Assembly (NCBI GenBank): GCA_028554795.2
Contig: CM068830.1
Location: forward strand, 46,452,227-46,516,226
Direction of reading: 5' to 3'
Origin: Sinohyriopsis cumingii
Taxonomy: Eukaryota > Mollusca > Bivalvia > Unionida > Unionidae
DNA length: 64,000 nt
Below, piece after piece: positions 1-64,000 of the stretch. Position 1 is the stretch's first letter. Each line of letters begins with the position of its first letter. Below the pieces are notes generated by a model, which did no database searches, was not told the DNA's origin, and saw nothing but the letters and a program-made list of their open reading frames with translations. The translations under genes and the position numbers were made by a program.

Positions 1-3000
1 GGAGATTCGTTCTAATATTTAATTCCTTGGTTTCGTCAATATATCAGATGTTGCAGACCTCGTATGTAACGAGATAGATTAAACTTTCTGTGTCGCATGT
101 TGAAGCCAATCTCAAACCAAACAACACCTGAAAAATAATAATGTTGCTGATGCAAAAGAAGTAAAACATGTGATCTACATTAATACATGCATAATATCTG
201 ATATCTTAGAGACACAATGAAGTTAAATCGTGAAATGAATCACAACAGCTGGTATGGTGAAACAAAAGGAATGAAAAGAAAGCCTGCGGTGGATCATTGA
301 TGTAATCTTTACTGGAATCGTCCGTAACTAAAACTAGTGTAAATAAAAAGGAAATCTAAAAGAAAACGTTTGAATTCGTTTGATCAGACCACTCAGACCC
401 AGAGAATTCAATCAAAATGAATTCAAACAAGCAAATTCACTTACACAGAAAACAATTTATCAAAATCGCATTTTCCTGCCAGCATCTCGTTTTTCTCAGA
501 CCGATGATCTCAGCTTCTATTCTTGTGTCAATGTTTCCTTTGTCAAATGTAAAAAAATACATATAATTCATTTCATTTGTTATTTACTCGCAACACAATT
601 TGTAGTAAGATTTTATAGTAAAACATCTGCTTCGTTTACTTCATCATCAGCGCAACACAACAATATATGGTGGATTTTAAAAGATGGTAATTAAAGTTCT
701 GTTAACAATGCTATAAAAAGGCAAATGTTTCATTTTCGACCTGCCACTCATGCCCATAAATTAGATCCTTTTTTCTAACAAGTTTCCGCCTTGCAAGTGT
801 CATCGTAAGACTGATCGTAACAACTAGCGCCGTACGACCTTGCTGCTTTTGATTTAATGGGGTTTTGCGTTGTTTTTATTTTTTGGTTTTTCTTCTTCTT
901 TGTATTTTGTGTAACCATGTCGCCAAAATTTATGTAGATACTGCACGGTAATATTTTTTTGTTTGTTTTATTCTCTTCACGTTTATGTAATCAAGCTACG
1001 TAGCTTTGACAGCTCAGTTAACGAAGCGATAGATTCGGAAAGAGTTTGGACTGGCTTTGTACTGTTGTTGGTCAATTTTTCATTCACACACACAGACAGA
1101 CACACAGAAAAAACAAATACACACACTTTATTTACAGGAAAATGATACGAAGTTATTTTTTTAATGAGATGGTCAATAACTCAGTACTCCTTCAGGTTCT
1201 AAACTGCGATGGGAGATATGCATTTATGCAACTCTTGTTTACAGGACAGTGAAACGAACGTGAATTGTACGCGATACATTTCAAGTTTATCTACCAGCTT
1301 AATTTTTACAAAATTGTTAAAGCTGAGAAATCTTCAAACAGACTGGCAAACACCCATAGTAGTGCAACTTTTGAAGAAGTCTGTTGTATATTGTTTATGG
1401 AAGTTATGCCCTATTTTGTGACCAAATAATGAATAAAGGATTTTCTGAAACGAATTTATTTCGTTTTCACGCAGTGGACAGCAGCATAATTTAAGTCCTG
1501 TGTATGAACAAATGTTGTGTTTACACAAAACTCTTAGGCTGCTTATTTGAACTGTTCATTACCTTTACTGCAATTGATGCATTTATGATTCTTTTATATA
1601 TCACATGTCACATGCTAATTAGTATTCGAAGCCCATCACTGTCTCAGACAGCCAATGACAAAATTATGAACAAGTGAACCGCATTTGTAATTCTTAAGAA
1701 ATATCATTTATGCGCTCCCTAATGTAATGTAATAAATACAACATTTTTAAAATTATCAGAAAAAACAGAATGTAATGCTTGTCCTCATTTTAGTACAAAC
1801 AGAGTGATAGATGACATGGGTACAAATTAACGCCATCATGTCCTCACCTCATTTTGCTTAATGATGTACAAAAGCAGCTTCGTCAAGAGTGGCGTGATTT
1901 AAATAAGTGTTTTATCGACTATCGTACGCTATCGTACGCAGAAAAACAAATTCTATTCCACTATTTTGCATATGACATCGTTCTTTTTGGCATACGATTC
2001 TCTGACATACGACTTCGTTCTCGTCTACAAGCAACATAGAACATTTATACAAATCCATGAAAGTTCCTTGCTCCAAATCAAAGCTCCTTGCTCCTAGTTA
2101 TCAAACCCCCAAAATAATATTTAATCATTCGCTAATTCAAACGTCATCGATAAATCATCGCATGTATCAGAATACATTCAACGAACCTCTTGCCAGGGCC
2201 ATACACCCTTTTATACGGACAGTTCGAGAGATGAAGACACTGTTCATGCAACATTTTTACTCGGTTAGGTAACGAAATCCTGCATTTTTACCACAAAATT
2301 ACAACCGTTTTAATATATTGGAACTACATAGAAAGCTCTCAGAAAACAAATTTCATTATCTTTTTTCCAATTTCCGTTCCACGCTGAAATTAATGAAAGA
2401 CCTTATAAAAACATGGTTTGTTGATATAATCTGCAATCGCGTATATGACACTGTTATGTATATTTAATCTGTATTATTTGTTGGTTTTTCGTAATGATTA
2501 TATGGTATATACGTTCGTATTTTGTAATTGACTTTAGTCTAAAATCATGTTCATTGTGTACCTGACTAGGGACAATGAATTTGTAAAAAGAAAATCATTG
2601 TACAAAGCTAACATTTCTCTGTGAGTGTATATATTCAATATTAGGATCATTATGTATTTGTCTTAATCTGTGTCTAGGACATTTGAAATTCCCCATTGAA
2701 TAACCTGATCTACCTGATGTTTCCCATGTTCGTTATTATAATTTTAGTAATAAACTTTGTCTCAATGACATTTAGATTGTTTTAGAAATGAACATTTGAC
2801 CAAAATCCTGGTTCTAATTTGTATCGTAGATATTTATATAAATTTGTTTAGTTGAGAAATTACTCATTTTTGCATTAACATCTTCAGCAGAGTCAGACTT
2901 ATTGTTGTGTTTAGTATTTAAATTGTGTGTTGTTTTCAGTATTTCATTTGGGTGAAATCATTTTTTCAAATCTCTTTGTTCACTGAAATTACAAAGTGCT

Positions 3001-3361
3001 CAATGATATTCTCAGGCTGGAACATTAATTTGAAATTATAGTTAATTCAGACAGTGACATATTTGGATTATATTATTCTGATATATCAAAAGACTGTTAG
3101 CTCATAGCCACAATACAGGCCAGAGGCACGTTATCATATTCGAGATTACACTCACATCAACGAATTCAATTTTGGAACTTATTTGGAATACAACTGTAAT
3201 TTAGTTTTAACTTTATACATTTGTACTTGTGAAATTTTTTAGGACTAATCTGGGATTTAATTCGCATTACTGTAAGTTCTTTTGAAATTTTCATTTTATA
3301 TTCTAGGGATATAAATTATTTTTTTAATTTTACAAAACTTGTTTTCTGTTCCTTTGTTTAA
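1..3361. other. AT-rich non-coding host DNA
   Basis: I see no supported gene here. Short open frames are scattered and of low complexity, none has a recognisable domain, and there is no convincing splice or promoter context. A short CA/GA-rich stretch lies near 1086-1110. Confidence 0.6.
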
Positions 3362-3553
3362 GACCATAGAGTCGCAACAGACCCAATATACCTGACTCAT
3401 GCATACCCCCTGAAAGGTGAACCTCGACCGGAATGCATACCGGGCCATTTTCCACTGATAATAGAACACACTGTTGATGAGTGTTTTAACTTCCGCCAGA
3501 AATGTTTTGATGTGAACTCATATAAACAACTTTACGATGGTGTATCACCCTAA
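3362..3553 (+). pseudogene. Relic of a LINE ORF2 C-terminus
   Basis: A 63-codon open stretch ends in TAA at 3551-3553. It reads as the C-terminal tail of a non-LTR retrotransposon reverse transcriptase ORF. The visible motifs are YLTHAYPLKGE, then PxCIPGHFPLIIEHT, then an acidic DEC-F segment. These match the layout of the Cys/His tail (YLTHSYLLKGE, C..C, VEHxLxxC) known from animal LINEs. No upstream RT domain is attached, so this is probably a 5'-truncated insertion. The identification rests on motif recognition, not on a search. Confidence 0.6.
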
Positions 3554-5181
3554 AGCTTTCCCTATCATTTTTTATATTGACATTTTTAGACATTTTCTTT
3601 CAATTGGCACTATATAGTCAGTAGTCGGCTGACGTGCCGTTTAAAAATAACATATTCATCCTATCTGCATCAAAATTAAATGTGAAATTTTCTTCGACTG
3701 TGGAAATCTTGTTTACGTGAAAGAATTTGATCGCATATGCAAAACTCAACTGCAAGTGTGAGCTCTTGTTTCACGTACAAAAAAAAAAACACGCACCTTC
3801 ACATTTCTGAATGTTTGGTTACATATATGTGTGAATATGAAACAAACATAGTAGTCCTCTATTTAAAAAAAGCTAAAATGGTAAAGGCAGCTTATAGTAA
3901 GCACCTTTTCTTGTCAAATGGAAAATTCTTATTTATGTATAAATAGCCACACAAACAGTCCTTGACAACATAATACAAATTAACTAAAAACATTTTTATT
4001 TATGAACAAACAAGGTTCCTTTGAATGCAAAACATCTGAGTTCCAAATATGAAAATTAGTAATACTTGGCATTAGATATGAAACAAAATGTAAAATAGGA
4101 CGTCATATATTATCAGCGCCATAGCGTCTGAAGTTGCTCATATATGACAAACTAATATTTTGGTTTGATATTTAAAAACTAGAGATTTTCAGATTTTGAG
4201 TATATATGCAAAACATATATTGGCACGTGCAAAACAAAATGTTTTTAGATGAGGGAAAATTATTTTATACATGAAACAATTATAATATAAATGTGAAAAT
4301 TCACGACTTTTACATTGTCAGTAAATAATCCTCTCTGAGCGCCATTCACATATTTTGAAGGGAAAAAAACAAGCAAAATGCATTCCAACATTTTGTTTAA
4401 TAATCAGTCTTAAACTATTCTAGTGGCTTTTCATTTTCAATTAGCTCTTTATAGTTATTAACGCGTTCTTGAATCGTATCAGCTTTTCGTAATGAAGAAC
4501 GTTCGTGGTGGTCAACAGCAAGATATGAAAGGGAGTTAAGTTAAAGCCTAGCGCACAGGGTTACAATTCGTAAATGACAATAATTAAAATACTTTCTTTG
4601 TAGTCCTCCATTAAATTTAAGGCATTTTTCTTTTCATAATATCGTAATCTATTTTTCATATTCGTGTATTTTATTTGCATGTGTAGGAAATTGTTTTTAC
4701 ATACGTAACTAAACCCCTTTCACATATCATAGACATTTACTTTTGATGAAATTTGCATATTTAATGACACTATGAGTACTTGAAGATGAAGCTGTCAAAG
4801 ACACAAATATTCTGACACATTACATTCAAAGCCTGATATATAAATGCACCTGTAACTGCATGTTAAGCAAATTAGATGTATTACACTCCAATGCGGCTTT
4901 TTATGCGGGGGGGGGGGATATTTCAGAACAATAATTATCTTTCTTATACGTTTACCTCTAAATGTTTTCATCGTGGAAAAAAATCTGATGCCGTTTCCGA
5001 ATTCGCCGGTTAATGCTTCAGTTGAATTTTCGACTCACGTTTCTTTCAGTAGTCTTTCTTCTTTGAGTACATTGAAAACACAAGATAAAAAAAATATTAC
5101 TTTCCTACATATTTTCTAGGAAGAACAAAATAAAATTATTTAATCCGGTTTATTACAGTTTGATAGGATAGAACATCAATG
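3554..5181. other. AT-rich non-coding DNA
   Basis: No gene is recognised. The stretch contains a run of nine or ten Gs near 4908-4917 and otherwise only A/T-rich sequence. Confidence 0.55.

Positions 5182-5223
<42 letters not shown>
5182..5223 (+). repeat. (GATA)n microsatellite
   Basis: About ten uninterrupted GATA units run into AGACAG at the 3' edge. Confidence 0.95.
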
Positions 5224-5577
5224 CAGAAACATCCATGATGTGCATCAATAATAATCTCTCTCTCCATTGATTTATTTATGTCTTTTTTTGGACATCCTTT
5301 TTGAAAATTCCTTTCTTTTATTTTTCATGATATCTACCCACGTGCAAGTCTGTGAAAAACGATCCGCTGGTTCGTTTTCTTCATTAAAAGTGTTTGATAT
5401 ATATCACGTTTTTTGTTTTCATTGAAATAATATCAGACCTATGTTTTGACTTTCATCCTTTCTCGAAACATCAGGCCAGTCTATGATATAAATGTTCTCG
5501 CATTTTCTTATAATTTTCATTCTTTTTTCTTTCTTCCTTTCTTTCTTTTTATTTCTTTTTCTCCTGCTTCTTCTTCT

Positions 5578-5635
5578 AGTAGTAGTAGTAGTATCGTTGT
5601 TGTTATTGTTATTATTATTATTATTATTATTATTA
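5578..5635 (+). repeat. (TAG)n/(TTG)n/(TTA)n trinucleotide tract
   Basis: TAG repeats grade through TTG into about nine TTA units. A CT-rich low-complexity stretch precedes it (about 5520-5575). The open frames across this tract on both strands are artefacts of the repeat. Confidence 0.9.
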
Positions 5636-5810
5636 ATTGCGTTTGTGCTTTTCTAAGGTTAATTGTGTATGTTTCCTGCATTTTTCGTTGTTGTAGGTTT
5701 TTGTGAGGTATATTTATATATGAGAAGAACGAAAAGACTTTAAAGGTAGTTTGTAATGTGACCAATTAAATTGCACATTTGACATCAAAATAAAATCTAC
5801 TTAAATATAT

Positions 5811-5816
5811 TTTATT
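5811..5816 (-). terminator. Probable polyadenylation signal of the Gly-rich gene
   Basis: AATAAA on the minus strand, about 380 nt downstream of the stop codon at 6195. It is the first good hexamer I noticed in that 3' flank. Confidence 0.45.
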
Positions 5817-6194
5817 CCTATCTTTTACATCGTACCAATAAAATGAAATAATATGTTACTTGTTGCACTCTGTGCAAACGAATCAATCTTTACCACAATA
5901 GCTCTAACAAAAGTTACACTAATTAGCATTTTCTCCTCCAATCAAAAACATTTGCTTTAATGTACATATCTTTCAGTAGTAGTTATTCTTGCATGATAAA
6001 TGATTAGCAAGAGTCCCTTTTTAAATATAACATTATTCTCGTATCTCTACTTATACTCTTAAAATGAAAATAGAAGCTACACATTTCCATTCAATTTTCT
6101 TTTCATTCAAGATACATTTTCCACCAAATGGTAATTAACAGTCCTGCGTCTTGCATTTTCAGTTATTGTTACTAATTTGTAAAATAGACATGAT

Positions 6195-7247
6195 TTAATC
6201 ATCATCATCGTCGTCGAAATGCGACCAGAAGCTCCTGTAGTAACCATTGCCATTGCTGTCACCTCCGTGGGCAACACCACCACCGCTACCGCCACCTCCG
6301 CCTCCGCTGCCGCTGCTGCTACTATGACCTCCCACGGAGCTGCCAACAAACCCTCTGATTAAGCCACCAAGGTTAACAGCTAAACCTCCGTTTCCTTCGA
6401 ACTCCCTTTGGCCGCCCGAACCCGCCCCGCCACTGCCGGCACCCACATTTGCCCCATTACCGAGGAATCGAACACTGTTATGTACTACTCTAAAGATTCC
6501 ATTATTGGAAGCGACACCACCTGTATTACCAGACTGAATCATGGATCTAGCTTGGGCGAGATTAAAAGCATTGGTATTTGTTCCTGTAAACCCTGCTCCT
6601 GCTCCTCCTGCACCACCGGCGACCGACATTCCACCACCCATTCCAGCACCTACCGCTCCTCTTGCACTCCCTCCGACCGAAATTCCTCCACCCATTCCAG
6701 CACCTCCCATTCCAGCACCTCCGGCTGTCATGCTGGGTCCTAAAGAGACGCCCCGGAATCCTCCACCGATATTAGAGACTGAGTTAAAGATGCCCCCGAA
6801 TCCACCTTGCCCAACAAACGTGCTGCCCTGTCCATGGAATCCAGTTCCCATGTGCCTCTGTCCAGGTCCCACGGGGTAGACAGAATGACCGATGCCACCG
6901 ACTCCACTGAAGCCGCCGGTACCTTGTCCGAACACCTGTCCGCTGGAGATTCCTCCCATAGGGATGGCACCAGACACGCTGCCTTGTTGATACAAGCCGG
7001 TTATTCCATGTACGGGATGACGGTAGAAAATAACTCTTGGCTGTGATGTCACAAAGTGATGGATATAAGTCGGTACATGCTGTGGAGGACTTGGTACGTA
7101 TATTCTCCTCGTTACGGGAACTGGCACTGGAACCGGGCGGTCAACAGGATACGGGATGTGAATAGTTCTTTGGCGGGGAATTTGTATCCTTGGAGGGTTC
7201 GCGAAAGCGAGGCCCAAGTGTAACAATAGCACAAACCTTCCAATCAT
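6195..7247 (-). CDS. Secreted Gly-rich, poly-Asp-tailed protein (shell-matrix-like)
   Basis: This 350-aa ORF is the one well-supported host-type gene in the window. Residues 1-16 form a signal peptide (MIGRF, then VLLLHLGLAFA). A Pro/Val/Arg-rich segment follows (about residues 20-75, with a VPVPVPV run). Residues 85-330 are dominated by Gly with Ser, Ala and Met, including GGAGMGG repeats and a long Gly/Ser block. The last residues are FDDDDDD. Low-complexity Gly-rich secreted proteins with acidic tails are typical of mollusc shell matrices (shematrin-like) and also of byssal or silk-like materials, so extracellular structural or mineral-binding use is inferred. I do not recognise the exact family. 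A possible splice acceptor (CATTTCAG then CTGAGAG on the minus strand) lies 20-30 nt upstream of the ATG, suggesting a 5'UTR intron. Open frames on the plus strand here are shadows of the GC-rich Gly codons. Confidence 0.8.
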   Translation of the reverse strand: MIGRFVLLLHLGLAFANPPRIQIPRQRTIHIPYPVDRPVPVPVPVTRRIYVPSPPQHVPTYIHHFVTSQPRVIFYRHPVHGITGLYQQGSVSGAIPMGGISSGQVFGQGTGGFSGVGGIGHSVYPVGPGQRHMGTGFHGQGSTFVGQGGFGGIFNSVSNIGGGFRGVSLGPSMTAGGAGMGGAGMGGGISVGGSARGAVGAGMGGGMSVAGGAGGAGAGFTGTNTNAFNLAQARSMIQSGNTGGVASNNGIFRVVHNSVRFLGNGANVGAGSGGAGSGGQREFEGNGGLAVNLGGLIRGFVGSSVGGHSSSSGSGGGGGGSGGGVAHGGDSNGNGYYRSFWSHFDDDDDD

Positions 7248-8712
7248 ATTTATCCTTCGCTCTCAGCTGAAATGATAATGTATGAGAAGTTGAGATCATT
7301 AATTATACAAGGTTCAGTTTAAAACAACTTAGCAGTATCTGAATCCGAGTCAGTACGACTATAGTACAAGTCACACAGGTCATTTAGGCATTCAACATCG
7401 ACTATATCGGTAATGGGTGTAATATTTTAGAATTGTATTCTACATACCTCTACGTGGTAAGTATTCACTTCATTTGGATTCTTATTTACCAACATTCCTT
7501 TAAAAGGTCATTATTTAGACGCTGATAAATGTGCATACGGCAACATCAATGTTAAAGTTCGTAGACATTTTTGGACTAAATGAATCTAAAGGTGTGATCG
7601 AGTACAATCAGGATTGACTGCCGCGCGCTATGATGTCACAATGAAAGCTAAGCATATTGATAAACAAATTAGTAATATCCATAAAGTGACGATTCCACTG
7701 GACGTGCTCTTTTCTTGACCAACGTTTAGTACATAGCCACCATTGTAAAAGACCATAAAGATCAATCATTTTTGTCTGGAAGTTTCTTGATCACAATGAA
7801 GGTGAAGAGCATTCATTAATCAGGATTGAATAGACTTTGGTTAAAGACAATTAGTGTTAAATTTTAACAGAACAATTTATATTTAATTGAAAATGAGTAA
7901 ATACACATACATGACCCATGTGACTTTTATTATAGTATACATACATCACGTAGACCAGACGGTAAAGGCTGATATTTGTTGACCCGAGGGAGTGAATATG
8001 AAACGGGATTTAATTTAATCACAATGGCGTGAAGAGACAGAGGTAATAACTTCTACTACAATCACAAAACGAGGGCCAACGAATAACATTATCGCCCAAG
8101 AGGGCAATTTCTAAATTCATTATTATACTGATTTCAATCAGATAAAATAAATTTACAAAATCTATTCTTCAGAATACCGCTGGGTTGCTAAAATAATGTC
8201 AGTATGGCATGACGCCATCATCGATGGAAGTATTTCGTCACTTAAGAGTACTGGCTTTTCTCGTGAGGATTCCATTTGAGGTAAAAAGAACAGTTTTGAT
8301 TTAAATCCTGTAGTATTGACACCAATTTCAGATCTGCATAGTTTTGCAAATGCAGTGTAATGGGAAGAAATATTAACTACTGAAGGATCGTGAAAGCGTT
8401 ACAAATATTTCACGTGTTATTGGACATTATGTGTGGTATATTTTGCATTTACTTCTTGTAATGCAAACCATGTGAAGCGAGGCAAAATTACTCTTGTTTC
8501 TTTGAGAAATTGATCACAGCTAACTAATGCTCCAAATTAATAGAGTTGATACGTAATACACGTGTGCCATCTGGTGCAAAAATTAAATGTCAGGTTCCGC
8601 TACCTGTTTTCGAAATTTAGTTGGATATTGTCGTTCATAGATCACAATGCGCTTTTTGCAAGCAAAGAAATGAATATAGTCAGAACGTTACAGATAAGAA
8701 AGATTTAAAGAT
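7248..8712. other. 5' flank of the Gly-rich gene, no further gene seen
   Basis: This stretch probably holds the 5'UTR intron and promoter of the minus-strand Gly-rich gene. I could not identify the first exon or a TATA box with confidence. Confidence 0.4.
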
Positions 8713-8970
8713 AATGCGGAGCTAAGACATCTGTGTGCGAACTGGGAACATAAAATAAAATGCGGCGCTTAGGCATCTATGCGTGAATTGAGAACATACA
8801 AGAAAATGCGGCGCTGAGTCATCTTTGCGTCAGTCGGGAACATAAAAAAATGCGGCGCATAGGCATCTATACGTGAATTGGGAATTTCGGCGCTGTGGCA
8901 TCTTTGTGTGAATTAGAAACGTAAAAGGAAATGTGGCGCTGAGGCATTTTTGTGTGAACTGGGAACATAC
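8713..8970 (+). repeat. Degenerate tandem repeat of about 50 bp
   Basis: About five or six diverged copies of a unit containing AATGCGGCGCT, a GGCATC core, TGCGTGAATTGGGAACATA and a short A-rich spacer. Unit lengths vary because of indels. Confidence 0.75.
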
Positions 8971-10157
8971 ACTCTCAGCTATTATTGAGGACATTATGTT
9001 AAAAAGATCCTTTATAGGAGCCGTGGAATCGATGCGTTGGACAGGAAAACACTTTTAGCTCTATTTTGGGGGTCATTAAAAAAATCTATGGCGATATGAT
9101 TTTTTTTCAATTTACTCTCGATGAATTCAGTACAATTAAACATACAGTTGCCACACATTTGGGCCACACAATAGTAATTGATCATCGCATTAGTGGTTGG
9201 TAGACTGGATTTAGTTAATTGTTCCCGGCGCTATTTATTCGGGCATAGTAATTAAATCAAGTTCACCAGTCACTCTCACTGGTGAGGACTTTACATCTAC
9301 ATTTGGATATTTTTTGGGTGCTAAAGGGGCGAACATCTAATAATTTTAAGTGAATATAGTTTAATCCTGTAAGTATGAATTATACATTTCTTCCATTAAT
9401 TTAATTCATTAATTATTATAGTCACAATGAGCTCTTTATTTTGATAGACACATGTCTTGTCATTATTGTCCAAAGTAATATTTCAAACCATAAGGAAATT
9501 ATATGTTAGGGCGTATTAGTTTTTCAAAATATATGGCACCGGCTGTCAGCCTAGGGCGTCAGACATTTTAGTTGACTAGTTGAAGGTTAATAGCATGACT
9601 TGTTATGGGGATTATACAAGTTCTTGCCTAGCACACCAGTCAATCAAAGCGTGGCGTGTGCAACGATTTATGTATTCTCGTCAATAGGTTGACCTTATGT
9701 CCACTTAGTTTAATGTTTTACAGCGACACATAATAGACTCGGATGCGTACAGGACGGTTAAATAATTCTGATATGTGCATTTTATGTATTATGCTTGGTA
9801 TAAATTTAGATTTGTCATTTAAGTGAGTTTTAATTTATCGTTTGTTCCTCTTAGAATCAACAAAGTAAGAAGAATCTGGAGTTAAATCACAGATACAAAT
9901 CATGAAACACCAATAACTTTATATATTGACAGAAAGATTAAAGTTAATTAATTAAAGAAGCTTTTTAAATAATTTTCACAATTCAACAGAAATCTGAAGT
10001 AGTAGCAAACACCAATGTTTCTTTTTTGTTCGTTTTTTTTGTTGCTTGTTTGTTTCTTGAATTTTTGGGAGTGGTGTTTGTTTTTTAAACAAATATTCTG
10101 TCCTCGATGACAAATATTCTGTCATCAACATTGTTACATCCCCACGACTCCTTCAGT
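8971..10157. other. Non-coding DNA
   Basis: No gene or clear repeat is recognised in this AT-rich stretch. Confidence 0.5.
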
Positions 10158-10440
10158 GATGGAGGCCTCCGGTAGCAGAGTGATCTACGCACTCGTTCTC
10201 TACTGATTAATGTTATCTCTCCTCTGAGATGGGTTCGAGTCTCGGACTCGGCTAATGTGGGTTTGTGAGAAAACTTGCCAGTAGCTCCCGTGTGTCGTGT
10301 ATCTTCTACCAGATACAGTGGCCGCCATGCATAGCCTATCATGTGATGAAAAACGGCGATAAGCCCACAAACTACCAACACCAACAGGGACGCGAAAAGG
10401 AAACTATTTCTATAAATGTAGTCCACTGCAAGCTGTCCAC
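10158..10440 (+). mobile_element. tRNA-derived SINE-like element
   Basis: The head looks tRNA-like: GGTAGCAGAGTGATCTACG resembles a pol III A box, and GGGTTCGAGTCTC about 60 nt later is a good B box. A non-tRNA body follows, ending in GGCGATAAGCCCACAAACTACC, similar to the tails of molluscan SINEs. The open frames covering it on both strands are not genes. Confidence 0.6.
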
Positions 10441-11523
10441 ATCCTATCCCAAAATTTTAAATCCCAATGAAGCTGTAGTGGTACAGTTTACAAGACATAA
10501 AACATACGCATTCAAGGGCGGCCTGGAACATACCGTTTACAAATTTCCTTCTCGTAGCAGAGAAACAGGCGCATTGTACAGTATCAATTAATAACTTGGC
10601 CGTGTTACATTTTCACACTGTAGAGTAATTATGCAGGTAAATAATTCAGAAAGACAAGAATGTAATTACAGTGAAAGTTAGCAATATACAATAGTATATG
10701 CTATTTAGATAAACTAGTCAAATAATTGGGTAAATTTTATACAAAGGAAAATCCCAAATAGAAAGAGTTAAAATACGAAAGAATGGACTGCATCATTGTT
10801 TGCAACTGTTAAAGAATTTTTTATATTCAATTAGTTTAAATGCAAGCGATTATATTGTTTGTTTGTTTTCTAAGTTGTGTAAGAAATACTATACAAAATT
10901 GGTTAGCAAAGTTAGTTTATCGCGAATTAAACCCTATTTTTGCAAGTAAATATACGCTTACGCATTGGAATAAGACTAGTGCATTGTAGACATGACTTTC
11001 CTTATCAAAGAATCAGTTAGAAATGACAAGGCTCTTCCAACTCTAAAAGTGCATGTGATTCTTTATATTCCGACAAAAAAGCTGTAAAATAAACCGTAGG
11101 TGAAAGAATGTCTACCATTTTCGCGTAATTAGGATCTTGCAATACAAGAACAGAATAGAACCTAACAGATTGCAAGCTTTCTTTAGCACTGACTTGAACA
11201 AGCAATTTATACCTAAATACGCGAGGATGCGAGAAGCAAAAATATGTCATACTGCAGAGATTACGTAAAATAATTCTACTGAGTATTAAATATAACAGGT
11301 ATATACAAAACAAAATACATTTACCATTAAGTTTACAAGATATACAAGAACCAAATTATCTTCAGTTCTATTAGTGCTAGAATGCAATTTAATCGTCACT
11401 TACTTAAACAAAATTAGCTATTTTTCTAACCTTTTATGTTGCACTAGCTATATAAATTTAGACAATGAGTAAAAATAATTATCCTCGAATTTCCCGACTT
11501 AATGTTTATAATTTTTTTACATT
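10441..11523. other. Non-coding DNA
   Basis: AT-rich. One minus-strand ORF (11017-11313, 98 aa) has no recognisable domain, and I do not support it as a gene. Confidence 0.5.
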
Positions 11524-11735
11524 CGGCATTGAGCAATAACATCATGGTAAATATTTCTATATTCAGCCATGAGCAACGATAGCATGGTAAATATTTCTAT
11601 ATTCAGCCATGAGCAACGATAGCATGGTAAATATTTCTATATTCAGCCATGAGCAACGATAGCATGGTAAATATTTCTATATTCAGCCATGAGCAATAAC
11701 TGCATATGAACTATTTCTATATTTGAGCATGGGCA
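11524..11735 (+). repeat. 40-bp minisatellite, about five copies
   Basis: The unit is CATGAGCAACGATAGCATGG followed by TAAATATTTCTATATTCAGC. The central three copies are near-identical and the edge copies are diverged. Confidence 0.9.
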
Positions 11736-12197
11736 GTAAATACTGTCTTCTCAATTTCCTATAATAACAAAAATCTACAAATATGCAAAATATATTCGTT
11801 TTCGATCATTCTTAACGGTAAAAAATTGTTAAAGCTATTAGCCACTTTAACGGTTGTATTGTTCGTTTGTGTGTATGTGTGTTCCCCATTGACATATGTA
11901 ACTTTGACTGTAGTGATGATTATCTTTTAGATTATAGAATTATAAATGAACCGTACTTTGGACTCCTAAATGATCTATTAACACAAATACTTTTCTTTTA
12001 ATTATAACAACATTGTTACTTTGACAATGGTACGTGTACATGTTAAAGTCGGTAAACATCAATTTGTGCTTTTAGGGTTTTAAAACAGAAATTTTATCAA
12101 TTCTATACGGAAGTGGATAATTATAGAATCTAAATGAAAACTTGAGTTGTCTCCCTTGTTTGACGTTTCACGAAAATATAGTAGTACGTATATAGAG

Positions 12198-12310
12198 AAT
12201 CTCAAATGGGTAACGATTTAATATTGAATTTATGAAATGACTCACAAAAGCTGGACATTATTTAACGAATTTCATAAATGTAATATTAAATCATTACCCA
12301 TCTGAGATTT
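12198..12310. repeat. Foldback (inverted repeat) element
   Basis: Arms of about 41 nt (12198-12238 and 12269-12310) are near-perfect reverse complements, around a core of about 30 nt. The left arm begins AATCTCAAATGGGTAACGAT. This looks like a small MITE or foldback element. I did not identify a clear target duplication. Confidence 0.75.
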
Positions 12311-13059
12311 TTTATCACATAGTTTTATTTTAGTAGAACGTATTTAGATAGTAAGGCTACATAATGTCAATGAACTGATGAAACTGGCTAAATGCATCTA
12401 GTTGGCATTTTCGGGTAGAAATATTCATATGAAATACTGAAGTTTAATATATACACTTCCAAATTAATAGTTATGTGTCTAATATAAGAAAAAGATAAAC
12501 AATGAAGTTGATTTGTAACATGAATAAATATTTTCGACACAAATATGTCCATCTTAGGTTATGTATAAATATAAATCAAGTTATCATCTTTTTTATTACT
12601 TATACAATTTAACGTTTTACAGATCAAGGCATACTTCCTTTTGTGCAAAATATATCAAGATAACCTACACTTTGAATTAGCTGCTCAGATGCCTCACTCA
12701 TACTAGTTCTAGTGCGAAGGTGCCCCCTACCGAGGCGCCCGGGGGCAGTGGTTTTTAGTGGTTTCTATACTTTGCCAAAGAGAACAATTGACATGTTAGT
12801 TGCCAACCTCCGTCCTCCAGCCCCAATCCCTATAAATATATTTTGTTAATATTCTACTCCCTACGCTGGGGGTGAGGTACAGCACTATACAAATTTAAGG
12901 TGTAAAATATACTTGGCGCCCTGGGTACAATTCCCCTCCCACCCCATTGCGCCGCAAACTAAACCGCTTATAGTTCATTTGAAAGCTAATATTGTTAAAT
13001 TATGATGCAAATTAATAAATACAAAGGAATTATGTATATAAAAGTAATTCATTGTGTAA
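12311..13059. other. Non-coding DNA with a GC-rich repeat-like patch
   Basis: The patch at about 12690-12975 (GGTGCCCCCTACCGAGGCGC, then CCGGGGGCAG, later GGCGCCCTGGG) differs in composition from its surroundings. It is probably an old transposon fragment of unknown class. Confidence 0.4.
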
Positions 13060-13365
13060 TAATAGATGATATGATTTACAAATAGATGGCATGATGTAAT
13101 GTTGACATGAGGTAGTAATAGAAGACATGATGTTATAATAGATAATATAATGTTTTAATAGATGACATGATGTAATAATGAATATGATGTAGTTATAGAA
13201 GGCATGATGTAATAATATATAATATGATGTAATAATAGATGACATGATGTAATAATGAATATGATGTAGTTATAGAAGGCATGATGTAATAATATATAAT
13301 ATGATGTAATAATAGATGATATGATGTAGTAATACATAATGTCATAATATGTGATATGATGTAGA
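13060..13365 (+). repeat. ATGATGTAATAATA-type minisatellite
   Basis: About 20-nt units built on ATGATGTAATAATAGATGAC are arranged into a higher-order repeat of 77 bp: the segment starting at 13161 recurs at 13238. Open frames on the minus strand are repeat artefacts. Confidence 0.85.
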
Positions 13366-16300
13366 ATGGCTTTAAGTATCGTTGGTTGTAAAATCAAATT
13401 TTGACCATGTGTGTTAAAGATATTACCTGTTTCATTTATTTTATTTTATGTACCTTGTACATAATTTTAACATCTTTACTTTTTAGATTTTATTTCGTTG
13501 TACTTCATTTTTAAATATATTTTAATGTGTGCATTCTTTAAAGGTTTTGTGCAATTCATAAAGTTTATATTTCCTAAACATTGTCTTTAGTATGCACCAT
13601 ATAGCCATTGTCTATGGTATATGCGATCATTCCGAAATTTTCGATGGCATATACATACGGTACAGAACTAATCATCTGAAATGTATCTTCAAACCTGAAA
13701 TTGGGATCAACATTTGTACTCTTCATATATTTTTACAAAAGTAACTTCAATTTTTAGGATTATTCATATTACTAAATTTAGATCTTCAAATCATGATTTA
13801 CCAGTTGAGATAGGAAAATGGATAAACAACCTCTAGAAGAAAGATCGTGCTTTTGTGCAATAAAAATGGCCTGGGTGATGGGCCTTTTGTGAAAACAAAG
13901 GCTGTAACAAAAAAGCGAAGATTTAACAGAGTGATAAAATATATTTTAAGTATAAATGGTTATCTTGACTCCAAAGCAACAAAACAATTCTTGCAAGAAC
14001 TAAAACAAATTACAGAATTGTTGAAAAAGGGAAGTGACAGAAAACACTTTTTTTATTTTCAGAAGTGCACGTATACCCTGCATAATTTGTTATACGAAAA
14101 ACGAGAAACATTTCACCCTGAAAAGATTATTTGTATATATTTATTATGAAGAAATACGCGCTTCTTTTCTACACCTAAAATAGCCACCCCACTACATGTT
14201 TTATCATTATTTAAATTACTTGAATATGTACTGACATATAAATGCCGATATGAGTGGTAAATTTGAAAGGGGTGGAGGATTTCCGTGACTTTAAATGTTG
14301 AAATAATAGTTAAAGAACGATAGTTTCATTTTTAATGAAAACTTATCACATTTTTCAGCTATTTCTATATCAACAATTGTGAATTTAAATAAACACCTCA
14401 AATAAGTTGCAGTAATTTAATCTGTGTTACAGAACCAATATTACATATATACAACATTAGACATTATCTTCAAATGTTTCTTTTTCTAATATACTTGTAG
14501 TGACTTTAACTTAAAATTAGTTTGATTAAATCTCTCTCATGTTTAGAATTTAATTAAAGTTATAGATTGATAAATAGTAACTGCATTAACAAAACTATAC
14601 ACGTGCACACGAAGGAGACATGAGACGAATTAATCAAATCATCCAGAAAGAGAATGAAAAATTTTATCCAACAGAATTACTCAAGTAGCTTAATCATGAT
14701 TTATTTTACTCGGTCAGAAACAAATATATTTCCTACCTACCTTGGGCAATTCCTAGCGCTAAGTATGTTCCATCTTTCTCTTCCACCTGTCTTTGAATTA
14801 ATAATGCAAATGACATATCTTTCTTTTATAAAGACACTTCATGACCAAATTTATTTTTGTGCACCTTATGGACCTTAACTTGATGAAACGAAAACAATTT
14901 CTTTGCCGTACGGTGTATTGATACATGCAGATCGTGACAAAAAGACAATAATGTCAACTTACAGATTAACGTCTGCCTAATCGAATCATATAAAGGACCC
15001 AGATAAGTTGATAAATATTTCCAACCAGCGATTATGCATGCTAGAGCTAATTTCGTTTATGGCAATAGTAATATTTGCCTAATTCATCGTGTAACCAGTC
15101 AAATCACACCTGTCAGTCCTAATTAATAGCTCGTGCAACCATTCAAACCAGACACACTGTGACTATGTAAAAGTCTGACACATAAGTATTATACCTCGTG
15201 TCTATCACAACTATTTTCATCACTTGACACCGTACACGGTTTTTCTTGTAAAAGTTACAAAAAATGTGCAGGGTCATTGCTGTACTTCATAACAGTCATT
15301 ATTTGTGACATAAGATAATCTGCTTGAGATAGTAAACTAGTTTTTTATTTTTATTTTTTACATCATTAATTAATTTTGCAACGATCATCCTTGCCATACA
15401 CACCAGATAAATGGCGCTTACATTACTCTGTTACCTCTTTTATTACGACGTATAGGTGAATGCACCACATTTAGGAATTCAGAAATTATTTCAAATACAA
15501 ACATGCAATTCAGCTACTCTTAGTACGAGTTTTAAAATAATGAACCGTCTTTCTGTAATAGTGTTTTCGTTGTCACACTTAAAATATGTAGCTTTGTTCT
15601 AAACGGTATTTTTCCTGGCAACCGATCACAATAGAAAAATATGATGTTGAGGTCATTATTTCTTTTTTCTTTTGTAATAGCCTCATTTGAAGCCACTTCC
15701 ATATGCTTTTATTCGTTGTAATACTTTGTCACCGCCTCTTCTATAATTTTAATCCCTTTTAACTTTGCTGCCTTGTCTAAAAAGAAGTCTTTTTGTTCAT
15801 GTTGATTGACCATTGTCTGACTATAAAAAAGTTGGTAATAACTACTGAGCGATAAAGGACACAGGACGATCAGTGGTCTATTTTCTGTCTATCCAGAAGC
15901 ATTCTTCAGCCGAATGAAAGAGACAACTGTGTATTGAAATTGTTGGTCCTGGAAAACTTTAATTATTGCCAATGGTCCGACATTGCGTTCAAGCTTTGAC
16001 TGAGGCTTCAAGTTCAGACGACATATTCTCTGGGGCCAATGGAGAGCTATTAGTTGGAGTGCGCCTGCTGTCATTTTTCTTGTTTGGAAATTTCATCCAA
16101 GAGATATAAATTACAGAAAATTTACCATATTAACGTATGAATGGTATGCATTACCAAGTCATTTTGTTATCTCATTTATATTCTTTGACCAGTTTATAAA
16201 CTGGATTCAAATACTCATATGCTGGTAACTAGTCCAGCGTACAAGTGGTGGGAATCTAACTACAGAGAGATTGTTGTATAATTAATCATAAAATTTACTT

Positions 16301-17519
16301 CTTTTCCACTTTAGATCCCTTATATTTTTCATCGGGTTAAAGATTGTATACGTCATATTTTACTTTGTATATGTTCTAACAAAATGACGTACTTGCTTAC
16401 CGTATTAGTGTCCTATTGTAGTTTTTAAAACATAAACACAGTCTCTGCTGATTATGTGATAAACATAATTTCTTTCTATACTCGTGTACTTGAATTAACA
16501 TTTTAACCCGATTTGATGAGACGAGTCTATGATTTTGCTTATAGCTGCAGTACCTAGATTGTACCTTCATGATCAATTAGACTGTAGTTTTTTCGCTTGT
16601 GTTTCAACACAGAAGATTATATTGCTTCAGAAGCTATGAGAGTCTGGTTCTAAGTTAGGAAACATTATTTTAGCCGTAAAAGAAATCTTTCGTTTAAAAC
16701 CCAGAATCAAAATTTACTCATTTGTTTTTAAAGTGTGAATGATTAAGTGTCTGAACGAGGTCTAAATCTTGTAAACTTCCCTGTTATGACGTTGTGAGCT
16801 GAAAGTGCCTGATTGTCTATTTTAGCATAAGTAAGGTTACAGATGAAGATTCACATAAATCCCGGAATTTTCTACAATAGAACACGTGCAATTTTTAATA
16901 TGCATATTGTTTCAATAGAGCAAATTATGACTTGCATTGTTAGGATCTTTCTTCAAAAGAGAAAAAATATGATAGGATTTATGTCTATGTTTTCTCTTGC
17001 TACATGTTACACTATTCAGAAAATTGGATGGAAACTTAATTATTTTTAAAATGACAGAATGGACTTAGAGGTAAAGAAGGAAGCAAGGAGAAAGGTCATG
17101 CAGCTGTAAAACAAATGTAGGGGTGAAAACAACAGATATTTGTCAGTGTCACATAAAAATATCAGTTTGCATCGTAATAAACATTCACAGTTCTTGTGGA
17201 TTATTTTTTTCTCAACATTCATTCTGCTTTTATAAGTTTAGAACTACTGGCTTTGAGTTATTAGGCTCCGATGGCAACAAAGGAGATGTAATTTTCCACA
17301 CTGTTATTATACGCACGATAACCCTACAGTCGTCCTAGTGAAAAAGGTAAAATATTACCCGTTGTACTAGACAATTTTCAGCCAGATTTAGAAAGCGCGT
17401 CAGTGTCCGCTTGTAATCGATCTAGGAGTTTTCATGAAATTGGTGTGTGTTTAATAAATGACGTTAGATTGATAGATATAGCTGAAAGAGTAACTGATCA
17501 ATCTATCGTTAAATTAATA
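13366..17519. other. Non-coding DNA
   Basis: No supported gene. The largest open frame (13847-14149, plus strand, 100 aa, Lys-rich) lacks a good start or a recognisable domain. Confidence 0.5.
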
Positions 17520-17792
17520 CATGCATACATACATACTTACATGCATGCATACATACATACATACATACATACATACATACATACATACGAACATACATAC
17601 ATACATACATACATTAATACTCTTCGCCATGCAGAGTTTATCGTGTGCAGAAAAATGGCGTTAAACCCCACAACAACATACATACATACATATATACATA
17701 CATATATACATTGCATGTATGCATGCATGCATACAGACAGACATACACACATACATACATACAAACATACATACATACATACATACATGTAG
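17520..17792 (+). repeat. (CATA)n microsatellites flanking a SINE tail
   Basis: Two ATAC/CATA tracts (about 17520-17612 and 17683-17792) enclose GCAGAGTTTATCGTGTGCAG and AATGGCGTTAAACCCCACAA. The latter resembles the 3' tail of tRNA-derived molluscan SINEs. It is probably a truncated SINE whose tail seeded the repeat. The Tyr/Ile/His- and Cys/Val-rich frames here are artefacts. Confidence 0.75.
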
Positions 17793-20700
17793 ACAGATTG
17801 GTTGATTGACTGACTGATAACAGTGAAAATAACAGAATTTCTCAAAACCTGATGAAAATAATTACAGTAGACAAAAACGATATAGGGATCCTCGTGAATG
17901 TGAATTTGGAAAATACCTGCAACACATAACTTTGGGAGAAGCCATTTATTCAGATAATTTAGTTTAAGAAAAGCTTAGAATCAAACTGATTAGGTTGATC
18001 AGAGAAAAAAAGAATCAGATAGATTTGGTTATACAATTTCATCATAGGGAGAATCAGTGTTGATTTGATCCGAGATATAACAATCACTGTGATATGGCTT
18101 AAATTTGATCTGAAATAAACGAAACACACGTATTTAGTTTAGAGTTTGTCTGAGAATTGCCCTTTCACTTATATACAGATATTCGCGTTGTCTTCGTAAC
18201 GTAAAACGATGCAGTTAAAACGGGCATTTTAACTTTTAGTGTTTGCAAATGATAGATACAAATGAAAGCGTGATAAGTGTATAACGTCACACTCGTATGA
18301 ATTGTTATTGTTCCATAGATGCATGAACATTCTGTTTCGTGGCTAATTTGCTCAAACAATCCCCATACGCTCCGATTATATCCTACCTGGAAATGGTGCC
18401 TGTTCGTGTGTTCAATCCCAGACAAGTATTTCCGAAATCTAATCTCAGAAGAAGAACTGTTCTGCTTGGATGTATCACGACACTGCACCACCTTCTTCCA
18501 TCAGAATATGTGTAATTTAGAATATATTGTACATTTCACATTTATAGTTCAGAATAAATTAAAATCGGCCTACATTTTATTTGCATACTTGATATTTATC
18601 AGCAGGCATGTCACACACTTTTAATTAAGGTTGTTTTCATAAAATGTCATTTACACTAGTGAACACAAAAGATATGAATATCATTAGTTTGAAATAAATT
18701 TTATCTTGGTCAATAAATGGCAGAAAGCAGGGATTAAATTAACAAGGTCATCCTATACGACAGACGGAAATTTTGATTTTGGATTCTTAAAGACTGTTGT
18801 ACAGATGTGATATATTTTATATCAGTTACGTGAAATGTGTGACAGTTTGATTATTCTGAATTTCTGTGTCAGTTTGTATTTCCTTTAAATTTAGATACTC
18901 GACGACAGAATTAAATTGTTTTGCAATTTATAATCACGCCGTATGACAGTAAAATATCTTATTTCGGAGCGATCTCTTTTCTCGAAACAAAAATGTCCGT
19001 TTAAACTATATTCCTGAGATGCAACTGCCAGTTTAATGAAATGTATTCCTTACAAGAAGAGTGTCTATTTTATTTCTGTGCTCCTTGGAAATACAATTTC
19101 TTTGAATGGAAGATTATCTTAAATTCGCACGAGTAAACGGTGGGAATAAGGTTTATTCGTAACGGCAAATGGATACAATATACATTTTTAAACATATTTT
19201 CAAACATTTCTGGACCTGCAACCTATAAAGAAAATTAGAAAAGAGAAAATACTAATCAACGTGATATTTAACATTCATAAATAAAGGCAGAAAGCTGCAT
19301 TGTATTGCATTCAGCAGTTTTCAGAGAGGATATAGAAACATCTGTTGGGTGTTACATGAAATTAACAATGTCAATACCAATAGATAATGCCTATATTTTC
19401 CAGTCCCGACGGAATACAAGTTTGGTCAAGGATAGTTGTGTTACATAGTTACACAGGAAAGAATACAACGTAAATTGTTAACTTGGAACTTACAAAGTAT
19501 ATTGCAGTGGTTCAGACATTATGGTGCAAATTACATTTAATAGAATATAATAATTAGCAAAGCAGATTTGAAAACATGATCAATAAGACAATTCTGTATG
19601 AAAAAGGAATAAATTACTAATTTGGTGTGTGTAAATACCAAACCTTTTATTCAGATGATTTAAAGTACAATCTATAAAGCTTGTAAATTCTATTATTTCA
19701 ATGTACATTGATTCAGCAAAAACATACATATAATTCGTGGAGGACAAAGTTCGGTCTAAAACAAACAATGATGACACGGCCTATGAAGTCGCCATAGTAT
19801 ATTAAAAGCTAGAAATGGACAAAATAAATATAATCTGATATAGTTCATACGTCTGAAAGGATTGAACTAAATTGTTTAAAATAAAAGTAACCAAAACGGT
19901 TACAATAATAAAGCCAAGGAAAAAGAAGACAAAAAGTCACAGCGTGATTTGATTCATTTTTAACGACTCTGGCTGGAGATGGCATAGCAACAAAGATGGA
20001 CCTCGCATGGCAACACAAATTATATTATTCAAAACATCATTACCATGACCCTGACGGACCAATTGTTACATGAATATCAATTAACGGTGGGGAAAAATGA
20101 ACTAGACAAAACAAACCAATAATAAAAATAAAAAAATAAATAAAACCTAAATAAGCAGAGATGAAAGATGGGTTCACTGAAAAATCTGCCACGAATCGCC
20201 AGTCTCAGATGCAGACTGGCGCCATTGCAAGAATATAGAAAAGACAACAATAGATACAAAATATATTTACAAAGGTAGATATCTTTCTGAAACACCGCTG
20301 GGTTGAAAAAGTTAAATGAATGTGATACAAAATGCATTTAACGACACTTTCAGAGGGCCCTAACCTAAAACGATTCTTTAAAAATTGGAAACAGCCCTAT
20401 AAGAGTAATTTCAAGATCTGTTGCAAAGTGAAAATACTGAATGCTATTCAACTTATTAGTCTAGAAAGTGCGTTCTGATCATGCCTAGGAAATGTTTAAA
20501 ATACTTGACAATTTTATTTTAAAGGCTCGAAAGTCCGTATTTTACCAAAAAGAATCATATAAAAGGAAGGTATGTACAAAAGTTGAAACCATATTTCGAA
20601 GATCAAAGTAATGAAGAGTAAGTTTACGTACTGAGAAATGGAAGGGATTTAAGATCCTATCTTAATTTCAACATAACGTATGCATTTTCCTGTATCAAAT

Positions 20701-23700
20701 TTCTGACATCTACAATTAAGGCTTATAAATTGAAGATATTTATAACATAATTATCCAAAATCACTTAATTTTGGAAGAGCTTTTACACCTAAATGACAAA
20801 GCTAAATCCAGTACCCCTCGAACAGTGAGTGGAAATAAAGATTTTAAACATTCCTTTTTTTACTTCAAATTTTTATATCAACTAAAACCTGAAATTCCAC
20901 TGCCCTAATAAATGGTACAAGAACACTAACGCCTGTCATCTCAAAAACAAAACAACCAGGAAGTGCGATATGTTACAGACGATAATGCCAGAAATGGAAA
21001 GAGTGAATGGTATTATAGTGGATGAAATGAAACGTTTAGAGTGAAAAAGCAACTCAATTAAATTTCAATGTGAATAAAAAGCTGTGAGAGGCTCTTTGCA
21101 TACGCAATACAAACTGAAGTCTAGAATAAATTTCTCAAGCCTAATAATAATGAACACAAACTGTAAAAACAGTACACCTTTACCTTTAAAAGACAACCAT
21201 TTATGGTCATAAATTGGATAACTCATCGGAACCTAGTTACTATTTACCGAGATAACAATGTGTAATGCTAAAACTCAGCTTTTCACATGTAAACCATAAA
21301 CCACTTTGGATAACAACACTTTTAAATTAGATAGCAAAGATTGCATGAAAAGATATGTAGCATGCAATATGAAATTGTTGGAGAATAAATTAAAAAGGAC
21401 AAATGTGGAATTTTGGAAATACATTTGATAGATTAAAGTTTTTCAGAGTTAATTAAACAGGTTAGACTTATTTCTATATCAACGGCTTAGCAAACGAAGG
21501 TTTGCAAGATGAATCAAAGTTAAAGGGCTTGTGAGACTTTTTATTTTAGGTAGATGTACATTATAAAACACACATTGCACATTACACTACAGACACTGCC
21601 AAAACGTTATTTGATAAACCAATGCAGTGGTAGCAAAATATAGAAGTCAGATGAAAACATTATGCCAAGATTTTAGAAATGCATAACACATTCAAAAGCA
21701 TTATGTAGCTCGTGGCAGTGTATTTTGTATTACAAAATTACATGGTTATGCATATGGAAAGCACCACTGAATGCAACATAATTTTCTGAATTTACAGAGA
21801 TGGGTATAAACTTGGAAAACTCTCTCATTAATATCGATGAATAGAATTTGTTGATCGCAAAAAGACAAGGTCGACGACAATTTTTCAGAGAAAAAGACTA
21901 TGGCAATAATCTGCTACTGCGATTCGTTTTCAGACGTTCAAATAATACGTGAGAATGTGGACGTGCCGACATATTAGAAACGTCACCAACCAACAGCTAA
22001 GCCAATTATGAGTCTGTTGTCATGCTTTGCATGTGCTTAAACGCCAAATTGTAACACCACCATCAATTCCAAAGAATGTTTTTGTTGTTGTATTTGCTAA
22101 TTCAACAGTTACCAATATTTATAAGCCATTTCTAATTTTTCAGCGAACAAATCATAGTTGCCCCTGATGGAGCACTATTACTGATCGCGTTTCAAACCCC
22201 AAATAGACGTTTTAAAATTTTTAAGACAGAACAACAATTTAAATAATCATAATTATTGCCGTGGTTATACCAGCAATCGTTTCAACCTTTTCCTTTCATA
22301 GCAATTTTTTAAACTTTCGATTACATTTTTTTCTTCGATGTTTTTCCAAATATGTTAGATGTTCATTTATTTGCCTCGTTTACTTTCAATACTTTTCAAT
22401 GCAGTTTTATTTGTGTCGCTGAGTGTTTATTTTTCTGGTTTGTTTACTTGTTTGTAACTTTTCAATCTATTTTTCACACGTTTGAACATTAAAGGTCATA
22501 CATACTATACCTGAGTTGCCAAAGTCTATAGCACTGACAAAACATCGCAATCGTATTTATTCCTTCTCTGATGAATAATCAGTTTTACTTTGTTGGTATA
22601 ATTCTCGACATAATTCGAATAATGTTGCTCATACGGCTCACTACTCTACATTATTTGCAACCCGATTACCTCGGATATTTTTCAATTCGCAATAAAACGT
22701 TTTCAATGGTATTTAGCATTCCTCTGGAACTTTGTTCTTCGTACAGGCACTGTAGTTTAACCAGCATCTCTAAATATCCAAGCCTATTAAATATAATCCT
22801 GAAATTGTTCTCTTATGTTTGAAGAAAGAATAATTTGCCCATGTGATACATCCTCGGTCTTTTCCTACTTCAAAATACTAGATCCTCCAGATTTTCCCTT
22901 TAAACAAGATGCTAAAAGTGTCATACTTCCATTTTGATGTTATTCAATTCAACTGCACTGTCTGATCTTTCTGTGGATTTCATGTATTTGTCACCATTAA
23001 TATGGCTGTTCTTTAAGTTTTTTTTTCCATAATTGATTACAAACCAAATCCCTAAATATTACGGACGTTAAACAGCTGCTGTAATTTAAATAAAATTTGC
23101 ATTTAGTATGAAATTATCGGCCACAACTATTTAAAATCATCTTAGCACAATCTCCTCACCGATGAAGTGGGCCATGTTGATTGATTATAAACTTTTCTTC
23201 ATGTGAATTTCTTTTACATATATAGATTGCATTTTACCATTATTTTCTGTTTTCGAAGGCCGTCTTGTATTTTGTGCTTGACATTGGAAACGTTTTCGTT
23301 CATGTTTAGTATCCGACAGACTAAATGATAAACATGGACTGATGTGTCCAGTATAAAGGCCATATTCACTGACACTTTCATGCGTACTGAAGTTTGACCA
23401 ATTTCGGAACAAGTCATTGGCAGTTTTCTACCGTTGTGTAACGAAGACGAAAAGGCAATTATTTTATTTTGACCTTGGTGATTAGTTTCGCGAATTTTGG
23501 GTTTTACCATAAATTAACGAGATTAAAATGATTTGTTCAGAGAACTGGAGTATTCAAAGGTTTTAGAAAGATATATAAAGTAATGTATAAATTGGGAAGG
23601 ATGTAAATAGTTAGGTCTTTATAGGTGTTTTGCAGTTGGACTGTGTTTAGTGTGAATAGTTACATGCATAGTTATTCTTCAAACGTAAATACATTTACAT

Positions 23701-23702
23701 AA
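17793..23702. other. Long AT-rich non-coding stretch
   Basis: About 5.9 kb without a gene I can support. Open frames are short, AT-driven and lack domains. No repeat of clear class was identified. Confidence 0.5.
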
Positions 23703-23815
23703 CGAAACATGCACCATACCGCATACATGTGGCACCATGTCCCACCTAGTCAGATTATCCTGACACCAAGTCGACCAGGCCTAATACTAACCTATTAATG
23801 CTGAGCGATGTTACA
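23703..23815 (-). mobile_element. Dispersed SINE-like repeat, copy A (partial)
   Basis: On the minus strand it contains CTCAGCATTAATAGGTTAGT, then GGTGTCAGGATAAT and GGTGGGACATGG. The same block recurs at 51780-52020 and 55795-55985 on the plus strand. Three copies in one window show a mobile family. It resembles repeats I associate with bivalve genomes. Confidence 0.6.
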
Positions 23816-26800
23816 AGTCTATGCTCTTACAATAAGTAACAAAAAAAGTGAAGAGCAACAAACATTGCAAAATTCAACAAATAATTTATAATTAAGTGAA
23901 AATTTTAAAAGAAACTTACATTATTGCGGATTAAGTTCCAAAATAATCATAGCATTACAGACACAAGTCCTAATAATGTAAAGTTCTGAATAAACTTTAG
24001 TAGAAATCCAAAATAGGCCCACCGCTGAAGGTGTTGATGTGCATGTGGAAGTTTGTATTTTGTTTTTGTACCAACAGTTTATTTGTTGAAACAGAGTAAT
24101 ATAGTTCCAGGTTTGAATTCACTGTAAATCCCATTAAAAGTCTCTGTAAAAGGGTATTATTTATGAGCACTCCGTATTTGTTTAGAAAACTCACTTGATC
24201 TTTCTTGAGAAAATTCACTTGAATTGAATAATGTGAAGAAATAAATTCCAGTCTGAATGATTCACTGGAGACAATAATGATACAAATTAATTCTGCTTAT
24301 GTTAAGGCACGAATGAAAAATATTTCCAGTTACATGATTATATGGTCTTCCACTATGAATAGAGCAAAAACATTTGTAAACATGCTTGCAATACTCCAGA
24401 ATTTCTTTTATCTCAAAACAAATGACTGTTATGTTATATTGTAAATGTATGTAGATAAATGGATACAAATGCCTAATAAAGGATCAGATGTAAACTTTAG
24501 AATCGTCATACAGGATGTGCGAAGTACACCACTGTCAATGTGGGAACAGAATGTCGGGTATACTCGTGTTGGTCTTCAGAACCATACGTGTACCCTGCAC
24601 ATTCTTCAGATGTAGCAAAGGCACAGTCTGGTATACCATGAACAAGCATATACTTTCTGTAAGCGGCAAAAAGAGGGATAACAGGAAAAGTGAAAAAAGA
24701 TACGAAAAGGAAAGGAAAAAGAAATAGAGATGATTAAAGGAGGACACTGTTTTGAAAATTTGGTGATGCAGCCTTTGATGAAGCCCCCGCTCTAAAATAA
24801 AAGGCAGAGGGCGGCGTCTCAGACCTCCACCCCGGGCAGAATTTTAGCTCCGTACGCCACTGCATGGATTCTATAAATAATACAAGTCAAATGATTGTCT
24901 AAACAAAATGATCAATGATTTAGATGAAAACGGGTTTGACTAGGTTCACTTAATATTCAGAAGAGTTGCGAACTGTTGGTATTTGACATCAGTATAGGTA
25001 GCTACCCAGTCCACCGTTCAAATTCTAATTCGTTCATAATTTTGCGAACATAAATTTTCTCTAGTATTTTGTTCTTATTTGTCATTGTATGTTGACGTTT
25101 CAAAGTGATCTGTCGTATGTGATAATATTTCTTAACCGAAGTCAGTCTATCCTTCCCGAAGAATTCACACAGAAACTGGTAAAGGAATTCGTCATCCCAA
25201 ATGTTATTTTGACATTTTATACATTTCTTTCTTCATGTCAAATTTAATTACTTTAAAAAAGTTACAATGGGTTATTTATGGTTTGACATCATAAAATTCA
25301 ACATAGGTAATGACACGTTTTTGGAATTTTATTAAATATTCTTCCGATTGGATATCTGTTATTTAATTTTAAAATTTTGTATTCGGACAATTTTTATATA
25401 AACAGATAACAAAATATTGTTTGTGTTATCGCAGCGTACGGTTTTAATATAATTCGTTATGGTACTCCTTTTATCATTTGTATTATTTTACCATACAAAA
25501 TAAAATCATACCTTTCGAAGAAATGTGTTGTCAATACATGCTCAAAACGTCACACGCTTGCCTTATCCACAAATGCTATTGTTGATTGCACAGCCCCGGG
25601 AAGTGATATTCGCGTTGAAGAGTTTCTCGCTCAAGGGCGATAAGTTAAAAGAGGTCTAAAAATCTTACACTGGTCTGTAGAGAATGGGGATTATCTGAAC
25701 AGCAATCACTTCAACTTAGCGCAAGGAAACATGGCTTTTTGATGGAAAATCGGGAATTGTGTCTTGAATTAAACTATTAACTGGATTATTCCAAATAGCA
25801 TTCTAAATCACACATGCAACAATGATGGAATATGCGATGAAATTAAATCGTTGATAACACGGCTCTATTCTAATTATAAAATGCATCTGTACCGATAAGA
25901 TCAGATAGTGAAAACGAAACCAGACTTACTTCGACAAAGCAAAATATTGAATTGGATAAGAAAATCTCAATTCCCCTTCGAGAACCGCCGCTGCCTCTGA
26001 TCATTTCAATACAAACGAAATATGGCTTCGAAGTGTAGGAAAGCTTGATTTCAGTGCCTATTTTATCTTATTCATTTTTCTGCAGAAAATTTCGTTTCGT
26101 ATTAGAAGCAACATATAAATTTCAGATTTAGATGGGTACATATTAGATGAATAACCTGTAAAGAAAACATTCAAGCTTTCCAAACAATTTAAATCAAAAA
26201 ATTCGAAAATTATAACTTATTGTAAACCATGGCAACTCAGTTCTCGTCTCGCAAGCGAGATAAATGTTTTTACTAATGACAAGGAAACATAAATACATGT
26301 ACATAAATAATTAAACTGCCAGAAGCTAAATTAAGTAGAGCAAATCATCCTTGTGAAGTCAATTTAAGAGTTTTATATTACTTGCAGGCACTTTTATGGC
26401 ACACCTGAGCTCTTGAATATGTATAGCGATACAATTGCGCGGTTACCTGTCATTATGGAAGTTTTAATGCAAATTTTCAAATAAAGACCTGTTAAAATAT
26501 TTTTTAATCAAAATCGAAACATGCGGCCACATGTCACATACAGTATATCAATGAAGTATTTTGGAACAAAGCCATTTTCTAAAAACTGGGCATGAATGTG
26601 ACAGCTTATTCAAAACAGCATGCATCATGCAGCATAAAACTAAAATGCATCCTTTTCCATGAATAAATGTTATGTTCGGGTCATAACATCTTACTCTCTA
26701 TCACCATTTGAAGTTGTTCAGCAGAAAATGGAGGTAAAATGAAATAAATCATTGTTGCGGCTCTAAAGTCATATGCAACTATCTTGGGTTTCATTTCGTA

Positions 26801-26935
26801 AAACTGAATTCATAATTATATGCATCATTTTACAAAACTAGAATTCCTTGCTAGAGCTGAAAAGATATACAACATGTTGATATGATCCTACAGAGGTTTA
26901 TTTGAACGATTTTCTGACTGCGTGATTGCATTTTT

Positions 26936-26940
<5 letters not shown>
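23816..26940. other. Non-coding DNA
   Basis: No supported gene. A short GC-richer patch at about 24780-24865 (CCCGCTCTAAAATAAAAGGC, then CCACCCCGGGCAG) looks like a transposon fragment. Confidence 0.45.

Positions 26941-26982
<42 letters not shown>
26941..26982 (+). repeat. (AG)n microsatellite
   Basis: About 21 uninterrupted AG units. Confidence 0.95.
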
Positions 26983-26987
<5 letters not shown>

Positions 26988-28277
26988 TAGAATGAGACAG
27001 AGAGACAAAGAGTATATAAAATGCCTTTGAGAAATATATAAAAATACTCATTTCCTTTAACACATTCTGGCAATCAATATACAAAACAATCTCATGCAGT
27101 ACGGCACTCTACGAGCCTGACTCTGAGACGTAACAAATATGTTATTGTCAACAATGTGTCAATGTGGGAGATATCCATTGATTTTGTTGTCCTTCCACAA
27201 ATGGTAAAAAAACAACATATTTTCTTAGAATACCAGTGAACACATTTAAAGAGCTTTCTAAGCATCAGAACAGAGCATAAAGAAAAAAGTAAATGAAAAA
27301 TAGAAAAGAAAAAGGAAAGAACATAAAGAAATATCTAGGACAAGTACTACACTCGCGTGAAGTCTGAGCTTCAAATTTAATATGTGATGCTTGCCAAGAA
27401 AGAAGTTAAGAGGTCTTAAGAAATTAATTTTTGAAAAATTTGATAAATCAAACTTCCAATTCATTTCATTTTTTTTTTTGGGGGGGAGCAGGGGGGTAAG
27501 TCTGAAATAACAAAAAAATAACATTACTATTAAATAAGATTGCTAATGCATGTGCAACAATGAATTTGGAGCAGTTTGCTTCTTACTAAATGATGACTAC
27601 AAAATGTGTATCAATTTTCCATGGAAAACAAATTGTCTGAGAGATCTTCCCCTTTCCAATCGGTATCGAACGTAAACATTTATTAAAATTATAATCACGT
27701 CTTTAAAAATAAATAAATGAAAAGAATAACTAATGCAACATTTTCTGCAATTGTGTTGGTTAATAATACGTGTGTTAACTGTCAAAAGTCTCTTTTAAAT
27801 TTACATTGCAAACTTGTATTTTTTAGCCTATGAGCAAAACGTTGAAGTGTTAGTCTTCACTAAAGCAGTCCACAACAAGTAGTATTTACCCTGTATAGAA
27901 ATCGTAATAAAAATCGGATGTATCTGTCCTACAGAACTGAAAAACTTAAAGAAACCATTCCTGTAGATCACATTCAAAAGATCACAAAAGAATGCTACGA
28001 TTAATAAATTTAACAAACGATTGTGTGGCAGTCACTTTGCCGTTTTTCTTTAATCACACCAGAAAACTGACGTGCAACCAAATTTTATAAGCAGTATTTC
28101 TCATTTGAACATGTATTTTGTCAGACCATATACAATGTTGTCAAACTTTGTATTTAGTTGAATATAAACATGTCCAAAGTTGAACCATTCCTTTTCGGAT
28201 TTATACACATATATTATTACATTAAAAATAGCATGGCTTTTAAAGTTTTGGTATAAAGAAATTTGATTTTCCAATGC
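26983..28277. other. Non-coding DNA left of the Polinton
   Basis: No gene recognised. A T-run followed by G-runs lies near 27470-27497. Confidence 0.5.
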
Positions 28278-28283
28278 TACAGG
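28278..28283. repeat. Left 6-bp target-site duplication of the Polinton
   Basis: TACAGG abuts the first base of the left terminal repeat. The identical TACAGG is at 48657-48662, immediately outside the right terminal repeat. Six-base duplications are the Polinton/Maverick signature. Confidence 0.9.
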
Positions 28284-28309
28284 AGTAGTAGTGAATGGGG
28301 TCACTTTAG

Positions 28310-28510
28310 CCTCAATGGGAATTAGCATTAAAAACACCCCTGGGTCGTTGTAGCCTCAATGGAAATTTAACATGGAGAAAAATCGTGGGTCGTTTTAGCC
28401 TCAAGGGGAATTTAACATGGGAAATAGTCTTGGGTCGTTTTAGCCTCAAGGGAAATTTAACATGGGGAATAGAGTTTGGGCTTGTCTAGGGACAAGGGGA
28501 ATTGAACATG
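28310..28510 (+). repeat. 45-bp tandem subrepeats inside the left terminal repeat
   Basis: Units start at 28310, 28354, 28399 and 28444, with a degenerate fifth at about 28490. The core is GGGTCGTTTTAGCCTCAAGG followed by GGAATTTAACATGGG. The mirror set is in the right terminal repeat. Regular spacing suggests an array of binding sites, perhaps for the integrase or a terminal protein complex; that function is inferred. Confidence 0.85.
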
Positions 28511-28569
28511 GGATTTTTTTTTTAAAAAATTTTTTAAATTTAAAAAAGGGGTAGGCAATTGAAAAGTCA

Positions 28570-28611
28570 TTCTCTTTTCGAGAAATATGGGTGGCCCTGA
28601 AAAGGGCCTTT
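28570..28611 (-). terminator. Histone-type 3' stem-loop and downstream box (left end gene)
   Basis: On the minus strand: GGCCCT-TTTC-AGGGCC (28593-28608), then ACCCA-like sequence and a CGAAAAGAGA box 13 nt beyond the stem. It lies 24 nt after the stop of the minus-strand gene at 28633. The stem size, tetraloop, flank and purine box match replication-dependent histone mRNA 3' ends (SLBP stem-loop plus U7-binding element). Confidence 0.75.
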
Positions 28612-28632
28612 GGGTTTATGTTAATGTATTCA

Positions 28633-28866
28633 TTAACATAAAGGGCACCGCATTGGTCTTCTTCTTGTCCTTAGGCTGCGTCTCACTGTTGGCCCGTAAA
28701 TCAGCACTCTTTTCAGGCATTCTTGTCTTTCAACGTAGATCCTACGTATCCACAGGCTGGTGTTTGTCCTGTGGACAACGGTCCACTTGGACCGGACATA
28801 CATGAGCATGTCCGTCCTAAACATCATGGAAGACACAAGGGTGGATGATTCAACTGTGGTCCACAT
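28633..28866 (-). CDS. Small terminal gene, unknown function (77 aa)
   Basis: Reads outward towards the left end. Support comes from its transcription signals rather than its sequence: a TATAAATA box on the minus strand at 28911-28918 sits about 45 nt upstream of the ATG, and the histone-type stem-loop follows the stop by 24 nt, exactly as in the other end genes. The product is basic and rich in Arg, Thr, Val and Met (ends RSLRTRRRPMRCPLC), with no domain I recognise. Overlapping plus-strand frames lack these signals. The TATA box of the oppositely transcribed gene at 29086 is about 110 nt away, so the two share a divergent promoter. It could also be a non-coding transcript with a chance ORF. 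Confidence 0.5.
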   Translation of the reverse strand: MWTTVESSTLVSSMMFRTDMLMYVRSKWTVVHRTNTSLWIRRIYVERQECLKRVLIYGPTVRRSLRTRRRPMRCPLC

Positions 28867-29085
28867 CTTGAAGCGACGAGAACAGGTGAATCAATGCAGT
28901 GAACTGCGCTTATTTATAGGTAGAGGAAGGATTGAAACGGATTGAGTTCATTCACCAATCCGAACACGCGTTACAAAATTCAGTCAGCCCACATCCAATC
29001 CGAAGAGAGCAGTCTGTGACGTCACGTGGTCTATATAGATTCGCTAGTGCTTGTGTACAGTCAATCTATGCGACAGTGATTCAAC
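28867..29085. promoter_or_regulatory. Divergent promoter with CRE and CCAAT-like motifs
   Basis: Contains TATAAATA for the minus-strand gene (28911-28918) and TATATAG for the plus-strand gene (29032-29038). A palindromic CRE (TGACGTCA, 29017-29024) overlaps an ACGTGG E-box-like site just upstream of the plus TATA. Three CAATCC/ATTGG-type motifs lie between them. A related CACGTGACGT sequence survives at the matching place in the relic element (about 61657-61667). Confidence 0.65.
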
Positions 29086-29664
29086 ATGACGGAAATTCAG
29101 AAAACGTTCCATTGGGGTGTAACAGCAGGGGAGACTGCCCAAGGGAACCCGGACTTACTTTCAGAAGAGGTGAATTGGGATTTTGTGGATTTTCTCTCCT
29201 CGCAAGAATTTGTTCCGGAACCTTCGTTACCTTCTTCATTACCGCAAGTGGAGAATTTTAGACAGAGACAGAAAGAAGAATTGGAGAAATTTATACAACG
29301 ACAAAAGGAAGCGGAACAAGCTTTTCTCCTACAGCAACAGCAGCAAGAAGAAGAGGTAAGAAAAAAACAACAGCAACAACAGCAAGAAGAAGTAGCAGCA
29401 AAGAAACAAGAGGGTGAAAATCAAACGGTCACGGTACTGTTGGACATTTTAGCAGAGTTAAGAAGTCTGAAACAAATGTATCAGACTTCTTTATTACGAC
29501 CGAAGAGAATACGACCTTCCCGAGCTAAACACGTCAACCCTGTGACTAAGCCTACCGTACCACCCTTAGTGATTTCAACCCAATCATCATCATCAACATT
29601 ACGCAGTCCAGAAGTAGGCCTTGGCCGTGGCAAAGGCTTAAGGCAGTTAACGTTGATTGCTTAA
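29086..29664 (+). CDS. Gln/Glu-rich coiled-coil protein (192 aa)
   Basis: The N-terminal 60 residues are mixed and acidic. Residues about 60-115 are a long charged, Gln-rich coiled coil with two poly-Gln runs. A second helical segment (VTVLLDILAELRSLKQMY) follows, then a basic Pro/Ser-rich tail ending near GLGRGKGLRQL. No enzymatic domain is visible. The helix and tail are well conserved in the relic element (minus strand, 61060-61299), while the Gln-rich part drifts, so the C-terminal half is probably the functional core. It has its own TATA box and ends 25 nt before a histone-type stem-loop. A role as a regulatory or scaffolding accessory protein is a guess. Confidence 0.75.
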   Translation: MTEIQKTFHWGVTAGETAQGNPDLLSEEVNWDFVDFLSSQEFVPEPSLPSSLPQVENFRQRQKEELEKFIQRQKEAEQAFLLQQQQQEEEVRKKQQQQQQEEVAAKKQEGENQTVTVLLDILAELRSLKQMYQTSLLRPKRIRPSRAKHVNPVTKPTVPPLVISTQSSSSTLRSPEVGLGRGKGLRQLTLIA

Positions 29665-29686
29665 ACTCACCCCTACACCAAAATAA

Positions 29687-29729
29687 AAAGGCCCTTTTCA
29701 GGGCCACCCACATTTCTCGAAAAGAAATA
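29687..29729 (+). terminator. Histone-type 3' stem-loop and downstream box (Gln-rich gene)
   Basis: AAGGCCCTTTTCAGGGCC (stem-loop 29690-29705) is followed by ACCCA, then AAAAGAAATA at 29720, 14 nt past the stem. This is the closest match in the window to a canonical histone mRNA 3' end. An AATAAA at 29682-29687 sits immediately before it. Confidence 0.8.
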
Positions 29730-29965
29730 CAATTTCAATTTGCCAATAACTCAAAAAAAAAAAAAAAAAAAAAACCACCCATTTTACCCTTATAGTACGT
29801 GTCTGTGTATGAGTGCGTGAGTGTAGCTTCTTATTTTAAAATCACAACTCAAAGACACTTACCTTGTATCATTAATTTATTCTTTTATCCATTGTTACAA
29901 TCCAATTCACAATTCACAACAGAACACTTTAATTAAAAGTTCATTGACTTCGTCTGTCTCTTTGT
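29730..29965. other. Convergent intergenic region with A-run and minus-strand poly(A) signal
   Basis: Holds an A-run of about 22 (29753-29774) and, on the minus strand, AATAAA near 29876-29881. That hexamer lies about 85 nt after the zinc-knuckle gene's stop, so the gene appears to use ordinary polyadenylation, unlike its neighbour. Confidence 0.6.
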
Positions 29966-30484
29966 TTAGTCTCTCTGTTTTTTGAATTTTTTCACCGTCA
30001 CACTCTTTTCCTCTTCTTCTTCCTCCTCCTCGCTTTCTTCCCTTCTTCTTTTTTTCTCCTGTTTCTTTTTCTTCACCTGTCTTCTTTCTTCCTCAGAAGA
30101 ATCCCTCTCTTCCTCTGAAGAATCCCTCTCTTCCTCTGAAGAATCCCTCTCTTCCTCTGAAGAATCGCTCTCTTCTTCTGAAGAATTCCTCTTTTCTTCT
30201 GATTCCTCTTGTTTCTTTTTTGGGCAATCTGGAGACCAATGTCCTTTTTCTTTACAATAATAACAGGTATCTTGACTTTTGTTTTTTTTAGTCCCTGTTT
30301 TTTTTCTTTTTTGACGGTCTGGACACTCTGATGACCAATGCCCTTTCTTCTGACAGATATAGCAAGTATCTTGACTTTTATCTCGAAAGGAAGGAGAGTA
30401 GTCCGTGGGCTGGTCTGAAGAGAATTTTCTAATGACCCCTCGCAAAGCTCTGACGAAACGTTCGATTTGGTTAGTCTCTTCCAT
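29966..30484 (-). CDS. Two-zinc-knuckle protein with Ser/Glu repeats (172 aa)
   Basis: Start chosen at 30484, not the in-frame ATG at 30532: the latter lies within 10 nt of the TATATAAAA box (30539-30547), and the relic homolog also begins at this internal Met. An N-terminal helix (IERFVRALRGVIRKF) is followed by two CCHC knuckles, CYICQKKGHWSSEC and CYYCKEKGHWSPDC, as in Gag-type and CNBP nucleic-acid binders. Next come four or five copies of DSSEEER, a strong casein-kinase-2-like pattern, and a Lys/Glu-rich basic tail that could hold a nuclear signal. Binding of single-stranded DNA or RNA, tuned by phosphorylation, is inferred. It shares a divergent promoter with PolB. Confidence 0.85.
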   Translation of the reverse strand: MEETNQIERFVRALRGVIRKFSSDQPTDYSPSFRDKSQDTCYICQKKGHWSSECPDRQKRKKTGTKKNKSQDTCYYCKEKGHWSPDCPKKKQEESEEKRNSSEEESDSSEEERDSSEEERDSSEEERDSSEEERRQVKKKKQEKKRRREESEEEEEEEEKSVTVKKFKKQRD

Positions 30485-30538
30485 CGTTGTGCTCGGCTTG
30501 AGAGTGAAATGAATAGTGAAACGACAAGACACACACCC

Positions 30539-30573
30539 TTTTATATACGCTGGTCTGCCATGACTATAAATTA
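30539..30573. promoter_or_regulatory. Divergent TATA boxes for zinc-knuckle and PolB genes
   Basis: TATATAAAA on the minus strand (30539-30547) and TATAAATTA on the plus strand (30565-30573) are about 18 nt apart, each about 50-55 nt from its ATG. The relic keeps the first (60727-60735), while the second is degraded. Confidence 0.7.
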
Positions 30574-30618
30574 GTCTATGGTGTTTAAACTTGAGTCATT
30601 TGACGTTTTGCACTCAAG

Positions 30619-33600
30619 ATGAAACGATCCTATTTATTCGAGAAGAAAGAAGAAGAAGAAAGTAAGAGGCAGAAACGTGATCTATCGCCTCGAACCAGGG
30701 CTGAAATCTTGGCACAAATTCATGCCAGTGATTTTGAAGAGGACATGAGTGAACCAGAATCCGAACCCTCTAAACCAAGTTCACCACCCTTAGTTAACCC
30801 TGAAAAGTACTATTCCATTCGAGAGACGGAAAAGCGCTCCTCTAGAAAATTTAGAACCACGGCTTACAAATACACGGTGAAGTTTAAAGATTTCAAGGCT
30901 GAAGTGCCGTTAGAGAAAGCAGAAGTGTTTATCACTGGGGTGTGGGATTCTTTGCTCACTGCACTCAAGCGACAATGTCAACCCAAAGAAGACGATCGCT
31001 TGAGACTTTCCATACAACACGACGGTTTGAAATCCCCTGTTTGGATCGAGTTTAGCACCCCTGCAGAATTGACCGCTTCCAAAGTCATGGACAAGATTCA
31101 ACACGTACAACAATCTAATGACCAGTTTGACATCACCGATGGAAAAGCCACACTGGACATGACCCACGTCTCTCCTCCTCAAGGGACTGGACGCAAAAAG
31201 ATATTGGTGGACGACCTTCGCAGCACCAAAAAGAGTCTCGTCCGAATTAACAACCCTCAGGACCAGATGTGTTTAGCTCGAGCCATCGTGGTGGGACGAA
31301 CCTATGCCAACAAGAACGACACGGCAGAATGGAAAAGAGCCTGGAAAACTATTCGACAATCGGACCGAGCCAAACAACGAAACGAAGCAGAACTCCTGTT
31401 GCAACAAGCTGGCCTGTCCAAAGACACACCCTGTGGCATTCCTGAAATGCAAAAATCGCAAGATGTCCTAGCTCCACGCTACACCTTGGAAGTGCACCCT
31501 CAAGAAGTGCGCGGGCCTCTGTTGTTTCGAGGCCAAGATTTTAAGGACGGAAAATACATTCATGTTTATTATCACGATGACCATTTCGATACCATTACCA
31601 CTATCACCGGATTCCTGGGATATGTTTATTATTGTGAGAAATGTGATTATGGTTATAATAATCGAGAGCAACACAAGCATTGTGGATTGAAATGCTCAGG
31701 ATGTTTGGCCTCTTCACCCTGTCTGAGCGAAGAACCAGTGCCTTGTTCAACTTGTTTGCGCACGTTTGTCAGCCCTACCTGTTACCAACAACATCTGAAA
31801 ACACAAGGTTCACAGAAGAAATGTGCTTGTCAACTCCTGAGATTGTGCCCTACGTGTGGACAAGGCATACGTACCAATAGTACCAAGGCACAAGTATGTT
31901 CAGGAAAAAAAAATGTCACATTTGTCATCACATCGTGGACTTGAAACACCAATGCTACGTGCAAAAATACCAACCCCCACCAGAGAAAGAGGATGGTCAC
32001 AAGAAGAAAAGCAATTTCATCTTTTTCGATTTCGAATGCATGCAAGAGACTGGCATTCACATTCCTAATTTCTGCGTGGCTCATCGAGCGTGCGAGAAGT
32101 GCATTCAAGAACCTATCTTCAGTCATTGCCCTCACTGCAGCAAGATTCCTGGAGGACGTGAAAAAATCTTTCGGGGACCGAGCACGCGAGCCGATTTCGC
32201 TCGATGGGTCTTAGACCCCATCGACAAGACGTGGAGCCAAGAGGACATCGAACGTTACGGAGATTGTCATCGTCATGCCACGGTGATGGCTCACAATTTT
32301 TCCGGATACGATGGACAGTTTCTTCTCAGATACTATACGGAACATGGCACCGAACGTCCTAAAGTGACTTTGAACGGAGCCAAAATCATTTTCATGCAAG
32401 TGGGACAAGTGCAGTTTAAAGATTCGATGAGTTACTTGGCCATGCCTTTGAGTCGAATGCCTAAAACGTTTGGAATGACAGAAATGGCTAAAGGGTACTT
32501 TCCATACTTTTTCAATACGGAAGCCAATCAACATGCCGTTCTACCCCATTTACCTGAAGCTCACTATTACGACCCCGACAACATGCGTACCGAACAACGA
32601 GAAGCTTTCTACGCTTGGTACCAGGCTCACGCCTCGGACCCCTTCGACTTTCAGGAAGAAATGCTAAAGTATTGTCGTTCCGACGTGGACATTTTACGGC
32701 GTTGCTGTGGAAAATATCGAGAACTGTTCATGGAACACGGAGGGGTCGATCCTTTGAAAGAAGCTTGCACCATTGCCAAAGCGTGTTCCTTAGTGGATCG
32801 ACAACGATTCATGCCTGAAAAGACTGTGGCTGTCATCAGTCCTCAAACGACCCACTATGTCAAGCGTCAATACTCGGTCAAAGCCCTACGTTGGTTACAT
32901 TACTTGTGCGACAAGGAAGACAAGTGGATTCAGCATGCCCGCAACGGAGGGGGTGAAAAGACCATCGGAACGTATTCGGTCGATGGCTGGGACTTAGAAA
33001 ACCCCAAGATCGTGTACGAGTTTAACGGTTGCTTATTTCACGGATGTCCCGTCTGTTACCCTGACCGTGGCACTAAAAATCAGTTTTTACAACGAACCAT
33101 GGAAGACCTGTACCAGGACACTTGTCAATGGCGCCTAAAGTTAGAACAGCAAGGATACCAAGTGGTGGAAATGTGGGAACACGAGTACGATCACCGAATG
33201 AAAACCGATCCCGAGTTTAAACGCCTCGTGGAAAGTTACCAGTTCATGGACCCGTTGAACCCGAGGGATAGTTTGTACGGAGGAAGGACCAATGCCACCT
33301 GTTTGCTGTACCAAGCCGACGAAGAGAAAGGAGAAGAAATCAAATACTTGGACGTGTGTTCGCTGTATCCCTACGTGTGCAAATATTGTCGCTTTCCTGT
33401 AGGGCACCCGCAATTGCCGACGGAACACATCGACCTGAAAAACATTCGACAATACGAAGGCTTGATCAAGTGTAAAGTTTTGCCTCCCACGAACCTATAC
33501 CATCCCGTCTTACCTCACCATTGTCAAGGCAAACTGATGTTTCCCTTGTGCCGTACTTGTGCCGAAACGTGCAACCAAGACCAGCCTTGTCAGCACACCC

Positions 33601-34655
33601 AGGAAGAACGTGCCTTGACGGGAACCTGGGTCAGCGTAGAATTGTTCAAAGCTCTGGACATGGGATACCAACTGTTAGAAGTGTACGAAATTTGCCACTT
33701 TCCCAAGACACAACAATACCACAAGGGTGACCCCAGTCAGAAAGGCATTTTCGCCGACTACGTGGATGCCTTTTTGAAACTGAAACAAGAAGCTAGCGGC
33801 TATCCTTCCTGGTGTCACACTCCCGAAGACCAAATACAATTCAAAGAGAAATACTATGAACAAGAAGGCATCTCTTTAGACCACATCGAAAAAAACGAAG
33901 GCAGGCGATCGTTTGCCAAAGTGATGTTAAATTGCTTGTGGGGTAAAATGGCACAACGACCGTGTTTACCCAAGACGGAATATTTGACACAACCTTCCCG
34001 CTACTTCCAGATGGTTCACGACAAAACCAAATACATGAAATACGTGGACGTCGTTCGAGAGAATTTGATCTTGGTCAATTACGAAGAAGATTTGGACTTT
34101 GTACAAGACGACCCTTTTGGAAATGTCATCATTGCGGCTTACGTGACAGTTCATGCTCGCTTAAAATTGTACGAAGCTTTAGAACTGTTAGGGGAACGCG
34201 TCCTGTACTTTGACACGGACAGTTGCATTTACATCCATCACCCGATTCAACATCACCCTGACATCGAAGGAGACCGTTTAGGAGCCTGGACAGACGAGCA
34301 TCCCGACGACAAGATTCTAAGTTTCGTCAGTGGTGGTCCCAAAAATTACGGCTACGAATACCGGGACAAACAAGGAGAAGTGCACACGACGTGCAAAGTA
34401 AAAGGACTGACTCTGAATTATCGTACCAGTCGAGTGGTCAATTTTGGGGTATTGAAAGAAGCCTTGCAATCGGGACAGGATGGAAACTTTAAAGTGACCA
34501 CCTATCAACCGAACAAGATTGTACGTTTACCCACTCATCACATCGTCAGTCGGCCCTTGGAAAAAGTCTATCAAATCGTGTACCAGAAGCGAGTGCGACT
34601 TCCCAATCATTTCACCTTACCGTATGGACACGTTGGTATAAAACATTGGTTGTAA
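30619..34655 (+). CDS. polB: Protein-primed family B DNA polymerase (frame break at A-run)
   Basis: Two overlapping frames (30619-31944 and 31896-34655) together span about 1,340 codons, normal for Polinton PolB. The N-terminal 430 residues hold a charged leader and a Cys-rich zinc-binding stretch (CEKCDYGYN...C..C). The second frame has Exo I (FFDFE, about 32028), Exo II (NFSGYD, about 32300), Exo III (YCRSDVD, about 32672), an EFNGCLFHGC segment typical of Polinton polymerases, YGGRT, motif A (DVCSLYP, about 33350), motif B (KVMLNCLWG, about 33918) and motif C (YFDTDS, about 34208). The frames meet at an A9 run (31905-31913). The relic copy is continuous at this point, so a one-base loss or an assembly error is more likely than programmed slippage. 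It replicates the element using a protein primer. Confidence 0.93.
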
Positions 34656-34679
34656 GAGGATAGTTACCCCACCAGAAAG

Positions 34680-35138
34680 ATGACTTCGCCACAGCAAGAA
34701 TCGAGTGAGAAACCCGATGAGAACTCCAAGTTCAAACCCTACCATTTTCCAGTCTTCTTACCTGACTATTGTGATTGTGCCCGTCGATTGGACACGTTTC
34801 AGAAATGGCCTACGGATAGGGAAGGATTACCTTCTTCGCATGTTTTAGCTAGAACAGGATTTGTCTACTTGGAACCTGAGTCAGGATTGGGATACGAGGT
34901 ACAGTGTTTCGCTTGCGGAGTGAAGTTACGAATGGATCTATGTATCTATAAAGATTCAGCTATTCTGGAACATACTCGATGGTCTCCGCACTGCCCTTAC
35001 CTTTCTATGGTCTTTCCACCCATCACACTACGGTACAATGTTGACGGTACCTTAGAGACGGTACCTTCCAGAACAGGACATAAAAAACGTAAAAAAGGAA
35101 AGATGTACAAGCTGGAGACTGCATTGCGACTAGTATAA
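34680..35138 (+). CDS. BIR-domain (IAP-like) protein 1, 152 aa
   Basis: One baculovirus IAP repeat covers about residues 33-110: RRLDTFQKWP, then LARTGFVYL, and the zinc ligands C76, C79, H98 and C105 (CFACG, EHTRWSPHC). The tail is basic (KKRKKGK). There is no RING or second BIR, so it resembles short viral IAPs rather than full cellular ones. BIR proteins bind caspases or IAP antagonists and block apoptosis, and a role in keeping the host cell alive during replication is inferred. The Trp usual after the CxxC is replaced, so binding specificity may differ. It starts 25 nt after PolB and may be co-transcribed with it. Confidence 0.85.
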   Translation: MTSPQQESSEKPDENSKFKPYHFPVFLPDYCDCARRLDTFQKWPTDREGLPSSHVLARTGFVYLEPESGLGYEVQCFACGVKLRMDLCIYKDSAILEHTRWSPHCPYLSMVFPPITLRYNVDGTLETVPSRTGHKKRKKGKMYKLETALRLV

Positions 35139-35141
35139 AAA
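35134..35141 (+). promoter_or_regulatory. TATA box of the Cys-rich gene
   Basis: TATAAAAA overlaps the stop codon region of BIR gene 1 and lies about 60 nt before the next ATG. Confidence 0.65.
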
Positions 35142-35196
35142 GGGGCTATGGTCAAGATCGATAGTTCATTGTGACTACCAAGACCGAGCGAACAAG

Positions 35197-35490
35197 ATGA
35201 ATACTTTCAGAGAAACACAGAACAAGTTGTTTAGAAAGGCACAATTCAAGTGTGAGGCTTCGGAAGTGGAATGCGATTGTGAGCCTTGCGATGGGTACGA
35301 TGCTGTACGCTGTGACCTTAGCGATTCCGTAAAGCATCATGGGAACTTTAGTGTCACTACCCCTATCATGGAAAGGGATGCTGTGCGTGTCAAACCTGTG
35401 GGATGCGAAAGTGATGCCGCTCGTCCTCTTGGACACTTTACTGGGTTTCATTTTAAATGTGGATGTTCACCTTCACGTCTACCCCCCTAG
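35197..35490 (+). CDS. Small Cys-rich protein, unknown (97 aa)
   Basis: Has its own TATA box (35134-35141) and an ATG about 60 nt further on, the standard layout of this element. Cysteines cluster at CEASEVECDCEPCDGYDAVRC and again at the C-terminus (FKCGCSP). No family is recognised. The spacing does not fit a BIR, RING or zinc knuckle by eye. It lies between the two BIR genes, so a host-interaction role is possible but unproven. Confidence 0.6.
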   Translation: MNTFRETQNKLFRKAQFKCEASEVECDCEPCDGYDAVRCDLSDSVKHHGNFSVTTPIMERDAVRVKPVGCESDAARPLGHFTGFHFKCGCSPSRLPP

Positions 35491-35523
35491 GGATGTCATC
35501 CAGCCCTGAGCAAACTCCTGCCC

Positions 35524-35820
35524 ATGTCACTCAACCCTCATCGAAACGAACCTGTGAAAGACGAATATTCGTTCCCTGTGCGTTTGTCGGAATACTGCGA
35601 CTTTGAAAATCGTCTTCAATCGTTCAATGGAAAATGGCCTAAGTATCTGGGAGGACCGACCCCCGAAGAAGCCAGAGCCGGATTTTTCTACTTGGGCGAA
35701 GGAGATAAAGTCAAGTGCTTCAGTTGCGGTGTGTCACTTCACCACTGGGAACCGCAAGATTCGGCCTACGTTGAACATGCTCGATGGTCACCGAATTGTC
35801 ATTACTTACCCTTAGTGTGA
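35524..35820 (+). CDS. BIR-domain (IAP-like) protein 2, 98 aa
   Basis: Almost the whole protein is one BIR: NRLQSFNGKWP, then ARAGFFYLGEGDKVKCFSCG and EHARWSPNC. The predicted zinc ligands are C65, C68, H85 and C92. It keeps the HHW after the CxxC that BIR 1 lacks, so it is closer to the family consensus. No RING. It is similar in layout but clearly diverged from BIR 1, so the pair is not a fresh duplication. I see no TATA box close upstream. It may be read from the promoter at 35134. Confidence 0.85.
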   Translation: MSLNPHRNEPVKDEYSFPVRLSEYCDFENRLQSFNGKWPKYLGGPTPEEARAGFFYLGEGDKVKCFSCGVSLHHWEPQDSAYVEHARWSPNCHYLPLV

Positions 35821-35854
35821 CCGAGACATTGAAGTAACTTACCATAATCTGTTC

Positions 35855-36310
35855 ATGGATACTTTACAAGAGAACATTCGTGCTTTGCCTGTGGAGTTGA
35901 GAGAACGCATTTACCGAGACCTGGTCAAAATACAAGTGAAACGTAAAGAACAATTGCATCCGTTACGTCACCGGTGTTTGAACCACTGGTACCTGAAGGC
36001 TATACAAGGATTGATTCAATTGAAAGTGTTCCATCGGACAGACATTGATCAACGATCCTCTAGTTTTAAAAAGGATTGGTTTGTTATGGACGATTCTACC
36101 TACATCATTGTAAACTTACTGCATCGAATTCCAGAGGAAGAGTTAACGAATTACCAACATCTTGAACACAATGTCAACTTAGTGAAAGAGGAAACTTCTG
36201 AACGAATTGTAATGTGCAAATTAGTAACTAAACGATTTAAATTCGACACTGAAGTAAAACCATGTTTGTGCAAACAGTACATTTCTTGTGTCAGACCAAA
36301 GAGGATTTAG
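35855..36310 (+). CDS. F-box-like family protein, copy 1 (151 aa)
   Basis: First of three tandem paralogs, all opening with MDTLxENI and LPxELRERIYRxLVKIQVKR. This LPxELRxRIY pattern resembles an F-box-like helix set (SCF ubiquitin ligase adaptor); the match is by eye and weak. The rest (NHWYLKAIQGLI; LLHRIPEEELTNYQHL) has no domain I know. If F-box-like, it could redirect host protein degradation. It begins 34 nt after BIR 2. Confidence 0.7.
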   Translation: MDTLQENIRALPVELRERIYRDLVKIQVKRKEQLHPLRHRCLNHWYLKAIQGLIQLKVFHRTDIDQRSSSFKKDWFVMDDSTYIIVNLLHRIPEEELTNYQHLEHNVNLVKEETSERIVMCKLVTKRFKFDTEVKPCLCKQYISCVRPKRI

Positions 36311-36322
36311 TATGACCTATTC

Positions 36323-36595
36323 ATGGATACTTTGCTAGAGAACATTCGTGCTTTGCCTGTGGAGTTGAGAGAACGCATTTACCGAGAACTGATCAAAATA
36401 CAAGTGAAACGCAAACTCAAAGTGATTCATCCGTTTTTAAATTATGCTCTGTTCCAAAGTACAAGAAGACTGATTATGAGTGGATATTACATTAGGCACA
36501 AAGTTAAACGAGGCTATTGGCCACCACCCAACGATTCCAAAAACAGTGTATATACTTATGGATACTTTACAAGAGAACATTTTGGGCTTGCCTGA
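36323..36595 (+). CDS. F-box-like family protein, copy 2 (truncated, 90 aa)
   Basis: The N-terminal 35 residues are near-identical to copy 1, then it diverges and is cut off by overlap with the start of copy 3 in another frame. Probably a partial tandem duplicate. Starts 12 nt after copy 1. Confidence 0.55.
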   Translation: MDTLLENIRALPVELRERIYRELIKIQVKRKLKVIHPFLNYALFQSTRRLIMSGYYIRHKVKRGYWPPPNDSKNSVYTYGYFTREHFGLA

Positions 36596-37055
36596 GGAGT
36601 TGAGAGAAAGGATTTACCGAGAGCTGGTGAAAATACAAGTGAAACGTAAAGAACAATTGCATCCGTTACGTCACCAGATCTTTAACCACTGGTACCTGAA
36701 TGGTATAAGAGGACTGATTCGTCAGAAATTTTTTCAGTGGTCAGACCTTGTTGAACACTTTCAGTTTGGGGATGATGATGGACTAGACGCTCGTAATTTT
36801 GGTTACTTCGAGATTCACTTACTGCAACGTATTGAGGAAGACGAGTTAAAGGATTACCAACATTTGTTACATGGAATCTGCTTAGAAAAAGACGAAACAT
36901 CTAGACAAACTCTGACGTTTCAGTTACAGTATGTAACATTTAAATTCCCTACTGGAGAACGAACATGTTTGGTTAGAAATTACCTTTATTGCTTCCGAAA
37001 CAAAGACACTATAAAATCAAGTTGCCATGCCACGGATTATGTCACATATTATTGA
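36558..37055 (+). CDS. F-box-like family protein, copy 3 (165 aa)
   Basis: Start placed at 36558, where the conserved MDTLQENI begins, rather than the upstream in-frame Met at 36480. It aligns with copy 1 along its full length (LPEELRERIYRELVKIQVKR; HQIFNHWYLNGIRGLI; LLQRIEEDELKDYQHL). The C-terminus runs past the family's end into the next gene's leader. It carries an acidic insert (GDDDGLD). Confidence 0.7.
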   Translation: MDTLQENILGLPEELRERIYRELVKIQVKRKEQLHPLRHQIFNHWYLNGIRGLIRQKFFQWSDLVEHFQFGDDDGLDARNFGYFEIHLLQRIEEDELKDYQHLLHGICLEKDETSRQTLTFQLQYVTFKFPTGERTCLVRNYLYCFRNKDTIKSSCHATDYVTYY

Positions 37056-37250
37056 ACAGATTCCGTGGAAGGAACTCAGTGACCATATTCAAACCGTGGA
37101 TCATTACCATCGATTATTACAAGAACTGTATCCATTCAATTGGGACGACAAGTGGTGTGTGTCTTAGTGACTTGTTTTCTGGGATTTCGTTTACCAGCCG
37201 ATTCTTTGTGGACTCTTTACGATCAGTACTTACCACCTCAATGGCCTTAA
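37027..37250 (+). pseudogene. Small unknown ORF, frame break in GT run
   Basis: From ATG 37027 a 46-codon frame ends at TAG 37165. A second frame picks up at about 37158 and continues with coding-like composition (Trp, Tyr, Leu and Pro rich) to TAA 37248. The shift lies in the GTGTGTGT run at 37155-37162. No domain is recognised. Overlaps the next ATG (37241) by a few bases. Confidence 0.45.
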
Positions 37251-37751
37251 ATGGTCACGAAAAACTCCTTTTGCTCAAAGGCTTGCGTTTTCATCTGGAT
37301 ACTTCTCGACCTCAACAGGAAAAAAAGATTCGTCAACTTTTAGCTACCCAAGACGTGTATGACGATGTGTGTGTAGCTTGTGACTTACATCCCCATTGGA
37401 CAGATGTCCGTGCTTGGAAAGAATGGGGTTTTGAGGCTTGGACCCAAGAAGTGGCCCAGTATGCACGAGAGTTGTTCAAGGAAAAAAGTTACTTTTCAAC
37501 CCGTGTTAGTGACGGTGCCAGAAGAACCCGTCACCCAGGACGGGACTGTCGTGGACAGGCCTGAAAGACCCTTTCGGGAGGACACTTGTGTGATCTTACC
37601 CCCTACTATAGAACTGGTTAGAACATTACCCAAAACATGTTGTTGTACAGACACTTGTTTTTATTCCACGTTAATGGTTATCATGTGCCTTTTATCCTTG
37701 TACTTAAGCCTTTGGCTTTTATGTATTTTTGTCTTTCGTATTCATGTTTGA
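37241..37751 (+). CDS. Putative tail-anchored protein, frame break in A-run
   Basis: The ATG at 37241 opens a frame with acidic/aromatic content (VYDDVCVACDLHPHW; EWGFEAWTQEVAQYARELF). A one-base shift in the A6 run at 37482-37487 leads into the frame that ends at 37751. The C-terminal 30 residues are a strong hydrophobic helix (STLMVIMCLLSLYLSLWLLC) with a short basic tail, as in tail-anchored proteins. An AATAAA follows at 37765-37770. Neighbouring BIR genes make an apoptosis or membrane role tempting, but no family is identified. Confidence 0.5.
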
Positions 37752-37764
37752 AAAAAAAACATTC

Positions 37765-37770
37765 AATAAA
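37765..37770 (+). terminator. Poly(A) signal before the ATPase gene
   Basis: AATAAA, 14 nt after the stop of the tail-anchored ORF and 16 nt before the ATPase TATA box. Confidence 0.6.
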
Positions 37771-37785
37771 CGTGTGCTGAAAAAG

Positions 37786-37794
37786 TATATAAAA
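37786..37794 (+). promoter_or_regulatory. TATA box of the packaging ATPase
   Basis: TATATAAAA, about 50 nt upstream of the ATG at 37840. Confidence 0.7.
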
Positions 37795-37839
37795 TCTTGT
37801 CTTGTTTGTTTTCGTGTCACAAGTGACATTTCTCACACA

Positions 37840-38583
37840 ATGGCTACCTCTGCTGTCTCTGCTCCCTCTTCCTCTACTGTCAAAGTCATCGACGAACACT
37901 TAGATCGTGCCAGTTGGGAGGCTTTGTATCTTCGCCATCCCTTTAACATGCTCATTGCTGGACCTAGCGGTTCAGGCAAAACAAAATTCGTCAAACGTTT
38001 GATCGAACATAAACATCATTTGATCGATCGGCCACCTCAACGGATCGTGTGGTGTTACAAAGAGTGGCAATCGGCGTACAACCTCTTGCGAGAAAGTCAA
38101 GGCGATTCCATCGTGTTTGTGGAAGGCATTCCTAAAGAAGACGACAGCATCGTCTCTGACTCCTGTCAAACCCATTTGGTCATTTTCGACGACATGTTAG
38201 GAGAAGACGAAGAAGAAATTAAATTGTGGTTCACGCGCAAAGGGCATCACCGTAATGCCAGTGTCGTTTACATCACCCAAAATTTGTTTCAACAAAGTAA
38301 AGCCCATCGCACCATCAGTCTCAATGCGCATTACGTGGTCTTGTTTAAAAGCCCTCGAGATAAATCGCAAGTGCAAGTCTTAGCCAAACAGTTAGGAACG
38401 CCTTGGCTGACTCAGGCGTACGACGATGCCACTCAAACACCACACGCCTATTTACTCGTTGATTTGAAACCTACGACTCCCGAGGATTTGCGATTTCGTA
38501 CCCACTTGTTTCACCACTGGTGCCAAGACGGAGGGCCTGTCCTGTACACGTCTCCGTCCTCGACTTCATTTCACTCCACATAA
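37840..38583 (+). CDS. FtsK/HerA-type (A32-like) genome-packaging ATPase
   Basis: 247 aa. Walker A is GPSGSGKT at residues 41-48. Walker B is THLVIFDDML with DD at 117-118. A downstream VVYITQNLF segment fits the sensor strand of this family. Such ATPases pump the linear genome into the capsid, and their presence with capsid genes is the hallmark of virus-like Polintons. Start chosen at 37840 because it follows the TATA box by about 50 nt; the frame is open further upstream. Intact. Confidence 0.92.
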   Translation: MATSAVSAPSSSTVKVIDEHLDRASWEALYLRHPFNMLIAGPSGSGKTKFVKRLIEHKHHLIDRPPQRIVWCYKEWQSAYNLLRESQGDSIVFVEGIPKEDDSIVSDSCQTHLVIFDDMLGEDEEEIKLWFTRKGHHRNASVVYITQNLFQQSKAHRTISLNAHYVVLFKSPRDKSQVQVLAKQLGTPWLTQAYDDATQTPHAYLLVDLKPTTPEDLRFRTHLFHHWCQDGGPVLYTSPSSTSFHST

Positions 38584-38589
38584 AAAAAT

Positions 38590-38598
38590 CTATAAAAA
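38590..38598 (+). promoter_or_regulatory. TATA box of the basic core-like gene
   Basis: CTATAAAAA follows the ATPase stop and lies about 45 nt before ATG 38637. Confidence 0.65.
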
Positions 38599-38636
38599 CC
38601 TCAGACCCTTTTTCGTCTGTCTCACACAACGTCAAC

Positions 38637-39587
38637 ATGACGTCCCTTCAGTCGCATCTTCCCGTCCAATTGATTCGTGCCTTGTATGGCATCAGTCGAG
38701 AAAAAAATCCACAAACACGAGCTCGTGTCTTAGAAGCTAGTCTCAAAGAAGTCTTACGATGGTTCACGGTGACGGCACGTCAAATACTCCAAGGAATCAT
38801 TCAGATTCCTCATCAAACCAAACGCTTTTTCGATCGAAACAAAGTCGCTTTGGTCCAACTGGCCGATCCTCGCATCGACACTCAAACCAAAAAACAAATC
38901 ATTTTGAAACCTGGAGGGAGCGGTACTCTAGGAGGGGTCATCATTCGCTCTCTCTTAAGATGGGATCCTAATGCCCCCAAAGTTATACCCAAGAAAAAAG
39001 TCCAACGAAGCCCCAAGAAGAAAAAGAAAAAGACCAGGTCCCCAAGAAAAACTTCTCCAGTGGCAGGACCCTCCTCTGACCAGACACCACCCCGGAAAAA
39101 GAAAAGAAGCCCCCAGAAAAAGAAACAGAAAAAAAGTCCCCAGAAAAAGAAAAGTCCACAGAAGAAAACTAGTCGCAAGAGAGGCACTTCGGCCAGGACG
39201 CAACCTTACACTCGCAAACCACGACCTGCCACGGCGGTGACTGCGTCTCCTGCAGCCTCACGTTTATCCACTTCTCCGTTGATGACACCCAGAACTGAAG
39301 AGTACTTGGAGACGTTGATCACACCAAGAACTTCTCCGTTGATGACCCCCAAAAGAACTTCCCCAGTGGCAGGACCCTCCAATTTAGTAGCAGTGGCTGC
39401 TGCTTACAAAGTACCTTCTCCCAAAATCAAAGTCCAAGAAAGATCGGGCATGTTACAAAGTTTACTGGATTTGTCCAAGCAAGAACTGGCTCGATTTAGT
39501 CCGTTACGTACCCCTGCACGACGTGTCATGCCTGTCCTCAAACTAATACGACGTAAAGACAATCAGTGGCGACGCGTTCCAGTATAA
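38637..39587 (+). CDS. Basic SPKK-rich core-like protein (316 aa)
   Basis: The N-terminal 80 residues look globular and helical (LPVQLIRALYG; LKEVLRWFTV). A Gly patch (GGSGTLGGVI) follows, then a very basic block at about residues 115-200 built of SPKKK, SPRK and SPQKKK units, as in histone H1 tails, sperm proteins and adenovirus core proteins. Further on are TSPLMTP and TSPVAGPS repeats. A DNA-condensing virion core role is inferred from composition and its place between ATPase and capsid-type genes. It could be the Polinton counterpart of a late structural gene. Confidence 0.7.
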   Translation: MTSLQSHLPVQLIRALYGISREKNPQTRARVLEASLKEVLRWFTVTARQILQGIIQIPHQTKRFFDRNKVALVQLADPRIDTQTKKQIILKPGGSGTLGGVIIRSLLRWDPNAPKVIPKKKVQRSPKKKKKKTRSPRKTSPVAGPSSDQTPPRKKKRSPQKKKQKKSPQKKKSPQKKTSRKRGTSARTQPYTRKPRPATAVTASPAASRLSTSPLMTPRTEEYLETLITPRTSPLMTPKRTSPVAGPSNLVAVAAAYKVPSPKIKVQERSGMLQSLLDLSKQELARFSPLRTPARRVMPVLKLIRRKDNQWRRVPV

Positions 39588-39591
39588 AAAA
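39583..39591 (+). promoter_or_regulatory. TATA box of the small basic/hydrophobic gene
   Basis: TATAAAAAA overlaps the end of the core-like gene, about 60 nt before ATG 39648. Confidence 0.65.
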
Positions 39592-39647
39592 GGCCTGTGA
39601 CCAAGTAGGGTATCAGTGTTTTTTTTTGTGCTCCTGAAGACTCAAAG

Positions 39648-40103
39648 ATGTCACCCTCCAGAAAACCCCAAGGAAAGAAAAGAAAAGGACTACCACCACG
39701 TTTAGTCAAACATGGGGACATGTTATCTGTCCTGTCCAAAGCTTCTCCACCTCTACGAAAAAAACTCATTCAATCGGCCTCCAAAGAGGTCATCGATACC
39801 GTGTGCGAATGTTGTTTGAACGTTTTGAAAGGCACGATCCCTTTGTCCAAACACCAGAAACAATGCTTAAGCAAACATCGTCACGTTCTTCGCCAAATGG
39901 TTCGAAAGAAAATTCCCATTCGTCAAAAAAAAGAAGATGTTGGTCCAACGTGGAGGCATTTTGCCTCTCTTGTTAGGCCCCATACTGAAAGGAGTCTTGG
40001 GAACCATGTTGGGAGGACTGGTGGGAGCAAGATAAAAAGGCCTTCGGAAGTCCCAAGATCTCAGAATCGACCCCTGACAACCGCATGGAAGGACGAAAAC
40101 TAG
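39648..40103 (+). CDS. Conserved small Polinton protein, frame break in A-run
   Basis: The first 95 residues are Lys-rich with CECCLNVLKG and SKHQKQCLSKHRHVLRQMV, a pattern I associate with a small protein found next to the capsid genes in animal Polintons. At the A8 run (39925-39932) the frame shifts. The other frame (from ATG 39937 to TAA 40035) encodes a hydrophobic, Gly-rich 32-residue tail (LVQRGGILPLLLGP; LGGLVG) that is the usual ending of this protein. The residues after the A-run in the annotated frame are probably spurious. Minor virion or membrane-active protein, inferred. Confidence 0.65.
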   Translation: MSPSRKPQGKKRKGLPPRLVKHGDMLSVLSKASPPLRKKLIQSASKEVIDTVCECCLNVLKGTIPLSKHQKQCLSKHRHVLRQMVRKKIPIRQKKEDVGPTWRHFASLVRPHTERSLGNHVGRTGGSKIKRPSEVPRSQNRPLTTAWKDEN

Positions 40104-40711
40104 CTTTAGTGCCTTACAAACGATGGATGGAATACCATCTTTGGCAAGAACAACGCACCCCGCATTTACCTCCCAATCCCAATTTGAGCGAAATGTCCCA
40201 GTTACAACACGAATTGCAGTCCTTGATGGATCGCCAAGATTTGTCCGAAACAGAAAAATCGCAAAAGTACGGTCAACTCTTGCAACGACTGCAACTCTTT
40301 CACCAGAAAGCTTTAGACGAAACAGCTCTACCCACTCTGAAAGATTTTAAGACCTTGATGAAAAGTCCAGCACCATCACCAGTACCAGTACCAGTACCAC
40401 CACTACCAGTGACCAAGACAGAAAAAGGAGAAGAAGAAGAAGAAGGGTTTCAAACTCCACCAGAAAAAGTACGCAAGTTAACAACACCACCTACCTCCAG
40501 AATTGGATGGATTAAAAAGATGATGGCCACCCCTTCTTCATCACAAGAGAAAAAGAAAGTGAAGACAGAAGTGAAACAAGAACCGATATCCCCCGCTCAG
40601 ATATCCTCCTCTTCAACACCTATTGCCGGTCGCACACACAAAGCATTGCAATCCAAGAAAGTACCCCAAGAGAAAAAGAGTAGCATCTTCCAAGAGTGGG
40701 TGCCTTATTAA
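40085..40711 (+). CDS. Pro-rich conserved Polinton protein (208 aa)
   Basis: Opens MEGRKLALVPYKRWMEYHLW, a start I associate with a Polinton gene of unknown function. A predicted coiled region follows (residues 35-75), then a Pro/Val repeat (SPVPVPVPP), an acidic stretch (EKGEEEEEG) and a Lys/Ser/Pro tail. A GATAAAAAGG box at 40032 serves as its TATA. No enzymatic motif. A minor structural role is inferred from position. Confidence 0.65.
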   Translation: MEGRKLALVPYKRWMEYHLWQEQRTPHLPPNPNLSEMSQLQHELQSLMDRQDLSETEKSQKYGQLLQRLQLFHQKALDETALPTLKDFKTLMKSPAPSPVPVPVPPLPVTKTEKGEEEEEGFQTPPEKVRKLTTPPTSRIGWIKKMMATPSSSQEKKKVKTEVKQEPISPAQISSSSTPIAGRTHKALQSKKVPQEKKSSIFQEWVPY

Positions 40712-40732
40712 CACACCAACCAACACAAAAAA

Positions 40733-42034
40733 ATGGAAAAAGTCTTAGCCAGCATTTACTACGATCCCTCTCATCCTGCAGGTTACGCAGGAGTTCAAAA
40801 ATTGTATCGTGCTGCCAAAACGCGACTGAAAAGTCTCCGTTTACCTCAAGTGCAACGATGGTTACAAGAACAAGCTACCTACACTTTACACAAACCCATT
40901 CGACGCAAGTTTTTCAGAAGTCGCATCCGAGTGGAAGGCATCGATCATCAATGGCAAGCCGATTTAGCCGATGTCTCTCATTTGGCCAGCTACAATCGTG
41001 GCTACAAATATTTGTTTTGTGTCATCGACGTCTTTTCCAAATTTGCCTGGGTCGTGCCCTTGACTTCCAAATCGAGCAGCGAGTTAGTGCGAGCCCTGCA
41101 ACGGGTGTTGAAACAAAGTGGTCTTCACCCTCTTCGATGGCAAACGGACAAAGGCACCGAATTTCTGAACCAAGCTTTCCAAAAAGAATTAAAGAAACGT
41201 GACATTCATTTTTTTACCACCGAGAATCCCGAAACCAAAGCCAGCATCGTGGAACGTTTTCAACGCACTTTGAAAGAACGCATGTGGAAATATTTTACGT
41301 ATCACCACACTCTGAAGTACATTGACATCTTACCGCACCTGGTGCAAGCGTACAACCAATCTTACCATCGAAGCATTGGACGTGCCCCGCAAGACGTGAC
41401 TCCCGACAACGAAGTGCTGGTGTTTGAGCGTCTGTTTGGTACGTCCCCGACGAGGGCTGTCCCTAAGAAAAGTGGAATGTTGGCCGTAGGAGATTGGGTG
41501 CGCATTGGCAAAACCAAACGCACTTTTGACAAAGGTTACTTACCTAACTGGACGACCGAACTGTTTCGTGTCACTGGACGAGTGCATGGCCGTCATCCTA
41601 CCGTCTATAAATTGGAAGACATAAACGGAGAAGTGCTCAAAGGAACGTTTTATTTGCCCGAGTTACAACGTGTCACCAAAAAAGAAGACGACGTGTACGA
41701 CATCGAAAGCATTCTCGAACGCAGAACCCGTAAAGTGGGCAAACGACGTGTCAAAGAAGTCAAAGTACGTTGGAAAGGATATCCACCCAGTTTTGATTCT
41801 TGGATCGACGCTTCGCAAGTCATCGACTATAAAAAGAAGTGGCCATCATGCCCTTTCACACAGCAGACGCAGCTACGTCGACCACTCCTCCTTCACCTAG
41901 TTCTTCTGTGCAAGATTTACAAAAACAACCCTTGTGGGTGTGGTGTGGAGAACGTGTGCCTAAAACGCAAATCGTCTTTTTCTGCCAAATCTTCGTGGTG
42001 TATTGTGTCATCGGGGCAGCCATTGCCAATTTGA
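40733..42034 (+). CDS. int: Retroviral-type integrase with chromodomain
   Basis: The RVE core is complete: D77 (WQADLAD), D139 (WQTDKGTEF) and E174 (SIVERF), a DD-34/35-E spacing. An N-terminal helical region precedes it, and an SH3-like DNA-binding part (GDWVRIGK) follows. A chromodomain occupies about residues 321-366 (YDIESILERR; VRWKGYPPSFDSWI). Chromodomains target insertion to chromatin marks in Polintons and chromoviruses. It joins the element ends to host DNA, giving the 6-bp duplication seen here. The frame runs about 190 nt into the next gene. The true C-terminus may be soon after the chromodomain. Catalytically intact. Confidence 0.94.
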   Translation: MEKVLASIYYDPSHPAGYAGVQKLYRAAKTRLKSLRLPQVQRWLQEQATYTLHKPIRRKFFRSRIRVEGIDHQWQADLADVSHLASYNRGYKYLFCVIDVFSKFAWVVPLTSKSSSELVRALQRVLKQSGLHPLRWQTDKGTEFLNQAFQKELKKRDIHFFTTENPETKASIVERFQRTLKERMWKYFTYHHTLKYIDILPHLVQAYNQSYHRSIGRAPQDVTPDNEVLVFERLFGTSPTRAVPKKSGMLAVGDWVRIGKTKRTFDKGYLPNWTTELFRVTGRVHGRHPTVYKLEDINGEVLKGTFYLPELQRVTKKEDDVYDIESILERRTRKVGKRRVKEVKVRWKGYPPSFDSWIDASQVIDYKKKWPSCPFTQQTQLRRPLLLHLVLLCKIYKNNPCGCGVENVCLKRKSSFSAKSSWCIVSSGQPLPI

Positions 42035-42219
42035 GTTTGCAACAAGGAGACAAACAATTGTGGACCATTTTATTGAGCAGTTGCATCGGTTACCTGCTTC
42101 CCAATCCCTCCCTGAAATTCTCTTCCAACGGGAACCTTGTGTCCAGTGCCAGTGTCAGTCACCACTCCAACCACAACCAAAACCCCATTTTGGGCGGAGA
42201 CACGTCTAACGTCCAGTAA
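41848..42219 (+). CDS. Small membrane protein of the capsid cluster (123 aa)
   Basis: The ATG at 41848 is preferred; the frame has no earlier ATG. The Ser/Pro/Thr-rich N-terminus is followed by two hydrophobic helices (QIVFFCQIFVVYCVIGAAIA and WTILLSSCIGYLLP), then a Ser/Asn/His tail. Two-helix membrane proteins occupy this slot between integrase and penton in animal Polintons. Overlaps the 3' part of the integrase frame. Confidence 0.7.
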   Translation: MPFHTADAATSTTPPSPSSSVQDLQKQPLWVWCGERVPKTQIVFFCQIFVVYCVIGAAIANLSLQQGDKQLWTILLSSCIGYLLPNPSLKFSSNGNLVSSASVSHHSNHNQNPILGGDTSNVQ

Positions 42220-42249
42220 CCCCTCGGACAGCCACAGAACTCTGGAATT

Positions 42250-43184
42250 ATGAGTCACCAAAACCAATTTTACTTAACCTTACCCAGTGACAGTTCCATG
42301 GAGGTGTTTCCCCACAACACGTTGTGCTGTTACACGGCCAAATTACCTCAGGCCATCCCCTTAGATCACGAAGCCCATTGGGAAGTGGCTTTAGTAGAAA
42401 TCATTCACCCGATCCATGTCCTCAATATTCTTCCCAATCAAAACTTTTTTGATGTGGAAGTTCATGACGAGCAAATGCAACAGTGGATGGATAGCAATGT
42501 CAAATATGACAAGAAAACCCGTACACAAAATCAAAAGTACACCACCTATCACTTGTTCGTTCCCCAGGCTATTATTTTAGTGGTCAACATTTGGTCAGCA
42601 CCATAGCCTCCAGGTTTAATGTTAATGTCGTGTTTCTGAAAGCTTTGGAGCATGTCAACAAAAGTGTCACCATGGAGTACCACAAAGCAGCTCGTCGCTT
42701 CTCGATGAAATTTGAACGGAGTAAAATCATGTCCATTTTATTTTGTCCTGAATTGTACGACATGTTGGGTGGAGACATGGACATGAGAATGACCATGATG
42801 AAGAAAAACGAATTACCCATCGTTTACGACAACGAGTCTTTTAGCAAGTTATTTCGTACCCCAGTAGAACTGAATCAAGGACTGAATTTGATGTTCGTGT
42901 ATTCCGATGTGGTGGAGTACAACGTGGTGGGACACACCTCTGTGCCGTTACTGCGTGTCATTCCTTTCAAAGTGGATTCTGCCACGAACGCTGACGAGGA
43001 AGGTGGAAACACTTACCACGTTCACCGCGAATTTGTCCATCCTCACTATTTGCCTGTCAGTAAGTCGTATTTGGACACAGTCAACATTACTATAAAAGGA
43101 GATTTGGGACAAAATATTCCATTCACCAAAGGAAAAGTCACGGTGAAACTCCATTTTCGAAAACGGTTCTCTCACGATTCGTAA
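42250..43184 (+). CDS. Penton / minor capsid protein, frame break in C-run
   Basis: The N-terminal frame (42250-42606) opens with FYLTLPSDSSM, FPHNT and HWEVALVEI, the usual start of the Polinton single-jelly-roll penton. Coding then continues in another frame (42591-43184; YDMLGGD; LMFVYSDVVEYNVVG; VPLLRVIPF). The shift is one base at the C4 run (42562-42565). Together about 310 codons, normal length. Pentons close the icosahedral vertices. Confidence 0.85.
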
Positions 43185-43187
43185 GTC

Positions 43188-43604
43188 ATGTATCCAGTGT
43201 ACCGAGGGGTTGCTCGACAGCGAGGACACGGTTTAGGAGATATGTTAAAATCGGCCTTTCGTTCGGTGGCCCCGGTGTTGAAACCGATGGTGACACGCGG
43301 ATTGCACGCCTTGAAAGATGCGGCACTGACGCAAGGCAAAGAATTTCTCCAAAATGTCATCATCGACAAACAAAACCCTAAAGAAGCCTTCATGAGGGCA
43401 GGCAAAAATGTCTTGCTGCAAACGGGCAAAGACATTTTAGGCCGACGAGACACACCTATAAATGCCCTGCACGCTACCGAGTCAGGCATTCAGCAAGGAC
43501 AAGGCAGAAAGAGACGACGAAGAAAACACCCTTTCACCAGACTTCAAGCTAGAAAGGCCAAGAAAAGAAGAACCGTTCGAGACTTAGACGTTTTCGATTA
43601 TTGA
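43188..43604 (+). CDS. pVI/pX-like basic virion protein (138 aa)
   Basis: Opens MYPVYRGVARQRGHGLGDML, followed by an amphipathic helix region (FRSVAPVLKPMV) and a C-terminal cluster of Arg/Lys (RKRRRRK; KAKKRR) that would serve as nuclear or DNA-binding signal. This small protein between penton and major capsid is conserved in Polintons and compared with adenovirus pVI/pX. It may help DNA packing or membrane disruption. Intact. A TATAAAAGG box lies about 95 nt upstream inside the penton gene. Confidence 0.75.
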   Translation: MYPVYRGVARQRGHGLGDMLKSAFRSVAPVLKPMVTRGLHALKDAALTQGKEFLQNVIIDKQNPKEAFMRAGKNVLLQTGKDILGRRDTPINALHATESGIQQGQGRKRRRRKHPFTRLQARKAKKRRTVRDLDVFDY

Positions 43605-43620
43605 GAAAGAACAAAAAAAA

Positions 43621-44934
43621 ATGATGCACCGAGAGTCTTGCGCTTGTTCCAAGTCGGAACTGGATCTGTTTGCCATGCCCCCCACCATGATGACCATGCA
43701 AGAATCCCAGTGGGTGGAATTTCACCCCGTCTCCTCTTTGACGGATTCCGCTCCCATCGAGTTTGAAATCAAAGGACAGCCCGAAGATTACATCGATCTG
43801 AATAGCAGTTACTTGTACCTGAAAGTCAAAATTCTAGATAAGACTGGAGGTGCTATAGACGATGAAGCAGTAGCTCCCGTCAACAATTTCATGCATTCCT
43901 TGTTCAGTGGAGTGGACTTGTACTTGAATAACAAACTGGTCAGTAGCAGCATGGATACTTACCCTTATCGTGCCTACCTGGAAAATCTCTTGACGTACGG
44001 AATAGATGCCAAGAACACTCATCTCAATGCCTGTGTGGTATGGGAAGCTGACGAACCTACCAAGTTTGAAATATTGGAAACTGATGAAAAGAAAGACAAC
44101 AATGATGGATTTGTAGAACGAAGAAAGAAAATCACGGGAGTCGACACAAGTTTAGAACTGATGGATCGTTTGCATTTGGACATGTGGTTGCAAGAAAAGT
44201 ATTTGCTGAACGGGGTGGATGTCCGCCTGAGACTGAATCGTAGCAGTACCGCTTTCCATTTATTGGCTGATAGTGACGGTTACAAAACCAAAATCCAAGA
44301 AGCCAGACTCTACGTACGCCGTGTGGAAGTGTTACCTAAAGTGGGAAACGACATCAGTCAGACGTTGAGCAGAACGACCGCCAAGTATCCCATACGACGC
44401 GTGGAAGTGAAAACCTTCACTATTCCCAAGGGACAGCGATCCATGATCGAAGATCATCTGTTCCAAGGACAGTTACCCAAACGTTTGATCGTTGGTATCG
44501 TCGAGAATACAGCCTTCAACGGAGCTGCCGAAAAAAGTACTTTCTACTTTCAACACTTTGGCGTGTCCAAAATCGAAGTCAGTCGCGATGGCAAGACCTT
44601 GTGTAACCGACCTTTCGAACCTGACTTTACCAAGAAGAATTACTTGAGATCGTACTTGTCCCTGTAGGAAGCCACCGGACAGTTAGGAACCAATACCAGT
44701 CACGGTATTACGTACGAGGATTATGCAGGAGGCTACGCTTTGTGGGCTTTTGATTTCACTCCAGACCAAGGCAGCGACGAGAGACATTTCCACCCTATAA
44801 AATCCGGCCAGATTCGTGTGGAAATTCAGTTTAAAGACCGAGACCCTGATGAAACGGTGAACGTCATCCTGTATGCAGAATTCGATAATACGATAGAAAT
44901 CAACAGTTTGAGAGAAGTCATCCTAGATTACTAG
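43621..44934 (+). CDS. mcp: Major capsid protein, double jelly-roll (in-frame TAG)
   Basis: The frame is open from 43621 to a TAG at 44665-44667 (348 codons), then continues in the same frame to the stop at 44934, about 436 residues in all, the usual Polinton length. Recognisable segments are PIEFEIKGQPEDYIDL, YLYLKVKI, VNNFMHSLFSGVDLYLN, then DMWLQEKYLLNGVDV and, after the TAG, GYALWAFDFTPD and YAEFDN. It would form the pseudo-hexameric capsid lattice. The TAG removes the last 89 residues unless read through, or is an error. Confidence 0.88.
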
Positions 44935-44939
44935 AAACC

Positions 44940-45417
44940 ATGGAAGACTATTGTCCCTCTTTACCTAGTGGAGAAACTTTGGACATGAAATGTGAGGAGA
45001 CTGTGGAAGAAGAAGTGATCATGATGAAGTCGAGATGGCCAGAACAAGAAGCCCATTTAGTCTCCTGTTTTGCCAAACACTTGGTCGAAAAAATGACGGA
45101 ATTGATCAAGAAAAATTGCTATGGATGTCAAAACGATCATCCCAGTCAAATTCAACACGATAAATGCCTGATGTTGAGTCAAGAAGAAATTGGACGAGTA
45201 TCTGGACGAAGCTTGGAGTCTCATCTCGGACGAAGACGTGTTGCACCAGTGGTATAAAGACTTGCGTGAACATTCTTGTCCACCATTAACCACTCAAGAG
45301 ATCCATCGTATCGAAGCTCTCCTGAATCAGAGTGAGGAGACGAAACGAAGAAACGGTTACTTGTCAGACATTTTCAAGCAAAAAGTCAGGATCGAATTGA
45401 CGACTTATTACCTGTGA
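44940..45417 (+). CDS. Cys-motif Polinton protein, frame break
   Basis: First frame 44940-45257, acidic N-terminus then NCYGCQNDHPSQIQHDKCLM, a CxxC...HPSQxxH..C signature I associate with a small gene beside the protease in animal Polintons. The family's next part (LDEYLDEAWSLIS; YLSDIFKQKV) is in the second frame (45190-45417). The shift is one extra base at or near the AAA at 45187-45189. Zinc binding is likely from the motif; function unknown. Confidence 0.7.
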
Positions 45418-45434
45418 AGAAAAAAAACACACAA

Positions 45435-46001
45435 ATGGATACCTGGGAACTTTATTACCTTTTGAACCACAGTTCGTATACGGCTTCTTGGAATCCTGTC
45501 GTCTGTGCTAAAGATGAACTCCCTCATCGCAAACCTAAAGACCATCAAACTTACGTGATCAACACGGACGACAGTCATCTCCCAGGAACCCACTGGGTAG
45601 CCGTTTACTTTCCTCAAGAAGGATGTGTGGAATATTTCGATTCGTACGGAGTGCCACTTTTGGAAGACGATATCATTGACTTTATGAGAAGAAATGCTCA
45701 GACCACCCGATTCAATAATGTGAAATTACAAGGCACAGATTCCTTGGTGTGTGGACAATATTGTGTGTATTTTCTGCATCATCGCAGCCTGGGCTATTCC
45801 TTAGAACATTTAGTGACTCATTTTGATCCTCGTTCTTCTTCAAGAAATGATGTGAAAGTAGATCGATGGTTTTGTGACCATTATGCTTATCTTTTGTCTC
45901 AAGCTAGGAAACGTAGTGTCCATCAATGGCCTAATGACTTCCAACAGTGGAAATCACAATTTCATTCACAACGACAACGGTGTCAGCCTTGTTTAAAGTA
46001 G
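45435..46001 (+). CDS. Adenain-like cysteine protease (188 aa)
   Basis: Catalytic set as in adenovirus protease: H53 (GTHWVAVYF), D69 (EYFDSYG), Q99 (KLQGTD) and C106 (SLVCGQYC), with the Q-to-C spacing of seven as in adenain. Of the Ulp1-like C48/C5 clan. It would mature capsid proteins during assembly. The ATG at 45435 is preferred because the frame extends upstream only with non-ATG starts. Length is normal and the gene is intact. An AATAAA lies 115 nt after the stop. Confidence 0.92.
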   Translation: MDTWELYYLLNHSSYTASWNPVVCAKDELPHRKPKDHQTYVINTDDSHLPGTHWVAVYFPQEGCVEYFDSYGVPLLEDDIIDFMRRNAQTTRFNNVKLQGTDSLVCGQYCVYFLHHRSLGYSLEHLVTHFDPRSSSRNDVKVDRWFCDHYAYLLSQARKRSVHQWPNDFQQWKSQFHSQRQRCQPCLK

Positions 46002-46115
46002 ATTGTCAATTGAGAAAAAAAATTTGTTTGTGATTTGAAAAAAATTGTTTGATGTTATATTGTTGGATTATTGTTAAAAATGTTAGAGTTGTTGTTTAGT
46101 GTTAAGTGATTTTTG

Positions 46116-46121
46116 AATAAA
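46116..46121 (+). terminator. Poly(A) signal after the protease gene
   Basis: AATAAA in a T/G-rich stretch. Marks the end of the structural-gene block, before the coiled-coil genes that use stem-loop ends. Confidence 0.6.
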
Positions 46122-46237
46122 AATGTTGTGTTTTGAAAAAAATGCCTTTGTGGTTTGTTTAGCTATAAGAATGTTTGATTGATGCTCTTTCATTTCTTAC
46201 TATCCCTCTCATGAACGTTGCGGCTCGAAAACCGTGT

Positions 46238-46266
46238 GGGGGATGTTTTCCTTCACGTCCGCGCTT
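46238..46266 (+). promoter_or_regulatory. Repeated promoter box, copy 1
   Basis: GGGGATGTTTTCCTTCACGT followed by CCGCGC, about 65 nt before ATG 46331. The same box precedes the next two genes (47081, 47771, 47840). The CACGTCCGCG part is CRE/E2F-like. A TTTAAG takes the place of a TATA box. Confidence 0.75.
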
Positions 46267-46330
46267 TGACTTTAAGAACCGGGGTTGTTTCCAGTCTAAC
46301 CATCCATTGTCGACTCATCCTCCTACGAAG

Positions 46331-46675
46331 ATGTGCTCCAAACTAGCTAAACTCAACGAAGCCTACGTGAATTTGCATAGGGTCAGACACAGTCTGATAC
46401 CGAAGCCAGAAGAAATAGAGAATGTGAGAATGCTAAAAGTCACTGAAGACCTGATAGAAGAGCTCTTCAGAGAAGAAGTGAACAGGGAGAAAGAAGAATG
46501 GACGGAGAAGTACAGACTTCAGAGACAGCAGCAACAGCAGCAGCAGCAACCTGAACCTGACAGAGGCTTTGTCGATTGTCGTATCGACACCAAAGAGTTC
46601 TTCGTCTCTTTCCGAAGAAGCAGACCTATCGCCAGAAAGTCTATCCTCAGAGGACATCGCATTCTTAGAAACTAA
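46331..46675 (+). CDS. Charged coiled-coil protein, right-end gene 1 (114 aa)
   Basis: ATG 46331 is chosen because it follows the promoter box; the frame upstream has no ATG. A helical N-terminus (KLAKLNEAYVNLHRVRHSLI) leads into Glu/Arg/Lys-rich helix, a poly-Gln run of eight, and a Ser/Arg tail. Shares the short helical-repeat plan of the two genes after it. A degraded homolog is in the relic (56775-57140, minus). Ends 29 nt before a histone-type stem-loop. Function unknown. Confidence 0.7.
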   Translation: MCSKLAKLNEAYVNLHRVRHSLIPKPEEIENVRMLKVTEDLIEELFREEVNREKEEWTEKYRLQRQQQQQQQQPEPDRGFVDCRIDTKEFFVSFRRSRPIARKSILRGHRILRN

Positions 46676-46701
46676 AAAAAGATTGCCATAGCAAACAAAA
46701 A

Positions 46702-46743
46702 AACAGCCCTTTTCAGGGCTACCCAATACTCTAGAAAAGAAAT
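46702..46743 (+). terminator. Histone-type 3' stem-loop (right-end gene 1)
   Basis: AGCCCTTTTCAGGGCT (46705-46720), then ACCCA and a GAAAAGAAAT box 14 nt past the stem. The outer stem pair is A-T instead of G-C, keeping the pairing. Confidence 0.75.
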
Positions 46744-47080
46744 AACGATAAATTTGCCAATGTGTGTAGGTAGAGTAGTGTGAATATAAACACTAACTCT
46801 TTTTTAAAAAATGTGAGGGTATGTGTTTGTGTGTTTGTGTTTGTAAGTGCTCAAGTAAGTTGGTATGGATAGTAGATTAAAATAATGTCTTTTTTTGGGC
46901 GTTTGAGGTGTATATTTGTGGTTAGATTGGATTGCTTTGCGTATGTGGATAGTCTATTGAAGTGATTTATAAAAAAATTTTAAAATAGTGATGGGTAGCA
47001 TAAAAAAGTGAGTGAGTGTTTCTTTTAGGTCCGCGCGTTGTTTGGTCATGATCTAAGTAAGATCAATTTTATGTTTTTAG
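46744..47080 (+). other. GT-rich spacer with duplicated block
   Basis: Starts ATTTGCCAATGTGTG, GTAGGTAGAGTAGTGTGAAT and continues GT-rich. The same block follows the next stem-loop (47546-47770), so the whole transcription unit has been duplicated. Contains a partial promoter box (GGTCCGCGCG near 47029) and TCATGATCTAAGTAAGATCA, a near-palindrome. Confidence 0.6.
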
Positions 47081-47120
47081 GGGGATGTTTTCCTTCACGT
47101 TCGCGCTTTCACTATAAATT
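47081..47120 (+). promoter_or_regulatory. Repeated promoter box, copy 2, with TATA
   Basis: GGGGATGTTTTCCTTCACGT then TCGCGC, followed by CTATAAATT at 47112-47120. The ATG is at 47171. Confidence 0.8.
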
Positions 47121-47170
47121 GAAACTCGTTCGGCAGTCTAGCTACCCTTGTTGATTGATCAACACCAAAA

Positions 47171-47479
47171 ATGAATAGCAGAATAAGCAAACTTCTTGAA
47201 CTCCAGATACATCTGGAATATGTCAGGCGCCTGTTAAATGAACTGGCCGCGGAGGCTATAATAGAAGAGGAAAGAATAAAGAAGGAAGAGGAGGAGAGAA
47301 GACAGAGGGAAGAGGAGAAAAAGAAAATAGGAGAGAGGATGTCGTACAATATTCCCGAGACAGAGGATTGGGGTGTTGAAGCGAATCATCCTCCCTCTGC
47401 GCTCCCCAAAATAAAGGTGAAAGGAGACTGGGGAATAAGATGCGTGTGTGGCGCCAGGCCAGGAAGGTGCCATCATTAA
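47171..47479 (+). CDS. Charged coiled-coil protein, right-end gene 2 (102 aa)
   Basis: N-terminal amphipathic helix (RISKLLELQIHLEYVRRLLN) followed by an almost pure Glu/Lys/Arg helix, then a Trp/Pro loop and a Cys/His end (WGIRCVCGARPGRCHH) that could bind metal. Promoter box plus TATA upstream; histone-type stem-loop 27 nt after the stop. Both the helix and the Cys/His end are conserved in the relic (55583-56391, minus), which argues for selection on the protein. Function unknown. Confidence 0.75.
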   Translation: MNSRISKLLELQIHLEYVRRLLNELAAEAIIEEERIKKEEEERRQREEEKKKIGERMSYNIPETEDWGVEANHPPSALPKIKVKGDWGIRCVCGARPGRCHH

Positions 47480-47503
47480 ATAGGTGCATCTGGAGTTCAA
47501 AAA

Positions 47504-47545
47504 AACAGCCCTTTTAAGGGCTACCCAATACTCTAAAAAAGAAAT
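47504..47545 (+). terminator. Histone-type 3' stem-loop (right-end gene 2)
   Basis: AGCCCTTTTAAGGGCT (47507-47522), then ACCCA and a purine box (AAAAAAGAAAT) 13 nt beyond. The loop is TTTA, still within the histone loop variation. Confidence 0.7.
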
Positions 47546-47770
47546 AACCATCAATTTGCCAATGTGTAGGTAGAGTAGTGTGAATATAAACACTGATTCT
47601 TTTTTCATAGTGTGAGGGTATGTGTTTGTGTGTTTGTGTGTTTGTGTTTGTGTTTGTGATTGTAAGCGCTCACGTACGATTGTGTGGATAGTAAATTATG
47701 GATTTGTTTATTGTTTATTAGCGTATGTGGAGAGTATAGTTTGGGTTTTATTATATGAAATGAGAAAAGT
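47546..47770 (+). other. Second copy of the GT-rich spacer
   Basis: Matches 46744-46860 closely at its start (GTAGGTAGAGTAGTGTGAAT, ATATAAACACT, GTGAGGGTATGTGTTTGTG). No gene. Confidence 0.65.
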
Positions 47771-47877
47771 GGGGATGTTTTCCTTCACGTCCGCGCGTTG
47801 TTTGATCATGATCTAGGTAAGATCAATTTTTATGTCTTAGGGGATGTTTTCCATCACGTCCGCGCTTTTCGTATAAG
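47771..47877 (+). promoter_or_regulatory. Repeated promoter boxes, copies 3 and 4, with TATA-like site
   Basis: Two boxes at 47771-47796 and 47840-47866 flank TCATGATCTAGGTAAGATCA. A GTATAAG at about 47871 is TATA-like. The ATG is at 47928. Confidence 0.7.
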
Positions 47878-47927
47878 AATCCACAGTATTCGTCGTTCAA
47901 ACCATTCTGCAAAGAATAAAAAAGAAG

Positions 47928-48311
47928 ATGGCTTCGAACCACCTTGACAAAATGGAAAAATTGCAAAACGTCCTGGACAATTTAGGAATGATGGAGCAAA
48001 TGTTGGTTAACCTAAACGAGGATCACTATTCTTATAGTCCCCATCGAGTGAAGATGGAGATAAACAATTTACGAAAAATATAGGTAATCATCAGTGATCT
48101 GTTGAAAGAAATAAAGGAGGAGAAGGAGGATGAAGAGGAAAGGATAAGGATGAGAGCATGGAACGAAAAAATTGAAAAAGAAGAAGAAAATGAGAAGAGG
48201 AAGAAAGAAGAGGAGGAGAAGAAAGAAGAGGAGGAGAAAAGAAAGAAAGAAAAGAAGAGAAAAAGTGTAGGACAGAAAATTAGAAGCTGGTGGAGAAATA
48301 GAAGAAATTAG
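47928..48311 (+). pseudogene. Charged coiled-coil protein, right-end gene 3 (in-frame TAG)
   Basis: The ATG at 47928 opens a helical frame (HLDKMEKLQNVLDNLGMMEQ) that meets TAG at 48081-48083 and continues in the same frame to 48311 with a Glu/Lys/Arg helix and basic end (GQKIRSWWRNRRN). Same plan as right-end genes 1 and 2. As assembled it is a 51-residue peptide unless the TAG is read through. Ends 24 nt before the stem-loop in the right terminal repeat. Confidence 0.6.
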
Positions 48312-48330
48312 AAGAAGAAGAAGAAGAAAA

Positions 48331-48656
48331 CCAAAGGCCCTTTTCAGGGCCAGCCATATTTCTCGAAAAGAGAATGACTTTTCAATTGCCTACCCCTTTT
48401 TTAAATTTAAAAAATTTAAAAAAAAAAAATCCCATGTTCAATTCCCCTTGTCCCTAGACAAGCCCAAACTATATTCCCCATGTTAAATTTCCCTTGAGGC
48501 TAAAACGACCCAAGACTATTTCCCATGTTAAATTCCCCTTGAGGCTAAAACGACCCACGATTTTTCTCCATGTTATATTTCCATTGAGGCTAAAACGACC
48601 CAGGGGTGTTTTTAAAGCTAATTCCCATTGAGGCTAAAGTGACCCCATTCACTACT
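48331..48656. repeat. Right terminal inverted repeat
   Basis: 326 bp, reverse complement of 28284-28613. Ends CCCCATTCACTACT directly before TACAGG. Holds the mirror set of 45-bp subrepeats (about 48430-48630). Confidence 0.92.
48333..48373 (+). terminator. Histone-type 3' stem-loop at the inner edge of the right terminal repeat
   Basis: AAAGGCCCTTTTCAGGGCC (stem-loop 48336-48351), then AGCCA and CGAAAAGAGA 13 nt beyond. Mirror image of the block at 28570-28611. Confidence 0.75.
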
Positions 48657-48662
48657 TACAGG
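48657..48662. repeat. Right 6-bp target-site duplication
   Basis: TACAGG, identical to 28278-28283. Confidence 0.9.
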
Positions 48663-50432
48663 TATATCAAATTTTGATCCGCCCATGGCGCATTAATAAG
48701 CGTATATAAATATAGTTTCAACATTCGGCTATCTTTCAACAGTAAGGAAACACCACCTGACCGACCTGTCCAATAGGGAAAAGTTCGAATATTATAAACA
48801 TATTTTGTTATTAGCAACTGTCAACACGTAAGTAATCATTTATTTATAGATCCTATGCAATGTTACGTTCTCTTATAAAATAAAAAATAGACCCTATACA
48901 CGTAAGAAATTCAGTTTCAGATCATCACTACAATTTACAGCAATGAAAAGAAATTTAAAACATTGACAGAATAATGTACTAGGACTTACAAAAAATATAG
49001 ATATACATGACAATATATATAGTCAGCATTGTTTGACAAATATAAAATGAGATATGCATTCTTAGTTTAGTTGATATGGGCCCACTTAAAAAAAGAGCAC
49101 CAACACTGAATTGTCCCTTCTGGGGCTCTTTATTTCTCACACAGTATCCATACCAATTTGTGTCATTTGACCCTTACTACCTCATAGTAGATACATCAAC
49201 CGTCCAATGATCTAACACGTAGTTGGAAATGTCAGAAGAAATTTGGACTATACATATACATGTAAATATCCCTTACTTGTGTGATATTCATGTAAGAATG
49301 CAACTGTAATAAAAATACATTGCTATATTTCTTCTCCATCTATGTAACTGATTTGTGCTAATTATTGTACCCCGTTCAGAGAACGGGTAGTAAAAGAAAG
49401 AAAAAATATCACAATACATATATGCGACCTGCATACATCTACCTGATTTCTCTGTCCGTGCTATATAATTTTCTTTAAACTCAAAGCATGATCTGAGTTA
49501 GTCAAAAAAATGTCACGCACACCAAAATTGGGACTTTGCAATAAACTTACTTAGCAAAAAAAAAAAAGATTGATTACTAGTGGTTTTCGGTCTCTGAATT
49601 GCACATCTTTCCACAATGTTGCAATGTGTGCGTAATATCAGATGAAGCGCTAGGTACGGAAACTCTTAGTCAATGTGACCTACGCTCCAGTCATCATTCA
49701 ACACTGGTCAGTTATTTATGTATTTCTACCCAAATACCCAAACCACGCATGATCTACTTAATTATTTCTCTGAATTTTTGTTTTTACAGGCTAATACAAA
49801 TTGAAGAGTTTAATTGGAACAGACACTGTTGCCAAGCAACCTATATATCAATGAAAATGTGTCACATTTTGCATTTGCTTGAGTCCTAAAATACATCTAG
49901 CGTTCAGAATTGCAGAAGGTATAAGGAACCACCTTCTGTTAATGACAGCATTCTTACTCATGTATAATAGTCTAGTTTATATCAGTAATAATGTATGTAA
50001 GCCACGATACTGAGATGTACCACATCACTATTTAAATGTCCTTAACAAAAATCTAAAAATATATGTTTTCTTAAACTTTTTGGCTTCTTCGGTAAATCAC
50101 TTCAGCGGATAAGCTGACATTTACCCTTTATTCTGAGAACATTTGTGACATATTCCATATATAAAAAGTATAACTGTCCAGTTTCCTCACTTGCCGTGCA
50201 TGTGTGTGTGTGTTTGTGCGTAATAAATAACGCAAATAGAAGGAATATGCTGTTTTGCTACATATTTCTAGCTTCGTTCCTGTCATATCTCAATATAAAT
50301 AAAGTCAGATCTCCACAAATCTGAACTAAGTTGAGGTATGTTTGTTTACAGACGGCGAACGGTCATCACAATCAAAACTACTAACCAATTTCTCTTACTT
50401 GCACTTTTGTAAAGTCATAGGGCAGATAACAG
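48663..50432. other. Non-coding DNA right of the Polinton
   Basis: No supported gene. A short perfect hairpin, CCCGTTC-AGA-GAACGGG, lies near 49371-49387. Confidence 0.5.
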
Positions 50433-50660
50433 TATTAAATATTGCAAGGATCAGTCACTGGTCCTATATTCTTGCTCTACATTGGGTTCCGCAAGGATCA
50501 TTCCTTGGTCCGGATATTCATGCTCTACATTAATGGTCTGCCCAGTATTATATTTGTACAAAGTGGCCTCTTTGTTGGTGATACTGTCATATATTTTACT
50601 ACAAATAATGAATAAAATAATCGTACTCTCCATCAGTAGGTCTAGATATGCTTCATGTTT
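50433..50660 (+). pseudogene. Relic of a LINE reverse transcriptase
   Basis: Contains WVPQGSFLGP, then in a shifted frame YINGLPSIIF and SGLFVGDTVIYF. These are the GVPQGSxLGP and F(A/V)DDT blocks of non-LTR reverse transcriptases, with the catalytic YxDD-type motif already decayed to VGDT. At least one frameshift and several changes; a dead fragment. Confidence 0.65.
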
Positions 50661-51779
50661 CGAAAAGAGAATCTGACATAGAGTCCCCCTTCCCCCCCCA
50701 AAAAAAAAAATAAAAAAAAATAAAAAAAATCAAGTATTCCAGGTCACTAATCAAGAAACCATGTATCTTTAAAATTAATTTTGAATGGACATATCTTGCA
50801 CAAAGTGTCCAAAAATAACAATTTAATTTTGTAAATAATGTTTCTCCAACATTATGTAATCAATCAAATTAACGTTAGGAAGATGTTCCGTTACCTCTTG
50901 AATCAAGCTAAAAGACCAAATATTTCGTTTGTCCTTAGGACATGCCATACAGTCTGGATTAGCAATCCTTGATCTATTAGCGTGAATTGGTAAATATTCC
51001 CAATATGGCTTCCATTTATAAAAAAAAAAAAAAAAAAAAACACAAAAAAACCGAAACGGCTCCGGTAGTGAATTCATTCAGTTACCATCTAGATAATTTG
51101 TATTATTCTATTAACTTCAACATGTAATTTTTCATGCTTTTTTCTAAATTAATAAATACTGATCTATGTTTAAATTTACTCCAACAAAATTCCTGAAATT
51201 TACCGTTAAAATTAATGAAGAGCTAAAGTATAAAAAATCAGCAAGTACATTACCTCCTTTGACTAAGGCACGGTTTACTGTTACGTGTAAGGTCATTGTG
51301 GAACAAAGCGATCAGCCACTAATGGAAAGGTATACTAAGTATACAGTATTTTCAAGCAAAAAATGGTTGATTTTGTGTATCGTAATGCACATGTATAAAG
51401 AAAAAATAATAAAAAGTGTTTCTTTCTTTATTTTAATTTATAAAAGAATAAAGACGCATAAAATATAAAAATCTGCAGATTATTATGGGACAAACCAAAA
51501 AGTATTAAGAGCAGACCCTTTTTCTCATTCTATATATTTCTAAGCATACTACTAGTGATCGAATGATCACAGCTGCTTCTAAACGTCGCATAAAGGATTT
51601 AGACATATAATAAAGCGCTGACAATGAAAAATAAAAGAGGAGACAGATAATAAGAAAAAATAATACAAAATAAATCGTTCTCTTTCATAGGATAAAGAAA
51701 TTTAAACTGCAAACACATTTGTTACAACACCTTTACTTGCTAGATTATCACGGGTAACAAATATACCAAATATAATAGA
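50661..51779. other. Non-coding DNA with A-runs
   Basis: Poly-A tracts at about 50699-50730 and 51018-51041. The first may be the tail of the LINE relic. No gene supported. Confidence 0.5.
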
Positions 51780-52020
51780 TGACCGCTCCAGTAGCCTAAC
51801 TAGAGCGTACGCCTCGCTTGGTGATCAGCATTAAGAGGTTAGTGTTAGGACTGATCGGCCTGGTGTCAGGATAATGTGACTTTGTGGGACATGACGATAC
51901 ATGTCTGCGGCATGATGCCCCAATACTATACATCACTATAAACTGCCACATTCCAGATATCGTAGCGATATGATTGAAACATTTTTCAAGCTATGTTAAA
52001 AATCCAAATCACACACACTT
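51780..52020 (+). mobile_element. Dispersed SINE-like repeat, copy B
   Basis: CCGCTCCAGTAGCCTAACTA (A-box-like) starts it; CAGCATTAAGAGGTTAGTGT and GGCCTGGTGTCAGGATAATG follow, then CACTATAAACTGCCACATTC and a CACACA tail. Shared with 23703-23815 and 55795-55985. Confidence 0.65.
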
Positions 52021-52313
52021 AAATATAAAAGAGAACATGGCGATAAATTATGCTAGCAGATAAGGGTTTACGTTTTAATGTGGCGGTGCCCCCAGTACAG
52101 CATTAAACAGAACTGCGTTTAATTTCCGATGTGTTAAATTGTTACTTTTGACTTTATTACGGATCTGATGTATTTTTGTTTCTCAGAGTTGCTTGTATTA
52201 TATAAACGTTAGAAAAGAAGCATACCGGTAGATCAATTGAAGGTACGTTATTTTCGTAATTCTCTCCATCAGTTGATTTTTTTTTTCTTCTCTTCATCTA
52301 CCAATGACCATAC

Positions 52314-52482
52314 TGACATCAATTGTAGCATTATTGTTTAAATTACATCAATTGTAGCAATATCGTTTAATGACACCAATTGTAGCATTAGTGTTTTAAT
52401 GATATCAATTGTAGCATTAGTGTTTTGATGACATTAATTGTAGCATTAGTGTTTTAATGACATCAATTGAAGAATTATCTTT
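52314..52482 (+). repeat. Minisatellite of about 33 bp, five copies
   Basis: Unit: TGACATCAATTGTAGCATTA followed by GTGTTTTAA, with small variations. Confidence 0.85.
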
Positions 52483-52854
52483 TCAATTTGATAAATTTAC
52501 ACAGATAACTATCCACTTAATATCCTATGCAGATTCCCTGTATTATAATCTCTGCGCGAAAATAAACTCAAACCATTTGTGACCATACATATTAAAACAC
52601 AATATTGAATGTACTATTATGACAAATTAACCAGGACTAGAAGACACTGACTATAGCAATTAACCATAAATCATTGTTTTTTGATAGATTTAAAAAGTGA
52701 AAACAATTTCAGAACACTGATTTCTTTTTACAGTCTTGGGATTCTTACATCCGGAAATCATATATCCGTTACATATTGAATCTTTAAACACGATCATTTG
52801 ACAATTTAATCAGCACGTTTATCGGTTATATTTGCAAAATCCTCAGTGTGTAGC

Positions 52855-53050
52855 GTATGGGGACGATATAACGACAATGGAAAAACACATTCAGCCCCCC
52901 GAGACATTATTGCGACAAGACTTTTCAGATCACCATGGGGCGATAAAGCGACAAGGAGAATTGAAGATGGGGAATATTAGGACTGGGAAAGTGGGGTTAT
53001 TGTATAGTGATAATAGGAATGGAAAAGGTGAGGTGACGTCATGGTACTGG
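52855..53050. repeat. Possible degenerate Polinton terminal-repeat sequence
   Basis: GGGGACGATATAACGACAATGGAA and GCGACAAGGAGAATTGAAGA resemble the 45-bp subrepeats of the Polinton ends (GGTCGTTTTAGCCTCAATGG; CAAGGGGAATTGAACATGGG). It may be the outer end of the relic element or of a third copy. Confidence 0.35.
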
Positions 53051-53152
53051 ATATTGGTAACAATGTAGCAAGGGGCTGACCTGAATGCGCGCTACTCTAG
53101 GGAGAGACGAATACAGGAGAGATATAGACATATAAATAATTAAATAATTATA

Positions 53153-53275
53153 GGTTATTGCATTTGTATGGGAAAATATGAGCAAGTTTTTTATGTAAAT
53201 ACTGAACTACCTTGGGAGTTCAGTATATCCATCAGACAAAACGAGTTCATATTTTCCCATACAAATGTAATAACC
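53153..53275. repeat. Nested foldback element
   Basis: Outer arms of 29 nt (53153-53181 and 53247-53275; GGTTATTGCATTTGTATGGG... and its complement) enclose a second palindrome (ACTGAACT ... AGTTCAGT, about 53201-53224). MITE-like. Confidence 0.75.
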
Positions 53276-54469
53276 TTTTTATTATATGCTCATTTTCTTA
53301 TTCTACCTAATGCTTAATTATATTAACAAAATACACTACAAGAAACAAAGTAACTGAATGTATGCCGTATTCCAAACTAAATACACAAGCGCAGATTCAT
53401 CATTACACAACAACAACATTATTAATGTGCACATAACTCGGCCCAGATAAATTTGAACTTAGTCGCGCGCTCGACATAACTTTCGAGAAGATGGCGTGTC
53501 TAGTTATAATTGAAATCTGGAATCATATTGTGAATGAATGCGCATTGCAACAACATTTCCATTTGATCTGGAATGAATAGATTCTGGTACCTTTTCGATT
53601 CTACGAAATTTCGTGATTATGGACTGGATTTATGTGACAATTCCACATGAAATACATCGGATTGAAGAAGCTAGGGAGAAGAGTGTTGACATCCGCAAAT
53701 GCGTTTCTGTTTCTGTCACTGAATATTTGAAATCATAATGTGGGAAAATATGAAGTCTTTCAATGAAGACTTTCAATTGCTATTATCAAAAACACGCTAT
53801 AGAATGTAATGCTTATTTCATTTTGAGTGCAGTAAAGAGGATGTAATTGCACTTATATTCGAAATTACAGTACAATTTCGAAATGTGTAATCAAGATTGA
53901 GAACCTATGACATGGCTCATGTAATTCGGATTTGCAGAACTAAGAAAGTACATTTCAAGAAAATTCGGGATGTAAAAAAATATATGTTTTCGCCATTCTT
54001 ATTACCAGCTAAAGAAGACAGTTTATGCCTTGTCATGTTATTTGTAAGGACCCTTTCTGGCGTCTACTGTATAGCAAGCCTAATTCCGAAACAGTGTATG
54101 AACAAAGGTAACGCGGAATGTGCCAAAACAGCTGATATGTGGCAGTTCACGAAACATCTGCTTTACTTCATTCAGAAACAAATTTAATCAGCCAAAACGT
54201 AAAGCGCCTACTACGCGAGTGTACATGATTTGTTTACAAATCAAAAGTGCTGGCGTCTGCGTCTTTTGTTTGTTTACAATAGAAAGTAGTTCCATTATGC
54301 AAGAGAATGCAATATGACGGTGTGCAATATCGTAAAATACTGAACATTCTGACAATGTAAAGTTAACGGAGAAAAAAAATGAGCATATAATAAATAACAC
54401 ATGACGTAGAGATTGATACCGTTGTGCAAATGAGAACATATAAGGAAAACACAATGAGAACGTAATGGG
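53276..54469. other. Non-coding DNA
   Basis: No supported gene; open frames lack domains. Confidence 0.45.
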
Positions 54470-54612
54470 ACAAGGGGAATTTAATATGGATGAATTTAAC
54501 ATGGGTGGGACTGTATAGCGGGACGAGGGAAAATTTAAAATAGGTTGTGACTATCTAGAGACAATGGGGAATTTGTATAGGGACTGTCTGGAGACAAGGA
54601 TGGTAGAGGGCC
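54470..54612. repeat. Degenerate terminal-repeat motifs of the relic
   Basis: GGGACAAGGGGAATTTAATATGG, then GAATTTAACATGGG and GAGACAATGGGGAATTTG are diverged versions of the subrepeats in the intact Polinton's ends. Confidence 0.6.
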
Positions 54613-54729
54613 AAACACAACAGAAATAAAGACAGACATATACTGATATAACCCCAAGATTTATATATAAATCATTACCTAGACCTGAAATTATGTTGGC
54701 AGTGTTCATAAATTTTCATAATTGTTATG

Positions 54730-55470
54730 ATGAAGAATAAAAACAAAGACAAAATATACTATCCACACAGAAGAGAAGGGGAAAATAAACCCAGTATATA
54801 CCATCGAAAATACCCCAATATTTACACATCCAAACACATATCTACTATCTACACAAAGGTACTCGCACGAATACAAACACAATATCTATTATCCACAAAA
54901 ATGTACGCGAACGCACACGAACATAATATCTACTATCCCCATATACGTATCCAAATGCATACAAACCACGAATATACTATCCTCACAACGTACGCTAACG
55001 TATACAAACCCCACATATACTATACACACACGGGAAGAAGAAAAAACAAACCCAAATATACTATACTCACAACGTACGCGAACGCACACACACACACACA
55101 GACACACACACAAACACACACACACACACACACACAAATACGCACACACACCACAGAGGAAAAAAGAAAAAACTAAACCAAAGTATACTCTCCACACAGA
55201 GGCAAGAGGAAAAAAAAAACAAAATATACTATCCACAGAGAGAGAAGAGAAAACGAACTAACCTAAATATACTATCCACAAACATGTACTCGCACGCAAA
55301 CACACACTCTACTATCCACACAAACACACACTCTACTATCTACACATACGTTCTCGCATGCATACAAATACACAAATAAATACACACATGCGCACCAACA
55401 AACTTACGTGAACTCATGCAAACACAAACACACACACAAATATCAGTACAGGAATTAGTGCTTATAGTGA
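54730..55470 (-). repeat. Expanded CA/GT-rich tandem repeats in the relic
   Basis: About eight to ten loosely repeated modules with ACGTACGCGAACGCACAC and ATATACTATCCACACA. On the minus strand these match the GT-rich spacers of the intact element (GTGTTTGTGATTGTAAGCGC; TGTGTGGATAGTA). Includes a (CA)n tract at about 55086-55137. Confidence 0.65.
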
Positions 55471-55502
55471 TATTACTCAACACCCACACAAGTTTGCAAC
55501 TT

Positions 55503-55550
55503 GAATAGTCTCTTTTCTAGAGCTCTGGTGAGCCCTGAAAAGGGCTGGGT
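55503..55550 (-). terminator. Histone-type stem-loop in the relic, copy 1
   Basis: Minus strand: AGCCCTTTTCAGGGCT (55531-55546) with a perfect stem, then CTAGAAAAGAGA about 14 nt beyond the stem. It lies 36 nt past the stop of the coiled-coil pseudogene. Confidence 0.7.
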
Positions 55551-55794
55551 GTTTCTTTTTTTTAAACTTCATATTAACCCGGTTAATGGTGACATCTCCC
55601 AAGCCGGGCACCGCAGATACAACGGCCGTTCCAATCTTGCACACAATTCACAGTTGTTCTTGGGATCGCAGAGGCAGCTTGAGTGACCTCATGATCCCAG
55701 TTTTTAGTTTGAGGGATAGTGAAGACTTCTCTCCTTCTCCTATTCCACGCCTGTGATGCTGGATCCTTACCTCCTGTTCTTAAGACTTACAAAA

Positions 55795-55985
55795 ATGGTA
55801 ATAATAGCTGCTTCGCTTGGCGCTCAGCATTAAGAGGTTAGTGTTAGGACTGGTCGGCCTGGTGTCAGGATTATATGACTGGGTTGGATATCATGCTACA
55901 GTTCTAGACATCACTATAAACTGCCATGCTAAATATATCGTAGCGATAAGACTGAAAAACTGTTAAACCTCCGTTAAAAAATCTA
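55795..55985 (+). mobile_element. Dispersed SINE-like repeat, copy C
   Basis: Contains CTCAGCATTAAGAGGTTAGT and GGCCTGGTGTCAGGATTATA. It sits inside the relic coiled-coil gene, so it inserted after the Polinton. Confidence 0.7.
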
Positions 55986-55986
55986 A

Positions 55987-55987
<1 letters not shown>

Positions 55988-56041
<54 letters not shown>

Positions 56042-56075
56042 CACACATGCATACACACACATACACACACACCTC
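55988..56075 (+). repeat. (CA)n microsatellite
   Basis: About 22 uninterrupted CA units then interrupted ones. Directly follows the SINE copy and was probably seeded by its CACACA tail. Confidence 0.95.
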
Positions 56076-56719
56076 TCGCTCTTGCCTCTGTCTCTCCAAT
56101 TCTTGGTTCCAGTTCTCGATTTGTGGGAAAACGGGTCTCTGCGCTGGTATGGGCTTTGGTGCTTGTCTCTGTGGAGATGTCCTCACCATCGGCTTGACTT
56201 CACAGCTCTGTCTTTGCATCAGGTGAAGCAGGATAATTACTTTCTTTTCCTTCTCCTCTTCTTTCTCTTTTTATCCTGCTCTTCTTTCATCCTTCACTTT
56301 CCTGGATTGCCTCCATGACCAGCTCATCAAGGAGGCGCCTGGCATACTCCAGGTGCATCTGAAGCTCCAACAATTTGCTGATTTTACTCACCTTGAATAT
56401 TAACGAGTGAACCCTAGGTAGGCAGACAGACAAGAGCTTCTCTTTATATTTGTCAAACACCAACGAGAAGAAAAACATCCCCCTGATAACAAAACTTGCA
56501 AGACCCATATCATAACCAAAAATCATAGAGAGAGAGCGGACCTAACAGAACCACTCACTTTTTAGCTACAATCACAAACTACAAACAAAAACACACTGAC
56601 TATTTGACAAGACAGGGAAAGAAAATGTTTATAGACGCACTTCTATTTTTCTGGGGGAAAAAACAAGGAAACGAAATGCTTATAGACACACAAAATAATA
56701 TGATTGACAATTGAACTAG

Positions 56720-56765
56720 TATCTCATTTCTAGAGTACTTGGGTAGCCCTGAAAAGGTTTGCTTT
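56720..56765 (-). terminator. Histone-type stem-loop in the relic, copy 2 (decayed)
   Basis: Minus strand: AAACCTTTTCAGGGCT, then ACCCAAGTACTCTAG. The 3' arm and ACCCA are kept but the 5' arm has changed, weakening the stem. Confidence 0.6.
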
Positions 56766-56774
56766 GTGGAAGGG

Positions 56775-57140
56775 GTGTATGGGCAATCTTTATAGGTTTA
56801 AGATTGCAACCCCGTCTGGCAGCAGACTTTCCCTCAGGATAGGGTCTGCTTCTTCGGAAAGAGAAAGAGAACTCTTTCGTTTGAACACGGCATTCGACAA
56901 ATCCTATGTCTGGTTCCGGCTGCTGCTGTTCTCTCTGCTCTCTTTGCTTCTGATGTCTGTACTTCTCCTTCCATTCTTCTTTCTCCTTTTTAATTTACTT
57001 TCTGAATGGCTCTTCTGTCAGGTCGTTGGTCACTTTCACCATTCTGACATTTATATCTCTTCAGGTCTGGGTATCAGACTTTGCCTGACAATATCTAAAT
57101 TCACGTAAGTTTCGATCAGTTTGGCTAGACTTGAACACAT
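56775..57140 (-). pseudogene. Relic of right-end gene 1 (coiled coil)
   Basis: Minus strand from ATG 57140 (ATGTGTTCAAGTCTAGCC): conserved leader, helical start and Ser/Arg tail (FSFSFRRSRP) match 46331-46675, with frame breaks. Its promoter leader survives at about 57141-57205 (GCGCTTGAACTATTTAAAGT). Confidence 0.7.
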
Positions 57141-57205
57141 CTTCACAGGATGATGAGTCAACAATCGATGGTAAGACTGGAGACTGCATCACTTTAAATA
57201 GTTCA

Positions 57206-57619
57206 AGCGCGTACGCGATACAAATCACGGTTGGTAGACATCGTGGTCAACGACAAAGTAAAAGTGACAGAGAGAATGAGACACCGCATTCGAGAAGCGT
57301 GTTTTTCTGGAGTACGTACGTATCCTAACGGCACAGTACCGTCTATAGCACTCTTGGTGACACCAACTATCTCTTTTTTCTTGCAACCTTTCACATTCGT
57401 GGTAGGTTTGAATCGAAGGGATGTCAACTTCCAAGTTACAGAAGGTAGAAAACAAGCAAAAACAGAGATATTTCAAAGAAAGAGTAGTGACTCCAAAAAG
57501 AAATTATATTATATGGGTACAAAACATTTATTCAGTTACATACACGAACTCTACAACCTGTGCGTTCGTCTAAGCATTATTCATTTAATACATGACAATT
57601 GAACATATAACAAACATAT
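57206..57619. other. Unassigned sequence within the relic
   Basis: A plus-strand frame (57231-57602, 123 aa) is open but unrecognised. It has no counterpart in the intact element. May be captured DNA. Confidence 0.35.
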
Positions 57620-57912
57620 TTACAAGTTACGTACATAGTCATCTGTATACCCCAATGCAAAGTACTTTTCACATTTCTCTTTACTCAACACGTTTAATTT
57701 TATAATTCCTAAATCCTATTTACACCATGATCTCTCCATACTTCAGAGTCTTTATACAAATCATATGCATCATTCCTATATTCCTCACGTTTATCCGTGT
57801 AAAGTCTGTACATATTTCCTTTCCATGTACTGCTTTAGCCACATGTAAAGCCATAAACTTCGGTGTCTTTTCTCTTCCACCTTTCAACTGAAAACCCTTT
57901 AGATTCACTCAT
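57620..57912 (-). pseudogene. Decayed small gene of the relic, unknown
   Basis: Minus strand from ATG 57912: coding-like sequence with one internal stop and one frameshift (segments MSESKGFSVERWKRK, RNDAYDLYKDSEVW, KCEKYFALGYTDDYVRNL) ending at 57620. No family recognised and absent from the intact element, so it may be an accessory gene of this lineage. Confidence 0.4.
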
Positions 57913-58184
57913 CTTCACAAACGGTACTGTTAAACTCTAACACAATTACTGAATTAACCTCAAATTCTAATTTCTACTTCCTCGTCTTCATAAAACAAAT
58001 ATTCAGCCTTATTCTGCTTCTACTTCATTACGCGCACGTTGAAGTAAATCTTCAAAGAGCATTATATATATAAGTGCAGGCTCCAAAAGAAAGTTCTAAC
58101 ATATATGAATCGAATATATTTTTTCATTTGATTTGATTTTCTCCTATGCAACTCTTGGTCAAGATCATCTTTATTCACTAGCTT

Positions 58185-60650
58185 GTAAAAACTGTTTTTT
58201 AGTTGCATGTTGAGGGTAGCAGAGGGAACATGCGTGAAATAAGCACCTGTTTAATTCGTACACGATCTTGGGGTTTTCTAAGTCCCTGCCATCCACCGAA
58301 TACGGTCCGATGGTCCTTTCGCCTCCTTCGCACCGGGCATGTTGAATCCATTTGTCTTCCTTGTTGCACAAGTAATGTAGCCAGTGTAGGGCTTTGACCG
58401 AGTTGATCGTTGATCGTTTGAGGGCTGATGACAGCCAGTGTGTTTTCGGACATGATTCGTTTGAGGTATAATAAGGAACACTCTTTGGCGATAGTGCAAG
58501 CTTCTTTCAAAGCATGGATCCTCCATGTTCCATGAATAATTCCTGAAAGTTTCCACAGCAACGCCGTCAAATGTCCACGTCGGAACGACATTACTTTAAC
58601 ATTTCTTCCTGAAAGTCGAAGGGGTCGAGGCGTGAGTGTGGTACCAGGCGCAGAAAGCTTTTCTTTCATCGGTACGCATATTGTCGGGGTCGTAGTAGTG
58701 AGCCTCAGACAAATGGGGTAGAACGGCGTGATTATTGGCTTCGGTATTGAAAAGTGCTGAAAATAGCTTTTGGCCATTTCTGTCATTCCAAACATTTAAG
58801 GCATTAGACTCAAAGGCATGACCAAATAACTCATCGAATCTTTAAACTGCATTGTCCCACTTGCATGGAAATGATTTTGGCTCCGTTCAAAGTCACTTTC
58901 GGACGTTCGGTACTTTGTTCCGTATAGTATCTGAGAAGAAACTGTCTATCGTAAGCCGGGAAATTGTGAGCCATTACTGTGGCATGCCGATAACGATCTC
59001 CGTAACGTTCGGTGTCCTCCTGACCCCACGTCTCGTCGATTGGGTCTAAGCTCCATCTGGCAAAATCTGCTAGCGTGTTAGGTCCCCGAAATAACATTTC
59101 ACGTTCTCCAGGAATCTTCAGCAGTGAGAGCAATGGCCAAATCTAGGCTCTTGGAACCACTTCTCGCACCGTCGGTGAGCCACGCAGAAATTAGGAATGT
59201 GAATGCCAGTCTCTTGCATGCATTCGAAATCGAAAAAGATTACATACCCTTTCTTCTTCTAGTCATCGTCTTCCTCTTGATGTTTGGAATGGTATTTTTG
59301 AATCATTCGTGTTCCAAGTCCACAATTTGGTGAAAAATGTGACAGTGTTTCTTTCCTCGACAAACGTGTGCCTTGGCACTATTGGTACGTATGCCTTGTC
59401 CAGAAGTAGTGCACAATCTCAAAGTTGACAAGAACTTCTCTGCTGTGAACCTTACGTCTTCAGATGTTGTTGGTAACAGGTAGGGGTGAAGAAAGTTCTC
59501 TGACAACCAGAGCAATGTATTCGTTCTTGTCCTTCTTCAAGACAGGGCTGAGAACCAAACATCCTTCACATTTCGATCCACATTGCTTGTGTTGCTCTCG
59601 ATTGTTACAGTCATAGTCATATTTCTCATAATAATAACCATATCCCAGGAATGCAGTGATACTGGTGATGGCATCAAACTGTTCATCGTGATGATATACG
59701 TGAATGTATTTTCCGTCTTTGAAATCTTTGCCTCGAAACAACAGAGGTTCGCGCATTTCTTGTGGGTGCATATTCATGATGTAACGTGGAGCCAAGACGT
59801 CTTACAGTTTTTGTATTTCAGGAATACCACAGGGTATGTCTCTGGATATCCCCTCCTGCTTTAACAGGAGTTCTGCTTCTCTTCGTTGTTTGGCTCGGTC
59901 CGAACGTTGAATAGTTTTCCACGCTCTTTTCCATTCTGCCGTGTCGTTCTTGTCGGCATACGTTCCTCCCACCACGATGGCACGGTCTAAACACATATGG
60001 TCTTGAGGGTTGTCAATTTGGACAAGGCTACGCTTGATGCTATGAAGGTCGTTCACCAATAACACTTTTCTGCGTTGTCCGGTCCCTTTGGGAGGAGACA
60101 CGTGGGTCATGAACAGTGTCGCTTTTCCATCGGTGATGTGAAACCTGTCGCTGGATTGTTGCACGTGTTGAATCTTGTCGATGACTTTGGGAGGTGTCAA
60201 TTCTGCTGAGCTGCTAAACTCGATTCAAGCAGGCGACTTCAGACTGTCATGATGAATGGAAAGTCTCAAGCGATCGTCTTCTTTGGCTTCACATTGCCGT
60301 TTCAGTGTGGTTAACAAAGAATATCACACCTCGGTGATTAACCCCTCTGCTTTCTCCAACGGATCATCGGACTTGAAATCTTTAAACCTCACCGTGTACG
60401 CGTAAGCCGTAGTTCTCAATTTTGCAGAGGAGCGCTTATCCATCTCTCTAATGTGGTAGTACTTTTTTGGTGATACTGGTGAATTTTGGTTGGGTGTAGA
60501 CTCTCTGGGTCTGGATTCGGGCTCATTCATATCATCTTCAAAATCGCTGGCGTGAATCTGAGCTAAGACTACAACTAGGGTGCGAGGTAATAAATTACGT
60601 TTCTGCTTCTTATTTTCTCCTTTCTCCCCGAAATGATGTGATCGTTTCAT
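58185..60650 (-). pseudogene. polB: Truncated relic PolB
   Basis: Starts at ATG 60650 (MKRSHHFGEK) and follows the intact PolB through the Exo motifs (AHNFPAYDRQFLLRYY, about 58985) to the EFNGC-like segment, here YELNRCLFHACS, then stops aligning at about 58185. The polymerase motifs A, B and C are missing. Many frameshifts. At the position of the intact copy's A9 run this copy is in frame. Confidence 0.85.
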
Positions 60651-60726
60651 CTTGACTGCAAAAGGTCAAATGACTATATTTGAAACGATACGGGTCCCTA
60701 CATCCATGTCAGACTAGTGTCTTTAC

Positions 60727-60735
60727 TATATAAAG
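60727..60735 (+). promoter_or_regulatory. Conserved TATA box of the relic zinc-knuckle gene
   Basis: TATATAAAG, about 60 nt before ATG 60789, in the same relation as in the intact element. Confidence 0.6.
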
Positions 60736-60788
60736 GGCCAGTGTCTTCCCATCCCAGTTTTCATTTCGCTCTCAAATTGACCAGAACG

Positions 60789-61076
60789 ATGGAAGAGCCC
60801 ACACAGATCGAACTTATGATCAAAGCTTTGTTAGGTGTCATACGAAAGTTTTCTTTCCAGACAAGCCGATGGACTACTCCCCCTCCTTTCGAGATAAAAA
60901 TCAAGATACTTGCTATATCTGTAAGAAAAGGCATTGGGCTACGAAATGTCCATACCGTCAAGAACGCTACACAGATGTCAGAAGAGACAAAAGTCAAGAT
61001 ACTTGTTATCATTGTCAAGAGAAATGACATTGGTCTTCAGTCTGCCCTAAAAATACAAGTCAGGAACGGGAAGTAA
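60789..61076 (+). pseudogene. Relic zinc-knuckle gene
   Basis: Opens MEEPTQIELMIKALLGVIRK like the intact gene. Both CCHC knuckles are recognisable only by changing frame, and the second has lost its Gly to a stop. The Ser/Glu repeats and basic tail are gone. Confidence 0.8.
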
Positions 61077-61079
61077 TTA

Positions 61080-61500
61080 TCTTTAACTGCATTAAACCTT
61101 TGCCACGACCAAGGCCTACTTCTGGACTTGCTCCTATCGATGTAGATTTGGTAGAAATCAATAGGGCTGGTGTCTCAGGTCTACTGACAGGGTTGGGTTG
61201 TTTGGCTTGGGAAGGTCTTGTTCTCCTGGGTCGTATTAAAGTCTGATACACATGTTTCAGACTCCTTAACTCTGCCGAAATGTCTAAGAGTACTGTCACC
61301 GTTTGACTTTCACTGTCCTCCTTCTCTCCTAGACCTTGTTTATTCTCTGCTGCTGCTGCTACTTCTTCCTGTCGTTTCCTTATTCTTGCATCCTCTTCTC
61401 GCTATTGCTGTTGCTGTTAAAGGAGAAAAGCTTGTTCTGTTTCCTTCTGCTGTTGTACAGATTTCTCCAATTCTTTTGTCAGTCTCTGTGATGTTTTACC
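61080..61500 (-). pseudogene. Relic Gln-rich coiled-coil gene
   Basis: Minus strand: TVLLDISAELRSLKHVYQT and SPEVGLGRGKGLMQL match the intact gene at 29086-29664. The Gln-rich region has stops. Confidence 0.8.
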
Positions 61501-62587
61501 CCAACCCCTTGTATTATACATGTATTTATAAGTCTGTAAGTGGAGCCAGGTAAGCTTTGTTTTTCCAAGTGCCTAAGTTGGCTAATCCTCTTACGTAACC
61601 CAGTCTTTGTTTGAGCTCTTGAGTGGAAATCTGGCGGGAATCTTTGTACATGGGAACACGTGACGTAGACAACTTCAAAGAGCCGGAAGCCGACAATGGT
61701 AGGCTGGACAGTACATGGGGACACACAGACTGACATTTTTATGATTGACAGTTCGATCAAATGACCAGAGTCCGTCGCCATCCAATCGGGATGCGTTGTA
61801 GGTGGGACTTGATTCGAGAAATTGACATAAGACTTGTACAAGCCTGAAATTCGTCAGTTGGTGTTTAAGAGTCGCAGTGACACACACTCCGTTAGCCATT
61901 CGTAAAAATTGGCGGAATTTAGGAAATTCATGAAATAGCTTCGATCAGGTAAGTTTGATGTTACGTTGATTCTGCTTGATACGACTGCTGTTAATTGAAG
62001 AGAATTTGTCGTATGTATACATTTTACTTGTATTGAAGTATGAATAGTTAATTATGACCTTAATAGTTTGCATTTTTTTCATGACTTTAGCTAGTACTTT
62101 TGTTTACGATTGATTACGATGTTGATTCGTTGCCTCATTATTCATAATGTTACCATGTACACCTTATTTGTGAGGCGAAAATGTTCTCTTCTTTCGCTAG
62201 TAATATGTGTGCATATTATTTCGTGGATTATTACGTTTACGCCCTTTTGAAAGGACGATTTGTATTTGTGAAGAATTGTATTGCTCGCTAGCCGCTATAA
62301 GAATTAATATTGTAATTCTTTGCGTAGTTATATTTTGGTAGACAAGAAATTTGTTTACGTAATGATAGATTTTGCCATTGAGCAACGGATTGCCGTTTAT
62401 CACCATTTGAATGTGAATACTGTGGATTTGGTACGCTTGTGTAGGAAATATATATAAATATATATAAATATATAGATAGTCATATTACTAATCGTAGTAA
62501 TATTTTAGTACAATCATATTTGAAATATTTTGTATGTATATACTGATAGGGCTCAGTATGTAGATATTTGAATCCTTTGTGTGATTG
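61501..62587. other. Right edge of the relic and non-coding DNA
   Basis: CACGTGACGT at about 61657 recalls the CRE region of the intact element. The 61526-61726 minus-strand frame has no recognised match. An AT-rich tract of ATATATAAAT units is at about 62448-62476. Confidence 0.4.
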
Positions 62588-63322
62588 TGTTATGGCGCCA
62601 TTTTTGTAAGCGGCGGAAGTGTATGGGAATTTCGATGTGTGCGCATGCGCGACCCAAATGTCCCGCCTTAAACTGATGGTTCAGTTCAGTGACGTAGTGT
62701 GAGGGAAGATTTTTATAACCCTATGCTAATGCATTATACCTTTCAACAGGAAGCTTTCGGGGGACGAAAGAATTTCAGAGAATTTCGGGGGACGAGAGAA
62801 GTTCAGAGAATTTCGGGTGACGGTGAGAGATACCGAGTGAATTTCGGGTGACCTCAAGGGATATCGTCAAGGGTTCCGGATACTAGAAGAGGAACCGGAA
62901 GTCAAGATAACGGCAAGGAACAAGGATTATAGAAGAGGAAGCGGAAGTGGAGATCACGAAAGGAGAGAAAGACAAGGGAACGAAGAGATTTAGATGAGTA
63001 GCACTCAAGAAGGGAAAAATCTCCTCACACTGTGAACTCAAATGATGATCAAAGGGATCATTGGGTGAAAGAGAGACATTGATTACTTTAAATTCTTTTA
63101 AATTTCATTTATTAAATTGTTATTGTTTAAATTTCATCTTTGTATTTCTTTTAATTTAACTGCCGGCATTGCTGACTGGGGGCTCGTAGCCATAAATATA
63201 TTTAGTCAATAAATAATATAGTGTCCAGAATTAACCTTCTGAATAAGGACCAGGGGAACTTCTCATAATTCGTTAAAGTCTATAAGAAGAACCCCACCCC
63301 TAGACAACCACACACCCCCACA
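62588..63322 (+). repeat. Putative 5' LTR of an LTR retrotransposon
   Basis: 735 bp starting TGTTATGGCGCCATT and ending CACCCCCACA, i.e. TG...CA. Contains TATAACC at about 62714, internal repeats of GAATTTCGGGTGAC (about 62770-62860) and AATAAA at 63208-63213 about 110 nt before the end. The partner LTR lies beyond the window, so the ends are inferred. Confidence 0.6.
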
Positions 63323-63323
63323 G

Positions 63324-63342
63324 TGGGCGCTTCGTCCGGGAT
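63324..63342 (+). other. Putative primer-binding site
   Basis: TGGGCGCTTCGTCCGGGAT begins 1 nt after the LTR end. It is close to the tRNA-Pro primer-binding site of gammaretroviruses (one change and one inserted T), so a tRNA-Pro-like primer is suggested. Confidence 0.55.
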
Positions 63343-63646
63343 ATGAATTAGACATATATATTATTTTGGGACTTAAAGTTATTGGTAGAAGTATTAGTGA
63401 ACAGTGTGAGATATTTTCCATTCTTTGTATTTGAAATTTTGTGATTTTCTCATCTTGTATTTTTATTGTCATATGTGCAGGCTTTGTAGATCTTCCATTC
63501 ATAGCAGTACGTGTGAAGCAGATATCGAACAAATATCTTACCTGAACGAAACTAGTTGTTGTCGACAGGTAAGTATTTAAACTGGTATTACAAATATCTG
63601 TATATTGTTTGAATTTTGAGACAAGGTATCACTTTACATTAGTATA
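63343..63646 (+). other. Retrotransposon leader
   Basis: About 300 nt between primer-binding site and Gag ATG. A GACAGGTAAGT at about 63565 looks like a splice donor. Confidence 0.4.
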
Positions 63647-64000
63647 ATGGCTACCGAACGACAAATGATAAAGGAATACCGCGCCATGGGGTCGGAAGAT
63701 CTTGGATACGAGGGAGATCGCCTGGCAACCTTTATAGAAGAAAGGATCAAGGAATGGAAGGCCGAAAAAGCAGCGGAAAGAGAAGCCCAGAGAGAACTAG
63801 CCAAGATAGCAGCGGACCAAGAGTTAGCCAAGATAGCAGCGGACCGAGACGCCCAGAAAGAGCTGGAGCTAGCCAGACTCGCTCACACTCTGGAGATGGA
63901 AAAGGTCAGAGTTGAAGCTAGGACCAACGGACGGGACGACGCCAGTACAAGCTCTGGAACAACCGGCCGACCTTCCATCGACCACCGGATAGTCCAGATC
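63647..64000 (+). CDS. gag: LTR retrotransposon Gag, N-terminal part (runs off the window)
   Basis: An open frame of 118 codons from ATG 63647 with no stop before the window end. The N-terminus MATERQMIKEYRAMG, GDRLATFIEERIKEWKAEK is followed by an Ala/Glu/Lys coiled coil (LAKIAAD and similar repeats) and a Ser/Thr/Gly linker. This is the usual start of Gag in invertebrate Ty3/gypsy-type elements. The capsid and zinc-knuckle parts would lie further on. Intact as far as it goes. Assignment rests on the upstream LTR, primer-binding site and the coiled-coil style. Confidence 0.65.
   Translation, partial: MATERQMIKEYRAMGSEDLGYEGDRLATFIEERIKEWKAEKAAEREAQRELAKIAADQELAKIAADRDAQKELELARLAHTLEMEKVRVEARTNGRDDASTSSGTTGRPSIDHRIVQI

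Follow-up and report, generated by a model that had tools for sequence, protein, structure and literature searches.

Can a virus-like mobile element end its own mRNAs in the way animal histone mRNAs are ended? Core histone mRNAs are described, in one published account (PMC6303110), as the sole protein-coding mRNAs of animals that end in a stem-loop and not in poly(A). A preliminary description of the window, the whole 64-kb stretch of DNA analysed here, reported the layout of replication-dependent histone pre-mRNAs behind five genes of a Polinton and knew of no such case for these elements; among the papers listed by our literature searches for histone-type 3' ends in Polintons there was likewise no such description. 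The signals make it likely that the terminal genes, A and B on the left and C, D and E on the right, end in working replication-dependent histone 3' ends that would be processed by the host and lead to expression in S phase. If this is true, the histone 3'-end pathway can be borrowed by a virus-like mobile element for its own genes, an integrated DNA element has a simple means of sensing S phase, and such transcripts would escape RNA sequencing that follows poly(A) selection; the expression of Polintons, which is poorly known, becomes directly testable.

The Polinton element and its terminal genes

The element, in what appears to be the genome of a bivalve, occupies positions 28284-48656 and is bounded by 6-bp target-site duplications (TACAGG), which were read off the flanks at 28278-28283 and 48657-48662. 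Its terminal inverted repeats are about 330 bp long, the left one (28287-28617) carrying the stem-loop of gene A at its inner edge and the right one (48327-48656) that of gene E. The core genes inside, all on the plus strand, include a B-type DNA polymerase region (30619-34655) made of two overlapping ORFs, the first without a Pfam match (30619-31944) and the second with PF03175 (31896-34655), an A32-like packaging ATPase (37744-38583, PF04665), an integrase with chromodomain (40733-42034, PF00665 and PF00385) and an adenovirus-type protease (45435-46001, PF00770 at 16.7 bits, under the cut-off of 21.3). The capsid protein relative at 43621-44667 (plus strand, no Pfam match) is akin to proteins annotated in bivalve genomes and is cut short, with 348 aa here vs 441 and 438 aa in its two closest relatives; from the gene order of Polintons we take its product to be the major capsid protein. 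With its terminal inverted repeats, 6-bp duplication, polymerase, rve integrase, ATPase, protease and capsid relative, the element is an adintovirus-like Polinton/Maverick, which bears out its earlier identification as a Polinton.

The five terminal genes are short, apparently intronless units with a short 3' UTR. Gene A (28633-28866, minus strand) encodes a 77-aa basic protein. Gene B (29086-29664, plus) encodes 192 aa; the protein has a conserved WDFVDFL close to its N-terminus and a run of basic sequence, RPKRxRPSRAK. Its predicted structure is one long helix (53-136) with disordered ends, at low confidence (mean pLDDT 68.7). The ORF of gene C spans 46211-46675 (plus), and translation may in fact begin farther in, at an ATG near 46331 that lies past a shared upstream module, while gene D (47171-47479, plus) encodes 102 aa with the C-terminus CVCGARPGRCHH. 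Gene E (47928-48311, plus) is broken in the window copy by a stop at 48083 and left in two ORF pieces, 47928-48083 and 48150-48311, which corrects the earlier account of the gene before the stem-loop at 48336. A Pfam scan of proteins B, C and D matched no family.

A divergent promoter with TATA-like and CCAAT boxes resembles that of histone gene pairs. Such a region, recognised by motif matches only, separates genes A and B (28867-29085); its TATA-like boxes precede the ATGs by 52 and 55 nt, and it also has a pair of CCAAT boxes and CRE/CACGTG. TATA-like boxes are not peculiar to genes A-E, as there are also two in the 80 nt that precede 30619 and another ahead of 34680. A search for the E2F consensus upstream of A-E found none.

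Stem-loops behind the terminal genes

A stem-loop of 16 nt, with a 6-bp stem and a 4-nt loop, was found 24-29 nt past the same-strand stop codon of each of the five terminal genes, where the preliminary description had placed them, and was scored with the Rfam model RF00032 (Histone3, curated cut-off 34 bits). On the minus strand, the 3' end of gene A (28568-28613) consists of the stem-loop at 28608-28593, ACCCA and a GAAAAGAGAA box (40.8 bits, E 5.5e-9). The other four are on the plus strand. The 3' ends of genes B (29685-29729, stem-loop 29690-29705; 41.2 bits, E 3.8e-9) and C (46700-46745, stem-loop 46705-46720; 31.0 bits, E 2.5e-5) both continue with ACCCA and GAAAAGAAAT, that of gene D (47502-47547, stem-loop 47507-47522; 33.5 bits, E 2.8e-6) has a TTTA loop, ACCCA and AAAAAAGAAAT, and that of gene E (48331-48376, stem-loop 48336-48351; 33.9 bits, E 2e-6) continues with AGCCA and GAAAAGAGAA. 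Two of the five therefore pass the Rfam cut-off, and the other three score 31.0-33.9 bits with E 2.5e-5 or better. Some details given earlier need correction: the ACCCA flank holds in four of the five copies, with AGCCA at 48336, and the downstream box, said to be present in all five, reads GAAAAG exactly in four, the copy at 47507 departing from it in this box as well as from the TTTC loop. CAATTTGCC is conserved beyond the GAAAAGARA box. An AATAAA starts 8 nt ahead of the stem-loop of gene B.

A strict scan of the window, in which six pairs, the histone base rules and a loop starting with TT were required, retrieved six stem-loops. Five belong to the element and the sixth (55546-55531, minus) to a second Polinton remnant; by chance, judged from 100 first-order Markov sequences, the mean is 0.02 and the maximum 1. 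The gene-B 3' region of this second remnant has lost its stem-loop. When the element was scanned with Histone3, no match was found behind the core genes, the polymerase included. The stem-loops at 28608 (minus) and 48336 (plus) are mutual copies within repeat arms that are 95% identical (28515-28617 and 48327-48429), and those at 46705 and 47507 are tandem duplicates (94% over 70 nt), the downstream sequence being copied together with the stem-loop. Because of these two inverted-repeat copies and two tandem duplicates, the five stem-loops represent three lineages and are not independent.

Copies across the host genome

A Histone3 search of the 2.9-Gb host genome gave 75 scored places, all of which exceed the Rfam cut-off and lie inside copies of this element (68/68 and 7/7). 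The same search of 14 control genomes gave a match in one (Lactococcus lactis) and none over the cut-off. Within 68 element copies, at loci chosen by Histone3 score, we classed 132 stem-loops, which were found by a scan tolerating at most four mismatches and retained only when they resembled a context from the window, so that heavily decayed stem-loops are uncounted; counts over copies are also not independent, because the copies are related by descent. All six pairs were intact in 119 of the 132, and ACCCA followed directly in 108. The core of the downstream box was AAAGAG in 97 and AAAGAA in 26 (either in 123/132), with neither in 9. According to a published report (PMC7026596), AAAGAG is the core of the histone downstream element (HDE) that pairs with CUCUUU of mouse U7. 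The outer pair was G/C in most A, B and E copies and A/T in nearly all C and D copies; its bases differ between groups yet match, and therefore pairing has been kept.

Linkage to genes was evaluated in the same copies. A same-strand ORF of at least 60 aa ended no more than 60 nt upstream of 95 of the 132 stem-loops vs 213 of 4000 random positions, and no opposite-strand ORF ended likewise (0/132). For A-type stem-loops alone, an ORF of at least 60 aa ended ahead of 41 of 49. The layout proposed earlier, that of replication-dependent histone genes, is independently recognised by Rfam, kept across copies, linked to genes and strand-specific.

Conservation was judged only on copies that had not been picked for their stem-loop (16 of gene A, 25 of gene B and 16 of gene D). 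The gene A stem-loop was exact in 16/16 copies, with a pairwise identity of 1.00 vs 0.84 for the coding sequence, and its ACCCA, at 0.81, was kept no better than the coding sequence. For gene B, identities were 0.947 (stem-loop), 0.953 (ACCCA), 0.953 (box) and 0.90 (coding sequence), vs 0.82 for the UTR ahead of the stem-loop and 0.54 for sequence farther downstream. The gene B stem-loop window came 286th among 694, on a par with coding sequence, and only 16/25 copies were exact; it is conserved about as coding sequence is.

Proposed processing and alternative explanations

The 3' ends of the terminal genes resemble those of replication-dependent histone mRNAs, which depend on SLBP, U7 snRNP and CPSF73, in the sequence and structure of the stem-loop, the ACCCA flank, the short 3' UTR and the presence of a purine box some 13 nt farther downstream. 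The genes themselves are also like replication-dependent histone genes in being short and apparently intronless and, for A and B, in their divergent promoter. Unlike histone genes, they are carried by a mobile element and lack histone motifs, the five short motifs sought being absent from 68/68 element loci. The histone-type 3' ends on terminal genes set this element apart from other Polinton/Maverick elements; Histone3, even at E 0.5, found nothing in four more distant Polinton contigs (L072-L075, all partial and from bacterial genome bins), and a direct stem scan of these four gave a single unconvincing G-U-rich stem (L073). DNA viruses encoding histones have been reviewed (PMC9145170); they too draw on the histone system, whereas the Polinton borrows an RNA 3'-end signal and not a histone gene. 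Gene and alignment scans of a viral contig collection confirmed no relative. A stem-loop pattern scan picked out three viral contigs, taken as chance; their genes are phage-like, and Rfam matched none of them at E 0.01.

These signals make it very probable that host SLBP and U7 process the transcripts of the terminal genes. Host SLBP would bind the 16-nt stem-loop once it has folded in the transcript, the purine box would base-pair with host U7 snRNP, and cleavage by CPSF73 between the two would leave an mRNA that has the stem-loop as its end and no poly(A). An mRNA of this kind would leave the nucleus, be translated and persist mostly during S phase, while SLBP is present, which would be the time when the replicating element needs the products of its terminal genes. 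In the repeats, the cut may also stop outward transcripts short of the terminal DNA, from which replication would begin. A search for U7 in the host genome, with 65 of 801960 candidates scored, found nothing and was also silent in 14/14 control genomes. From the signals we infer the S-phase timing, the absence of poly(A), the use of SLBP and U7 and the benefit to the element, and they suggest that it borrows the histone pathway of the host so as to express some of its genes in time with DNA replication. We also lean, with less assurance, towards a wider reading, in which the terminal genes, probably early or regulatory ones, would follow the host pathway for histone mRNAs all the way from their promoters to their 3' ends, the element imitating a divergent histone gene pair at its left end, so that these genes would lack poly(A), be expressed only during DNA replication and form the first non-histone set of animal protein-coding genes in that pathway.

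Several other explanations were weighed. The genes may have dual 3' ends as in H2A.X, a published example (PMC7807067), with the stem-loop used in S phase and read-through transcripts also polyadenylated, so that expression would not be confined to S phase. An ATTAAA 201 nt past the stop of gene C and another 268 nt past that of gene B agree with this, whereas neither AATAAA nor ATTAAA occurs within 300 nt after gene D, an absence that is weak evidence because only 4 of the 21 plus-strand ORFs inspected have such a signal behind them; we regard dual ends as unlikely. A histone 3' UTR might also have been captured once, in the inverted repeat, and spread unused by duplication. The two stem-loops in repeats, the two tandem duplicates, the copying of downstream sequence together with the stem-loop and the ordinary conservation of ACCCA in gene A fit such a history, but the invariant gene A stem-loop, the gene B signals standing above their flanks, the outer-pair changes that preserve pairing and the position of the gene B stem-loop outside the repeat all oppose it, and we consider it very improbable.

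Least probable of all, in our judgement scarcely credible, is a function at the DNA level, in which the inner edges of the repeats would form a cruciform or bind a protein and so serve replication, packaging or integration. Two stem-loops do lie at these edges, but three are internal, all five stand behind stops in transcript orientation with no opposite-strand ORF end among the 132, and a DNA site needs neither ACCCA nor a purine box. Processing as histone-type mRNA 3' ends remains our preferred reading. Readings of the stem-loops as bacterial terminators or cruciforms were ruled out by their orientation and linkage to genes.

The Polinton and its terminal stem-loops

The element at 28284-48656 is a Polinton, flanked on both sides by a 6-bp duplication (TACAGG), carrying inverted repeats at 28287-28617 and 48327-48656, and encoding a B-type polymerase, an A32-like ATPase, an rve-chromo integrase and a product with a weak protease match. 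With an E-value threshold of 0.001, 1387 relatives of the capsid protein were found, and among the 120 of these listed the eukaryotic source names were all bivalves (Mercenaria, Crassostrea, Ostrea and Saccostrea), which makes a bivalve the probable host. The copy is not intact, since the polymerase region is split over two overlapping ORFs, the capsid ORF has 348 aa versus 441 and 438 aa in its two closest relatives, and gene E contains an internal stop. Also present within the element were two BIR (inhibitor-of-apoptosis) genes (34680-35138 and 35524-35820), a gene in three tandem copies (35855-37055) whose start, MDTLxENIxxLPxELRERIYRxLxKIQVKRK, we take to resemble that of F-box proteins, and a CCHC zinc-knuckle gene with an SSEEERD repeat adjoining gene B (29966-30484, minus strand).

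The small terminal genes, A and B at the left end and C, D and E at the right, had been described as carrying histone-type mRNA 3' ends. A stem of six pairs closed by a loop of four bases was confirmed, with small corrections, 24-29 nt past the stop of all five, and Rfam assigned each to Histone3 (RF00032; 41.2, 40.8, 33.9, 33.5 and 31.0 bits, cut-off 34 bits; E 3.8e-9 to 2.5e-5). The purine box about 13 nt past the stem, which the preliminary description placed at all five, is an exact GAAAAG at four and inexact after gene D; ACCCA follows four of the stem-loops, that of gene E having AGCCA. Since one pair of stem-loops lies in the inverted repeat and another pair arose by tandem duplication, the five represent three independent lineages. 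A strict scan of the 64 kb returned six stem-loops against 0.02 expected, namely the five of the Polinton and one at 55546-55531. When 26000-51000 was scanned up to E 5, the list held five Histone3 matches, all of them at genes A-E, besides three weak hits from other families; thus, no Histone3 match followed the ORFs from polymerase to protease.

The sixth stem-loop belongs to a second Polinton remnant (55398-61489), inverted and internally deleted, of which 58183-61053 is 80.5% identical to 33092-30216. This remnant keeps one C/D-type stem-loop (55546-55531, minus strand); a second, near 56757, is eroded, and that after gene B is gone.

Copies and conservation in the host genome

Of 589472 candidates in the host genome (2.9 Gb, 1138 contigs), the Histone3 search scored 75, every one of which exceeded the cut-off; among 14 control genomes one matched and none exceeded it. 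All 75 places were copies of the window element (68 of 68 and 7 of 7). The host's own histone ends were absent among them, and because top candidates alone were scored, this has no bearing on whether such ends are absent from the host. The first 68 of these loci (L001-L068) held 132 stem-loops with at most four mismatches, classed by likeness to the five contexts of the window as 49 A, 44 B, 22 E, 16 D and 1 C; hits unlike all five were excluded, so decayed stem-loops are uncounted. All six pairs were kept in 119 of the 132 and ACCCA was present at 108, while the downstream stretch held AAAGAG in 97, AAAGAA in 26 and neither in 9; the copies being related, such counts reflect persistence and not independent origins. 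Upstream of 95/132 stem-loops, a same-strand ORF (≥60 aa) ended within 60 nt, mostly at 18-27 nt, as against 0/132 on the opposite strand and 213 of 4000 random positions. At one locus (L004) a 182-aa gene (936-1484, plus strand), by eye unlike gene E, precedes the right-repeat stem-loop; a histone-type end may thus be retained when the gene before it is exchanged.

Because the loci had been found by stem-loop, conservation was measured on non-recruiting stem-loops alone. For gene A (16 copies kept, 14 excluded) the stem-loop was exact in 16/16, and its identity of 1.00 placed it first among 329 windows, compared with 0.84 for the coding sequence, 0.85 from stop to stem-loop, 0.81 for ACCCA and 0.88 for the box. 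For gene B (25 kept, 19 excluded) it was exact in 16/25, and its identity of 0.947 ranked 286 of 694, thus no better kept than the coding sequence (0.90); the UTR before it gave 0.82, ACCCA 0.95, the box 0.95, and the stretch 60-80 nt on from where the stem-loop starts 0.54. In 16 copies of gene D the stem-loop was 0.918 identical to the window copy versus 0.81 for the coding sequence and 0.83 past the box. Two non-picked gene E places were found, one with an exact stem-loop and one with no stem-loop at all. A short conserved CAATTTGCC/CAATTGCC lies 7-8 nt past the downstream box (29736-29744 and matching places after other stem-loops), and we speculate that CAATTTGCC could extend U7 pairing.

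Predicted processing and promoters

The sequence gives good support to a predicted histone-type 3'-end function of these Polinton genes, whose transcripts would most likely be processed by host SLBP and U7 snRNP. In mouse, according to PMC7026596, U7 CUCUUU pairs with the core AAAGAG of the histone downstream element (HDE), and the cut made by CPSF73 falls between this element and the stem-loop. Most element copies have this mouse core, AAAGAG, or AAAGAA. The products of such processing would be mRNAs that lack poly(A) and build up in S phase. Since two stem-loops sit at the inner ends of the repeats, outward transcripts would end ahead of the terminal DNA. The U7 search of the host genome (65 of 801960 candidates scored) gave no match, but 14 control genomes were equally silent, which makes this negative uninformative.

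Genes A and B diverge from a shared spacer that contains two CCAAT boxes and CRE/CACGTG, and TATA-like boxes lie 52 and 55 nt ahead of their ATGs, a build similar to that of histone gene pairs. As TATA-like boxes also occur shortly ahead of 30619 and 34680, they are not special to A-E. The regions before genes A-E showed no E2F consensus. Genes C, D and E have an upstream module in common. AATAAA or ATTAAA occurred within 300 nt past 4/21 plus-strand ORFs examined, including B and C, so their absence after D is weak evidence.

Occurrence beyond the host

In these ends a known signal turns up in a setting of a new kind. No report joining the histone stem-loop and Polintons was found in the open-licence PMC literature, wider topics gave nothing on point among the matches listed, and a term search of a 2024 adintovirus-related survey (PMC11071296) gave neither stem-loop nor polyadenyl. 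Gene B had 20 relatives, located on contigs of 925-2286 bases; the best was 96% identical and the remaining 19 were 59-69% identical. Gene D had one. Histone3 was found in 0/4 more distant Polinton contigs, so histone-type ends may be confined to a lineage. These four contigs (L072-L075) sit in bacterial genome bins, with titles naming Escarpia and Bathymodiolus symbionts, Breoghania and Rickettsiaceae, probably through contamination by animal DNA. The Polinton from the Bathymodiolus-symbiont bin (L073) has, directly past its capsid gene, a weak twister-P1 ribozyme match at 11731-11795 (plus strand; 28.9 bits, cut-off 67.2; E 0.034).
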